From NCBI GenBank assembly GCA_000310025.1, contig FN648519.1, positions 116,227 to 180,226 on the forward strand: DNA of 64,000 bases, written 5' to 3'. The first letter of the stretch is position 1, and each line of letters begins with the position of its first letter. This DNA is from Ectocarpus siliculosus (Eukaryota; Sar; Phaeophyceae; Ectocarpales; Ectocarpaceae). The notes below the pieces were generated by a model that was not told the DNA's origin, did no database searches, and worked only from the letters and a program-made list of their open reading frames with translations. Position numbers and translations under genes: made by a program. Of the stretch, positions 1 to 64,000 are shown one piece after another.

Positions 1-1
1 C

Positions 2-1281
2 TCCCCTTGCCCTTCCATCACGAGCATTCGTTTGTTAGCCGCTATTGCCTGTGTGCTGGGTTGGGATACGTGCCATTTCGATGCCGAGCAAGCCTTTGTC
101 CAATCGGAACTGGATGAGGTTGTGTACATTCGTCTACCCCCTGGGTGCGGCGCGCTTTCCGGTAAGGTCGTTCGGTTGAGACGGAGTCTTTACGGTCTGA
201 AGCAGGCGTCCCGCACATGGCATCACCACTTGATGCGTGGCATGAAGCGTCTTGGTTTCGAGTCTTGTGCTGCCGATGCGTGTGTGATGCGTCTGATCGA
301 GAGCGGCGTAGTCACCATGGTGGTTGTGATCCACGTGGACGACATCTTTTCTATCGGACGTAAGAGCAGGTGCGACCAGTTTGGTGTAGATCTTAACCGG
401 TATGTGCCCATCTCCAACCTTGGGGAACTGCGCTGGTATGCGGGTTGCCGGTTTTCTCGTGACACGGCGTTGGGGACAGTGACTATTTCGCAGCAGGCTG
501 TAGCGGAGAAGATCGTCGCCAAGTTCGGTGTGACGACGAACAAAGAGACACCCATGGTCGTTGGTTTGAAGCTTGAGCAGTATGACGCCGACGAGCCCGA
601 TGTTGACGCGCCTTTCCGGTCGCTGGTGGGACACTTGATGTGGCTGGCGAATCAGACTCGCCCGGATACTCTCAACGCGGTACGTGGCGTTGCGAGGTAT
701 TCGCACGCGCCGAAGCGATTGCACTGGCAAGCGGCTTTGCATGTCTTGATGTATGTTAGATCCACGAGCGAGTACGGTATTACTTTTCAGAGGGGCATGG
801 TAGGAGGAGACCACATGGAACTTTTTGTCGATGCGGACTTCGCCAGCAAGGCAACCGGCCGGCGATCTGTTTCTGGGGCACTAGTGATGTTCGCTGGTGC
901 GTGTGTGATGTATCTGTGTAGGACGCAGAAGAGCGCCACCTTGTCTTCGACGGAAGCGGAGTACGTGGCGATGTCTGAGGGGCTGAAGGAGGCTATTTTT
1001 CTGCGGTATCTCTGGAGTTTTATCTTTCCGGGCGTGATGTGGGGTGCACTCCGGTGTGGGAGGACAATGTAGGCGCTATTCACTTGGCAAGTAACCCGGC
1101 TACGACCCCTAACTCGAAGCACATCGACATTCGCCACCATTTCATCCGTGAGCGTGTCGCGCGGGGCGAGTTCAAGGTAGTCCACGTACGTTCGGACCTA
1201 CAACACGCGGATTTCCTGACTAAACCGCTCCCCAAGGAGGCTTTTTGCGCTCATCGCGACTTTGTGACGAATATTCGTTGA
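2..1281 (+). pseudogene. Ty1/copia-type reverse transcriptase and RNase H, 3' part, frameshifted
   Basis: This is the C-terminal half of a copia polyprotein, cut by the window edge; the frame is open from base 2. The reverse transcriptase has the copia signatures LLAAIACVLGWDTCHFDAEQ and SLYGLKQASRTWHH, with the catalytic box read as IHVDDIF. RNase H follows (LFVDADFASK, then TLSSTEAEYVAMSEG). The frame changes once, in a T-rich stretch near 1018-1022. The adjacent frame continues the family's ending (WEDNVGAIHLA, HIDIRHHFIRERV, ADFLTKPLP) to a stop at 1281. Gag, protease and integrase lie outside the window. The shift makes this copy probably non-functional, unless it is a sequencing error. 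Family assignment is firm; boundaries are not. Confidence 0.9.
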
Positions 1282-2215
1282 TTTTGTTCTTTGTGTTTTC
1301 AGCGGGGGGGGCCTTTTCCTACGTGATGTGTTTTATTTGTGAATTTATACTGGCCGTTGATTTGCTGTTGTTATGTTTCTGCTCTCTGGTACGTACGATG
1401 GATGAGGTAGTTCTGCACAAGAATCATGGGGGGGGGATATTGGTATTGTTCCATGATACTAGTAGCAGGTGTTTTATTTGTTTTTGATTTGTTTGTTTGG
1501 TTCCTTCGTGTTTGGCATGGATGTTACAGCGGGGGGGCTGTTGGACTGGTATATTTGTCAAAGTATTGGGTATTGGAGGAAGGATTTGGCATGTTCTCGT
1601 AAGTCATGGTTGAAGCCTTTGTGCTTCCGAAGGTTATTTGAGCTGGTCAATGAGTTGAAACATGAATGCTTATCTGAGGAATTTGTTCTGAGTTAAGTCA
1701 GGACGTTGGACACGTTTTCCCAGAGTTACCCGTCCCCTTTCTGACGTGATTCTGATGTAATGTGTATCTTTGCTGGGTATTCTTCCAAGGGTGACTGTTT
1801 GTGTTTTGACTGCTTGAGAATTTGGTAAAGCATTTTTCTCAAGAGGGTGAATTGTTTATTGACAGACCTTTTAGGGGATAGTAATTTGATATCACAAGAC
1901 TTTGAAAGCTTTGTACGGCATTGTTATGTTGACAGAGTTGTTTGAAGTGGAATGGTGGATGATTTATCTGCCGTTTTACCTGGCAGTTCGTGAGGTAGGT
2001 GTCGTAGATCGTATCTCGTACAGAGCAGGGGGGCTGTTTGGGGTGCTCAGCAGGATACTGATCTACGGGGCCTCCGGGGGTTACGTGAATGATGTTTGTG
2101 TATGATGGACATGATACGTGCGGGGCCCCTCGTGCCTCCGCCGTGCATGCCACTCTCTAATCAACCAAGGTCTTGAGTCAACCTTCTTTCTCTTTCGGCC
2201 TCTGACGGGCTACCG
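1282..2215 (+). other. copia 3' untranslated region with candidate polypurine tracts and possible 3' LTR
   Basis: No credible gene follows the RNase H stop. Four G-runs occur in similar context, near 1303, 1427, 1531 and 2029; the last two are followed by CTGTT. A polypurine tract followed by TG is how a copia 3' LTR normally begins, so an LTR could start near 1538 or 2035 and end before the minisatellite at 2216. Without the 5' LTR the boundaries cannot be fixed. Confidence 0.35.
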
Positions 2216-3440
2216 CACCCAAACAGGCAACAACCCTGGCAAGTAGCGCTGTTGCGAAAACAAGCCCACCAACCACGGCCGCCACACACTATTTATGTGT
2301 GTGGTTCCGGCATTCATACTCTCAGTATTCATGCGTGAATCGCCACACAGGCAACAACCCTGGTAAGTAGCGCTGTTGCGAAAACAAGCCCACCAATCAC
2401 GGCCGCCACACACTATTTATGTGTGTGGTTCCCGCATTTACACTTTCTGTATTTATGCGTTAATTGCCCCACAGGCAACAACCCCGGCAAGTAACGCTGT
2501 TGACAAACAAGCCCACCGACCAAGGCCGCCACACACTTTTCCTGTGTGTGGTTCCGGCATTCATACTCTCAATATTCATGCGTGAATCGCCACACAGGCA
2601 ACAACCCTGGCAAGTAGCGCTGTCACGGAAAACAAGCCCACCACCCACGGCCGCCACACACCATTGATGTGTGTGGTTCCGGCATTCATACTCTCAGTAT
2701 TCATGCGTGAATCGCCACACAGGCAACAACCCTGGCAAGTAGCGCTGTTGCGAAAAACAAGCCCACCAACCACGGCCGCCACACACTATTTATGTGTGTG
2801 GTTCCGGCATTTACACGTTCTGTATTCATGCGTGAATCGCCCACGGGCAACAACCCTGGCAAGTAGCGCTGTTGACAAACAAGCCCACCAACCACGGCCG
2901 CCACACACTATTTATGTGTGTGGTTCCGGCATTCATACTCTCAGTATTCATGCGTGAATCGCCACACAGGCAACAACCCTGGTAAGTAGCGCTGTCACGG
3001 AAAACAAGCCCACCACCCACGGCCGCCACACACCATTGATGTGTGTGGTTCCGGCATTCACACTCTCTGTATTCATGCGTGAATCGCCACACAGGCACCA
3101 ACCGTGGTGAGTAGCGCTGTTGCGAAAACAAGCCCACCACCCACGGCCGCCACACACTATTTATGTGTGTGGTTCCGGCATTCGTACTCTCTGTATTCAT
3201 GCGTGAATCGCCCACAGGCACCAACCGTGGTAAATAGCGCTGTTGCGAAAACAAGCCCACCAACCACGGCCGCCACACACTATTTATGTGTGTGGTTCCG
3301 GCATTTACACTTTCTGTATTTATGCGTGAATCGCCACACAGGCAACAACCGTGGTGAGTAGCGCTGTTGCGAAAGGAAGCCCACCACCACGGCCGCCACA
3401 CACTATTGATTTGTGTGGTTCCGGCATTTAATACTTGTTG
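2216..3440 (+). repeat. minisatellite array, unit about 120-125 bp, about 10 copies
   Basis: Units begin with GGCAACAACCCTGG and recur near 2226, 2350, 2476, 2598, 2722, 2848, 2969, 3093, 3217 and 3339. Each holds a CG-rich box (CCACGGCCGCC) that runs into a hairpin-forming CCACACACTATTTATGTGTG, followed by GGTTCCGGCATTCATAC and TATTCATGCGTGAATCGCC. Copies differ by point changes and small indels. Reading frames across it are repeat artefacts. The same unit appears in the opposite orientation at 22855-23590 and alone at 36590-36750. Confidence 0.93.
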
Positions 3441-4745
3441 TATGCACACTTCTGATCATACCACGATCGACTGATCGCTATTAGTCTAAATCAACAGTGC
3501 TAACGTCAAGGTATGCTTGGTGCTGTCCAGCAACTTTCTCAGTACAATTGTATGTACTCTGGGAGGACTTCAACGGATTCCGTCGAATCGGGCCTCGATT
3601 GTCACGGCAAGTCTCCAAGAATTTATTGTAACTTTGTAAGTAGTGTCCACATACATACTTCGCTGGCAATTTCACAATCTCTGGCTTTTATCGACTGCAG
3701 CGTAGATCTAAATCTGAATCCAGAATATCCCCTGTGATACACACTCGTGTACAGGACACCATGTGATCCAGCATTCGTGTATATACTTCCATCGCGTATC
3801 GACACCAAACAATAATACTTTGTGGGTATTGTTTTGCTTGGCTGTGGCCACTACACACTCGTTAGAAGCGGAGCCGGTATTGAAACCACGTTCGACATCG
3901 TGAACGTAACGCCACAGAACCCACAGTTATTTTTTTTTTTCTCCCGCATCGATGCGGAACAACTGCTGTATTTACTAGTGTATGTATATCATGCACATGA
4001 CTGCGTACTCTTCGTACGGTGGCAACAGCCGTGACAGCCAGCGCTGTCGAAGCAGGCCCACCAACCTCGGCCACCAAACCCGGTTGATGTGTTTAGTCAT
4101 TGAATCACGTGCGACATGGGTGACTGGGTACGCCACCGAATAAACTCAGCAGTAGCGGGATCTCTCTCCCCATGCAAACACTCCGTTGGGGTTGTGGTTG
4201 TGTCTCTCCTTTTTTTTTTGACACACCAAAACACATTGTGGGTTTTGCTCTCTTCCCACATCATCCCACATTGTCATCACATCACAACACATACCGCTCA
4301 GTGTTGCGCCCTAGATGCCACGCCTGCCGGCGCCTGGCGTCCTTGCTCTCCTCTCCGCTCTCGTCCCATCTCGGGACCCCGAGTTCTCAGTTACGACTGC
4401 TGTAGCTCGGGTAGCCCGATTTCCCAACTGGAAGAGGAGGCAAGAAAAGACTCCACTTCCTGTCAGCTCCAGAGGCTGGCACACCGCTAGAAGCCTTCTA
4501 TGTGACCACCTCGCTAGTTGTCTCTGCGATACTCTCTCTCTGGCACGCTAAGACTCTGTGGACACAAGGCTTGAACAGAATGAATGGCAACATATGCGAC
4601 TCCTCCTCTCGACCGAGGGGGCCCCGCAGTACGCAATGCGTTCCGGGTACCCCGATATAAACAGAATGGCAATTCGAGTTGTTTCCATAAACCTCGGTTT
4701 GTTTTGTCTACGCCTTTGTCTACGCCTTAAACAAACCTGCCCTTT
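3441..4745 (+). repeat. body of composite repeat element, left copy
   Basis: A 1.3-kb non-coding segment directly follows the minisatellite and is present as a reverse complement at 21465-22850. Landmarks shared by both copies include GTCTACGCCTTAA at the outer end (about 4715), a duplicated GTCTACGCCTT, the CTCCCGCATCGATGCGGAAC palindrome near 3940, and a diverged minisatellite unit near 4018-4100 (ggcaacagccgtgacagcca). Similarity stops just after CCTGCCC at about 4743. I see no transposase. It is probably a non-autonomous mobile element, class unknown. Confidence 0.85.
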
Positions 4746-5088
4746 ATGTGCGCCAATAAAAAAACACAAGGGACCGAACCAACTACGTACGTCCCTCCAG
4801 TGCCGGACGACTTCCCGACTGTTTTCACAATTGTTACCACATACGCAGGAGTTGCGCAGCATGTTCCAGGTCCATTTTCCTTCTCTCAAAAACCAATTTC
4901 TTGCAGATGGTTGCTGACGAGAGAGCACCCTCTCTGTCCTCCGAAACCCAACGAAACCAAACGCCGCAACTAAACTCACCGACATGGGGCAGAAAAAATA
5001 CATTATTACCAGAACACTAACACAAACACAGATAATACCCGTTAGTCAGGAGTTTCCCACATGTATGCCTCCGACGACTCAACTACTG
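4746..5088. other. no gene seen
   Basis: Mixed-composition sequence between the composite repeat and a minus-strand exon candidate. Frames here are short and overlap the end of the repeat. Confidence 0.5.
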
Positions 5089-5292
5089 TTATAGCTTGAG
5101 CCACTTCTTGATTTCCTTCTTCCTCGGCGGCCTTAGGATGTCCATGTACTTGCCCCAAAAAAACCGCCCAAGATCCATGTCCTCCGGGAACACGTACGAT
5201 AACACATCATACGGCTCGGGGAGATCGAGGCGTGCGTCTTCGCTGAGTATCTGGTGGGTGGGGCAGAAGTGGGGTTGGGGATACACGCGCAC
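5089..5292 (-). CDS. probable terminal exon of an unknown gene
   Basis: The minus-strand frame gives about 65 residues of ordinary composition ending in a basic tail (PPRKKEIKKWLKL) and a stop at 5089. The upstream in-frame stop lies inside a splice-acceptor-like ctgtag, consistent with a phase-0 acceptor just before it (about 5298). There is no ATG, so this would be a last exon. It may belong with the coding-like block at 5588-6121 upstream on the same strand, but no clean phase-matched donor joins them. No family recognised. Confidence 0.35.
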   Translation of the reverse strand: MRVYPQPHFCPTHQILSEDARLDLPEPYDVLSYVFPEDMDLGRFFWGKYMDILRPPRKKEIKKWLKL

Positions 5293-5587
5293 GTTGGGCT
5301 ACAGTTACTGATCGTTCCAATCATTATTTAGGTTCTTCACATTCTCCGGCCCACACACCGTACACTGTGTTTCCGCGCAAACCCCATGCAGTCAGTGACG
5401 GAACGGAATGATATTCGAATTGGTTCAATCTTTCACGCGCCTTGAGATAACCTCAAACTTGTTCGACGAGTGAAACTCCATACCAGCGTTCAGACTAGTG
5501 GCGGTGAGGGGGGCTGGGAAGGAACAACTAGACAGAAAGCGTACCCGCATAGTGAACTAGGGAAATTTTCTCATCAACAATAACAAA

Positions 5588-6121
5588 CTACGCTACATGC
5601 AGGTACCTCTCGATCGCCCGAAGTGCCATGTTCGGTGCCTTAGGACGAACTAGGAGAACGGCTGGAGGTACCAGCGCACTCGAACGCTCTCCTGAAGCCG
5701 AAACCGAAGCCGAAGCCGAGTCCCCTGTTGTTGCTGCTGCTCCGTGAACACCCGTTGACGATGGGTCCGGCGAGACGACTACGTTGGCAAAGGCCCAAGA
5801 GCGGGGAATGCGTCCAGGTACCAACACCCTCGACACTGTGGTGAGCTTTCCGTCCTTGAACGAATACTCCGTGTTGTGTATACAGTCGGACTCGTCGTCC
5901 GACATAGACATAGGTGCTTCTCCAGGCTCAAGGCAGGAAGGCCCGTGAGAGATCCGAACCGCCAACGTCACTGGTTTGTCGCTCACGTTTTGACTGGACA
6001 CCAGCTCAATAAGCAAATCCCGGTTACTCCCCGGTAGCCCTTCCGAAACCACGTGGCCGTGGACCATCATCAGCCTGTCTAACCCGGCCGCAGTAGACGC
6101 AACCTCGAGGCGCCGATTCAT
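5588..6121 (-). CDS. hypothetical protein or exon, about 177 residues
   Basis: Open minus-strand frame from an ATG at 6121. The opening residues are NRRLEVASTAAGLDRLMMV, then an acidic patch (SMSDDESD), VVVSPDPSS, and a low-complexity Ala/Ser stretch (DSASASVSASGE). The frame stays open about 60 bases upstream of the ATG, so a longer N-terminus or an acceptor at cag|GCTGG is possible. At the 3' end an AG|GTACCT donor-like site lies eight codons before the stop. Composition looks coding, but no domain is recognised. The gene could continue to 5089-5292. Confidence 0.4.
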   Translation of the reverse strand: MNRRLEVASTAAGLDRLMMVHGHVVSEGLPGSNRDLLIELVSSQNVSDKPVTLAVRISHGPSCLEPGEAPMSMSDDESDCIHNTEYSFKDGKLTTVSRVLVPGRIPRSWAFANVVVSPDPSSTGVHGAAATTGDSASASVSASGERSSALVPPAVLLVRPKAPNMALRAIERYLHVA

Positions 6122-8829
6122 GTCCCCCAGGTTGGCCAGAGGATCGTACGACCCAAACGTCCCACGGGTCTCTTGCCAGCCTGCCAGTGGTGAAAGGTTG
6201 TGTCACTGTCATCATCGTTACATGGTATGCATTCACACAGCAGCGTTGTATGCATTCACACGGCAGCGTTGATGGCTTTCACGCATCAATGCCGTCATTT
6301 CATCCATGCATAAGAATAAATGGCGCCCGCAAATGAAACATACCTAACAACCAACGAACGAGGCCAACAGCAGCACCAGCAGCAGCACAAAAATTGTTGA
6401 GCGTGTCTGTGGGGTGCGTGACCGTAGAAGAAACACAACCCTGCTTGGCCAGCATTGCTTGGTGCCCTGTGAGTTGACATCCTGATTACCGTGCTCCACC
6501 CCCCACTCACGTGTTCTTGTCCATTGCCAAACTGCTTGCGCCCCATCCCCATGGCCTTGGCAATTGACAAGATTTTATCTGATGGTCACTATATCCTCTT
6601 CCACGTACAAACGCGTCTGCATATCCTCCAAATCATATACCGAAGCGACTCGTCTTCATCCTCGCCGGTAGTGGCAGCAGCTGATGTAACCTTTGACACA
6701 AGTCACGGAGGGGCAAAGCAGTAAGACCGACCGCGAGTTGAAAGAGACAGCGTTTGTGTGGCGGTGGGTTCGCTCCAACGTTATCAATCATGTTGGCGTC
6801 AGAGAGACGCCGGCTATTACAAGTTCAACGTGGACCCGGTAGCACCTGTGATAACAGACTTGCGAGGGGGGCGAGAGGGAAAACCAGACCGCTTTTATAT
6901 TTGAGGAAAAAGGAAAAACAATCGCTTTGTATATTTGATTGCGGCGAAAATAAGAACGAGAACCAAGTCAATTAACTCGATAATCGCACGGGGTTCGGTG
7001 GTATCGCACGGTATCACCGATACCGAGCCCCTATTTAGTGGCTCCAGGGCACTCGCTGAGCAGGAGGTACTTCGCGGTATTGTGAATGGAGTACGCGCCA
7101 TTCGCGGGACTGCTGCTGTCGGGTTTATTGTTTATTATTCAGTATCGCACGTACCTGTTGATATCGCATCTACCCACTCTATGCGATGGAAAACCAAGAA
7201 CCAATGATGTATCAAACGACCGCTGCCCCCCGTGCGTTCTCACGCATCCTTACTGTACTTCGAAGGTAGGTATACTGATGGGACTGCCTAAGTCCAGACT
7301 GTCGGGGAGTGAGTGGTGGCTGCAGTGGTCGTGCCAACGTGCCACGCCTCGGTGCTAGGGTAGGGCTCTCTCTCTCTCTCTCTCCATCTCTCTCTCTTTT
7401 GAAGGGCGTCTCCTTGTTTGGCAAACTATCCATCCGTCTTGCGAAAGAGTTCCGGATGACACATACCGTAGGGTTTGCTCTCTCTCTCTCCACTCACCGG
7501 CACAGTATGAACCAAAGGTGTGCTCCCAGGTTGCTCCAAAGATCCACACCGCTCACGGCTACTGGATACACCCCGCCCGCTGCTCTCTCGGGTGCCCAGC
7601 ACAGCTCGGGTGCTTGACCAAAAAATATATACAGTCCTCATCCGCGTGGTTGGTTGCTGCTTGATGAGGTGACGTGGTGAGCTGCTGTCGAAGGAGTCGA
7701 TTCAGACTGGGGCCGGACGGAGCAGCACGAGAAAGGGCGCTGGGATGCTGCTGCACTTTCTACCTAACCTTGAACAATACAACCAAAGACATCATCAGCC
7801 GCTAGCAGTTAACGGCGGTGGCCACCCGGACGAGGCTGGGGGGAACACACACACGAGCGTGCGTGCGTTTTTTTTTTTTTCTTCGTTCCGAAAAAAGAAA
7901 GAGCGGGTGGGCACTACAGCAGCGAGCTCTCTCGGATGCGCGTGCACACAACGGCCGAAAAGCAGCTCTACTGTGAAGGAACGAGCCCCCGAGGAGGGGA
8001 GGAGTGCTCACGTTTGGTTCCTCAACACGTCTATGTATGGGTGGGCTGTAGGGATGTGCGGCAGTGCAGGTGAGGGTGTGTGGTTGTTGGGAGAGGCAGA
8101 GGTCACGCAACACACAGACAAACACCACGCGTTTCTTGAAAAATTATTCTCTAAAAGACAACTGATCACCGGTGAGTTGCTTCTCTATCTCTCGGCGGAC
8201 CCAACGCAACTGCCAATCTAAGGTGACCCCTCAGTACATGCCAGGGTACGTGCTCACCACCACAGAAGCTCGCCTGAGGCCGTTTGGGGCTGCTCCAGAC
8301 ACGTGCTTTTTTGGAGAGGACTTGGGAAAGGCGGCAATAAAAAGGTGTTTTTGATTCCAATCCTCAAGTCAAAAGAGGGGTTTACTTGCCGCCACAAGAA
8401 AATTCTCAAACTGATGTCACGAATTCAAACCGAAGTTCAATAATTCCCTGTTAAGTTCATTCAACGCACCACCCTAACCAGTTGAAAAGAGAGCAATCAA
8501 CTCGCACAAGGAAAAACACGAATTCCCGAAGGGGTTCATCCCATCTTCGGGGCACGTCGTGCTTCGGTAAGCGTGGTAGCGTCAGGAAGGCTGCGTTGGC
8601 GGTAGACTTTCAGCTCATCCAACCACCTGGTTGTTTCCGACAACATTTGAACGTGCACGGCAAGTGTGGACGAGAAGGTCCCAAGTTTGTTGCTTGTTCC
8701 CCCTTCTTGTCGAAATGGTTGTACTGGAACACGGGCCTATCGGTGAGGTTTAGGCCCCATTGGAAGTGGCAGCCTGCAACAAGATTGTCAACACACACAC
8801 GTGGCCAATCGGCTCATCGAAAAACCCTC
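6122..8829. other. gene-poor stretch with microsatellites
   Basis: No convincing exon. A duplicated word GCATTCACACRGCAGCGTTG lies near 6228-6272. A (CT)n microsatellite lies at 7364-7400 with weaker copies to 7490. T-runs occur near 7868. Overlapping frames at 7212-7650 and 7745-8221 follow the CT and T tracts and look spurious. Confidence 0.5.
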
Positions 8830-9620
8830 TTCAGGGAGGACGAAGTCAACCCTCTGGAGGGTTTCCATGTTTGTTCGACCATAAGGAACATTTCCGGTCA
8901 ACCCTCTGAGGGACTTGAGAACAGACCCTCTAGAGGGCATCTATGCTGTTTCCTCAAGAAGAGAGTAATAAATCCTCTAGAGAGTTGCCAAATCCAACCC
9001 TCTAGGGGGGTCGCGTGTCAAAGTCCCTCTGAGTACACTAAAAAAAGCTACTGTAGGGGGCCGAAAAACACAAAAACCCTCTAGAGGATATTCTGTTTGT
9101 AGCCTCTGCAAGCTGAGAGGACCCCGAGAGGGCTGCCAAGTTCATCCCTCTAGAGGGGTTGGGTATTTCAGTCCCTCAGCGGGTTAACTGAAAAAATTCC
9201 TTATACCCCATGGGGGGCGAAGAAAAAATGAAAGCCCTCCAGAGGATATTCCGTTTGCAGCCTCTGCAGGCTGAAAAAAACTCCGGAGGGTTGCGAAACC
9301 CAGCCCTCTGAGAGGCTTGTGTGTTCAAGTCCCTCAGAGGGTTGTTTGCCCATATTTCCTTATATCCTATTGGGGGCATAGAAAAATAAAAACCCTCTCG
9401 ATGATTTTTTGTTCGTAGCCTCTGCAGGCTGAGAAGACCTCCAGAGGGTTGGTAAAGTCAGCCATCTAGGGGGTTTGTGGGTTAAGGTCCCTCAAAGAGT
9501 TGTTTGTCCATATTTCCTTATTCCCTACGGGGGATCGAAGAATAAATGAAAGCCTCTAGAGGATAATCTTGTCTGCACCCTCTTTGCATGCTGAAGAGAC
9601 CCCCAGAGCCTATTAAGGTT
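8830..9620. repeat. palindrome-rich tandem array (CCCTCTAGAGGG family)
   Basis: Imperfect palindromes of the form CCCTC(T/C)(A/G)GAGGG recur every 20-45 bases. From about 9076 they settle into a higher-order unit of about 158 bp, with starts near 9076, 9236, 9393 and 9551. Each unit opens with CCTCTAGAGGATATTCTG-like sequence, then GCCTCTGCAGGCTGA, and ends with CATATTTCCTTAT and a G-run. Before 9076 the same words occur without strict period. A 200-codon frame across 8482-9084 is made of this repeat and is not called as a gene. Confidence 0.85.
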
Positions 9621-10180
9621 TTCAGTTTTGAAACCCCACTGTACAGGGTACACTGCGCAAATTTGCACAAACGCTGAGGAGACAGGTTTCTATTAGATCT
9701 ATTTTATATTACTCAACAATAAAAACGCGTGTTGTACGTGACACGCTACACGCACGCGCTTACAATGCGCAGCCCCCCGCCCATGCCCTCTCATTCCATA
9801 CCGAGATTATCCCACACCCGTTACTTGGCATGAAAAAAAGCGTTCGCCATGCGCAAATCCTGGTCTGTACTCTATATATTTCTGCTTCCGATGGATAGTC
9901 ATCAACGCACATCTCGCCAACGAAAGCCCCTGCATCTCCTCCCAAAAGCCTTCATTCATAATTTTTCCGTTACCTAAACAAGGAAAATGTTGTCTCATAC
10001 CGCTCCCCCTGGGGAGCCCCGGTGTAAACTGATAAAAAACGCCTCCTGTAGGACAATCTCGTCACACAAGGAAGGGTAAAAAAAACTGTGGACTGGGATA
10101 CGACATCATGCACGGCGAGAAACTACAACGGGTTAGTCAGCCGTACGGTTAAATTTGTTGTCTTCCTGGCAAACTGCCTT
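9621..10180. other. no gene seen
   Basis: AT-richer spacer between the CCTC/GAGG array and an acidic exon candidate. Minus-strand frames at 9760-9998 are short and lack splice or start context. Confidence 0.45.
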
Positions 10181-10503
10181 CTAGTCCTGCCCCGACTCGA
10201 GGTCGCCGCCCTGGTCGCCGCTTTCTCCACCGTTGCCGTCGACTTGTTCGTTCCCTTCTCCACCATTGCCGTCGACTTGCTCCTGCTGGCCCTCGCGGTC
10301 GTGCCCCTTTTCGTGCCCCGACTCGTCGCCGTTGCCTTCTTGCTCGTTCCCCTCGACCTGGTCGCCGAGCCCGTCCGTCCCGGCTTCGTCGACGTCGCAT
10401 TTTCTTTCGTCCTCATCGTTATCGCTATCCGACCGGAACCCGACGGCACCAGCGTCGAGGTCATTATGCATGATGTCGTTGCCTTCAGCCTGGTCGTCGC
10501 CCC
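10181..10503 (-). CDS. acidic Gly/Asp/Glu-rich exon, unknown gene
   Basis: Minus strand, open from an acceptor-like cacag| at about 10504 to a stop at 10181, about 107 residues. It is strongly acidic (SDSDNDEDER) and contains a tandem peptide repeat, EQVDGNGGEGN then EQVDGNGGESGD, which follows a tandem DNA repeat. The other strand reads as a compositionally odd hydrophobic frame, so minus is preferred. It would be a 3'-terminal exon of an acidic low-complexity protein; the partner exons are not identified. It lies outside the retroelement to its right. Confidence 0.4.
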
Positions 10504-10719
10504 CTGTGTTTCACATACGTACATGACGTGGGGTTTAAGAAAAATCGTAGCATTCATTAGAATAGGTGTTTGGAAGCAGGGGCTATATGCGCGCGCTCAC
10601 GGAAGGGTTGACCATTGCGTAAGAATTAGGGGTACTAGCGTTAGTTAATCATGTTATATATATACTCACAGGATGGTCGTCGTGACGTGATATGGGAAAA
10701 AAAAAAAATGCTCGATTAT

Positions 10720-10900
10720 TGTATTTCTACAGCAGCATGGACCAGACGCCGACTGTACATAGCAGTCGTACGAGTGTCGACTTAGTTGTGCTGTCACAGC
10801 ATTTTCCACGCACTTCTGCCAGTGCTGGTTTGTTGATTGGAGCCTTGTAGGTCGAGATACAGCAGTGGGATTCTCGAGGTGTGGAGGCCAAAAAGTGAAC
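10720..10900. repeat. left-flank copy of a sequence also found beyond the other end of the retroelement
   Basis: The words ACAGCAG.ATGG...AGACGCCGA, GTTGTGCTGTCAC and TTCCACGCAC in the same order and strand recur at 15847-16230, just beyond the opposite end of the tyrosine-recombinase element. Copies are diverged and the right one carries extra internal sequence. Confidence 0.6.
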
Positions 10901-10938
10901 CAGAGCAAAAAATTGCATGCACAGCTCGATTACTATTG

Positions 10939-11002
10939 TATTCTTATCCCTTACCCAGATCATTCAATGTAAGTATTGGATTTGGTTGGGTGAGGCCTCC
11001 TG
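10939..11002 (-). repeat. B2 repeat of the split-repeat retroelement
   Basis: 64 bp beginning TATTCTTATCCCTTACCCAG and ending GTGAGGCCTCCTG, identical to B1 at 11282-11345. It forms the outer 3' end of the element on the minus strand. Confidence 0.9.
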
Positions 11003-11190
11003 CGCGTGCAGGAGGGCCTCGCCACAAGTAACCCTTTGGGCTGGGTGTACCCAGGCCCAAAGTGTTTGAATGATCAGCAAGTTCATGAATATCGTAAGCA
11101 TTGTGTAGGGCGGGTGGGATGGTCTCAAATATACCCCTTCTTCTCTGCTCTGGCGTATTTCGGGAGAGGAAAGGGGGACTAAACTAGGTG

Positions 11191-11278
11191 GGGTCATTTT
11201 CCAACATCCTTTCTGGAATATCTGACTCTTCCCGATTTCGTTCCGAAACCTAGATGCGTCTCAAATCCGAGATTACTG
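11191..11278 (-). repeat. A2 repeat of the split-repeat retroelement
   Basis: Begins GGGTCATTTTCCAACATCC and ends ATTACTG. It matches A1 (15753-15834) except for one substitution and a 6-bp insertion (CCTAGA). It abuts B1 with only three T residues between. Confidence 0.9.
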
Positions 11279-11281
11279 TTT

Positions 11282-11345
11282 TATTCTTATCCCTTACCCA
11301 GATCATTCAATGTAAGTATTGGATTTGGTTGGGTGAGGCCTCCTG
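11282..11345 (-). repeat. B1 repeat of the split-repeat retroelement
   Basis: 64-bp perfect copy of B2, lying between the recombinase stop and A2, as expected for the inner repeat of PAT/Ngaro-type elements. Confidence 0.9.
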
Positions 11346-11449
11346 TGCCGGCCTGTGGTCCCGCCCATTACTTTCTTGTTAATTATCCGATCTGTCACAT
11401 CTTAGTTATTGACCACTTCTGAGCTAGGTCTCGCCCACCCAAACTTTCT

Positions 11450-12907
11450 TTATTTTTCGCGGCGAGCACACGCAGAGAAATCGCATGTGAAGTCAGCCGG
11501 CAACGGCAACGCGTTTGAGTCTGCGTACAGCTCGCTACGGATCCTCTTGGAACCCGTTGCCCCCACACTAGTAGTGGCGCCAACATATCGCTTCGCTACC
11601 CTCTCCGTACGCCACCCGGCAATTTTCATGATATTGTCCATCGCCGTTCCGTCAAGTGACTGCGCTACAGAACCTCCGACGCGGAACGAGTGCATAGTGT
11701 AGCGGTGCGGCAGTCCCGCCGCTCGCAGATGCCCTTGTAGGGCAGCCGTCATCTGAACCGCCGTAAGCGGAGCGCAGCCCCGAGTTCCATCCAGCAGAAC
11801 GATAGGAAACAGATGCCCTTGGGACAAATCCCAGCCAATACCCTCCGCCGCACTGATGTAGGCCGTAACATTGCTTACCGCACAAATAGACGGGCAAGCG
11901 ACGTCCGGACGCACGGCCACGGCATCAACAGAGTCGCGGAGGGTCTTGCCAAACTGGAAGTTGAAAATCAGACCCTGCCCCGCGGGCAACCGCAGAACTT
12001 GCGATCCCATAGTGAAGGAGAGATCATGGCCTCGCCGCATGGAGGCGAACGCCAGCGAAAACAAAGCTACGTCCCGAGTGAGCTCAATACGTTCCGCCAA
12101 AGAGGACGCAGTCTGCGCGCGAGAGCGCATGTCCCTCAACAGATCGATGAGGACGTGCGGTAACATAGCCTCTGCCTGGTTGACAGCGACACCCACACGT
12201 TTTTGTTCCTCCCCCGTGAAGACGAGGTAGGAGTCGACGAGAGGACTACAACAGGGGTTGCCCGAGCGCGTGGCAGGGTCCCAGCTGCTGTCTTTTCCCA
12301 ACTGTTCTTGCATCGCCATCTTCAGCTTGGACACGATCCCTATCTGCATGGACGCGGCGGCATACCGCTTAGCACATGGCGAGTTTGGAAGACAATCGCG
12401 GCCGTGAGTCGTGCCGACACCAGGGCATGCCCTGTCGTGCACCCACTTGGTACCACTACCTTGTGTGTCCAAGAAGCAGAGATAGTCAAACACGTCTCGG
12501 TCCGACGCCTGCTTCCAACCCCGACGTTGTTCAGTCGCCGAAAGTATGAAAGCGTCGAACCCGTCCGCTACGGCGCACTTGCGCTGTTGAGCACGACGGT
12601 TAGACGCGGCCGAGAGGACCTGATCACCACGAGCGCGCAGCACGTCGAAATCGATCGACACCCGAGCCGCTTGAGGGTCACGCGGTACCGGACGCCCGCG
12701 GGCAGGCTGAACACCGCAGGACCAACAGTAGTTGTAATGTCCCACGTTTTCCGTCTGGCACGACGAACACGCGACAAACTGAACACAGCCGCCCGGAGGC
12801 AGGGTGGGGACCTGTGATACGAAGCACAAGCCATCCACAAGCCAAAGGGAGGGAACTGGGCAAGATGGACGAGAGTCGCATGCTGCATTACAAGGTCCCG
12901 GTGTCAA
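11450..12907 (-). CDS. tyrosine recombinase of the retroelement, with N-terminal CxxC zinc motif
   Basis: An intact frame of 485 codons opening at TTG directly after a stop, so an upstream splice or non-ATG start is likely. The catalytic set of the phage-integrase/DIRS recombinase fold is complete: an Arg in FASMRRGHDL (about 291-292), H406-x2-R409 in MHSFRVGG, W432 in IAGWRTE and the nucleophile Y441 in AKRYVG. The enzyme would cut and rejoin the circular cDNA intermediate into the genome without a target duplication. A C-x2-C-x10-C-x2-C motif (Cys 47, 50, 61, 64) precedes the core-binding region and may bind DNA or RNA. Only this ORF of the element is undamaged. The intervening 12908-13065 is non-coding. 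Confidence 0.9.
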   Translation of the reverse strand: MTPGPCNAACDSRPSCPVPSLWLVDGLCFVSQVPTLPPGGCVQFVACSSCQTENVGHYNYCWSCGVQPARGRPVPRDPQAARVSIDFDVLRARGDQVLSAASNRRAQQRKCAVADGFDAFILSATEQRRGWKQASDRDVFDYLCFLDTQGSGTKWVHDRACPGVGTTHGRDCLPNSPCAKRYAAASMQIGIVSKLKMAMQEQLGKDSSWDPATRSGNPCCSPLVDSYLVFTGEEQKRVGVAVNQAEAMLPHVLIDLLRDMRSRAQTASSLAERIELTRDVALFSLAFASMRRGHDLSFTMGSQVLRLPAGQGLIFNFQFGKTLRDSVDAVAVRPDVACPSICAVSNVTAYISAAEGIGWDLSQGHLFPIVLLDGTRGCAPLTAVQMTAALQGHLRAAGLPHRYTMHSFRVGGSVAQSLDGTAMDNIMKIAGWRTERVAKRYVGATTSVGATGSKRIRSELYADSNALPLPADFTCDFSACARREK

Positions 12908-13065
12908 TCAAAGAGATTGTTTTTCTTGAAGAGCGGCAGCCACCTAAGAACAAGAAGTAAAATCAACCTCGTAAGCTACCATGGACCACCTCGGGTACTT
13001 CCACTCTTTCAGGGACCCGTCTGGGCAGGGCCACTGAAAATATCCCCCCGCATTAGGCGGGGAAA

Positions 13066-15204
13066 TCAGCAAAGACCGCACTGCCGCCTGCTGCACTCGA
13101 GGGAACCAGTAAGACCTAGAACGTAGGCCGGTACAACAATAAGCGCATGCGCGTGGCACTGCGCAAGGTGTTGCACTACGTGGCCCGCCATCACCGGCGG
13201 CGGGAAACAATAACCGAATGCTCGATCCAGAGTACCTGGGTGCAACGCCACGTCTTGGGCGAAAACATCTACACCCGATGAACCCTCGCAATCATAGCGC
13301 GAGAAAAACGGCAGAACAACGTCCGACTCCGGGATACGTTGAGCCGAAGCGTCGGAGGCCATGAGGTCGATAGTAAACGGCCCCATGTCCTCCCAGAGAG
13401 CCTGAAAGGCCGCCGGGTTGAGCCTGATGATGCCCGCACGCGAAGGGCGAGATATATCATCAGCGACGACATTGGCAGCCAACGGGACCCATTTGAGGGA
13501 CAGCATAAACTCATACTCGACTTGTAGCTCGAACAAACGAACAAGAAGTGCATGCGTTTCCGGGTCGCGCGCCCGCCCCCTGTTGAAAGATCCACACACC
13601 GCGTTGTTGTCGACGTCGATGAGCACGTGCGCCCGCTGCAAGGAAGCCGGAAAGCGCGCACAGAATAGGCGCAACAAGTGGTACAACGCAAACATCTCTT
13701 TCTTGTAATATGTTTGTGTAGCCAATCGTCGGGGAACACGCCACCTGCGCGGTATTGAGCTCCCTTAATGTTGATGGCACCACCCCAGGCATGGGAAGAC
13801 GCGTCTGATGATCCGTCGATTTTGATGATGAGGTGGCTCGCTCGCTGCCACGGCCCTTCGTGTGAAGAAGCCGTCAGCGACAGCCACTTCTGGAACTCTT
13901 GCCGTAGATCCGCGTAAGCATCACGTGTCAGATCGATCTGACGCTGGTTGGTTTTGTCCATCGCGGAAAGGACGGCAAACATGGCATGCGTCCAAAGCGA
14001 CGCCGGCCGAATCGCCACCGTCATGCTCATGCCCTTACCCGCAACGCGTTGCAGCGTTCGGTAGGACACGCCCCCATCGGCCAGAGCTGTCCAGCTTCTC
14101 TTGCGGGATCCGGAAGGTCATCGTCTCCGAATCGCAGATGATGCCGAGGTATTGTAGAGCTGTGACGGGTCGAAGCTCGCACTTCTTGAGTGACAGGAAC
14201 TGTCCGCAGAAGAGCGAAGTCAGCATGGCGACGTGAGTCGCTTCCCCGGCTGCCAACCACTGATCCGGCGCCGGCCGACCATATGTGGCCAGAAAGTTTC
14301 TCCGCGAAGAATCATCGAGGTATGCGAGAGAAGGGGCGCCTTTGGAACGCTGAAAGGCCGCCTTCGCTTCGCCGAGAGTATGGTAGACGTACGGGCTGAG
14401 GCTAAATCCGAACGGGAGGACGCACCAGCAGTAGTCGACGCCCTTGTAGGATAAGCAGAAGAGAGGCCATGACGATGGCCGCAGAAGAACACGATGAAAC
14501 GCTGAGGAGTCGTCGAGTGACGTCATGTAGCATCCCGACGACGCAATGCTAGCCACGCGCGCTACCGTGTCCATGGCGAAAGGTATTTTCCGTGTGCAGC
14601 TGTTAAGCGGTCGAGCGTCATAGATAAGACGCGGTTTGGACGTCTCCACCGACAAAGCCATGATCATGCGAGGACGCACCGGACCGGTGGAGCCCTTGAC
14701 GTCAGCCCACCGGAAATGCAACCTCGGTCGAGCAAGGATTGCATTTCCGCCTCGACGAAGTTGTCAAATTTCAGCGGCCAACTGTGGTTGGAAGAAATGC
14801 GCTGCGGGAAATGATCAATATTGTAGGGGAGAGACGGCGACTCGCCTCTGAATTTGGGAAGCAGAAGGTCATAAGGGTCAACGCCATCCCGGATGTACGA
14901 AGTCAACGTATCTCGTAAGGGATGATCACGGAGAATGCAGTCCTCCCAGAACCCAGCATGGGCTCGCACGAATCCTGGGACGAAACCCTTGGGATCCCAC
15001 ACGGGAGCCTGCCATGGCAAGCGACGTAAATCGCCTTCCATCGGATCCCGGGTGACCTCGTCCAAAGTAGGAAACCCGCGAGAGGCCGTGGGAAAGGCGC
15101 CCACTTGCGCCCACTCGGACTCATCTGGCGGCAACAGGGGGGCCGGGGGCATGATCCACTCCACACTTTTGTGGCGGAGGTCAAGCGTCCGCAGCCAGTT
15201 CTCT
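13066..15204 (-). pseudogene. reverse transcriptase/RNase H of the retroelement, three frame changes
   Basis: Four overlapping minus-strand frames form one polyprotein: 15204-14664, 14721-14035, 14069-13269 and 13725-13066. The reverse transcriptase has KPRLIYDARPLN, DDSSAFHRVLL, a PFGFSLSPYVYH turn and the active-site box LAYLDDS. RNase H starts at IIKIDGSSDASSHAWGG, with VLIDVDNNAV and VPLAANVVADDISR. The DIRS-type tail reads TIDLMASDASAQR and GVDVFAQD. Frame changes fall near 14725, 14085 and 13720, each needing a one-base shift. An acceptor-like ttgcag just upstream of the first block suggests a spliced leader. DIRS-type RT assignment is firm. Confidence 0.85.
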
Positions 15205-15752
15205 GCTGCAACCTACCCGTGAGTAAAGTGTAAAGAACAGTTCGGAGTGGGGCGACACAGACAACAATTTCGAATTTCGAACCAAACCAGGAAGTGTCTA
15301 TGAGAGCATTGGGCATGCGACAAGACAAAGGGGGCGGTGGCGGGGCGTCGGGAATACAGAGATCAAGATCCCCCCCCCCTACTATATATATATATATATA
15401 TTTATTTTTTTTATATTTGTTTTTGAAGAGAGAACCTGGGCGCGGAGAGGTGACCGCACGGGTTCCCGTCAACATATAAAAGGCACACAGCATGGTATAT
15501 ATATTTCTTTTCGGGGCCCAATTTGTATGGCCGCGTGTGAAATTACGTTACAAAGCGAACGTCGATTCGATGCTGTGTATCCAGGCGTACCGTCGAGAAA
15601 ACATGACAGCGCACGGACCAACTAACACAACGTCTCGCCGGGCTTATACAAGTGTAAGTATACCTACTCACAGACGGGATTGCTAGCTACGGCGATATTG
15701 GTGTGCATATGGGTTGGTGTTAGTTGGGCGTGCACCACGAGGTACGTCAGTA

Positions 15753-15834
15753 GGGTCATTTTCCAACATCCTTTCTGGAATATCTGACTCTTCCCGATTT
15801 CGTTCCGAAATGCGTCTCAAATCCGATATTACTG
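15753..15834 (-). repeat. A1 repeat of the split-repeat retroelement
   Basis: 82 bp, GGGTCATTTTCCAACATCC to ATTACTG, matching A2 at 11191-11278. It forms the outer 5' end of the element on the minus strand. The interval 15205-15752 holds a short (TA)n tract near 15384 and no Gag-like frame. Confidence 0.9.
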
Positions 15835-15846
15835 CTGTGTTTTTGC

Positions 15847-16290
15847 TACAGCAGTATGGTCTAGACGCCGAACGACGTCCGCGTACTACGGCAACGACCT
15901 AACTGGATGGGATGCTTCCTGCCACGGCGAACCATACAACCATGCGATGCAATCATCCGTTCGTGTGTCGTGCGGCTGCCACATCTGTCGACGACAGGTA
16001 CACGTAGAGTTCTCGCCATGCCACATGTGTCGACGACAGGTACACGTAGAGTTCTCGCCATGTTGTCGTTACCGCGCAGGAAGACCCCTCGGAGATGCTC
16101 CACATGGTGCTACAACGACAGCAGTACTACTGTACATCCATGTCGTAGGAGAGTGGAGTTGTGCTGTCACGGCATCTTCCACGCACTCTCCTACCGGTGC
16201 TTGCGTCGAGTCTTGTAGGCCGAAGTACAAGAGTGGGTTGGGTTTCCGGGTTGTGGAAGCAAACCTGCCTGCAACAACAGAGAAGGCGGT
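15847..16290. repeat. right-flank copy of the 10.7-kb sequence, with a 42-bp tandem duplication
   Basis: Diverged, longer relative of 10720-10900. It contains a direct tandem duplication, 15980-16020 and 16022-16062 (41-bp copies, period 42, one difference, ATCTG versus ATGTG), with GTCGACGACAGGTACACG in each. Confidence 0.7.
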
Positions 16291-18662
16291 GTTCTAATTA
16301 CTACAACATCCCGCTAACCTTTTTTTTTTCGCCACATGTGGTTGCATATTTCTTTGCCACTGCCGAAAAAGACCACTGGATCTTTACGCAGTCCATCTTT
16401 CGCATTTATTTACACCGAACGCAGGACGGGTCTACCTTCATCATTGATGTTGTTGTTGTTGTTGTCTTCCCAATAAAACCGTTCCGATCTCTCTCTATCC
16501 AGTACCTTCGTATGTCCGTACTGATCCAACACTTGATGCGGTCGATTCTCGTGGTCACAGGCTACAGTAACGTCCCGTAAAGAGGTACGCTCAAACAAAC
16601 TGGCCCCGAGGGGTCCGCAAGTCAATAGAAATCAACGACAGATATTCTGGAGTCCTCCGCTCCCTCTGCGCGCTATGCGAGGTAACACCTGAGAGCATCA
16701 CGGGCCAGAGAGAACGAGGTACACCCCCTTGGTTCAATCTTGGTGCTTCACACGCAAGCAGAGACAAGGCCATCTGACCCAGAAAAAGAGAGAAAAAAGA
16801 GCGACAAAGAGAAAAAAGAGAAAAAGAGAAAAATATATAAGGAAACAGGAAGAAAAGACAATCGTTTTCCACGACGCAAACGTCGACGTCTGTCTCCGTT
16901 TTTTGTTGTTGTTCCCTTCGCACTCTTTCCTTGCGGCGGTTTTCACACCGACTTCGAACCAGAACGTGGGGTGCAATTTCCTCTCTTCGTACCTTCCTCG
17001 TGGGCCTTCTCCATCGTTATGTACATAATGTGTACCTCGATTTTTCGGCTCTTCGATTCCGATAGACAAGACTACGGACTGACATATTTCCCTTTCACCC
17101 CCGACGGGACCGCGCGCTCGTTGAGTGCCGAAATTCTTCACCCCTTCCTCGCCTCTGCCAGCACCGTCCCTTCTTCCCGCCCCTACATATCCTCTCCGCG
17201 TAGCAAGCTCATTGAGGGATCCGGACAATCCTTCTTCTTCCTCTATTCTTGCTCTCGGACACTCACCACCATCCGTCCTGGATGTTGGCCCCCAGCCCCA
17301 TTGGGGGGCGGGGGGCCAATCCTCAACCCTAGTAGCCTACAGAGGGCGAGGTGAGGTTTGTGCGGACGGGTAGTACCAGAGCCTTTCGTGTTAGAGAGAG
17401 TCTTGAAGGTCCTGGCGCGTGGGGTTGAAGCGCTAGAAGGCGGTTCAAAGGCGCCTACCCGGCGTCAGGCGTTGCGCCCCACACGAAAAAAACACTGTGC
17501 CCCATTTTGTGCCCAAACACGCGGGGTATACCCCATTTTGTCAGTTGCCGTAAAATTGATCCAGGAAAAAACGGCTCTTGTGGACATTTTCAATAACATA
17601 CAAACGCCTTTTCTTGCGTGCAGGGCGCACAGGACTTGGATTCCTATCTACGACTGCAGAGCGCGACACCAAGGAAATCTTCAAAGTTGTGACGTCATAT
17701 GAAGGGAGATGTCAGAATAGACACGACGAACGTGAAAAAGGTTTTGTGTTGTCACCTTGGAGGTACGGGGAGAACGCTATCTTGGCGCTGTCCGCGGTTA
17801 TCACATCGGAGTGCAGGAGTTCTCCAACTGGGCGCCCGGGTCTCGTGGTGAAGCGTAACGCTGCAGCCCACACACTGCAGCAAATGTTCATGCGTACACA
17901 TTGATAACAGCATGCAGGCAGTGATAGGTTTAGTGCGGCGAACATCCAATACCACGATTTCTTTTCCATGCAGTCGTACCTCGGTGAAGGACACACATGG
18001 GGTTTCGCTGAAAAGGTGTTCTTGAGCCAGGCACGTGTCGCTAAGGTTTTGATAAACATAACTCACGATCCCCGGGATCGTGGCGTTTGATACATCAACA
18101 AAAAGGCCTTGGGCACGGGTACTAGTAGAACCGAATTGAATTGGAGGTCGAACAATATTAGGGCACCTCATTTTCATCTAGATATCAGCCACATCCCAAG
18201 TACACACAACACTACAACCAAGATGATATGGTGTATGCAACACCCGAACCCGTTTTATTTTTAGAAATAACCCCGGTCGACCGCACACACACCAAAAACT
18301 CGGAGCATAAATCTCTTACATTGAGGCGCAGACCAGAAATATGCTACCCCAAACATGCCGGAAGTACCAAGAACAGCACACGCATCCATCACATTCCGCT
18401 AACACTTTACTAGAGCCCCCCTCCCCTACCTTTGCCCATTGTTTGTAATTCAAGAGCGAGCACATGCACAACTTCCGAAAAGAGGTACTGGGTTTCGCGG
18501 TAATTTCTCTCCGTAATCAATTTTCCTCGGACGACGATAGGCGATGACTAGATTGACTGAGCACAACTAGGTCCTCGAATACCATCACGCCACTCTACAC
18601 CCGCGGCTACAACCACACCCGTCCTGTACACAACACCAACCAATCAAATACAACTAACTCAC
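16291..18662. other. gene-poor stretch
   Basis: No supportable exon. A purine-rich strand bias (AGAAAAAGAGAG type) at 16778-16862 generates overlapping frames on both strands at 16591-17354. T-runs lie near 16320. Frames at 17358-18177 overlap in several phases without splice or start context. Confidence 0.45.
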
Positions 18663-18859
18663 AGGCTGTTTTGGCCGTCTTCTAGCCTCTTGAACATAGA
18701 GTGATTGCCCTTGTCGAAGATCTTCAGACGATCTTCAAGCTCCGCGTAGAGTCGTGAAGAACCCTCGGGAGGACCCTTAGCAACTTGTTCCAAGCACGCT
18801 GCAGACGTGGGCTCCATACGAAACATGTTCGCCGCACTGGTGATGATCGGTAGGGAAAA
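18663..18859 (-). CDS. probable internal exon, unknown gene
   Basis: Minus strand, bounded by an acceptor after a pyrimidine-rich tract (aaatcag|TTTTCC) and a strong donor (AGCCT|GTGAGT). It reads about 65 residues of ordinary composition, including ITSAANMFRMEPTSAACLEQ and LYAELEDRLKIFDKGNHS. No family recognised. It could belong to one gene with the minus-strand exons at 20069-20375 and 21042-21278, although exon phases do not chain without further exons. Confidence 0.4.
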
Positions 18860-20068
18860 CTGATTTCGAGGGAAACGAAGTACATACAACGGAGGAAGAA
18901 CACAAGCATCGGACATACAGCAGTATGGTGAGGTGCTGAAGGGACGAGGGTCTATCGACGATCCGTGAAACGTTTCTTCTCGATGTCATCGTCGTCAATC
19001 CTTCTGCACATAGGCGCATCGATCAATCGCACGAAAAACTAGAATCCGTCCTCGGATCGAGCAACCAACCAAGTTGTAGGCATACATATTTATGTATTTT
19101 CAGCAACAAGGGGTCTTCACACAGTACAGCAAATGGAGTTAGTTCAGGAACACACATCATTACGATCCAATGGCCATTGCATTTCTGGTCGGCACTCTTA
19201 AAGCATGATGAACAAACGGCGGTCTATCGTTTCAACCCAGAATAGAGGGTCTAACTCGCGAACATTACCTCATATGCGAGGTCCTCCGTGAAGACGTCAC
19301 CGTCGTATACTTCGCTCAAAGTTAGTGTCCTGCCAGCCAGCCTGGTGTGTCCTACGTCAAATGTCATTGATCACGTGGTTCTGGCGTGCTACTTGATTGA
19401 GTGTCTACAGGGACGACGTCGACGGAACAGTTCAGCGTTTCGTACGGACGGCGCATGGCAACAAACAAATAGGATATCGATCATTAAAAAATGAGACATC
19501 AAGTAAAATTCTGCTATGGAACAGTGTCATCATGCAATTAACTTTCGACATGACTCGTAACGCTGAAATACTATTGACGGACCGTAGCGAAGGAGGCATA
19601 TGAGACTCAGGGACTGCACGTCTGGCACACTACACATAGGCGCCAAAGGCAAAAGCACAAGCGTGCGGGTTGCAGCCCATCGGACTAAAATATGCCGGGC
19701 AACGCTTCCATCAACGGAGATCAGCACTCTCTCGGTTTTGTTATTCTTATGTGATCTTGAATGGAATGCTCTTCGGATGGGGGTCATCATTGAATCATAC
19801 ATAAACGAGGGTCATGCATGAGTGAACGTCCTAGATCTTTGTGAGATACATACTACAACTGGAAACGAATGCGCAAGAGTAGACGTACTAGAGAGCTGAC
19901 AAAACAATGCCCGGGCAAACTCCAGCACAACAAGTACCTCGTCACCGACGCCCTTGATGGTCTCATATTTCCTGCACCAACAGTGGGCAAAAACGACAAG
20001 GCAAACCATACAGTATTACCCTCTCTATCGCAGAGGAGGGTGGCCTAGAACACAGGTTTACACGAATG
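18860..20068. other. no exon seen; possible intron
   Basis: Only short overlapping frames on both strands. If the exons on either side form one gene this is intronic. Confidence 0.4.
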
Positions 20069-20375
20069 AAGCACACCGTTTCTGCTTTGGTGCAGTTCCC
20101 GTCGACCACAAGGTAGGAAATACCGTCCACGATTTCTTCTGGCCCTGACTCAGGGTCTGGCTCACCCTCTAAAAAAGGGGGTACGCAACGCCCATCGCGA
20201 ATGATGTCGACGAGACCATGCAGAGCCTCCCGAGTCGCACGCCTCTGGGCTGACATGAAGTCGGAACCCCGACCAGAAACAGGGTTCATGGCGTAGTCTG
20301 AGCGATTGCCATCAAAGGGAGGATGAGCCGGCGGTGTTAACTTGAGCATGAATTCTGGTGGTGGAAGAACTGCAC
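20069..20375 (-). CDS. probable exon, unknown gene
   Basis: Minus strand. After an acceptor (ttggattag|GTGCAG, or the nested gtgcag|TTC) the frame gives about 100 residues with coding composition: PPPEFMLKLTPPAHPPFDG, a basic RRATREALHGLVDIIRDGR and an acidic GEPDPESGPEEIVDG. The 3' boundary is uncertain; donor-like ACG|GTGTGC and CGT|GTAAAC both lie near 20060-20080. No domain recognised. Confidence 0.4.
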
Positions 20376-21041
20376 CTAATCCAAAATGGAAAAGGCGCAA
20401 GATCGCGAGGGGAGCATCATATCCACTGAAGACTTAGGCTCCAGGTTTCATATTCAATATCCCCGCGGCCCGCGGACATCCAGGCTGTTAAAATATGTCG
20501 TTGTTGCCAGTCACAAAAAAAAGTAGAAGTCGTATCTGATTATCGGACAAGAAGCTGTTTTTTGTTGGATCGGAAATTACACATATCTGCAGTAACATGT
20601 TACATTTCACGTTTTTTCCAAGCGGTCGCATGCATTCCGAAACGATGACAATTCTTGACTGGATTGCGCGTTTGTTTTGGCGTTTGCAGGTGCACACAAC
20701 AAGGACAACGACATCGATTGCGCAGCAAGTACTGGTCGTAGCGAGCTCATCAACGGCTTCTACCACCTGCTATCCCAGCCGTGTATTTGTAGTTGCCGTG
20801 TGGCCAGTTGGGCTCAAAGCCAAATGTGAGCAACAGCAACACAGCCTGGACGTTTTCTTTCGTTTTGAACCGCACGCGTTTCTGTTGATGGTAACGTAAG
20901 AAGCCGCCACCAACGCCCCAAACTCCGGCGGTCGAGTAGCCTAAACATATGCTAACTTAGCCTGGAGTATGCAACCAGGGCGATATATACGGTGTGAGCG
21001 GCGCAAAATTTCGTGAGGGGTTGGATGTCTCTCTCTCTCAC

Positions 21042-21278
21042 CTGCCGACTCGAAGCAGACTGCTCGACTGTCTGGGTGGTGGTCGCCACGGCGACACGTT
21101 CAATGAGGGCTCGAAGAGCAGCTCCTTTCTCGGGGGTCTTCGTTAGCGCGTCCATGATCGAACAGCCCTCGCCAAGGTTGTCGCCCTCGCCCAGATGGAG
21201 GTCTTGCGGTGAAGGTCTTCCACCCCCCGGTGAGGCTGAAGAGGAGTTCGATGACGAAAATAGCACTCCCTGCGAGCG
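21042..21278 (-). CDS. probable exon, unknown gene, phase 0-0
   Basis: Minus strand, 237 nt between cagcag| (acceptor with upstream ccttgttccgt) and CGGCAG|GTGAGA (strong donor). The 79 residues contain Ser-rich SSSNSSSASPGGG and a helical TPEKGAALRALIERVAVA. Both boundaries are canonical and phase 0, which supports a real exon. Function unknown. The composite repeat begins about 190 bases upstream, so any 5' exon would lie across it. Confidence 0.45.
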
Positions 21279-21464
21279 CTGCTGACGGAACAAGGTAGGG
21301 ACATGGATGGGCGGTAGAGCGTGTTGAGATTCAAAAGCACGAGCGCGTCAAGCGCGACAGAGTTTACACGAAGGATATTCGCAGAATGACAGACTAAGAT
21401 ACATACGATGAAGCACAGATAGGTGATGGTCCGTGAAAAAGTCAAGCTTTGTACTTAATGGGCA

Positions 21465-22850
21465 GGTTTACTTAAGGCGTAGACAAAGGCGTAGACAAAA
21501 CAAACCGAGGTTTATTGAAACAACTCGAATTGCCGTATTGTTTATATTGGGGTACCCGGAACGTACTGCGTACTGCGGGGCCCCCTCGGTCGAGAGGAGG
21601 AGTCGCACGTGATACCATTCTGTTCAAGCCTTGTGTCCACAGAGTCTTAGCGTGCCAGAGAGAGAGAGTATCGCAGAGACAACTAGCGAGGTAGTCACAT
21701 AGAAGGCTTCTAGTGGTGTGCCAGTCTCTGGAGCTGACAGGAAGTGGACAGGAAGTGGAGTATTTTCTTGCCTCCTCTTCCAGTTGGGAAATCGGGCTAC
21801 CCGAGCTACAGCAGTCGTAACTGAGAACCCGGGGTCCCGAGATGTGACGAGAGCGGAGAGGAGAGCAAGGACGCCAGGCGCCGGCAGGCGTGGAATCTAG
21901 GGCGCAACACTGAGCGGTACGTGTGGTGATGTGATGACAATGTGGGATGATGTGGGAAGAGAGCAAAACCCACAATGTGCTTTGGTGTGTCCAGGAGAGA
22001 CACAACCCCAACGGAGTGTTCTGGACGTTTGCATGGGGAGAGAGATCCCGCTGCTGCTGGTTTGATTCGGTGACGTACCAAGTCACCCATGTCGCACGTG
22101 ATTCAACGACTAAACACATCAACCGGGTTTGGTGGCCGAGTTTGGTGGGCCTGCTTCGACAGCGCTGGCTCTCACGGCTGTTGCCACCGTACGAAGAGTA
22201 CGCAGTCATGTGGATCACGTATGCATACACTCGCAAATACAGCAGTTGTTCCGCATCGATGCGGGAGAGAAAATTAACTGTGGGTTATGTGGCGTTACGT
22301 TCACCATGTTGAACGTGGTTTCAATGCCGGCTCCGTATCTAACGAGTGTGTGGTGGCCACAGCCAAGCAAGACAATACCCACAAACTATTGTTGTTTGGT
22401 GCCGATACGCGATGGAAGTACATACACGAATGCTGGATCACATGGTGTGCTGTAGACCAGTATATCACATGGACTAATCTGGCCTCAGATATGCGTTTCA
22501 GTCGTCTTGAATCACATGGTGTCCTGTACACGAGTGTGTACCACAGGGAAAATCTGGATTCAGATTTACGCTGCAGTCGATAAAAGCCAGAGATTGTGCA
22601 ATTGCCAGCGAAGTATGTGGACAATACTTACAGAGTAACAATAAGTTGTTGGAGACTTGCCGTGAGGATCGAGGCCCGATTCGACGGAATCCGTTAAAGC
22701 CCTCCCAGAGTACATACCTTTGTAGTGAGAAAGTTGCTCGACAGCACCAAGCATTCCTTGACGCCAGCACGTTGTTGATTTAAAAGCGATCAATCGATAA
22801 TGGTATGATCATGAGTATGCATGCAACAAGTATTAAATACCGTAACGACA
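21465..22850 (-). repeat. body of composite repeat element, right copy (inverted relative to 3441-4745)
   Basis: Reverse complement of 3441-4745, starting at TTAAGGCGTAGACAAAGGCG and running into the minisatellite at 22855. Scattered substitutions and small indels separate the copies, for example different lengths of the poly-T near 4209 versus its counterpart. Reading frames here are not conserved between copies, so it is not protein-coding. Confidence 0.85.
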
Positions 22851-22854
22851 CACA

Positions 22855-23590
22855 CCAATAGTGTGTGGCGGCCGTGGTGGTGGGCTTGTTTTCGCAATAG
22901 CGCTACTTACCAGGGTTGTTTCCCTGTATGGCGATTCACGCATTTTTACAGAGTGTATGAAATGCCGGAACCACATCAATAGTGTGTGGCGGCCGTGGTC
23001 GGTGGGCTTGTTTTCGCAACAGCGCTACTTGTCAGGGTTGTTGCCGGTGGGCGATTCACGCATGAATACAGGAAGTGAAAATGCCGGAACCACATACATC
23101 AAAAGTGTGGGCGGCCATGGTTGGTGGGCTTGTTTTCGCGACAGCGCTACGTACCAGGGTTGTTGCCTGTGTGGCGATTCACGCATGAAATCAGAGAGTA
23201 CGAAGGTCGGAACCACACACATCAATAGTGTGTGGCGGCCGTGGTTGGTGGGCTTGATTTCGCAACAGCGCTTCTTACCAGGGTTGTTGCCTGTGTGGCG
23301 ATTCACGCATGAATGAATACAGAAAGTGTAAACGCCGAAACCACACACATCAAAAGTGTTTGGCGGCCGTGGTGGTGGGCTTGTTTTCGCAACAGCGCTA
23401 CTTGTCAGGGTTGTTGCCTGTGTGGCGATTCACGCATGGAATCAGAGAGTACGAATGCCGGAACCACACACATCAATAGTGTGTGGCGGCCGTGGTTAGT
23501 GGGCTTCTTTTCGCAACAGAGCTACTTACCAGGGTTGTTTCCTGTGTGGCGATTCACGCATGAATACAAAGTGTATGAATGCCGGAATTA
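22855..23590 (-). repeat. minisatellite array, right copy, about 6 units
   Basis: Units of about 120 bp in the orientation opposite to 2216-3440: GTGTGTGGCGGCCGTGG, GGTGGGCTTGTTTTCGC, GCGCTACTTACCAGGGTTGT, GCGATTCACGCATGAATAC. The array ends in a partial unit at GAATGCCGGAATT. It keeps the same order relative to the element body as the left copy. Confidence 0.92.
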
Positions 23591-23965
23591 GCATTCGCAC
23601 CTCAGAAATTGTCGGGTACGTGCGAGAGAGCGGTAGGTCTATCTGTGTAGGTGAAAACGTGCTACAGAATAAAAGTAGTTTCTTCTCGTGTCGTGGTCAC
23701 GCATGTTTGGTGTCGACAACAGTCGCAGGGGTGATGGGGCGTATTCTGACGAATACGTTGTTGTACTGCTGTACGAAACAATCCACATTCTGTCTCACAA
23801 GGACTGCACGCTGGCAGAATGGCTGCTGCTGTGGACGAACACATCACCATGCATGAGTCCAACAATATGCTGTACATTTGTGTACGGTACATGGTACAAT
23901 TTCATGTCACAAAAAAAACAAACGATTTACCACTGCTGCTGCCGACTCAGCAATCTACATTATAG
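23591..23965. other. no gene seen
   Basis: Spacer between the minisatellite and the CATG palindrome array. It contains GTACTGCTGTAC near 23763. Confidence 0.45.
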
Positions 23966-24590
23966 AATATTTTAGTGAAATATTTCATGGAAGTCCACGT
24001 TTCATGGAAGTCCATGGAAGTCCATGGAAAAACTGAAAAGTTTCATGGAAGTCCATGGAACTCCATGACACCATGTCCATGGAAGTCCATGGAAGTCCAT
24101 GAAATATTTCATCATGGAAGTCTATGAAACATTTCATGGACGTTCAAGAAATATTCCAGTGACGCCTACTTGGTTGATAAATGCCGACAATGAGCCTTGG
24201 CTGTGTTCTACATTGGTTTCCATGAAATGCGTGCATGGGTTTCATTGGACTTCCAAGAAACTTTTTACTTGTTTCCACGGAGCTTCATGGACTTCCAAGA
24301 ATCTATTCATGGAACTCCTTTCACTTCCATGAAAAGTTTCATGGAGCTCCTTGGACTTCCATGAAATCCAAGGAGTTCCATGAAACTTTTCATGGACGTC
24401 CATGGAGCTCCATGGAACTTTTCATGGAAGTCCATGGACGTGGAACTCTTCATGAAATATATCATGGAAGTCCAAGGAGTTCCATGAAATGCCATGAAAT
24501 GTTTCATGAACGTCCAAGGAGTTTCATCAAAAGTTCCATGGAGCTCCATGTTCCATGAAAAATTTCATGGAAGTCCATGAAAAATATTAA
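23966..24590. repeat. CATG-centred palindrome array (TTTCATGAAA / GTCCATGGAC words)
   Basis: Dozens of short palindromes of the form YYYCATGRRR (TTTCATGGAAG, GTCCATGGAAGTCCATGG, CTCCATGGAGC). In the densest stretches they sit at 10-base steps; elsewhere spacing varies, and A-rich linkers such as gaaactttt separate them. There is no fixed long repeat unit. The same vocabulary recurs at 35180-35660. Short frames across it are low-complexity and ignored. Confidence 0.88.
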
Positions 24591-24675
24591 AAACAAAATT
24601 TAAAAACTACCATTATAATAATTGAGATGAATCACACGGCGGGCTCAAGGTGCATCTGCACCAAGCCGAAAGAAA

Positions 24676-24900
24676 AGTGAGTGACACCATCCTCCGCCCA
24701 TCAGCAGAGCCGCGGGAGAAGCCAAACGGCCGGGCACAACAGCCTCGCCGACGGCCTCCACCGCCAGCTCGTCGCGTTCAGCAATGAATGGGTGTCCCAT
24801 CACAGCCAGACCCCATCTGGCGAACCGTCGGATATTGGAGGGGCGGAGGAAGTCGAAAGGGAAAAACACTTCCAACCTTTACCTAGCCATTGCCGAGTGA
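24676..24900 (+). CDS. possible exon, unknown
   Basis: Plus-strand frame of about 70 residues (LADGLHRQLVAFSNEWVSHH, then GGAEEVEREKHFQPLPSH) ending at a donor-like GTGAG|GTAGGTG. The opposite strand is also open for 76 codons (GLAVMGHPFIAERDELAVEA), so strand choice is uncertain. It could be an upstream exon of the plus-strand gene at 25126-25643. Confidence 0.25.
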
Positions 24901-25125
24901 GGTAGGTGAGGTGCGTTTTGAAGCCGTAGTGTCGTGAACACCAATTAAAGACACTCAGTTAGGTAGGCCTACTGTACTCTACATAATATAATCGAAAATC
25001 GGGTGTGATTTTGTTCCATTTTGGGGGGGGCGGGGACATATCCCCAGGTATCCTCGAGTTTTCCGCCGACGCGTCGACGCTTAGGCTTCCCGCCCTCGCA
25101 TGGTTTGCATTATCGCTGGCGCTGA

Positions 25126-25643
25126 GAAGCTGTGGAGATTGCAGAGAGATTGCAGACACGCCGTACTATACAGGGTCGTCTTCGCATTCTTCTCATGCAT
25201 ACCCCCACGAGAATCGAGGAGCAGCCGCTAGCCCGCCAGTCGACCGTGTGGCCTATTGGTCAAGTCAAACGTAAGAAGACGAACGCTACGAGTAGATTTG
25301 CGAGACTGTATTTCCTGTCGTGCAGTGCTAGAAGCAGCAAGGGCCAGATTGCAACGCAGGTTGTTCCAAGTGAAACGTGGTAAATGACCTGCTCCAAAAG
25401 AGTTGGATTGATTTCCAGCTTTGATCGACTAACTGCTGTATGGTTTTTTTCGTAGATATTGGGCGCTACGCGAACTACTGCAGGCTGCTTGGTTCCGTGT
25501 GTTCCCGTCGTAGTACGGCTGGGTCAGTGCGTGCAAGCGTCAACGACGACGAGATAGGTGCGGAACGGGTAGCGAGAGTCAAACATGTTTGGGTGCCATC
25601 CATCTACACTGTAGTAACCGTACGATATGTTTTCGACGATTAA
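25126..25643 (+). CDS. two-exon 3' end of an unknown gene
   Basis: Exon one (from the stop at 25123-25125 or an acceptor just after it, to 25270) reads EIAERLQTRRTIQGRLRILL and ends AAAC|GTAAGA in phase 1. Exon two starts after ggtttttttcgtag| at 25456 in the matching phase and reads IGRYANYCRLLGSVCSRRS, VNDDEIGAERVARVKHVWVP and TVVTVRYVFDD, then TAA at 25641-25643. Both splice sites and phases agree, which favours a genuine spliced C-terminus of about 110 residues. No family recognised. Alternative phases of exon one are also open, so the upstream reading is less certain than the last exon. Confidence 0.45.
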
Positions 25644-25850
25644 TGGTAATTTCCGATTTTCTCCCCCCTCCGGGGGGCTAGATTCTATGTGTCCGAATAT
25701 TTTCCGTGCCCTTGTATTGTTTCATACACATGTCTCCAAAAGTTGAAAACATATGCGGGGCAGTACTAATGTAGTTTTCTGGTCGTTGCGTACCAGGTCG
25801 TCAGTGCTAGGGAAGTTGTCCTGATACACTTATGATACGAGGTATTTGTT

Positions 25851-25973
25851 TTGTCCGAGTTGTGTGCAGCGTTTCCTCTCCGTTTGGTGTTAGCCTTCGA
25901 GCTTCGCCTGTGCAGTGATGTCTCCTTCGATGTGGACGCAAGTGTTGTGTGCCCACGGACCCCTTATTCTACA
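25851..25973 (+). CDS. possible exon ending at a strong donor
   Basis: Plus-strand frame (LSELCAAFPLRLVLAFELRL, SFDVDASVVCPRTPYST) ending TCTACA|GTGAGT. Acceptor candidates are tccgag| and gtgtgcag| near 25858-25870. Unknown product; the downstream partner is not found. Confidence 0.3.
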
Positions 25974-26241
25974 GTGAGTGATATAGATAGTGAAAATGCT
26001 AGGGGAGTTGCTTTAGGGCTCCAGCGACCTGTCGCGTAAGAAGGCTTCCCTGTAAATTATCATTGGGAAAGACAAGCCACATATCCAGGCCTTGGAGAAG
26101 GTGGTTGAACAGGTAAGATGTACAACACGTGCACGTTAAGAATGACGCGTCTCTATCAGATTGTCTGTATATGCGGGGGCCATGCCCGTAGTCTTGTTTC
26201 GTCTCCATCAGCATAGAGACATAACGACGCTCGCTGGGTGT

Positions 26242-27137
26242 CTATCCAGCCTCGCCACCCAGGCCCTCCAAAACACCACCCACTGCGCCACTGACGGGAA
26301 TGCCGGTCGGAAATTTGAACAAAGCATCGGCAGGGTGCAGGGTGGCTGCGCGCCCCCCTAATATATAATAGGCCTTTTGGCAAAACGTGAAGGGAGCATG
26401 CGTGACCGTTGGAAGCAGAGCAAACCGATAGACACTATCGTACTTTTGTACCCTCGGGAAGATAAGGATCCATGTATCACAAACCACACAGTAAGCATGC
26501 GACGCAGAAATGGGAAAATAGTACGACACAAACCCATTATAATCCCGTAGTCCATTTTCGCACACTACTGACATAGGCCGTGCCGTACGTTGTCTACGCG
26601 TACCGACCGTTGAATCCAACGAAAGGTTATTGAACATAAAATCAAAACCGTCACCCTGGCGCATTTTAGGGGGTTTGCAACGAACGGTGGTTTCGTACAC
26701 ACCGGGAGTGAGATCGTCGGTACAGTTCGTGTTTTCAACGTAACGTGTTTTCAACGGAACAGTGGGTGCTTCCCCTGGAGCTTCTCGGTCAACAGCAATT
26801 CGTTGTGCACGGCCATGTTCGTGAACAAGCAGAATGTACCGAGCACGCGGGGCATTCTCTTCACGACAGGTCCCAGTCCGGAAAGAAAGCTGTTGTTACT
26901 TTCCGCAACAACGGAGTTCCACATGAACCGTTCTTGTCCAGCGTCGTCGACTTCGCACAGAAGGGGGTTGTCTCGTCTCTCTGGATTACAGAACTCCCAG
27001 CAGTGTCCCTCGGTGTGTGTAGTGAAATGGAACCTGACGTGGGTGGCCGATATCAGAGTGGCAACCACAGGCATTGCTAGCGTTTCTTGCGTCGGTTGAA
27101 CATTATAGTCCAATAGCGAACGACCCAACTGAGTCTG
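26242..27137 (-). CDS. unknown protein, two adjoining frames of about 128 and 170 residues
   Basis: Strong coding composition on the minus strand. The first block follows an acceptor (ttaccttgcag|ACTCAG at 27137) and includes THTEGHCWEFCNPERRDNP, EVDDAGQERFMWNSVVAES and LGTFCLFTNMAVHNELLL, with a stop at 26751. The second, shifted by one base, continues at once with TRYVENTNCTDDLTPGVYE, NGFVSYYFPISASHAYCVV and TFCQKAYYILGGRAA, to a stop at 26242. A 13-bp word CGTTGAAAACACG is repeated 16 bp apart at the junction (about 26726-26757), the likely site of damage. No domain recognised. It lies 0.4 kb downstream of the KDZ-like transposase remnant on the same strand and could belong to that element. 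Confidence 0.45.
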
Positions 27138-27524
27138 CAAGGTAACACATCGGAGTCACCGGACGCTACCGGGGCATCCAACGTTCTAGGAATCGATAGC
27201 GACGGTCAACCGTAGACATCCACGATAAAGGGCATTGGCAACAACGCCCAAACCCCGCTTAGACGTGCAAGGTCTAGACTATGTTGATGAACAGGAGAGC
27301 CAGTCTGGGACGACGAAAGCTGCAGTACATGGAATTCCTCACCGTGGGACACGCAGCCAGGGAAATGACCCTATGCATGTACCCCCACCACTCCGTGTCC
27401 TACGGCTGGGTGGGCAATCGGAAACCATGTCATAGGCCGATATATATGTATGCAGTGGTACCCCACACGTTCGTACGCGAGAGGCGATGTGAAAAACGAT
27501 ACGTAGGCGACGCGACACACCTAC

Positions 27525-29747
27525 CTGTCTACCACGAGCTGCGTCCCTGCCCACGCCCATGCATCGGGATGGTTCTCGAGGAACGTACGGCACCTGCACG
27601 CCAAGTCGTAGATGAGTAGCTGGGGTCGAAGCGGTGGATCCGGTAATATCTCTGTCAGAGCACGGTGTACTTCCTCCATGCCCTCCGACTCCCACAGGGG
27701 CCCAGCCCCGAGAATACAGCCACACGACGCCGAGCAAACTAGGTTTCCCCAGATGTACTTCTTGTCAAACATGCTTGTCCTCATCTCGGCCGTCTGCACG
27801 TTGGGAATACGGATCGAGTTTGTCTAGGGTTGGACAAGTACGTCACATTCCAAGAGTAGTTGAAATTCCGCACTGGGTATAAACTTAAGCAATCCAAGCG
27901 TCGTTTTCACTCTGGGGGGCACATGCCATTGCTCTTCGTTGCTGTGGCGTTGCACCTGCTACACAAAATAGAGCATGTATTTCGGTTTCAGCATCTGGCG
28001 GCGTGGGCATTCACATCTTTCGTAATATGAAGGATTGGACAAACCTACTCTCACCCAGAATGGTGCAAAACAGGCGAAACGCCAGCCGTTATAGTTGCGC
28101 CCCTTGCTGTTGTTGTTGACTCCCCTATACAAGCGAGCTGAACATGACGACGCCTGGTGCCCAAAGAAGAAGAGCCTTGAAATAGTTTCCTAAAGAATGC
28201 GTCCCCTCCATGATCGACGCCCCTTTACAGGCTAACAAGCAACCAGGTGGGTCTGTTTGAATGTGAATAGATTGCTCGAGGCTGAGATAACGTGGATAAA
28301 ATGATTGACATGAAGTTGAATGTGGTGGAGAAGACGTGGTTCTACGACACAGGGCCGCAAGCACCGGTCAGTTTGCTTTCACACTCACCTCGCACTACTC
28401 CCAACCCCGATTTACCCCAACCGCGATAACATACCTCATTCTGCTCACCTGCGGCGCGCGCGCGTTGCACAGCGTGGTATCCCCCAAGCGAGTTGTGGTG
28501 TCGCCAGGAAGCTTCCAAGGGGAAATGATCCTCGCATGTTAGCGTTCCCTCTTCGTGTTGCTGCTGGCACTGTTGCGGTACAGTGACATGGCACAGATGG
28601 CCGTGGGTTCCCTCGTTAACATCGCACCACCTGCACGATCAAAAACGTAAGGTATCAGCGTACGGTATGACGATTGTTGTCATCGGATAGTCATACCCCC
28701 ACGGTTGTACAGGAGTTCAGCAGGTATTATTGGGCATGCGCAATATAGAAACAAAACGATATGTCGACATCCGGTTGCGCCTGCCCCCGCGGTCGCTTGG
28801 TACACGAACACAAGTGACACGTACAATTGAAGTTCCTCTTGGTGGAAAACTATTTTACCATGCCGGCCATGGACGGGATCCTCTTGATGAAAAACAATTT
28901 GTACCCGGCCGGTGATGGACGGGGATCGTTAGTCAGGTAGGCCCACGCACCAGTGAAAATGTTAGGCAAAGGGTGGCAGCGCCGAATATCGCAATGACAG
29001 GGATGTTTTTCAGTCTCTTCGTCATTCTGTAGTACAGCACAATGTAGGCACCTACAGTATATTCCTCCGAACCAGCAGTAACTCGTAGAGGGAACCCTCT
29101 CCTCGACGCGGATCTGAACCCAGGTGAGGTCGCCGTTCACCCCGTAGTTAGCCTTAGGCAACGCCATGGATGCTCTTATCTGCGGTTTGTTGGGGTTTTC
29201 TCTTGGTGGGATGCCCATTGTCACCCCACCAAGCCGGGTTGTTGTTCTTCTACCACGTCGGAACTCAACTCAGCATGCATGTGTTTTCGTGCCAATTTCG
29301 TAGGTTTGGGTACTTCGAGGCCGCATTTCTTGACTGCGAGCGGTACTGAAGTACTGTGGATAATATACAACGGGACGGAGGACCTTCTTGTCGTGGCTGT
29401 AATACAGTACTTCGCCTCGTTAACCTGAAATGTTTGACGCCAATATTGTATGCCTACATACCTGGACTCGCCCATCCCCGGTAGGTCGATCTGGCATCCG
29501 AACATAGCACACTTCCTCATTCTCGTGCCTGTTATGCCATCGACCACCACGCACTATATCATGTGCGCTTCGTCGTCGACCTCTACTTCTTTCCAGCAGT
29601 CATCACACAAACGTCCACTCCACATGCGGTCTTGCCAAAACGTAGACACGAGCTCGTCCATCTCCAGGCGGAGCCCCGGCCAATGGTTCAATCCACTGAG
29701 GTTTCCTGTCACGTCCAATACCCCGACCTCGCAAGGAGAGTTCGCGA
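27525..29747 (-). pseudogene. KDZ-like (Kyakuja-Dileera-Zisupton) DDE transposase remnant
   Basis: Minus-strand exons. The best supported are 27941-27842 (WHVPPRVKTTLGLLKFIP, QLLLECD) and 27793-27525, joined in phase 0 by GAC|GTACTT and cgtgcag|ACG. The second reads KKYIWGNLVCSASCGCILGA, PLWESEGMEEVHRALTEIL, then LIYDLACRCRTFLENHPD and GTQLVVDR, ending at GACAG|GTAGGTG. In KDZ transposases a YD-x-AC box followed by a VVDRFH region is diagnostic; the FH-bearing exon is not resolved here. Upstream, 29747-29221 has a CDDCW motif and VVVDGITGTRMRKC but contains an in-frame TAG at about 29552. The block 29224-28850 is Cys/His-rich (YCRCLHCAVL, HPCHCDIRRCHPL), and 28250-28131 may be another exon. 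It is a cut-and-paste transposase, now decayed. Confidence 0.55.
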
Positions 29748-30600
29748 CTATGGGATAGTTGTTCGGCAAAAACCAGAGGAAGGGGCCTTAATGGAGCGTA
29801 TCAGACAGTAGAAACAGGAAGGGAGCTGCCAAAGGTAGGAGCATTGGAGAGAGAGAGTGAGACGGCATTGATGACACTCCTGTGAGTTTAGCTTCAGAAA
29901 TATTTTGATGCTCAGGCCGTTCTCAACCACGATGACGGGCGCTTGCTTACTAAAATCTTGCCGTGAAGCAATTTTCAATACGCGAGGAAGTTGAGGGTAA
30001 CACAGCGTGTTGCGGGTAGCTATGCTGTGCTTTGTGTGGCAGAGCGAACTACTACTTGGCCGTGGGGGGGACAGTGCGTAGCGAGGTGATAGAGAGTAGG
30101 GGTTGGTATTTGCGCTCTGAATGCGGCGCAACATATTTCGTGCGTGCATCGAGAAATGTCAAAACAACTCCGTATCAGAATGAGCAAAGAACGATGATCG
30201 GTCGATTCCAATCAATATAGTATAACTGATGTCGAAGGACGCCTCTACGACGGCCTCGTGTTGTATTCGGGCATCGACGCGTATTGGAATGAAAAACGTG
30301 TTACCACAGAATTCGGGTTAGGCGCGTGAAAGCGCGTGAGTGACCAAAATGTATGTCATAAAGTCAGCTGACGTGAGTTGGAGCCGCAGCAGGACAACAG
30401 GACGATGTGGTGAGCACACCAGTTGAAGACCGTGAAGAATGTTCATGCTGCTGCATACGTAGGTCGTTCATGTGAGTATGTTGGATAATATTCCATTCCA
30501 CAAACCATGGCACGAAGGGCTGTTGCGGTTTCCACAAAGAAATGTAGGCGTTTTGTGTGGGCTAGGTGCGTTGTCCTCTGAGGACGATTTCCTTCTAAAG
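29748..30600. other. no firm gene; weak minus-strand coding-like patch
   Basis: A minus-strand frame near 29880-30010 (VLKIASRQDFSKQAPVIVVE) could be a further 5' exon of the KDZ-like gene, but splice sites are unclear. The remainder shows nothing. Confidence 0.35.
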
Positions 30601-30609
30601 GCCCACCGT

Positions 30610-31358
30610 GCGAGGTATGTCCGATACTAGGTTCGGAACGTTTGCCCGTGCGGCGTGGAGGTCATATTCGAATGAAATTAGGACGAGAGTTGTACACATC
30701 TCCGACAAAGGTGTTTGTATGTCGGGAAAAAGTTGGTCACAAAACAGAAGAATGTGGGTGCATGAATACATTCGTAGATGCCGGTGTGTACGCCCACCGG
30801 AATTTCGGGCAGCCTGTTGAGACTTTGTGGGCCGCAGTTGTGAGCAGGTTGAAGACGTGCCCGAAAGTATAAAAATTGAACATCATGGGCAGGCCCGACA
30901 TGGTCTCTTCCATGAATCGGAATGAATGATAATTATCTATCATGGTTGTGCCCTGTACCCACTTTTGTCTACATGTATTTCCCAATGGAAAACTTCAGAG
31001 TGGAGTATGTGAAAATCGGCCGCCATGGAAAGGGAATGAAAGAGAGACAAATGACGACAGCACGTGCCCCAGCACCAGTCATATTAGAACCAGAACGAAC
31101 GGCGTCCCATATCTCAGATTGCCACATATATACTTGAACAGCCACACGCGCGATACTCAGCGGTTTAGACTTCTCGCGGACCTGTGTGTCGTTGTTCCAG
31201 CGTGCAGCAAGCGTAGCCACGGAGTGTGGACGCGCGATTTTCGTACGGACTGTTCGAGTGAACCGGTCGCAAGATGCAATGACTGCTTGACGACAGACGA
31301 ACGGCTCCCCAAACGGTCTCCATTTCCGAACACGACACAAACATCTCTCTGTCAACAC
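30610..31358 (-). other. decayed coding-like region, minus strand
   Basis: Successive frames on the minus strand have coding composition but no common phase: SEIWDAVRSGSNMTGAGARA (near 31100), SGLPMMFNFYTFGHVFNLLT (near 30880) and, one base shifted, LLFCDQLFPDIQTPLSEMC (near 30700). The plus strand at 30642-30872 is also open. No family recognised. It may be a transposon relic. Confidence 0.2.
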
Positions 31359-31576
31359 AGTGCGATGTAACTAGATTGTTGGAAATATTCGTCGGTCTGG
31401 GGCTGGAGATGATTTGTGTACAAAGTGGTACATACAGTAGTTGGGTGCTTCCCCGCCTCGCACCGGGGCAACCGGGGTAGGCCCGCTAAATATACAGACT
31501 TATGAATCTGGAAGAGAGTGCTTGAATATTTATATGCATAGTTTCTTCAGCGTCCTAGTGCACGATGCACATTAAA

Positions 31577-31738
31577 TTCGAAGTGTTGCGATCTATTCCG
31601 AGAAGTGCGTCGTCACCACTTGGTGATGGTCGGGGGTAAATTTGCATGCCCTGAATTCGAGGTGTTGCGATATATTCCGACAAGTGCGTCGTCACCACTT
31701 ACTTGGTGATGGTGGAGGGTAAATTTGCATGCCCTGAT
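31577..31738 (+). repeat. direct tandem duplication, about 80 bp x 2
   Basis: Two copies of GAAGTGTTGCGATCTATTCC ... GTAAATTTGCATGCCCTGA, at about 31577-31653 and 31654-31738. The second carries four extra bases in its ACTTACTTGGTGATGG. Confidence 0.85.
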
Positions 31739-31959
31739 ACCTGGACACACACGGAGTCCGCGCGTCAGTCATGTAGATAAGGTCTGCACTGCGTAGTAGG
31801 CTAGGTTAGGAGGACGTTCGATTGCGTCCTCGCCACTTAGGCTCACTATCAGAAGAATAAGTAAAGGAACAGTCGGTCCTTTAAAAAAATGCACAGAGGC
31901 ATGTCGACGTTTTTTTTCACGTTTCCGTGAATGGAGCAAGTTTTTTTTTTCGGTACGGC

Positions 31960-32085
31960 TAAATACCCCACCGGTGGGGTATTTACGGTGGGGAATTTTT
32001 AAATACCCCACCGGTGGGGAAATATCTCATAAGCCCCAACGGTGGGGCGGTTAACGCTTAATAAACACCCCACCACCTGTAGCTC
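31960..32085. repeat. CCGG-centred palindromes, including a perfect 26-bp palindrome
   Basis: 31960-31985 is a perfect palindrome with arms TAAATACCCCACC and GGTGGGGTATTTA. A second incomplete copy (AAATACCCCACCGGTGGGG) lies at 32001-32019, followed by CCCCAACGGTGGGG and ACCCCACCACC words. Confidence 0.9.
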
Positions 32086-32290
32086 GCTTTGGAATACTCC
32101 AATCAGCACAGAACTTCAACCAGCGTGTTGCAGCGTTGCAGGGGTATCATTGGATCCATCGTGAGGCCGAAACAGCACAGTTTTGGTGGTCCCACGGTTG
32201 GTGGGGAACATACGCCGCTACCCCACCGGTGTGGTAGATAACGTTATGGACCCCACGTGGAAGGTTGTGTTGTACAACCTGGTGTTTCGT
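32070..32290. repeat. dispersed repeat, copy 1
   Basis: Shares the ordered words GTGTTGCAGCGTTGCAGGG, GTGAGGCCGAA, TTTTG.GG...CCAC and GGTGTGGT with 33985-34225. A third partial relative lies at 33081-33160 (ATAACGTTATGGACCCCACC also occurs here). No coding potential. Confidence 0.6.
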
Positions 32291-32534
32291 CAGAACGGTT
32301 AGAAAGATCAAATTTATAGATAGGTAGGCATGTGTAACGGAAAGAAAAGAAAAAGAAAGAGATGCACCTTGCTCACAACAAAAGAAACATCTGAACGAAA
32401 GAGCAAGACAACAAGCAAAAAAGAGGAGGAGTAGAAGAGAGACAGAGGAGGAAGAAGAAGGAAGCGAGTGTACGGAAGGGAGGAGACAGACAGAGAAAGA
32501 GAGCAAGAGCATCGTCGGTTCGTTTTTGTTTTTT

Positions 32535-32900
32535 TTTTAAGCCGAGGCAAGCGTGTCTCGGGCGGAAGCTAGACATGGGTAGCGTGTTCTAGGCTGAAGC
32601 AGGGCATGGGAAGGCAAAAATGATGGTGGTGGACAAACAGGGTCAAGGTAAGCGTGTCTCTGGCTGCTGAGCAGCAGGGCACGGAACGACCGGTTAAGCC
32701 GAGGTAAGCATGTTGTTGGCGAGAGCGAGACATGGAAAGACCAGAAGGTTGAGGAAGCATGTTCTAGGCTGGGGCAGGGCATGGAAAGGCTGAACAATGC
32801 GAAGGGTGTGGTCAAGGTAAGCGTGTCTCTGGCCAGAGGGCAGGACATGGAACGACCGGTAAGCCGAGGTGAGCGTGCTCGGGCAAAAGCGAAGGCTTGA
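32535..32900. repeat. degenerate minisatellite, about 40-bp subunits, about 165-bp higher order
   Basis: GGTAAGCGTGTCTCTGGC ... GGAACGACCGGT(T)AAGCCGAGG occurs near 32647 and again near 32815. Weaker subunits (GCATGTTCTAGGCTGGGGCA, GGGCATGGAAAGGC) lie between. The 132-codon minus frame over it only reflects repeat periodicity. Confidence 0.75.
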
Positions 32901-33452
32901 GCAGAGCATGGAAAGGAATGGAGGTTTGTGTCCAAGCTGGGCGACCAGCGGAGTGTGGTCGGCCTGGTTCTTATTACTTAAGGAAGCGTGTGGATTCCTT
33001 AGTAGGCTTAAGGGCCGGGAGGGAGGGAGAGAGTTCTACCTCCAAGACCCGGCCTTTGCGCGGCGACACAATAGTCTAATACATAACGTTATGGACCCCA
33101 CCAGCTGGATCCCCCTCTACAAGGCTTCGATCGACACGCAAGTACACTGCAGGAGTTTTTTGTGATCGATGCACGTACAGCGCACAGCAGCAGGCAGCAC
33201 CTGGGGCCGCGAACCGGTCAGGGAATCCCGAGGCATAGCGCCAAACACCTGACGTGGGTAAAAGCGAACACTGCCTTCTATTTTCTTGCAGAAGGCTTCG
33301 TCAACTCCCTTACCACGCACAGAAAATTCGGCGTTCTTGCGAATTTTCTGAAATGTACGAAAATGAGCGAACGACGCCTGCTGATTGGATGGTGCAGACA
33401 GTTTCATCCCTGGGTGCAAGAGCAAAGCTGCCTTCCCACTTGAGCCGTCTCT

Positions 33453-33514
33453 TGTCTATAATCCCTATCAATTGTCCGCTCGTATCGAGGGACAATTGAG
33501 AGGGATTATAGACA
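33453..33514. repeat. near-perfect hairpin, 25-bp arms, 12-nt loop
   Basis: The left arm (33453-33477, TGTCTATAATCCCTATCAAT...) and right arm (33490-33514) pair with one mismatch around the loop GCTCGTATCGAG, which itself can pair (CTCG/CGAG). It could be a miniature foldback element or a small-RNA precursor; the sequence alone does not decide. Confidence 0.85.
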
Positions 33515-33984
33515 GCAACTGGCGGGAGCGTGGTAAACGGGGCACGGAAAGGAGGTTTTCAATACATTTCTCTAGAGGGAAAGCGAAACCTTCTAACTCA
33601 AGCCCTAGGTTGCTCGGTGCCTCCTTTCAACCGTGGGCTAGGTACTTCTTCTGCGCTTGCCCCTAGTAGCGCTTAGGTCACCCAAGGGTAGACAGACGCG
33701 ACGCAACTTCGCTGTTGAACCCGCGGCGTAATCACCTCGCGATTCGACCTGTTCATTACCCTCATACTCCTCCACTCTACAAAGCATCCATACTACATAG
33801 ACTAGAGGCGTCCCTGTGTACCCTGGCACCCCCCTGTTCGAGACGTGGAAAGGAGGAGACAATCATGCCGTTCTTCGCAAGGGAAAGCAGGCGAAGAAGA
33901 TGGGGACAAAAAGTGTCCCCACAAGGCGATCCAGCCCAAAGGGGTTAAACACCACCAGGCACCCACTGCCAGATCTGCCCCCGC

Positions 33985-34225
33985 AACACTCCAATTGACA
34001 CAAGACATGTATGCACGAATGTATTGCTGCGTTGCAGGGCTATCGTGAGACCCATGGTGAGGCCGAACGATGAAGGTTTTGTGGCACCACAGTCTGTGGG
34101 GTGAACAACGCATAGTATGTGCCACCGTCCGGTGTGGTGAAAAATGAGTTCAACACCCTGCCAGCTGTATCTCCTTGTACAAGACTCCAATCGAAGCAGA
34201 AGCGCCATGGTTAGAGCGTGTTGTT
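33985..34225. repeat. dispersed repeat, copy 2
   Basis: Relative of 32070-32290: GCTGCGTTGCAGGGCTATC, GGTGAGGCCGAACGATGAAG, GTCCGGTGTGGTGAAAAATG, then CCTTGTACAAGACTCCAATC, which also resembles 33110-33140. Confidence 0.6.
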
Positions 34226-34705
34226 CAATAACACATAGCGTGCACGACGCAGTACACAGCACACAGCACACACAGAGCACCGCAGTAGCCCTGCGTTGGG
34301 CAAGTCAGTTCTGTGCAACGATTTTGGAGCGCTTCGATAGTCGGGTTTTCAAACCGGTTGTAGCGACAGAATATCCCCTCCTTCAACGTTGACCACAAAC
34401 ACTTCTTGCTGGGTTCCGCCCACGGTTAGCCCGTTCCTGGCCGGCAGCAGGACCTAAGTCCCCCGCGGTTGACAGTTTAAAACTTGCATTTGTAGAAATG
34501 GGTAGTGTCGAGGTGCCCTGTACCCAAGGGTCGTCTGCAGGCGGTTAAGCCTTTGTGCAGTTCCAGATAGAAGTCTGTGTGATGTTCAGACCGAAGTCTG
34601 TGCAGACCGAAGTCTGCTGAGGCAGTGACCGAAGTCGACGGTGTTGCTAAATGCCGCTTCTGGGACTTGTACTTTCTTTCTTCTTCTTCTTCAGCTTACT
34701 TGTAG
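34226..34705. other. no gene seen
   Basis: Contains a short tandem motif CAGACCGAAGTCTG(TG) repeated near 34560-34620 and a T/C-rich tract running into the acceptor at 34705. Confidence 0.5.
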
Positions 34706-34961
34706 AGGAGAGATGCTGAGGGATAGTTGGGGAGTGAGCACGGTGGGGCTCGCACACCTCGTGATGTTTCGCTACCATTACAATCATCTCATAAACCATG
34801 AATTCATTCATGACACCGTGTTACGTTCTACTGTACAAGACGTCATTGATCACACCGCATCTACGTATTATGAAGGTTCCGTCGTTGACAATCTTTTCCA
34901 CGGCCACGTAGAGATGGGAAAATTGCTTGTTATTGCTGAGAGACGATCAGCAAGGGTCTGA
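34706..34961 (+). CDS. possible terminal exon, unknown
   Basis: After a long pyrimidine tract (tttcttcttcttcttcag...ttgtag|) the plus-strand frame runs 83 codons to TGA at 34961. It includes GVSTVGLAHLVMFRYHYN, INHEFIHDTVLRSTVQDVID and YEGSVVDNLFHGHVEMGKLL. An ATG at 34713 could instead start a small 82-residue protein. The composition is even and not repeat-derived. No family recognised and no upstream exon identified. Confidence 0.35.
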
Positions 34962-35179
34962 GATGAAGTCGGGATCCAACTTTCTTAGGGGGAACACAGA
35001 GTAGATAATTCTAAGGGGGGATATGTGTACAAGAAGGAATACATACGTGCTGACCATCCCACTCCTATGAACAATAGGATGTACCCTATTCATGCTAGCA
35101 GCCACACTCCTCAACAATCTACTGCGCAAATTCTCTCAGTCTTGGTATGCATCATATACGAATTTGGTGTTCCAGAATT

Positions 35180-35660
35180 AATTGGAATTCCATGAAATAT
35201 TCCATGGGCGTTCATGAAACATTTCATGGACGTCCATGGGCTTTCATGAAACTTTTCATGAACGTTGATGGATGTTCATGAAATGTTTCATGGACGTCCA
35301 TGGCCTTTCATGAAACATTTCATGAACGTTCATGAAATGTTTCATTCACGGTAATGAAATATTTCATGAAAGACCATGGACGTTCATGAAACATTCCATG
35401 GGCGTTCATGGGCTATCATGAAAAGTCTTTTCATGAACGTTCATGGGCGTTCATGACACATTTCATGAACGTTCACGGGCGTTCATGAAAGCATGTCATG
35501 AACGTCCATGAAATTATTCCATGAAATGTTTCATGACAAGGAATGAAATTATTTCATGGAAAGTTTTATGACAAAAATGTCATGGACTTCCATGGACTTC
35601 CATGGAAGGTCATGGAAAAAATCGTGGAAGACCATGGAAGTCCATGGAACGGTTTCTTGG
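35180..35660. repeat. CATG-centred palindrome array, second copy of the family
   Basis: Same vocabulary as 23966-24590 but richer in ACGTTCATGAA: TTTCATGAACGTTCATGAAA, CCATGGACGTTCATG, ATTTCATGAAAG. Nested palindromes (TTCATGAACGTTCATGAA) can fold into many alternative hairpins. No coding frame. Confidence 0.88.
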
Positions 35661-36150
35661 AAGTACGAAAAGGTACAAGCCCCTGCCGACTTGACGGATT
35701 ACAGCAGGTTTCGACGATACAGGAGTAGTTTCGGGGACACAGCAGTTGCAATATCGGCATGTATGCGCCCATTAACAAACTACATTTAGAGGTAAACTGC
35801 AGCAGCACTGTACGCAGTGGGTAACATTAGCACCGCCCGTGGCACCAGCATGCTTCGAAATGCTACAGAGTCGGAGGTCCGGATACAAGAATAGGGACGC
35901 ACACATGTGGGTATCAATCTTTGAACCATGAATTCCACCCGATACATGCTTCAACTTGCAGTGCGAGACGAAGAGTTGGGGTGGTATTGCGGGTATTGCG
36001 GGTGCGAGCGAGTGCGGCGAGACGAGAGAAAGACAGCGACACACACACACACCAGGCGGACACGCCAGGCGGACACGTATGTAGACAGATGGCGAGAGAG
36101 AAAAAGCAAGCTTCTCACACACCTGCTGCTGCAACCTCGAGGCCCGAGAC
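35661..36150. other. no gene seen
   Basis: Holds a short tandem (GGGTATTGC x2 near 35988-36002), an (AC)n run near 36041 and a duplicated CCAGGCGGACACG near 36053-36078. Frames on both strands overlap these. Confidence 0.45.
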
Positions 36151-38244
36151 ATGATGGCTTCTCCTTTCAACAACCTGGCTGACGCTATCCAGCAAGTAGG
36201 GCATGCTCTCGGCATCTTGCTGCTCCGTACTTGCTCGCCTTGGCCTGAGGTGTTGCCTGGCGGCCTGCCAAGCAGGGAAACCGAATGCGGCTGGACCTAC
36301 AGCAGCGCCGTTAACCGCCCTGTTTACTTAATCCTGCCGGAATTCGCCCTTGGTAACCACTACCCCTCTCTATGTTGGGCCCTACCATGGTGTCGCGCGT
36401 GTGGGGCCGTTGTCTGTGGCAAGCGTGGTGTGTTTGAAGGGGCATGCCCACTCACCACCACGAGCGGCGGGATTTATTTGGAAAGTTGCCTTGCAGCGCG
36501 TTTAAAATGAAGATGTTGGTTCCAAATATTTTGGCTCCAAATATATGGAAACTTTGGAACAAAAATTTGGAATGATAAAAACGACGCTACCAGGGTTGTT
36601 GCCTGTGTAGCGATTCACGCATGAATACAGAAAGTGCATGAATGCCGAAACCATACACATCAATAGTGTGTGGCGGGTGTGGTTGGTGGGCTTGTTTTCG
36701 CAGCAGCGCTACTTACCAGGTTTGTTGCCTGTGTGGCGATTTACGCAAATTCGCCTGTCACCGCCCTCCTCGTGACATTCATGGCGACACTACTGCTGTC
36801 GTACTCCGTGTGTTGTTGATCGCCATCAGACGTCCAAACCGAAGAAGTCGAAGAAGAAAGCCAAAAACAACGGGGAGAGAAGGCTTCTGATGATCACCGT
36901 CAGGTAGGTTGGACTCTACAAACACCTTCGATTCTGTTTTTTGACAAATGAGCATTAGTGGTTACTGTAGGTAAACGGTTGCCTGCATTGTTGACAGGCT
37001 ACATGGTCGAAATGTATTGGTGCAGGCGTGGAGTTCAAATATCAAGCTCAGGAAATTCCTGCTCAAGCGCGCAATGTACACCCAGCAATGTTTAAGTGGC
37101 AGATCAATGATATCTTCTAGAGGCTTACAAATTGTGGTGGTCCTCTGTGCACTTGGTACTATTTGATTCCTTCCATGATTTGCTTGCGATCTTGTGTTCC
37201 TTTTCGACAGTCCGGGGCGAAGCCGAAGGGGAAGAAAAAGACGAAGTCACCAAAAGCCCGACCGCAGGAAGAAGAGGGCTCTGCCGACACGGTGGGTTGG
37301 GATTAGGCTGATACAAATCCTGTTTCAATTTGCATTTTACCGCGCATATCGTGTCAAGGGGGAACATCTGCGAGCCTCTCACTTAATTGCGAAAGCTATG
37401 CCAGACAAGTTGGGTGACGATAGACTGTGCTGCTGCCGCGGCGCATCGTTTATGCTTTAATAACCCTCTTTGGAGTCTTAAGACGTTCCGATCATTAGTT
37501 GATTACTTGCAAAAACTGGCGTGGTACAAAAAGCCGTCGAGTTGCCGCCACTCACACTTCCAAAACGGGTGCTGGAAAGTCCATACGTACGTGTACCCGG
37601 GCTGCTGGCGTGATGTTGTGATCAGCCTCTGATTCAAGTCCTCTTGGTGAATCCTGTTGTAATGTCCTCCACCATGTTACTGGACATGAGCGACAGTCCA
37701 ACGCCAAGTCCAAGTCCAAGTCGAAGGGGAAGAAGAAGGCGCGACAGCAGGAAGAATCTGAGGACTCCGATGCCAACGACGCGGTAGGTTGTGGAGTACG
37801 GCTGGTACCTGTAGTGTTGCTTGGTCTTGCAGTCCGTCCCAACGAAGTAAAGTAGATAGTATAGTTTGGTACCGTAGCGTGCGTACCTCTGACTTGATTT
37901 CGGCGGTTGCTTCCGACAAAATGGCTGACGCTTGATGCTGGTAGCAATATTGGCGCAACGTATGGAGCGGTTGTGGCTGCAACGATTAGAAGTAGATGGT
38001 ATAGTTTGGTACCGTAGCGTGCGTGCCAGCGACTTGTTATCGGCGGTTGCCTCCGACAAATTGGCGGACGCTTGATGTTGGTAGCAATATTTATGCGCAA
38101 GGTATGGAGCGGCGGTGTCTGCTGGTAGTGGGCAACAGGACACAGCACCTCACTTATTTTGGGTTTTTCCTCTACAGACGTACAGAGTCGGACTACAAGA
38201 GACTCCATAGCGCTGATTCCTTTAGGGATACTTTGCGTAACTGA
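36151..38244 (+). CDS. small Lys-rich/acidic protein encoded by repeated exons
   Basis: Proposed exons: 36151-36195 (MMASPFNNLADAIQQ, donor CAA|GTAGGG), 36830-36903, 37211-37291, 37697-37783 and a last exon 38178-38244 (YKRLHSADSFRDTLRN, stop). The three middle exons are related: each starts after a cag|, encodes Ser/Lys-rich sequence (SKPKKSKKKAKNNGE; SGAKPKGKKKTKSPKARPQ; SNAKSKSKSKGKKKARQQ), turns acidic (EEEGSADT; EESEDSDANDA) and ends at GTAGGT or GTGGGT. The second and third are 81 and 87 nt, phase 0-0, as expected for exon duplication. The first is 74 nt and needs a phase change. The phase into the last exon does not fit, so exons may be missing. The basic patches suggest a nuclear or nucleic-acid-binding protein. 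Confidence 0.5.
36590..36750 (-). repeat. isolated unit of the 120-bp minisatellite
   Basis: About 1.3 units (CAGGGTTGTTGCCTGTGTAG ... GTGTGTGGCGG ... GCGCTACTTACCAGG ... GCGATTTACGC), in the orientation of the 22.9-kb array and without the element body. It lies inside the proposed first intron of the repeated-exon gene. Confidence 0.9.
37851..38125 (+). repeat. direct tandem repeat, 140 bp x 2
   Basis: Copies start at 37851 and 37991 (AGTAGATRGTATAGTTTGGT) and end near GTATGGAGCGG. They are intronic to the proposed repeated-exon gene. Confidence 0.88.
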
Positions 38245-40093
38245 AGGAGGCTCGCGCCGGTGTACCATTAACTTATTTCGATATAACCCAATAACGAGTC
38301 TAACCCTGACCTCCCGTTTGTTGTTAACCTGACACTATGCCTAGTTCGGTGTTTGCCTCCAACATCATAACAATCTACTCAAGGTATCCAATAGGTTGTC
38401 TTGATAGGGCGGTGACCGATACGCAATATGTCGACTCAATATTTAAATCTGCGCTCCTGTCGACCTGGCTTGAAGTATGCAGTGTTGGGTTTGGAGCGGA
38501 GGGTGGCAATGTGGCAGTCGGTTAGGGTCGTCGTGAGTTTTCCGCACTGCTGCCACACCAGTTTTGTTTCACTGTATTTCCTGACAAGTTTTTGCTTTTT
38601 GACGAGGCTGCGTATTCGGAAATATGTACTCCAACCCCCCCCCCCTGGCCCTCTCTGACCCTGCCTGACGTTCGGTGGTTGGGCATGAACCTTGTCCATC
38701 GTATGAGGGCCGCGTCATGTGTCCCTTGATCGTATGTTATGTGTAGGGCGTTCCAAATCGAGAAAGTTTCGTGTACCGTACCCCCCCCCCCCGCCCTCGC
38801 CTGTCTTTGCAGACGTAGGCTTTCGCAAGTTCGGCTATTCTACGTAACTTAGTAAATATCTACACACAAAGGTAAGTAGATTATCCGCAGGCATTACAAA
38901 AACATGAGGTTTCATTCATTAGTGCGGTTTAATTCGATCTAGCCTCATGGACGCGGTGCATGTCTCTTACTCCTGACAAGTACCATGACGATTCCTTGGG
39001 TTGGTATTCCGTTGTCTGGCCCGGTAGGCTTAAAGGCTTACATCAGTAATCTTCAATCGGTGTCCTCCGAGGATTTGAAAGCACGATTTCCTCAGAGGGA
39101 GCAGATTCGGCAGCCTCCAGAGCATTACATCACCAACGGGTTGCTCTTGAGGAAAAATGTCGAACAGTTCATCGGAGGGCAACACTTAACAATCCTCCAG
39201 GGGGAATCTGAAATTTGAATCCGCTGGAGTTGACTGGATTACGATTTTCCCTCGGAGGAAGCCATTCTTGCTTCGTCGAGGCGTTAAGCCGCGGGCAGAG
39301 TTTTTTTTTCCAAAAACCGTTTTCTCCAAAAAAAGCGGACAAACCTCGACAAACGCCTATTTTTGTAGACCAACGGGCGCACAGTCCCTGCCAGCACACG
39401 CACGCCAAGACAACCACCCCTGCGGCGAGAGAGCCCCCCACGAGTGCCATAACCTCTGTGAGCGGGCTCGGACGCAGTTACCCAAGGGTGCTTGGCTCTG
39501 GAGACTCAAGGCTTGGTGCAGGTGTGTGTGTGTGTGTGCAGCAGCAGCCGTTGTCGGTTGTCGCCTTGCTGTGACAGTTCGGACTCTCCTTGCGCATGGC
39601 GTTGAGTTGTGTAAGGAATAGGGCGGCGCCTCATGTGAACGAGGGTGGCGGTGTGTTAGTCATACTCCGTGTTCGGTTGGGGTTTCGGCGTGTCAGGCTT
39701 CCGCGTGCAGTCTCCTCTTGCGGTGCCGATAAGAAGAAAAAAGCGGCGCGATTAACAAGCGGCGCGATTGCTGCTGCTGTGCGCTGTGCCGATCACCACA
39801 CACACGCGACCGCGCGATGCACACACAGCGCCCCACTGAAGAGCAGTGTGCGAATCCTTGGGCTCGTGAGGTAAGCAGTCGGGGGCGTGCGCTCTCGTGT
39901 GGTTAAGAACGTCAGCATTCAGTCCGCAGCAAAGATATGTGTGTGTGTGTGTGGTGGTGGGTTCGGGCGTGCGCGCGCCTGTGGTTGTTGGCTACTTCGA
40001 TTTTCGAGGGCCTACGTATACTGCAGCCGAAGCACAGGCGTCTCTGACCACCCTGCTGTAGTCGGTGACATAGCCGGTGGTATGGCGCTATCG
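38245..40093. other. gene-poor stretch with homopolymers and a CCTC/GAGG palindrome patch
   Basis: Poly-C runs near 38635 and 38780 and a (GT)n run at 39524-39538. At 39050-39290, words such as TCCTCCGAGGA, TTCCTCAGAGGGA and CCCTCGGAGGAA belong to the palindrome family seen at 8830-9620. A 77-codon plus frame at 38985-39218 overlaps that patch and is not called. Confidence 0.5.
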
Positions 40094-40143
40094 ACCTTGT
40101 CTCATACATGTCGTACAATGGTATGACATGTATGAGACAAGGT
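40094..40143. repeat. perfect hairpin, 19-bp arms, 12-nt loop
   Basis: Arms ACCTTGTCTCATACATGTC (40094-40112) and its exact complement (40125-40143) around GTACAATGGTAT. It has no T-tract or gene beside it, so a bacterial-type terminator is not relevant in this eukaryotic context. It could be a foldback relic or small-RNA precursor. Confidence 0.9.
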
Positions 40144-40940
40144 TCTTGACGCGGCCCCACCAATGCCGCACGAGGCCATGAGGGCTACGAACGAATGTAC
40201 ACCCTATGGAGTAGCGGTTTCGTTGATTCTGCACGAACCGTGTAGTACACCCGCTAACCAAACATGACCAGGCGACCGTGTGCGTACGCTGTCGCTATCC
40301 GAAATCCTTTTGCGCATAACTCCAACGGGAAACAGGACACGTCGCGATACAGCAGCAGTAGTATTGAGGGGGCCCGCTGCCGAGGGAATTCAAAGTAGAA
40401 GATAGTTCGCCGAATGCCATCATCCCAATCCCGGGCCTACGTAGGTGATTTAGGATGTTAGGTTTCCGTGTTGGTGCTTGGCCAGCGTAATGCTGTTTCT
40501 GTGATGAGCCTAACCCTAGCTCGAGGGTGGGTACGGCATGCATGCATACGCAAAGACAATCAGTCACACGCACATCCAACACTAATCTGAGAAACACTCG
40601 GGAAATTTAAGAAAGATCCCCCTATTGCAGGACCCGTTGTCTGGTGCTGTGCGAACCCTTCAAGCAAGAGGTGCAATATGTACATGTTGCTGCTGTGCAC
40701 TCCAAATTGGGCCCGAGGGGGGGGGGGGGGGGGCCCCTCCCCAAAATGTCCCGGGGCTTTTAGGGGGGACGGCTCCTTAATAGGACACTCCCCTGACGAA
40801 AAATTAACGTCATTTGGTCGTTTCTAACCCTATTATCAAGCTTTTGCGCGAATTTCCCTTTTTTCTCGCGGGACGTCAAAATTCCTAACTACGGTAGCCG
40901 ACGTAAATTGTTTACGCCCTTTTCCGCTGTCCCTCGCAGG
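40144..40940. other. upstream region of the Harbinger transposase
   Basis: No exon. A pure G-run (about 17 G) near 40717-40733 is followed by CCCCTCCCCAAAATG. The left end of the transposon probably lies between this and the ATG, but no terminal inverted repeat could be matched by eye. Confidence 0.45.
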
Positions 40941-43246
40941 ATGCCGTTCACCGGGTCCGACAAAGCGGCGCTGCTTTTGCTCGCGTCCCTGATGTTTATA
41001 GACGACGATGACGACGACTTTGAGACACCTCTCGTGCAAGCCCTTGGAACCGCCGGGTATGATGAGGTCGCCGACTTCCTCGACGGCAGCGCCAGGGACG
41101 GCACGACCAGACCGCATGCAAAGCGGTACTGGGAGCGCACGGGACGATACCTGAGCAGCGCCCAATTCAGAAGTGCCTTTCGGTGCAGGTATGTCGCTGG
41201 CCCGAAAGCTAGGGCTGACAGTATATGCGGCGGTGTCCCTAGGACCACAAGGCTGTTCACCAGTTTAGGCTGAGCACCTCCGCCTCTCCTAAACGTAGAT
41301 TTTGTGCCTTCCGTTCGTGTCGACCCTTCCTCAGTGTACATTTGCATGAAGGGGTAAGAAAAGCGAGAGCCGTCACGCGCAATGAGCCTGCATGGGATTG
41401 ATATTTTTTATTTGCGAGCGCGCGTGACCGCTGTCCCTCCAGTCCTGTCTCAGTCTCCCCAAAGCAGCCCCAGCCCCAAACAAACGTATACCTCTTTCAC
41501 ACCCACAGCGTACACACTCTATGCTTTGTAGTTAACCCTGGTGCTTAGCAGCTGGTTAGGTTAAGCACAGAAAAGCCGATAAAAGGTGCCCGCGATCGAA
41601 ACTGACTTTTGTCTCCGTGGAAAAACCAGGAAGACGACCTTCGCGACGCTGGTGAGGAAGCTATACGGAACGACGGACTTTTGCAGGAGGGGGGCTCGTG
41701 GACCATTCTTCGATCCCAGCGAAAGGGTTGCGGTCTTTTTGTGGCGCCTGGGTCACAATACGGATGTGAGGGGGACTTCGATCATGTTTGAGCTGTCAGA
41801 GGGGGCGATCTCCTACTGCACGCTCGAGGTGGCTAAACTCATCGAAGAAAAGCTTCGTCGGAAGCATGTCGCTTGGCCCAGCCCAGCGGAGCAGCGTGAG
41901 ATTTCCACTGAGTGGGAGCTGGAGAAGGGTCTCAGGTGTGTACGACCCGTAGGTCTAACCCCGGCCTAGTATCGCCTAAACCCATCCAATCGGTGTTAGT
42001 TGCCCGAGTTTAACGCAGTTCAGTGTCGACCTGTGTGCGGGTCGGACTTGGCGTGTAGATCGAAGGACGATGAACGGGCCCTGCTGGTCCGTGCGTTGTT
42101 GTTCCAAGCGTTGGCGCGTTAAGTTACAAAGCCCTGAGCTCTGACCCTTTCCCGTTGTTGTAGCCTTTACACTTACCATCGCCGATGGCGCGCGCATATA
42201 TAGACTAAGGATATGGGTACAGGGGTTAGGGGAGCGCTGATTGTGAAGACGGCGGTGGGCCCACCACCCTGGCCAATGTATAACTTCGGAGGGATAGGAG
42301 TGTATCTTGCGTACGCTCCATGGAGGACGGATGTTGAGCCTCTCCGGTGTGCTCTGGGACCTCTTGGCGCGAGTACGAGCTGTCACCCACGTATAACCCG
42401 TGACACTGTTCTCTTGCCCAATATCTGCGTTTGCATATTCGCGCGCCCTAATGACTACCACCCTCGCGCCCGATCTTGCACGTTCGGACCTGTGCCCCAT
42501 GCAGGAACGTCATCGGAGCTATAGACGGGACCCACATCAAGGTGTCGCCCCCCGAGGCCCTGGCGAGGGCTTACTACAACTACAAGCACTTCTACTCCAT
42601 ATCCCTCCTCACGATCGTGGACAACGAGGGTCTGTTCCGCTGGTTCTGTTCCGGCGCGCCAGGGAGTTGTGGTGACAGCAGCGTCTTACAGCACAGTCAG
42701 TTCTACCATGAGGCAGAGGTGGAGCGGACGGTGGCTGCAGCAGAGCGCCGCGTCTTGGCCAACGGCGCGGTGATTCTCGGGGATTCGGCTTTCGCCGAGT
42801 CTGATTGGATGCGCACGCCGATCCCCAAGCCCACTTGCAGGGCCGAGCGGTTCTTCAACTACAAGCACTCCAGTCATCGCTTCCGAGTGGAGCACGCGTA
42901 CGGGCGCGTGAAGAAGAAATTCCCGGCGCTTGCTAAGGGCCTCGACTGCCAAATCAAGAACGCCCCTCTCCTGGTTAACGCTTGTGTCGTGCTGCACAAC
43001 TTCATCTTTGCACTGGAGGGCGAGTTTCCGAAGGACCAGGGAAAGGACAACGCGCCGACCAAGAACGGGACGGGCCACAATATTGTTGCCGGTTGCGGAC
43101 CCGCAGCTTCGGCGAGGGCGCAAGAAGTCGAACACCTTCGAGACCACTTCCTGCTGAGGGAATGGGGAGCGCCTGGCTCGCGGGCGGACCGCCGCCGCAA
43201 GAGAGCCGAGAAGCGCATGAGGAGGAACAACGGGACGTTGACATGA
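40941..43246 (+). CDS. PIF/Harbinger (HARBI1-type) DDE transposase, three exons
   Basis: Exons 40941-41188, 41630-41935 and 42505-43246 join in matching phases (TGCAG|GTATGT, accag|G; CTCAG|GTGTGT, atgcag|G) to give 431 residues. The N-terminus has a run of six Asp (about 21-26). Exon two carries the family's leader (FDPSERVAVFLWRLGHNTD) and a helix-turn-helix (FELSEGAISYCTLEVAKLI). The catalytic acids are D192 (VIGAIDGTHIKV), D278 (VILGDSAFAESDW) and E314 (RFRVEHAYGRVKKKFP), with the D35E spacing of PIF/Harbinger. PLLVNACVVLHNFI follows, then a basic tail (RADRRRKRAEKRMRR), a likely nuclear signal. Length and intactness suggest a recently active copy. The start ATG also follows an acceptor-like cgcag, so a 5' leader exon is possible. 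The Myb-like gene at 45.6-49.0 kb is the expected partner. Confidence 0.93.
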
Positions 43247-44757
43247 GGGTCTTGCCCTTGCCCTGCCCTATCGTATTTCGTGGCCATGAGTTGTACGTTG
43301 GAGGCGTAGTAACCCTAAAGCCGTAAATATCCGTGAAGTCGCTCGTTTTGGACACTCCCCGTTGTGTCGTTGTGCAGGGGCTTTCTTGACGAGTTCGGGT
43401 AGAGGGAGGGGGGCTTGGCGCGCGCACGTGTCTGTGTGTGTGTGTGTGACACGGGGGTGGCCTGTTCCGGTGGCCTGCCCAGTGTGTGTATCTTCTGCTG
43501 TAAGAGGTCATGATAGGCAATACTAGCCCTCAAGTCGAAGTGTATTTGCCCGTTGTGGACTCTTTGTGTACTCTCTGTGACGCAGCTCGCGAGAGGGTGT
43601 CCCGAAGAAGCTCGCGGAAGCATCTTAAGTACGGTAGGCTAGTACACTTGTCATACGACCTCGTTACTGTAATGTCGTCGTCTTTGTGTGCCGGCGCGAG
43701 GGCGTTGCCAGCTCGCTGTGGACACTCGCCGAATGCGCCACTAAGTTGTTTTGCTCTCGTGTCATAAGGTTGTGGTGCGTGCGGGGGCGCAAATCTATTC
43801 CAAGTACCAACAGTTACCGTCCTTGGTTATGGACAATGCCGTCCATGTGTATCACATGCATGTACCGTTCGAGGAACAGGCAGCTTCAAATAATAATACA
43901 CCAAGAACCCAGTCAAACAGCCATCTTTCCCCCTTCCTGACTTCATAACCCTGACCAAACATAAACCTCCTACATACGCCGAGAGCCTACCTACCCCCGT
44001 TGAGAAAACTCAACCCGCCAAAGCAACAGAGACATCCTTGGAAGACTATCCACAAAATACAACATCACATCAGAATTGCGTCTTGCAGAGCGACGGACAT
44101 TTCAGCAGACGTGTCTTTCAATCAGCGCCAAATTCCTCAAATGAAACCATCATTTCAACCTACTGGTCAGCACTTCATCAGCATTCGGAACGCACAAAGG
44201 CTCCAACCATTACCAATCAGCACATACCAAGTCCTTTCCTTCGATGCAAAATATAACAACATCCAGAGCAGCAAAGATGGAACTATGTCCCCTAACAACC
44301 CAGCACACGAAAAAGCCATAGGGACATCACAATCGTTGCCCTTACAGCGGTCATCATCGTCTAATCGCCCCCACTCCGTGAGCAGTGGATAAAGTAAGGA
44401 CGAAACAAGAATAGACATTAGGACGACGTCGGCGCGAAAAAGGAAAAGACAGTACTGCTACAAGGAAGCCGGCTAGCCCCCCGCCAAGTCCAGGCTGCTT
44501 ATGCACCGAGCGCCAACACAAACAAACCAACCCCAACCACCACGCTAGCCGACCAACGACAGGCATCTCTATCCTAGTAGAATGACACGCTGCGACCGCC
44601 CAACGTCCCAGAAAACCAAAAGAAATAAACTAACCCCGATCGTATGAGAAATTTGCGACAATAGATGAACAAAGAACTTAGACATCCCTACTCCGTCCGT
44701 CGCTCAGCCTTCCCCGTGGGCGACATGGCACGCTACGTTCCCCCGAAAAATAATCAG
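43247..44757. other. spacer between the two Harbinger genes
   Basis: Contains a (GT)n run at 43430-43450 and CA-rich sequence at 43850-44640, with frames on both strands but no start or splice support. No gene called. Confidence 0.5.
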
Positions 44758-45370
44758 TCCCACCACAAACATGAAAGATAGCTGGAAGCAAGCGGATAAT
44801 ACAAGACACAATCAAGTCGTCTCCACCCAAAACAAGGAAATTAGCCGAAAGCAAGCGGATAACACAAGACACAATCAAGTCGTCCCCACCCAAAACAAGG
44901 AAATTAGCCGAAAGCAAGCGGAAAAGCCGAAAAACAATTGAGCAAACCAAAGACAATAAGTCCCATGCGAAACAAGGAAGTTAACAGAAAGCAAGCGGAT
45001 AACACAAGACACAATCAAGTCGTCCCCACCCAAAACAAGGAAATTAGCCGAAAGCAAGCGGAAAAGCCGAAAAACAATTGAGCAAACCAAAGACAGTAAG
45101 TCCCATGCGAAACAAGGAAGTTAACAGAAAGCAAGCGGATAACACAAGACACAATCAAGTCGTCCCCACCCAACACAAGGAAATTAGCCGAAAGCAAGCG
45201 GAAAAGACGAAAATCAATCGAGCAAACCAAAGACAATAAGTCCCCATGCGAAACAAGGAAGTTAACAGAAAGCAAGCGGATAACACAAGACACAATCAAG
45301 TCGTCCCCACCCAACACAAGGAAATTAGCCGAAAGCAAGCGGAAAAGACGAAAAACAATCGAGAAAACCA
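44758..45370 (-). repeat. tandem repeat, about 139-bp unit made of two related halves
   Basis: AACAAGGAAATTAGCCGAAAGC recurs near 44834, 44894, 45034, 45174 and 45313. It alternates with GAAGTTAACAGAAAGCAAGCGG, itself a relative of the first half. The minus-strand reading is open across units and hydrophobic (LLSANFLVLGGDDLIVS), but this is a by-product of the repeat. It sits between the convergent Harbinger genes. Confidence 0.88.
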
Positions 45371-45607
45371 AAGACGTCGCGGCTACGCGGGCTTGGGCGA
45401 GGGATCAGTGTTCGGCGACAACGTATTTTCGCGGAACCGCTGATTTCACGCCTGGTATTGGCGCCGATGCGCGACCCTACCCTGCAGACACGGCCCCAAC
45501 CACACTTCTAGTCCAAGCACGTGGCAAGGAGGGGGGAGGCGTAGGGAAGCTAAAGTAAACCTAAACCCCCCTGGGACCAAACACGCCCCCCTCCCCCCAT
45601 TAGCTTC

Positions 45608-48600
45608 CTAAGTTAGGCTGAAGTACCTCTGTGCGGCCGCCGCCACCATTGCTTTGGTGACACCTTCTGTACCAGCCTTCTCCGACGCAACCGCTTGCTG
45701 CCACTGCTTTTCTGCCTCCTTCTTCTCGTCCAGCGCAAGCTTCCGTATCTCAATCTCCAGCTCTGCGGCACGGTCCGCGACGCCCGAGCTCGCTCCCCCG
45801 CCCCCACCCTGGCCTCCGCCCCCGCACAAGACCTTCTCGACTACACCCGCGAACCGCGAGAAATTATGTTCGCGCTGCTTGGCCGCCTTCTGGTTCATCT
45901 TACCCAAGACGTGCAGAGTGTCTTGGGGGGAGAACTTTTTCGACTTCCTCCTCGATTTACTCTGGCCGCCTCCGTCGCGCGAGGAAGAGTCGGACTCGGA
46001 CTCGGAGTCGGAAGACTCGTCCCCCCCGCTCTGCCCTCCCCCGCTCTGCCCTTCACCCGCCGGTGACAGGGCAACGTCGGTGACCTGCTCTTCCTCTTCG
46101 GAGGAGCTCCCCGCCCACGAACCCTCGTCACCACCACCGTCGACATTGGCGTCCGCCCTCGCTTTTCCTTTGCCCTTCCCCGTGCCCTTCCCACCACCGC
46201 TCTCCTTCTTCTTGCCACCCCCCGCGCTCGCCTCGCCTGTAAGGTACACCGGCGCACCGCCGTCACCGCTCCCGGTCACCTTCTGCTTCGTCTTCTCGCC
46301 CTTCTTCCTGTACTTGCCACCCCCGGCGCTTGCGTCGCCCGTCAGGTCCACGGGCGCACCGCCCCCGCTGCTTCCTCCGCCACCGCCGCCGTCACGGCTC
46401 TTGCTCTTCTTCTTCTTCCTCTCCCCCCCGCCCTCGGCGTCAAGGTTCAGGGCCTTGCCGCCGCCGCTGCTGGCGATCCTCGTCCTCTTCGTTCCGCCGC
46501 CCTCGAAAGCGCCGCCTAAGTCAAAGCCCTCGTTCAGGACTTGCTTCGTGTTGACGGCCGGGTTGGCGTTGAACGCATCCATCCCCCCGCTCGCGCCAGT
46601 GCTTTTGCTCTCCTCCCGCCGTGCTTTCTTGTCGGCGTCGACCTGCCCTTTCCACCACTTCATCAGTGTCTTCATCCGCCGTTTGCCGAAATGCCTGCGG
46701 ACCTGCGACCCGTTCATAGAGATGTATGAGCTATCCTTCTCGAGCCTGGTCACGACGTGCTTGGCGATCTCGTTGTACCACACAACCACGCCGTATTGGT
46801 TGTTGAAGGAAAACCTCTTGTTCTGCTCGGGTTGACGGTAGGGCGGTAGAGAGAGGACGGAGGAGGGTGCCCTAGTCAGCTCGAGACTCTTAGAGTTACT
46901 ATAAACGAATCTACCGGTTTTCCCGGAGGGTCTTCTGCTGGCCTACTATTCTGGAAAGGAGGACCGAGACTACGCCCGATGCATCGATGCATAGCTAAAC
47001 TTATGCTGTCGTACGTGGGTGCTCCAGGGTGAACCTGTACTACCAAACGCCCTGAAAACTTAATACTTCGCAATCTCGCCTGACATCGGGAAGCCAGCGT
47101 TTGTGCTACATCAGCTAAAGCATTGCCCAAGTCGACCTGCTTCCTGTTTGCCAGCATGAAGCGCTGGCAACAGGCCAACCCTAGCACTAGACTAACCCTT
47201 ACCAATTCTATGCACCCACCATCATGAACTTCCCTCCACCCAGTTTGATGATGGTCTCGAAGATATTTTTCTTCTCGCGGAAGTCGTACAGCATTTTGCT
47301 CTGCGCGGCGCGGAGGGACGTCGGTTTAATCATTTCAGTACGCGGGACGCAAATAGTAAAATACAACATCGAACTCCTGGTCGACCCTTCCCCAAACCTA
47401 ACCCCGGAGACAAGGTTGCCAGAGTAAATTATCAACCAACGGTAAAACCATCAAGCCGATGGATCGGGAGCGTGGAGCCGAAGACTACTATGTGGGCACG
47501 CGAGAGGGGGGGGGGCATAGGCGGGGGTGAGACCTCGATCCCTTCGTATATTTGCGCCGCGCAGCAATGGGCACAAGAAACACATTCGTTCGAATCCAGT
47601 GTTGCTTTTATAGGCCCGACTGTAGGCTACAAAAACTCGCAACCAACGAATACCAGGCAAGGCAGAAAGTACATAGCACGACGGGATAACCAGCACGTGC
47701 CCGGCAGCACCACCGGCGATGTGGAGGTGTCCCGAGTTCAACCCACTTAAGTCTCTACGTACGTCGACCGCAACCCCGACAGTCTAACCCCGAGAGCTCT
47801 ACATGCAGCATGCTAAGCCTACCCCTACGTAAAAACTCGCGACTCGAGATTTGTGTCGTCGCGAGCGAGCATTCTATACTGGTGCGGCCAGAAAGCCGTT
47901 AAACCCCATATATTCAAGCGGCAGGAGAGAGATGCAACAGTGGAACACAGCGGGAACACAGCGGGGGGGGGTGTAGACTTAAATTTGGATAAAAACGCCT
48001 CAATCACACGCCACATGAACGCTGACCAACATAGATACAATTACAAGTCTATCCCTCGCAATTCCAACCACCTAAAAATAGCGGGAGCGTAAAACAGAAG
48101 TGCATGTACATAACCTGCGGCAAGATCGCAAAAAAAGAACCGCACCTCTCAAGAATAATTCCGTCATGTTCCAATGTTCTCCCGCTCTCACCGTGTTCTG
48201 TTTGTCGAACCCGTCCGGCACAGCACGGCTCTCGTCCTCGTCCTCGTCCTCCTTGTCTTCTTCTTCTTCTTCTTCCTCCTCCTCCTCCTCCTCCTCCTCC
48301 TCCTCCTCCTCCTCCTCCTCCTCCTCACCCTCCTCCTCCTCCTCCTCCTCCTCCTCCTCCTCCTTCTCCTCCTCCTCCTCCTCCTCCTCGTCGGCGCCGC
48401 GGCCAACGTCGTCATCGTCGTCGCCGTCGCCGCAGCCGCCGCCGCCGCACCCGCTGCTGCTGCTGTTGTTGTCGTCGCTCTCTGGCATATCCATCGCTCG
48501 CCGCTGAAGCTCTTCACGCCTCTCCTTCGCTGAAGGTTGACGCCCTGACGCCGTGTGACTTGCAGCTGGCGGCGTGCCTTCGTGCATCGACGTATAGTCA

Positions 48601-48992
48601 CGTCGCGTCTTCCCCCTAGAACTCGCCCTAGCCGGCGAAGAGACAGGCTGCGCTGTGTGTCCTCCAGACTCCGCACGAGCAGCGGGAGGCGCCTCAGCTT
48701 GCGCTAGGTCCGCCAACGCCTCTGCAGCATTAGCCGTGGCAGAGGCAGGGTATGTGGCACCATCAGCGGCAGCGTCCTCCTTCGCTGAGCTCCGCGTGTT
48801 ACGCGGCGGGAGGGAGAGGCCGCGCCTCGTGCGTTGCGAGGGTGCTGTTTTTGATTTTTTTTTCGCTGCTTGTTGCGGACCGCGGCCGCTGCTGCGGGTC
48901 GCCCTGGTGCCGACCACAGGGCGACCTGAACGGCCTGAGGGTGCCGCGGTCTCCCCCCCTGCTTTATGCGCTCCTCTTGTTGTGGGTGCCAT
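45608..48992 (-). CDS. Harbinger-associated Myb/trihelix-like DNA-binding protein
   Basis: Proposed exons: 48992 to about 48115, 47300 (or 47298) to 47220, and 46822-45608. Exon one starts MAPTTRGAHKAGGETAAPSG, has a disordered Lys/Arg/Ser-rich region, a long poly-Glu tract from a (CCT)n microsatellite, and ends near AGEHWNMTELF. Exon two (SKMLYDFREKKNIFETIIK, donor GTGGGT) and exon three (NKRFSFNNQYG, VVVWYNEIAKHVVTRLEKDS, GSQVRRHFGKRRMKTLMKWW) complete a trihelix-like pattern of spaced Trp and basic residues. A Gly/Ser/Lys-rich linker and a helical C-terminus (RAAELEIEIRKLALDEKKEA) follow, with the stop at 45608. In PIF/Harbinger transposons a Myb-like protein binds transposon ends and imports the transposase. 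The junction between exons one and two is ambiguous. Confidence 0.65.
48248..48392. repeat. (CCT/TCC)n trinucleotide tract within the Myb-like gene
   Basis: Nearly pure CTC/CCT repeats, read on the minus strand as GAG/GAA codons giving more than 40 Glu. Length variation would change the poly-Glu length without breaking the frame. Confidence 0.95.
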
Positions 48993-49055
48993 GATGCTCA
49001 AAGTGGAGTGCGCCCCGCACACGCGGGGCGCGAAACGAGCATTCAAAAATGACCA

Positions 49056-49073
49056 CCCCCCCATGGTGGCTGT
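49056..49073 (+). repeat. left copy of the LINE target-site duplication
   Basis: CCCCCCCATGGTGGCTGT, repeated exactly at 50021-50038 on the far side of the LINE fragment. Confidence 0.85.
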
Positions 49074-50020
49074 GAAATAAGAAGGTAGTGAAAGAACTCG
49101 AGGCGGCGCAGATGAAAGCAGCGAAAATCATCCTAGGATGCTCCAAGCGCACAAGTAATGCAGCAGTCAGGGCAGAATTGGGGATCCAATCCCTACGGTC
49201 GGGAAGAGACGTAAGGAAGCTGACATGGCAGTACCGCATGTGCGGGATGGGAGAGGAGAGGTTGCCGAGAATAGTATGGGAGGCGAAGTGGGCAAACAAA
49301 AAGAGGGGTAGACAACCCACGGAATGGGTCAAGGTTGTAGAGGACGTATGGAAGGGATTGGACATCGACGAAGATGAAACGCTGGAAACGGAGGGTCTAC
49401 AGGGGTTCAAGAAGAAGATATCTGTTGCTTGTGCCGAGAGAGAAGAACAAAATCTAAGGAAAGAAACCAAGGATAAGGAGGGTCTAGAAGTGTACGGAAT
49501 GTTGAAAGAAGGAATAGGGTTCAAGGATTACCTACATGGACCAATGGATGCAGGGACAAAGCTTAAGGTCAAGTTCAGGACCGAGGACATAGGCCTTCGC
49601 GAACGTCGACGAAGACATAGGACGGTAGACGACGAAGACGACAAGTTCAAATGCGATTGCGGCTTCGAATGCGAAGACAGTGTTCATGTAGTTGCGGAAT
49701 GTCCGTGGTACGAAAAGGAGAGGGAAGTGTACATGACTGAGCTGGGAAGAATACAAGGGACGTACAGGGAGATGTTTGAGGCATGGAATAGAGAGGAGAG
49801 GACGGTAGCGGTACTGGGGAGTAGAAAGTGGTTTGAAAAAGCGGGAAGTGACATCGGTAGGATAGACAGACTAGGAAAGACATTTTTGAGCCACCTTTGG
49901 CAAAGTAGGAAGGAACGATTGACCATCGGTGATCGGTCCTGTGGGAACAATGCTCCGTCCTCTCGAGGACGCGTGGTCAATGGTCTAACCGCTAAGGCAT
50001 GCAAAGCATAAGAGTACGCC
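49074..50020 (+). mobile_element. 5'-truncated non-LTR retrotransposon (LINE), C-terminal ORF2 fragment
   Basis: The frame is open from 49076 to the stop near 50011, about 311 codons. It begins at the post-RT thumb (AAQMKAAKIILGCSKRTSNA, RAELGIQSLRSGRDVRKLTW) and ends with a zinc-knuckle-like CDCGFECEDSVHVVAECPWY, typical of LINE ORF2 C-termini. The endonuclease and RT palm are absent, as expected for 5' truncation during target-primed reverse transcription. The exact 18-bp duplication on both sides marks one insertion event. No poly-A tail is seen at the 3' end. The insertion lies about 80 bases upstream of the Myb-like gene's ATG, on the opposite strand. Confidence 0.88.
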
Positions 50021-50038
50021 CCCCCCCATGGTGGCTGT
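50021..50038 (+). repeat. right copy of the LINE target-site duplication
   Basis: Exact 18-bp match to 49056-49073. Two extra C residues precede it. Confidence 0.85.
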
Positions 50039-50099
50039 ATTTTGGCGTTTTGGTTTTTCGGTTTTTGGAATTTTTCAAAATTGAACGCGGCTTTATTAT

Positions 50100-50420
50100 T
50101 ATACAGTAGTCTAATTTCCTCCTGTGGAAAAAGCCCGAAAATATTCCTCCTGAGGTATCAGACTTGCATTCCTCGGGAAGGTGGAGGGTGTCCAAGTTCC
50201 TCCAGAGGTTACTGGACAATGATGATATCCTCCAGGAGAGGAATGAATGTGAACTTCTACAAAAAAGATAGATGCAGATGTATCCGCTGGATGAAAGAAC
50301 CTGAAACAATGCTCGCGGGGTACCGCCGTAACAATCGTCGGGAGGGTTCTTCCGGCGGGTTGTTCCTCCGGAGGGTGTTGGTTTCTAAATGTCCTCTGTT
50401 TGTTGGGCATGATGATGTCT
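50100..50420. repeat. CCTC/GAGG palindrome patch
   Basis: TTCCTCCTGAGGTATC, TTCCTCCAGAGGTTAC, TATCCTCCAGGAGAGGA and TTCCTCCGGAGGGTG recur at 25-60 base intervals. Same grammar as 8830-9620 and 39050-39290, but no fixed unit. Confidence 0.7.
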
Positions 50421-51489
50421 GTTGCTCTGGGGAAGGAAATTATCAGCTGAAAAATATCACGGCTGCGGCTTTGGCTCCATCACAGCAGCACAGAGCACAA
50501 ACAAAAAAAAAAACGACGATAAAAGAGGCCACGGGCTGCACGAGTCAGCAAGTAAACACTCCAGCATACATGCTGCGGTGCTGCTGCGAGACACAGCCCG
50601 AGGATGGTTCCTCGCCCGTGCCGCTGTACACAAAGAGGAAGCGCAGGCAGCAGGTGTGCGCGGAGGAAGGCGCCGTGGTGGGCACACAGTAAAATTGGCC
50701 AAAAGGCGGTCGGGGGAGTCGGGGCTCCAAAATGGGGTGTCGCGATTCAGACACGAGCCCCCTTCGGCCGTTGTGTTTTTGCTTCGGCCGTTGTGGTTGG
50801 CTGACCATGTGACACACACACCCCGGCACGCACACATGCACGATGAGCGATGAGCACCAGCCTCCGCAGACCGCTGCCACTGTACATCGACGTCCACACA
50901 CCACAGCATCATGAACCGAGCAGAATGTGTGCCATCCTGCTTGGTTTTCACGAGCAAGGTTCTGACAACAATGGACCTGGAAAGAGCCTTGGCAGGGACG
51001 AGACAGAGAGAAGACCATCTCCTCCTTACGATCCCGCGGCTTGTTCGAGGTAAGTGCCGCAATGTGAATGGCAGTATAGTAGAGGGATGAATTAGGCAGA
51101 GAAGGCCCTGTGCGAGCGTGTTTTGGTGATTCCGTGGGTATCGTTCCTTGGGGCTTGCTTCATTCTCCGCGGGGGAGGGTGTGTGGTTTGCTCCTGTTTT
51201 GAGACAGTACGACGAGGAGGGGCCCACGTGCTCAACATCACAGCTTGTCACATGCACTATGCGCCTGCACTATGTATGCGTCTGGCCAAAGCTTACAGAC
51301 CAGCGCAGTCCTGAGTTCATGCTAGCCAAACCATCGGGCGCGGTACCATGGGTAGTTCCACCTGGGCAAACCTGGGCTGTACCCTGTGTGGGCGATTTTT
51401 TCATGGCGGCGCCTGGAAAAAAAAGAAAAAAGGAAGAAAGTCTAGGCCTTTCCCAGACTATAACATTATTGTGTAATGAATAAAAAACG
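50421..51489. other. no firm gene; one exon-like segment near 50931-51050
   Basis: Overlapping frames on both strands. A plus-strand stretch between gagcag| and TTCGAG|GTAAGT (MCAILLGFHEQGSDNNGPGK, GRDETERRPSPPYDP) has a strong donor and coding-like composition, but no partner exon was found. Confidence 0.3.
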
Positions 51490-52800
51490 ATAATATAGCG
51501 TCTCATGGGGGCCCATGAGGCACTATGAGGAACCATGAGGTCGCATGAGCTACTATGAGAACAGGGTCATGGGGTCCCATGTAGTCCCACGAGATAGGCC
51601 ATGGGGCACCACGAGAGCATTTCCGTGTCAGCCCATGGCATGCCATGGCCGATCTCATGGGACTTTGGGAATAGTGAACCCATGGTGCACCATGAGGAGA
51701 CATGGGGATAAAAAACTGAAAACAAAAATAATTATGAAAATAAAAGTGAAGTATCGGACCTCATGGTGTACCATGGGCGACCATGGCGCACCACGGTTAA
51801 AAAAATACAGAAAGACAAAAAAAATGAAAAGTTTTTTTTTGTTAAACAATCTCACGGGGTACCACGAACGCCCATGAGTCTACCAAACCTCCCATAGTGC
51901 ACCACGAGGACCCATGGTCACTCACAGCGGATCGTAAGATATTGGAAAATAATCTTGAGTAAACAAAATATATTTAAGCCAAATATCCTTGAGTAAAATG
52001 GCCATGGTGCCCCATGAGATTTCTCATGAGATTCTCATGAGATCCATGGAAAATGTGTGTCAAGGGGCCTCATGGTGCGCCGTGGTGAACCATGGTGTTT
52101 CATGGTGGGTCATGGCGGGTCGTGAGATCCACAACAACTAAAAAAGAGATATTTTAGCGTCCCCATGGGCGCCCATGAGAATGTAACGGTGTCTCATGTC
52201 CTCCCATGGCACCCCCTGGACTATTATGAGACAGCCATCTCATGGTATCCCATGGCACCCCATGGTGTGTGATGGGGTAAGTCTCATTGTATGTCATGAG
52301 ACCCCATGGTGTCCCATGGGGCACCACGAGACACCATATTGATTCTCATGGGCGCCCATGAGATAACGGCATGTTGGCGATAATTTATTTTTTGTTATCT
52401 CACGAGACCCCATGGTGTCCCATGGGGCACCACGAGACACCATATTGATTATCATGGGCGCCCATGAGATAACGGCATTTTTTTGGCAATAAGTTTTTTT
52501 TCTCATCTCACGAGACCCCATGGTGCCCCATGGGGCACCACGAGAGACCACATTGAATCTCATGGGCGCCAATGAGATAACGGCATGGTGGCGATATTGT
52601 TTTTTTTGTTATCTCACGAGACCCCATGGTGTCCCATGGGGCACCACGAGACACCATATTGATTCTCATGGGCGCCCATGAGATAACGGCATGGTGGCGA
52701 TAAGTTTTTGACGGCATCTCACGGGCCCCATGGGGCACCACGAGATACCATGGGCTGTTATGGGCCACGCCGTGACGCCCATGGTCCGCCATGATCACAA
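51490..52800. repeat. CATG-rich palindrome array resolving into a 106-bp tandem repeat
   Basis: From 51500 to 52290, words such as CCCATGGTGCACCATGAG and CTCATGGTATCCCATGG occur at irregular spacing. From about 52297 a unit of about 106 bp appears (starts near 52401, 52508 and 52614, partial at both ends): TCACGAGACCCCATGGTG, CCCATGGGGCACCACGAG, TCTCATGGGCGCCCATGAGA, then AACGGCATG and a T-rich linker. The array seems to grade from free words into a regular satellite. Minus frames across it are repeat-derived. Confidence 0.88.
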
Positions 52801-53067
52801 AAGAATCGTCTTATTGGTGCACCATGGTTGTTAGGATGTGGTAAGATAAGCGCCTGTGGACGGCGACGTCTTAAGACAAGTTTCAGAATAAAATACATGA
52901 GTACTGCTTGTAAATCTGTAAATGTGTCTATCGCACTTAATTTCCTCCGAGTCTAAGACCATTTCCTACACACCTGATTTCCGGGATCGCATTATTTCGG
53001 CTGGAAAAAAGTCCGGCCGTTCTTACCGTGACCGAATTTCCTAGGCGGACTCTTGGGGGGTGTACAA

Positions 53068-53396
53068 CAACCTTGACCACATTTTCATCGAGTGCGACCG
53101 GAGTTCTTGACGTGCCGCTCCCGTAAAGCGCTCCCATCAACCCTTCGCTGAAGGACTTTTTATTCTGCACGCTGGCTGTTGATGATCGCTCGGCACGCGT
53201 CCCTAAAAAAGAACGTATCGCATGACACCAAGCATGGAGAGGCCGCAACAGGCCAAACCGCCACGTGACAGGAAAAAGAGCCGTTTTTTGTCAGAGAGGG
53301 GAGGACACCGCAACCGATTCCTCGCTCCCCAGGCCACCGATCAAAGCCAGACTGGTCCGGGCGTGCTCTCTGTTCCTTGGTCTCTCCCGGAGTAGA
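53068..53396 (-). repeat. left arm of a 330-bp inverted repeat
   Basis: Reverse complement of about 53583-53908 with scattered mismatches. Shared words include TCGAGTGCGACCGGAGTTC, GCTGAAGGACTTT.TATTC and CGCATGACACCAAG. The arm has lost reading-frame continuity relative to the right arm. Confidence 0.9.
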
Positions 53397-53582
53397 TTGT
53401 ATCGGTAGCTCATTAATCCAATCATTCGAAATCATCGTCTGCGTGTGCACAAGCTGTCTGTCTGTAGAATTTTGTTTCCAGGCAGCAAGCAGTATATTCT
53501 CAATTTTTCACAGTTCGGAAAAGCAACGGGCACCACGCGCATGCTTATCCCCGTCAATGGAGAGTACACGCTGCCCACAAAA

Positions 53583-53908
53583 TATACCCCGGGAGAGACC
53601 AAGGAACAGAGAGCACGCCCGGACCGGCCCGGTTTCGATCGGTGGCCTAGGGAGCGAGGAATCGGTTGCGGTGTCCTCGCGTCCCTGACAAAAAGCGGCT
53701 CTTTTTCCTGTCACGTGGCGGTTTGGCCTGTTGCGGCGGCCTTGGTGTCATGCGATACGTTCTTCTTTAGGGACGCGTGCCGAGCGACTATCAACAGCCA
53801 GCGTGCAGAATAGAAAGTCCTTCAGCGAAGGGTTGATGGGAGCGCTATACGGGAGCGGCACGTCAAGAACTCCGGTCGCACTCGATGAAAATGTGGTCAG
53901 GGTTGAAC
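53583..53908 (+). repeat. right arm of the 330-bp inverted repeat, coding-like
   Basis: Separated from the left arm by about 190 bp. The plus strand has two overlapping coding-like frames: GFDRWPRERGIGCGVLASL with SCDTFFFRDACRATINSQ (stop 53813), and HAIRSSLGTRAERLSTASVQ with KSFSEGLMGALYGSGTSRTP. One may be an exon whose sequence was copied to the left in inverted form. No family recognised. Confidence 0.7.
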
Positions 53909-53989
53909 AAAATGCCGAAATTGGAAAGTGCTGTTTCTCACGAAAGGAAGTCAGGTGTACAGCAGCCTACCACAAGAACAAGACCCCCA

Positions 53990-54177
53990 ATCGACAGATA
54001 AATCAGACTTCGGTTTAAAGAACGGACTTCGGTCGAAGAACGGTCCGGAGCCGTCACCGCATTTAAATTCCGAGAAAACAGCGGAAAGACAAGAAAGCAA
54101 CACGGATGGCATTATCTGGGAACACCTCACGTACAAGCGCCCGAAAAACCTCCAACTCTCCGTCGCTTCTGGCGCAG
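53990..54177 (+). CDS. possible exon, unknown
   Basis: Plus strand, between an acceptor-like atcgacag| and GGCGCAG|GTAAGC. The frame reads NGPEPSPHLNSEKTAERQE and GIIWEHLTYKRPKNLQLSVA. Coding-like composition directly downstream of the inverted-repeat arm. Low support without partner exons. Confidence 0.25.
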
Positions 54178-56576
54178 GTAAGCCGTAAGCCCCTACATTG
54201 GCGCGTACATTCTGCTGGTACCTGGCAGGCAGAGACGTTGCCGTATCTTTAGGGTGTGTAGCAGCACGGTGCCCCCATACGACCAAACCGAAATCCTTTC
54301 GTCGTCGGAGAGAGAACGAGCCCTTTCGTTGACACACAACCACACGCCCCGGAATGCTTGTGACATCCTACCTGGTGTAGACCTTGGAGGCTATCCCTCG
54401 CCTCCTCACACATGCCCGAAACCACTCACATACATACGCAGCACGTTGTTAGTGGATAGACGGACAGGCAGCAGCAGTAGGGATGGAAGGGAACAGGAAG
54501 AATGAGAAAAAGGCGCGACAGATGTAGTGGTCAAAGAATAAGACATAAAAATCTGCACGAAGGCGAGGTGGGTACTCTAGGGTCCATAGGGTGGTGGGTG
54601 ACGTACAGCAGTACTGCTGTACTGCTGTACATGTGAACGCCCCCAGCAGCAACACGCACCCGCCCGTGTAACTTGTGTCCCTGCCGGTACCCTCTATCTA
54701 GATATGTGTATGGCGGTGTACATATCCAGCTTTGTTATTCCCGTGTGCACTGAGGTTCTTGCTGCTGCTGCTTGCTGTTGGAGGAGTGGGGAGATGACAC
54801 AAGCGCTTGGACGGGAAAGCCAGGTATGGTGTTTGTCTCCCACAGCTGCAATTGCAATTCATTCTGCAACATGGTTCCGCTTAACGTATGCTATGCTGTA
54901 GCAAGACACGAACAGTGAATGTGCAAGCGATAATAAGCGTAAGCGGTGGCACCGGCAGAGCTCGAAGTATTTAAGATGCTCTACATACCAAGCTCTCCCG
55001 CGGCATCGTCCTCCGACGCAATGGAACTGTCTTCTTTTCATTCGGGGGGGGGGAGGGGGACGACTCGCGCGGGAAGAGCGAGGTGCACGAGAACAACTCA
55101 ACTTATGCCTTCACTAGTTAAATGATAGGACCGGCAGTAGTAGCGTTGGAGTGTTGTATGAGCCCACCCGTACCTCCTTTCCCCATCACCGTATGTATAC
55201 TCGTGTACATGGGGAAGGGAACATAAACGGCGTGAGGGTGCTTCGCGGGGCTTCCGCCCTCGCTGCTTCCGCCCTCGCTGTTGCCCTGCCCCCCCCCCCC
55301 GGCATGATATGCGTGTATGATACGTCTGCATATCATTTTGTAGGGCAATTCGGGAGTTGTTCCGGAAGAACTAATCATAGGAGTAGAGATTTGGAGATGT
55401 CCGTCCTCCCACCAATCACATGTCGAAAACGTACTTATGTACTGCTGTAGGACATCATGTAGGAGGGAGGTACTGTAGCTGATTGTCTGACGGTCACGCT
55501 GGCGAGAGGGTGTGGCGGGCGACAGACTTACAGCACAGACTTACAGCACAGCAGTGCATGAGACCGCTGTTCGGACAAAGGGCAGCGAAAGGTATACGTT
55601 GTAGTAGGCGTCGGGTTCGACTGTCATGGGCGGTTGCCTTCTGGCGGCACCACAACAAGCAAGCGAGGCGACACAGCAGTTGAACGTGCTGCTGCTGTAA
55701 TCTGCAGTTTGGTCTTCGAGCTTGGCACACAGATGGAGCCCCTCCTCAAACAGAGACAGCAAGACGCACACACACTGCCGTAGGCCAAAGGGCGACTAAG
55801 TACCCACATACGAGGCGTCGCGGGCTGTTATTGTAGCCCGTTGCCGTTGCTACTAGCTTAAGCTAGGGGGGCACGTGTTGCACATTACACCAGGGAAGCA
55901 GCTGGTTAATCAAAGATGGATGATAGGTTCGTCCACACCAAACAAAACTTGAACTTGTCCCCGGGCTGCCCAGCAGCAGTCAGTCCTGCGTCCACGGGAG
56001 ACTGCTGTGGACGGGTGATGTGTGAGCCTATGCAGTGGCAGTGGTGGCCTCTGTCTGAGGTTCCTTCCATAGTTATCTACGTCTCCTCAACTCTCTCTCT
56101 ACCCCGCTTATTTTTAGCGCTTCGTGGGAATTAGGTCAAAAGTATTGTTTGGAAGCGGCGAGACCCTTCCATGTTCATATGCATGTTTACGATCATTCGA
56201 GGCAGCGTAATATCGCTGTGTGCCTCACCCCAGGGAGGTTGTACATGCCTAGCGCTACGAAGAGACCTACACACTCTATCGGTCCGCTTGCGTTTGAGGA
56301 TGTAAATGTATGGGGTGTAATTTTATCGACGGCGTTCGAGGTTCGAGAGTGTATACGGAGCGCAACATGACCGACCGCGTTCGAGGGGCTAATTCGCACC
56401 ATGAACGAAAACTGTACACGTGTGACTGGGTGTCAGCGTTTCTGTAAGCTCGCTGTGTGATGAGGGTTTGTCCTGTGTACTCCTGTGTAGTCCCACATGA
56501 TCGCCCTGCTTCGGGCTGATGTTTTTTACCATGCGGCCAATCTTTGCCCTTCGTCTATTCTAATCATTCTGCCACA
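54178..56576. other. gene-poor stretch
   Basis: Contains the compact palindromic run ACAGCAGTACTGCTGTACTG near 54605, poly-G near 55036, poly-C near 55290 and a duplicated GCTTCCGCCCTC near 55250-55275. Frames on both strands are short and overlapping. Confidence 0.45.
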
Positions 56577-56848
56577 ATGTCTTTCGGCCAGCTCCATGGC
56601 CAGGGCTGGCGTCGCTTTGGCCGCCGCTTCGAATTGTGGTTGGGGGATACACGTGGAAAGAGGCTACGCGAAATCTTTGAGGCCGCGTCTGCGGGAAGCG
56701 TCTGGGTGAGGTGCGAGATTGAAGACCGTTTCCCAGTTCAAGGAAGGCTGGATCACGCTTGTTGCAGGAGTACACTATTATTGTCTCGTTTTTTGGGGTT
56801 GCAGAATTAGGCGATGCATTTACTGGCAATCTCTGCACGGGGGTTTGA
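56577..56848 (+). CDS. possible two-exon small gene or 5' exons of a larger gene
   Basis: ATG at 56577 (context CCACAATGT) opens 43 codons (MSFGQLHGQGWRRFGRRFEL, WLGDTRGKRLREIFEAASAG) to a donor, GTCTGG|GTGAGG, at 56705. An acceptor (cacgcttgttgcag|) at 56767 continues in phase 0: EYTIIVSFFGVAELGDAFTG, then a stop at 56848. The product would be about 69 residues, or a donor before the stop could extend it. The 62-nt intron is short for this window. No family recognised. Confidence 0.35.
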
Positions 56849-57930
56849 AGGGCGGAAGCAAGGACGACCCCTGCTCCGCGTGCGAGGTTGAAGTAGGGGG
56901 GCATCGGAAAAATAGTGGTCTAAGCAGTGGTGTGGCAGAAGGGTTAGTGATTGACTTTGGTAGCGCCCTCGTGCTTTTTATCGTCGGAACGGGTTCTGTC
57001 GTAAGCGGCGGCATTCTGTTGAAGGTCGACAGGGAGCGATGAAGACAAATTAAAGGCACGTTGTTCGTGTTAGGGTGAGGGCTAGTTTTGATGACGTAAC
57101 TGGAGGTCATATCAGAAAGTAGGTATCTGAAAAATTGGCGGTGGTTTTTTGCGAACATCATCCGTAGGTCCACACTTCGTGCACGTTTAGGCGCGTGCTC
57201 GTTTTCCACTCCTCCCGTACTTAGTTGTACGCCCCCCCCCAATCTTCTTCCGTGGGAACATTTCCTCCCCCAAGTACGATGAAGGTCCATATTTTTGTTC
57301 TTGGTTTGAGGTTATCGATGGGAATCGATGGTTCAAACCTTGGCGTTTGGGATTGCGAAGAACACATGCATCATTAAGCGATGCGTTGACGAATGCTGGC
57401 CGCAGAAAGATGCTGAACGACGAGTTCCCTAAATAGCGTTCGCCGTGGAGAAGCCGGACGCCGCCCATCCATATGCGTGGTGCTTTTTCCGCTTCGATCC
57501 TTTTTCAACGCGGCACCTTGATGTTGCCCAAGAAGCATGTGTCTGCCGTCTACCATTCATTGTATTCACGGTCTACCTTCCACCACGGTGAGGGAAAGGC
57601 TGCCCCCCCTGGACTATAGTCTTTGAGATATACTCAAGCAAATAAATCAAACCCCTCCGCAGCAGGTGAAGATACACTTCCTATGCGTTCGACTCAGCTC
57701 GCACACCGGATCCGGAATGTATTACCTGGTATGTGAAGAAGTAGGGGCAGCACAACCAACCCCATTACCCAAAGTGAGACTATTTACAAGACGGACATGT
57801 TTCGCCCATGGCTGGTGTCAGGCTTGATGTGGATGTACAACATAAAGCCCTGGCTGATTCCATGTCTGGACAACCTTCTGCATGTGGTCCTCCTGCTGTT
57901 GCTGGTGTTTGCCCGGCTGCGGCGACGCAG

Positions 57931-58725
57931 GGACCTCAGGCCTGGCGTTCGAATGCGTGGCTTACTTATGGGGAGGAGATCCTTACCGCACACTATATCA
58001 AGTAAGTGGAGGAGAGGCAGTTGTAACCGAAGAGGTGCGAAGTGCTGATAGTGCTCAGACGACAGTGCTCGGCTAGACGAGGGTTGGGTTGACTGTCTTA
58101 TTTGGTTGACGTCTTCGCCGCAGTCGAGCGGTACGGATGCTGCTAGTGTTTCGCCGGTATGTATAGCCTTGGCTAGACGTTTAGTTAGCCGTTGTGCATG
58201 GCAAGTTACGCCTAGGGCCCATGTTGCAGAAAGGCCCCCCCCTGACCTAACTGACGTCACTTTTGGACACCCAGTTTCCGTTCTCGTAGTTCTACCGAGT
58301 GTTCGGGGTTACTTACTCGCCCAACACACGGACCCGACCTACGGCGAGTGACTGAAAAGATGCTGATGCTGATGCCGATGTCGTTCCCGTCAGGTGAAAC
58401 AATCCTTTTGCGTGGACGCCAGGAATCTCGCTTGGATCAGAGGAATCGGTTCAGAAGACGGTGAGCACTCTTCTACATTCCCTGTACCGCTTTGCCGTGT
58501 TGATGGGTTACTCTTAAAAATTCAGGTCATTTAGTTATCCGAGCGAAGCGATGTTTCCAATATTGCCAGAGGAGACAGTGCAAGGTATGCTCCTTCCAGA
58601 AGAAAGAGTTTGTACAGTCCGTTCGCCTGATCTAACTTGTAGAGAACTGACTTGATTTTACCCCGAAGGGGTCAGCAGATGCACCTTTTGTTTTTCTTTA
58701 GGACACAGCGGATTGCAGCAGATGA
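57931..58725 (+). CDS. five-exon 3' end of an unknown gene
   Basis: Exons 57931-58001, 58124-58156, 58394-58460, 58526-58584 and 58702-58725 chain in consistent phase, each with GT/AG borders (cgcag|, CAA|GTAAGT; gccgcag|, CCG|GTATGT; gtcag|, GACG|GTGAGC; ttcag|, AAG|GTATGC; tttctttag|). The peptide reads TSGLAFECVAYLWGGDPYRT, LYQ, SSGTDAASVSP, VKQSFCVDARNLAWIRGIGS, EDGHLVIRAKRCFQYCQRRQ, CK, DTADCSR, stop. Several Cys near the end (CFQYC, RQCK, DCS) hint at metal binding or disulfides. Four phase-compatible junctions with canonical sites make a real gene likely. The 5' exons were not found, and the function is unknown. Confidence 0.55.
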
Positions 58726-58734
58726 CACACGCCC

Positions 58735-58812
58735 GTTGTCAGCACACGCACAGCAGACTGCGTAAGCATCACACGCACAGCAGACTGCGTACGCATCACA
58801 CGCGACACACAC
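58735..58812 (+). repeat. short tandem duplication, about 30 bp
   Basis: CACACGCACAGCAGACTGCG occurs twice (about 58743 and 58772), followed by a partial CACACACGCACAGC. It overlaps the 3' region of the preceding gene. Confidence 0.8.
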
Positions 58813-59254
58813 GCACAGCGGGCGACAGCATCTGTTTTCGATGCCGCTGGATTCTCTGTGATGTCATGAGGCTATGTATTGCTGTCGCGCATGTATTTTT
58901 TCGACCGCCGAGCTCAACTGCCAGGTATGTGAGCACAGCAGCACATTAGTTCTCGAAACCTAGGACGACGATCGCCATCGCACCGCTTCGAGCTTGTGCT
59001 CCATTGTGGTGTCATACAGCGTGGCAGTTATGTTACGCATGGGTGCTGGGTGTGGGAAGACCTCAGTGGCGGCGTGTAATCCGACATTTTATATTTTGGC
59101 CCGGGCACGAGGGCCGCATCGGTCGCATCGGCAGGCTAAAAAAACAAACCGTATTTCACATCGCCACGATGCTCTCGCCACACACAGCACCCATGCCTCA
59201 CACAACTGTCACGCTATATGACACCACAATGGAGCACACGCTCGAAGTGGTGCG

Positions 59255-59435
59255 ATGGTGACGCTTGGCGCGCTAGGCGACGAGTCCTGCCTGACTGGTG
59301 TCCTGCTGTTTCGCTGGCAGTTGGAAAAACAGCGAACAGAAGAGGAGGGAACAGTGGGTTCAGCACTATTAAAGTATGCGGGGGGAATGTACGACGACGA
59401 AAGCGCGATGTGGACGGGGGTGGGGGTTGGGAGGG
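59255..59435 (+). CDS. probable first exon, unknown gene
   Basis: Plus-strand ATG at 59255 opens 60 codons ending at AGG|GTAACC (59435): TLGALGDESCLTGVLLFRWQ, LEKQRTEEEGTVGSALLKYA, GGMYDDESAMWTGVGVGR. Composition is convincingly protein-like. The partner could be the plus-strand exon at 59561-59844, but phases (0 out, 1 in) need an intermediate exon. No family recognised. Confidence 0.4.
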
Positions 59436-59560
59436 TAACCTGTATGTCAAAGTGAACGTAACCACAGCTCTCACACCAGCACAGCAGGTACGTGGAGTAG
59501 TATGAAGTGTTTGGTGTTTGCACCCTGTTTCCGCCCGTTGACTCACACATGTGACGACAG

Positions 59561-59844
59561 TTACATCTATCAGCTGCCGCTCGCTCGTTGTTGCGAGATA
59601 TACAGCTAGGATATATTTTTTGTCAGAGCTTAGCGCTCGACTTGGAACGGGCGTGTCATGTAACAACAACACCAAAAAGCTGTGCTACTATCTTCGTTTG
59701 TATTTGGACAGGATGCTCTTTGTGATTGCCGTCGTCACGTGCGTTCAACCACCTCGGTACCGACCGCACTATGTAGATGATTGGCCCCCGAATGCTCAGC
59801 TGCGTGTTATGACGGCGGGGGGTATGTTTAATTTTGCGCTTTAG
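59561..59844 (+). CDS. probable terminal exon, unknown gene
   Basis: After an acceptor (gtgacgacag|) the plus-strand frame runs to TAG at 59844, about 94 residues: IYFLSELSARLGTGVSCNNN, TKKLCYYLRLYLDRMLFVIA, then RYRPHYVDDWPPNAQLRVMT. A short hydrophobic segment (MLFVIAVVTCV) is too small for a confident membrane call. Likely the 3' end of the gene starting at 59255. Confidence 0.35.
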
Positions 59845-62045
59845 GAGCTGAAGACCATTCACCGAAGCCCGACGAGGAAGTGTGGCCAGTGTCTGACTAC
59901 CTTGGCTCTCGAGGACCAGGCACCCCCAGACGTCACTATGTTTTAGCCCCTGGGAGCGTTTGGATGAGAGACCTCATTGCCGGCATATTATTTGTAATTT
60001 CTAGGCCTAACTAGACGTGTTGCGAAAGGAAAGATAGTACTTTTCAAGGGTTAGGGCGTACTGCAGTTTCCCAATGCATGCGGCAATGAAACGTACCGCA
60101 GAGTGCTCGCCTGGTGCTACTGCTACCGCTGCCAGTACGGCTTATGCGTCATGCTCTAGGTCACACGAGCCCGCAGCATGAGTGAACAGCAGTTAATGTG
60201 GTTCGCGTCTTCGTGTTCGTCGTTCGCAGGCCAAAGCTGGCTGCCGTATATCAGGCCACCGTCCCGGAGGGTGGGAGCATGTCGGCCGCAGCGTCGGGCA
60301 AACACATGCGGGGAAATAATCACCTACGTCGGATATGAGGGCGAGGTCGTGGGGGGTGGGTGGTGGGGGGGGAGGGGGTTGCGTCGAAGTTAAAACGTTA
60401 CCTGTAAGGTTGTTTTTGTATAGGGTCGATGCACAGAGGGTAATCCGCTCGCATTTCAGCGCCAAGGACAGAACTCCACATGCACAGAACGCAAGGGGCC
60501 TGGCGACGCGCACTGGTTTGTCGTTATTCTGTACCATCTGGTAGCGTTGGGCGCACACAGGATCTGCCTGTGTGCAACAATGCCATGCTGCCTTTTGAAT
60601 TACATGGGGTTAGTCGGGGCATGCATGCAGCCCGGGTAGACGTCCTCGCCGGCAGCAACTCAAGCGGTCATTTCCTAGTGGGGAACCGCAGACTCGCCCA
60701 GAGGAAAAAAAGTTCAAATTCATAGTTGGCAGGAGAAACGGTGGTGCTTTTCTTGTAGCCGGCAACTCGTAGGGTTCGCGATATCCCACTGTAATGAGCG
60801 GTTTCGCCGGCGAAGTGGTGTTTCGGCCGTGGTCGCCGTGCGTGTCGTGTACATCGATCTTGGGAAAGGTGAAAGGTATGATACGCATATAGAGTTGCCT
60901 GCATTTAATGGGTGTTTTCCCAACCCGTAGCCACATTGGTCAACGTGTATTTGCAGGTAGAAAACTTTGATTCGAGGATGGCTCGATAAGTGCACATCTC
61001 CCGCAGAGATGCGTCGAAAATGCTAATACCCCGTTTGGTTGGTGCCCTGTGGGGGCGGCTGCCAAAGGGATACATACACTTTTGGTCTGCGCCTTTGAGG
61101 GCGTTGTAATTTTCGGCGTTATTTTATAATGCTCCTTGGTTGGTCCTTCGCAGTCTTTGTGGCCATCAATTACCCCAGGCTTCATCCCCTGCACACGTTT
61201 GGACGTTTCCGATGCTCTCCAGGGCTTTGTACATTGTGGCATCCTTGCATTTGGAGATTGTGTCTTGCTGTGTACATTAGGTGGGGGAGGGGGACAAGCA
61301 AGGGACGGCGTTTTTGCTATCTTTTTCCCAGTTATGTAGTAATGTAGGGTTGAGGTGGTGTCGCGCGGTTCGCGTGGTCGGGGTGCAACGCTAGGGTGAT
61401 CATACGTTCGCTCTCTGATAAAGGGCGGGTATAGTCAAGGGTGGGATTTTCCACGGGGTGGGGGTCGTGTCATCAGAACACCCATGGAGGTGTCCTTAAC
61501 CCTTTCGTGACTGGGTTCTTTCTGGATCTTCCGCGTTTTTTTTTGTTCTGCCGGGACCGAATAGACCGATGAGTCATGAGACACACACACACGACACCTG
61601 CACTTGAACGTTTGCACGTTTGTTTGCGCACCAACAGGTTCCCACATGGGTCAACCGCACGCACCCCATGGTGCCACAAAGGTTTAGTGCCCAACAGCAG
61701 CGTAACCCTCACGTGAAGAATGTGATGAGTGACCGATAACTACACTGACTGCTGTACTGCTGTATGTAGGTGCTGTCGGAAACCGGAGGAGAGAGAGAGG
61801 AGAGGGCGCCGTATTTCTTTACCCCAAACACGATTACATGGTGATAGTCTACATGGATACAGCAGCAGCAGTAGAGATACATCGCATGCACAGCAGTTCT
61901 ACCCCGCCGCCGATGCAGCACACTGGCGCAAGGCATGGCACCGCCTCCAATGCCACTTGGTTGGGTGGTAAATCCAGCGGAGACAAGAAGCACACACGCA
62001 CGCGGTTTGTTTGTTGGATGCATGCATGCGAAACGAAATGAAAAA
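59845..62045. other. gene-poor stretch with one coding-like patch
   Basis: Plus strand 60711-60930 is open without an ATG (EKRWCFSCSRQLVGFAISHC, VVYIDLGKGERYDTHIELPA), with a weak donor, AAAG|GTGAAA, near 60872. The minus strand is also open here, so no gene is called. G-rich tracts lie at 60340-60385 and a (CA)n run near 61580. Confidence 0.4.
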
Positions 62046-62095
62046 GCACCAGCAGCAGCAGCAGCAGCCCGCCGCAGCAGCAGCAGCAAGCACGA
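62046..62095 (+). repeat. (CAG)n trinucleotide repeat
   Basis: Two CAG runs split by CCCGCCG, about 420 bases upstream of the ATG at 62460. Another CAG/CAA cluster at 62410-62445 lies in the presumed 5' UTR. Confidence 0.9.
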
Positions 62096-62459
62096 GCCGC
62101 GCGAGAGATAAACTATGCCTTGTGGTGGCGGTTGGTTGAAGACGGACAAGGAATACACTCGAACACACACGCGCGCAGGAGAACTCGGGGAGAGGCCTCG
62201 TAAGCTTGGCCTTCAGTTCTGCAACCACATTCCGAAGGCAAGGAAGAAGGCACACAAGTCAACAGCGAGAGCATGCTTTATCGTACCAGATAAAGACAGG
62301 TTTTATCATGCCTCCTATCGTGCCTGTAGTCACGAAAACCCTCTCAAAAACGCGAAGGCACGGGGGCGGGTGTCTCTTTTTGACACTTTGTCACTCCGCC
62401 ACAGCCTGCCAGCACAACAGCAGCAACAACAGCAGTACAGCAGTACCAACATCACCACC

Positions 62460-63715
62460 ATGGACCCAGAGGACATCGCTCAGTTCTGGGAGGCCAAAGC
62501 GGCTGAGTGGGACCCAGTGAATGCTCCCCTAGTTGTGTGGGACGAGCTGGTTCTCATCGCGGACACAACACCCCAGCTCCTGCCCGAGGCGACATCTGCT
62601 GCAGCCAGGGCGGTTGGGAAGCGGTTCTGCTGCCACGGGGACAACGAGCCCCAGCCCCTCCCAGACATAAGGGACCTGGCAGCAAGGAGGACCGCAGCTC
62701 AGCAGCACCCCGGACTCTGCGGGTACCACCACTCCCGCTGGATCGGGGATGTAGATTTCTCAAAGGCAGCCGAGAGGAGCTCGGGGGGGCAGGTCACAGC
62801 GAAGCGTCTGAGGAATCAAGTAAGTATAGTACAATTGATATTTGGCAACCCCACAAATGATGGGCTGCTGACCCAGATCGGTTGTGCACCTGCTGTGCGC
62901 GTTGCACCTCGTGTATTATAGGTGTGCTTCACGTTCAGCTTTGTTTGACATGGTGGCTTGTAAGAAGTGCTACAACAGCAGTACACTAGGCCCACAAACT
63001 TCAACCTGGACTAACGTGCGTGTGTTTTTCGAGCCTGCGGATCAATGCAGCTGCCAGACAGATCATATCACCACACGAAGTAGACAGGAAAGAGGGATGA
63101 GAGACCTGAAAGACGCGTTTACAGCAACCCTATCCCTATGAACCTCCGCAATGCTCAGCAAATGCTCTGGAAAGACAAGCGGCGCCCAGCGCGTCGACTC
63201 CCCTTTTGAGACAGATATGGTGTTATCTTCCGTATCAGTTAGGTTGGAGACTCTCCCATTTCGTACGAATAGGCTGGCAGCCCGCAGCTTTGTACTCCCC
63301 GCATTAGACAGTAGTAGGGGTAACGATGTACTGGGGAGGCCGAGCATAATTTTCTGTCTTGTCCGAAGTTAGGTTTTGTAATCCGAACGGGCGGTTAGTA
63401 GTCCGAACGGAGAAAAAGACGCACGCGCCGCCCCATTGCGTGAACGTCTGTCTCTCACAGATACTGCATGCCACGTAACGTTTGTTGGCTCTCCATTTTC
63501 CCACGAAAGACTGGAGTGCACGCTCTAAAAAAACAAGCCTACGTCGTCGTTTTTCCCCCCGCAACGTGCAGGCTTCGTTCGACGTGAGCACCCGCCTCAA
63601 CGCGAGGGGTCGTGGCGTTCAAATCACGAGGAGGGACTGCTTCACGCAGGCGTGCCGCGCGGTGTGGCCGGGAGACGAAGCCATACCAGCGGCCATTGCG
63701 GAGGCATTGTCGTGA
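62460..63715 (+). CDS. two-exon gene, 167-residue protein of unknown function
   Basis: Exon one, 62460-62819, starts at an ATG in good context (CACCATGG) and ends AATCAA|GTAAGT; exon two, 63572-63715, follows cgcaacgtgcag| and ends TGA. Both are phase 0. The protein begins MDPEDIAQFWEAKAAEWDPV, then WDELVLIADTTPQLLPEATS and GLCGYHHSRWIGDVDFSKAA. Exon two is basic then acidic-helical (RLNARGRGVQITRRDCFTQA, PGDEAIPAAIAEAL). The frame is open upstream to an ATG at 62115, but that extension includes a poly-Gln tract and unlike composition, so the inner ATG is preferred. No domain recognised. Confidence 0.6.
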
Positions 63716-64000
63716 TTCTCGAGCGCGTGTTTTAGGCTGATCATGGAGCCTGAGGGGTGGGGTGGGGGGGTGGAGAGGGTTTCGTACTTACAAGAGTTTC
63801 GAGCAGACCCTCAAGGTTTGCGCTTGGCTAGTTTGCAGGGCGTCGTGCCCCCGCATGACTTTGAGTTCGCTGGGTTTGTCGTTCAATTCGCTGGGGTTAT
63901 TTGGAGAAAGAGTGCTGCAAGGCACAACTCGGTGGAACAACCGATGGTGCAATGGTGTGATCTGAAAATTCCGTATGTTTCGTCGCATGTTGCAGGCGCA
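63716..64000. other. 3' flank, no gene seen
   Basis: G/T-rich sequence after the stop at 63715. A short frame at 63762-63965 contains a small repeat (GAGTTCGCTGGGTTTGTCGTT / CAATTCGCTGGGGTTATT) and is not called. Confidence 0.4.

What the first reader, a model, noticed from the sequence alone, without database searches (positions are those of the whole stretch)
23966..52800. Arrays of free palindromic words (YYYCATGRRR) instead of a normal satellite
Three separate clusters (23966-24590, 35180-35660, 51490-52800) are composed almost entirely of short palindromes with a CATG core, such as TTTCATGAAA, GTCCATGGAC and CCCATGGGG. The first two share one vocabulary; the third uses another. There is mostly no fixed repeat unit, yet the core recurs dozens of times, often at 10-base steps, one DNA turn. 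This looks like expansion or selection of a palindromic word, for example a protein-binding site, a recombination product or a selfish foldback sequence. I know of no named repeat class with this grammar.
Basis: partly seen in the sequence, partly recalled or inferred. Interest (0 to 1): 0.8.

Follow-up and report, generated by a model that had tools for sequence, protein, structure and literature searches.

The report
Transposon ends packed with palindromic sites
The clusters of short palindromes are the built-in ends of large jumping genes in what is probably a brown alga, most likely rows of landing sites for a protein the jumping gene uses, rather than a new kind of free repeat.

Summary
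In detail: the three clusters hold about 3 to 7 times more CATG and 6 to 11.5 times more 10-bp palindromes than dinucleotide shuffles. Genome-wide, paired TYCATGRA words at 10-bp and 12-bp steps number 771 and 472 (controls 3 and 0), but only 61 at 11 bp (control 4). The words are not free. Clusters 1 and 2 are the left and right subterminal regions of one 11,736-bp DNA transposon (23948-35683). It has a perfect 8-bp target-site duplication, and five uninterrupted empty sites match the joined flanks at 88-92%. Dispersed 1.1-1.9 kb copies keep both arrays. Cluster 3 looks like the left end of a second large element with other words but a similar tip; its right end was not found. Predicted transposase exons have KDZ (Kyakuja-Dileera-Zisupton) as best Pfam match, below cut-off. 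Word arms vary almost independently and the core TYCATGRA is conserved. This favours dimeric protein sites about one helical turn apart over hairpins or satellite. The kind is known (subterminal repeats of transposons). I did not find this palindromic, 10/12-bp-spaced, family-specific form in the listings and passages I saw.

The parts
23940..23947 (.). left copy of the 8-bp target-site duplication, TGCCGACT
   Evidence: identical to 35684-35691
23948..35683 (+). 11,736-bp DNA transposon (KDZ-like), with both tips: CAGCAATCTACATTATAG... and ...GTACAAGCCCC
   Evidence: tips and TSD; empty sites; dispersed copies of both ends
23984..24582 (.). cluster 1 = left subterminal array of TYCATGRA words, starting about 36 bp from the tip (36 CATG in 23966-24590)
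24600..25103 (+). interior segment next to the left array, kept in many other copies
   Evidence: alignments of 12 of 29 loci run through the array to the end of the compared stretch (25103)
26754..27035 (-). predicted transposase exon (FHFTTHTEGHCWEFCNP...NSVVAESNNSF...)
27524..27793 (-). predicted transposase exon (TAEMRTSMF...LLIYDLACRC...VVDR); in-frame GT..AG junction to the exon starting at 27035
   Evidence: (best Pfam match KDZ, 16.1 bits, cut-off 26.6)
35189..35647 (.). cluster 2 = right subterminal array of the same words, ending about 36 bp from the tip (36 CATG in 35180-35660)
35684..35691 (.). right copy of the target-site duplication, TGCCGACT
51454..61499 (+). left part of a second large element; tip CAGACTATAACATTATTG; right end not found; interrupted by another repeat from about 61493
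51502..52795 (.). cluster 3 = left subterminal array of the second family (58 CATG in 51490-52800; words such as TCTCATGGGC, GCCCATGAGA, CCCCATGGGG)
52290..52709 (+). 106-bp tandem unit, 4 copies, inside cluster 3; runs of related units in other copies
   Evidence: (repeated matches of query 851-1312 on C89, C147, C311)

Best explanation
Clusters 1 and 2 are the subterminal repeat arrays of one cut-and-paste DNA transposon inserted at 23948-35683; cluster 3 is probably the left subterminal array of a second, related family. SHOWN: the insertion, its 8-bp target-site duplication, the empty sites, the paired ends in dispersed short derivatives, the symmetric core TYCATGRA that varies less than its linkers, and the 10/12-bp steps. 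PREDICTED: transposase exons. INFERRED: each word is a two-fold symmetric binding site for a dimer of an element-encoded protein (the transposase or an accessory DNA-binding protein). Rows of sites on roughly one face of the helix would load many dimers at both ends, bringing the ends together for excision and letting the protein tell its own family from others. Short non-autonomous copies keep both arrays because both are needed in cis and are mobilised in trans. The vocabulary differs between families because the protein and its sites change together.
For: Perfect 8-bp TSD and defined tips in the window. Flanks joined across the insertion match uninterrupted DNA at 5 places at 88-92% identity over all 600 bases, and at 10 further places at 73-75% over bases 33-600. 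Of 29 loci holding cluster-1 relatives, 13 show both tips; one of these (L018) has tips of two different elements; of the other 12, 5 have an exact 8-bp TSD and 1 a single mismatch. Of 39 cluster-2 places taken from the list, 24 have a listed cluster-1 relative within 25 kb; 23 are on the same strand and in the right order, and the 24th (C455) was paired by my script with a neighbouring element although a correctly ordered partner lies 21 kb away. Diversity among other copies, word core vs linker: 0.084 vs 0.133 (left array), 0.145 vs 0.253 (right array), reached by 0 of 599 and 1 of 464 circular shifts. Arms pair little more often than composition predicts: 0.49/0.71/0.45 observed vs 0.46/0.68/0.43 expected over 1822 words, with no excess among the 252 distinct words. 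Genome-wide pairs of TYCATGRA: 771 at 10 bp, 61 at 11 bp, 472 at 12 bp; backward-pattern controls 3, 4 and 0. Best Pfam match of the transposase fragment is KDZ. Subterminal motifs bound by element proteins are described for hAT Hermes (PMC10368747, passages), and motif arrays bound by an element protein for Arabidopsis VANDAL (PMC5735166, passages).
Against: No binding has been shown. The KDZ match is below cut-off (E = 0.0097; 16.1 of 26.6 bits); the KDZ model found nothing in the whole genome (where it also found nothing in 14 control genomes); three exon fragments of relatives gave no Pfam match; a search for longer protein relatives found none among 149 candidates. Counting every word of every copy, arm pairing is slightly above shuffles at all three positions of the first family (0-3 of 500 shuffles reach it) and at position 2 of the second (0 of 500); this vanishes among distinct words. 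Conservation of the core could be inflated by aligners anchoring on CATG. Array cores are no more conserved than the adjacent interior with three of the four references that could be compared for the left array (interior 0.055-0.057; L012 0.149; L022 none). Four of 12 two-ended copies show no TSD (L011, L013, L021, L033). Cluster 3 has no known right end, no TSD and no recognised transposase.
Confidence: 0.7

Rival explanations
1. The arrays recruit an element-encoded anti-silencing or transcription factor (as VANC does on VANDAL elements), rather than taking part in end pairing.
For: VANC targets are short motifs, accumulated as tandem repeats, that vary between related elements (PMC5735166, passages). 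Family-specific vocabulary seen here.
Against: The arrays sit next to both tips and are kept, in order, in derivatives of 1.1-1.9 kb. VANC motifs also lie in introns and upstream regions (passages).
Confidence: 0.2
2. The arrays are a DNA-structure or RNA-hairpin feature (foldback, cruciform, small-RNA source) kept for their self-complementarity, or made by template-switch correction of imperfect palindromes.
For: Arrays match their own reverse complement at about 70-78% over 220-390 bp, and the two arrays match each other about equally in both orientations. Counting all words, arm pairing is slightly above shuffles (892 vs 836, 1300 vs 1242, 822 vs 777 of 1823). The second family's 6-bp linkers pair more than shuffles (220 vs 191, 186 vs 148 of 455). 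CACTA subterminal repeats are also described as able to fold (PMC4219821, passages).
Against: Both ideas predict that the two arms change together. The excess is small and is absent among distinct words and in the window's own words (36 vs 33.4, 50 vs 50.5, 28 vs 32.0 of 72). First-family linkers show no clear excess (one of seven positions at 28 of 1000 shuffles).
Confidence: 0.1
3. Neutral tandem expansion: a short symmetric unit multiplied by slippage inside a transposon end, with no function.
For: 10/32/64/106-bp units are visible. Shuffling the gap order keeps much of the phasing. Linkers diverge faster than the adjacent interior with three of four references.
Against: Core less variable than linkers. 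Two families with different sequence share the CATG core and a 10.65-10.7-bp best period. Both ends of the first family have arrays.
Confidence: 0.15

Closest known systems
Giant KDZ (Kyakuja-Dileera-Zisupton) DNA transposons, e.g. of Ectocarpus (PMC12477816, passages) and Cryptococcus KDZ1-3 (PMC12810828, passages)
   Same: Size about 9-30 kb; 8-bp TSD (KDZ1; 4-8 bp reported for KDZ2 and KDZ3); non-autonomous relatives; best Pfam match of the transposase is KDZ; genome probably a brown alga (EsV-1-7 repeats scored in 150 places, 0 of 14 control genomes)
   Different: TIRs of 139-241 bp are given for Cryptococcus KDZ; here 13 of 20 tip bases match. The words 'subterminal' and 'palindrom' do not occur in the main text of PMC12477816. 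Transposase match is below cut-off.
Subterminal repeats of CACTA/EnSpm elements (soybean TgmR*, PMC4219821, passages)
   Same: Large element (13 kb) with direct and inverted short motifs inside both tips; motif differs between subfamilies; part of the motif marked as a TNPA-like protein site
   Different: CACTA tips and 3-bp TSD there; CAG/CCCC tips and 8-bp TSD here; motif here is itself a dyad with 10/12-bp steps
Subterminal repeats of hAT elements (Hermes, PMC10368747, passages)
   Same: hAT elements usually make 8-bp TSDs (PMC12730594, passage); repeated short motifs near the tips; a quasi-palindromic motif pair bound cooperatively by two BED domains
   Different: Hermes has 17 and 14 motifs in its two ends; no hAT family matched here; arrays here are denser and more regularly spaced
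VANDAL/VANC motif arrays (PMC5735166, passages)
   Same: Family-specific short motif in dense tandem arrays inside a transposon, diverging between related families
   Different: YAGTATTAY-type motif ('palindrom' does not occur in that main text); anti-silencing role; a Mutator-like element (recalled)
Foldback (FB/TU) elements (recalled, no call)
   Same: Ends made of short repeats; arrays here also match themselves and each other in inverted orientation
   Different: Long inverted arms are not evident beyond what the palindromic words themselves produce; arms of words vary almost independently

Membership tests
KDZ superfamily | 8-bp target-site duplication | tested here: met
   window exact TGCCGACT; 5 of 12 other two-ended copies exact, 1 with one mismatch
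KDZ superfamily | KDZ transposase domain (PF18758) | tested here: inconclusive
   best match, E 0.0097, 16.1 bits, cut-off 26.6; no hit in this genome nor in 14 control genomes; three fragments of relatives no match
KDZ superfamily | zinc-chelating CxC domain (in Cryptococcus KDZ1-3) | tested here: inconclusive
   no Pfam match in 10 stop-to-stop ORFs of the interior; the gene was not modelled in full
KDZ superfamily | terminal inverted repeats | tested here: inconclusive
   left tip vs reverse complement of right tip 13 of 20, reached by 5e-05 of shuffles: short and imperfect
KDZ superfamily | large size (about 9-30 kb in published members) | tested here: met
   11,736 bp
hAT superfamily | hAT transposase domain | tested here: inconclusive
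   no hAT family among matches; gene only partly read
CACTA/EnSpm | CACTA tips and 3-bp TSD | tested here: not met
   tips CAG...CCCC, TSD 8 bp
Ordinary satellite | open-ended head-to-tail array of one unit, not bounded by transposon tips | tested here: not met
   clusters 1 and 2 lie at fixed places inside dispersed elements with tips and TSD; cluster 3 has one tip only
Foldback element | long inverted terminal arms | tested here: inconclusive
   arrays match each other in both orientations: best direct 69.5% over 266 bp, best inverted 70% over 210 bp, as palindromic words would give anyway
Transposase-binding subterminal repeats (works like) | element protein binds the repeats | not testable with these tools
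   needs a binding assay

The most novel reading that the evidence does not exclude
A superfamily of giant brown-algal transposons uses a coded landing strip: its ends carry about 0.5-1.3 kb of two-fold symmetric sites with a common CATG core, laid at 10- or 12-bp steps and rarely 11, so that a dimeric element protein can polymerise along one face of the DNA; each family changes the outer letters as its private password, which decides who mobilises whom.
Probability: 0.3. Interest if true: 0.65.

Novelty: new variant of a known kind. Interest (0 to 1): 0.45.

Why it matters
It turns an apparently unclassified repeat grammar into transposon anatomy with a testable rule: 8-bp dyad core, 10/12-bp spacing, a vocabulary per family. 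If the arrays are protein sites, comparing array vocabularies with transposase sequences across many families in one genome gives a natural experiment on how a transposase and its sites change together. Such arrays could also be filed as unknown tandem repeats in genome annotation.

Tried and rejected
Degenerate ordinary satellite: rejected for clusters 1 and 2, since arrays are bounded and tied to tips. Foldback or compensatory palindromes: not favoured. A 'CATG-centred, all' count used whole loci including CATG outside arrays and is not used for the families (the window-only rows are). Long-range helical order beyond local steps: not supported. Structured RNA: no Rfam match at gathering score in the window; no tRNA found. 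CACTA: rejected on tips and TSD. Right end of the cluster-3 element: looked for in 12 kb downstream of a copy on C24 and by searching for each copy's flanking 8-mer again within its own locus; not found. Transposase for the cluster-3 element: none by local comparison with the window's fragment or by Pfam on 10 ORFs. Protein relatives of the transposase fragment: three short proteins, no longer ones. Literature: searches; no title or abstract start listed there describes palindromic CATG arrays in transposon ends. Iyer et al. 2014 is not held; the original Zisupton paper was not looked up; supplementary files could not be read. Papers were seen as search listings and passages only (PMC12477816, PMC12730594, PMC5735166, PMC10368747, PMC12810828, PMC4219821); none was read whole. 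Recalled without a call: FB/TU foldback elements, VANDAL as Mutator-like, the GT-AG rule.
Full report
1. The observation. Against 200 dinucleotide shuffles, CATG counts are 36 vs 5.5, 36 vs 6.4 and 58 vs 17.1 (a background stretch: 12 vs 7.0). Perfect 10-bp palindromes are 6 vs 0.7, 11 vs 1.0 and 11 vs 1.9 (background 3 vs 2.0). The commonest CATG-to-CATG gap is 10 in all three clusters; 12 is second in the first two. Phasing at 10.45, 10.80 and 10.70 bp beats random placement (0, 0 and 2 of 2000), but reshuffling the observed gaps reaches it in 278, 266 and 666 of 2000, so the order is local. Tandem Repeats Finder does find units: 10/22/32/64 bp in clusters 1-2, and 106 bp with 4 copies in cluster 3.

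2. Genome-wide. The window lies on contig 95 of a 189-Mb genome in 492 contigs. TTTCATGAAA occurs 466 times against 70 for the backward control. Two TYCATGRA words at a 10-bp step occur 771 times (control 3), at 11 bp 61 times (control 4), at 12 bp 472 times (control 0). EsV-1-7 repeats gave 150 scored matches (150 of 880 candidates scored) and none in 14 control genomes. Together with genome size and repeat content this points to a brown alga (inference).

3. What the clusters are. Cluster-1 sequence has dispersed relatives over most of its length: 224 matches from 40 scored of 135 candidate places, the long listed ones at 74-94% identity. Cluster 2 likewise, with more partial matches: 223 from 40 scored of 126 candidates. 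Of 39 cluster-2 places that I took from the list, 24 have a listed cluster-1 relative (of 42 taken) within 25 kb; 23 are in the same orientation and order, and the remaining one (C455) was paired with a neighbour by my script while a proper partner stands 21 kb away. So 1 and 2 are the left and right parts of one element. Only the stronger rows of each call were used, so the lack of a partner in 15 places is not evidence of a lone end.

4. Tips and insertion. Comparing the loci gives a left tip CAGTCATCTACATTATAGTA and a right tip AGTACGAAAATGTACAAGCCCC. In the window these lie at 23948 and 35683, an 11,736-bp element, flanked on both sides by TGCCGACT. Of 29 other loci (L006-L034), 13 show both tips within 6 mismatches. 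One of these (L018) has tips of two different elements. Of the remaining 12, five have an exact 8-bp duplication (L010, L012, L014, L022, L034) and one has a single mismatch (L009). L006 and L032 show a duplication shifted by 1-3 bases by eye. L011, L013, L021 and L033 do not show one. Joining 300 bases of each flank, with one copy of TGCCGACT, matches uninterrupted DNA at five places over all 600 bases at 88-92%, and at ten more over bases 33-600 at 73-75% (40 of 42 candidates scored). The window element is therefore an insertion into an older repeat. The 12 two-ended copies are 1.1-1.9 kb long: both arrays and a little interior, as in internal-deletion derivatives.

5. The transposase. On the minus strand the element has predicted exons at 27524-27793 and 26754-27035 that join in frame over a GT...AG intron. 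The 183-residue product's best Pfam match is KDZ, E 0.0097, 16.1 bits, below the 26.6-bit cut-off. The same fragment gives 150 matches in this genome (150 of 223 candidates scored, the window's own two rows included): three close copies at 87-94% and many at 35-57%. C455 carries one close copy between a cluster-1 and a cluster-2 relative. Negative results: the KDZ profile rings neither in this genome nor in 14 controls, three relatives' fragments match no family, 10 stop-to-stop ORFs match none, and no longer protein relative was found among 149 candidates. I hold KDZ as likely, not proven. KDZ elements, among giant transposons generally over 10 kb, make up 1.8% of the Ectocarpus genome (PMC12477816, passages). 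8-bp TSDs are stated for Zisupton (PMC12730594, passage) and for Cryptococcus KDZ1, with 4-8 bp for KDZ2 and KDZ3 (PMC12810828, passages).

6. Cluster 3. It begins at 51454 with CAGACTATAACATTATTG; among 12 distinct loci with a readable tip, the window's included, there are 10 different left flanks (two pairs share one). Its long matches are 84-97% identical. Its tip matches the first family's at 13 of 20 bases, reached by 0.095% of shuffles. The element runs at least to 61499, where a repeat with many copies at 99-100% identity interrupts it. I did not find its right end in 12 kb beyond the break point of a copy on C24, nor a transposase. In L046 and L047 the DNA after the array is about 80% identical to window 34874-35116, beside cluster 2, which links the two families further. 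Cluster 3 as a transposon end thus rests on the similar tip, the sharp left boundary and the long shared interior, not on a duplication.

7. The grammar. Among 1822 array words of the first family there are 252 distinct 10-mers, consensus TYCATGRA; the second family uses CATG with other arms (1099 words, 149 distinct). In both, positions -k and +k have mirror-image composition, and the best period is 10.7 and 10.65 bp. Within a word the arms pair little more often than composition predicts: 0.49, 0.71, 0.45 observed vs 0.46, 0.68, 0.43 expected (first family); 0.48, 0.52, 0.35 vs 0.47, 0.44, 0.32 (second). Counting all words of all copies, this small excess is beyond most shuffles (first family 2, 0 and 3 of 500; second 93, 0 and 19 of 500); among distinct words it is not (90, 470, 227 and 271, 83, 220 of 500), nor in the window's own words. 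First-family linkers show no clear excess; second-family 6-bp linkers do when all are counted (220 vs 191 and 186 vs 148 of 455), not among distinct ones. So symmetry lies mainly in the consensus, and the halves drift almost independently: closer to two equal half-sites than to a stem. Among other copies, diversity in the 8-bp core is 0.084 vs 0.133 in linkers for the left array and 0.145 vs 0.253 for the right, with 0 of 599 and 1 of 464 circular shifts reaching the difference; four other reference copies gave 0-1 shifts for the left array. A count with the window as reference gave 0.042 in CATG, 0.096 elsewhere in the array and 0.064 in the interior. The aligner may favour CATG, and the adjacent interior is at least as conserved as the core with three of four references, so I treat this as supporting, not decisive.

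8. How it most likely works. Several DNA transposons load their transposase or a helper on repeated motifs inside the tips. Hermes has 17 and 14 such motifs, with a quasi-palindromic pair bound cooperatively (PMC10368747, passages). CACTA elements have direct and inverted subterminal motifs that differ between subfamilies (PMC4219821, passages). VANDAL elements carry family-specific tandem motifs for VANC (PMC5735166, passages). Here the sites are dyads about one helical turn apart at both ends. I infer that a dimeric element protein covers both arrays and brings the ends together, with family-specific outer letters as identity marks. Nothing here shows binding.

9. Verdict. Real, and well explained as anatomy for clusters 1 and 2: transposon ends. 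Kind known, form unusual. The strangest part that survives is the 10-or-12-but-rarely-11 spacing of symmetric sites, with a similar period in two families of different words.

Noticed in passing
window 2219-4749 and 21453-23587: Long inverted arms (about 87-89% identical over two blocks of 1.0-1.1 kb) that contain 124-bp tandem arrays (TRF 2219-3428 and 22836-23587), with a reverse-transcriptase ORF (14035-14763, minus) between them: probably another large mobile element; the KDZ-like element is inserted in DNA beside one arm, and a further piece of the 124-bp repeat lies at 36588-36747.
   Followed up: partly
window 8880-9620: A further set of palindromic words with a CTAG core (CCTCTAGAGG) in a degenerate 158-bp tandem repeat; 7 perfect 8-bp palindromes vs 2.5 in shuffles. 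Possibly the same principle with another core.
   Followed up: partly
window 61493-63900 and beyond: A repeat with about 19 long listed copies at 99-100% identity in the genome: recent amplification, nested in the cluster-3 element.
   Followed up: no
window 42455-43246: DDE_Tnp_4 transposase ORF (Pfam E 1.2e-32), Harbinger type by recall.
   Followed up: no
L001 1130-1230: A second vocabulary (CCCATGGGC words) stands directly beside a TTCATGAA-type array.
   Followed up: no
G000 C67:35971-36133, C129:3509-3844, C30:1818600-1818760: Clusters of TCCATGGA words at 11-bp steps, against the 10/12 rule of the family studied: perhaps further families with their own spacing.
   Followed up: no
L046 2808-3051 and L047 1200-1440: DNA following the cluster-3-type array is about 80% identical to window 34874-35116, beside cluster 2: shared interior or exchange of parts between the two families.
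   Followed up: partly
window 44779-45375: A minisatellite with 63- and 140-bp units (95-97% match).
   Followed up: no
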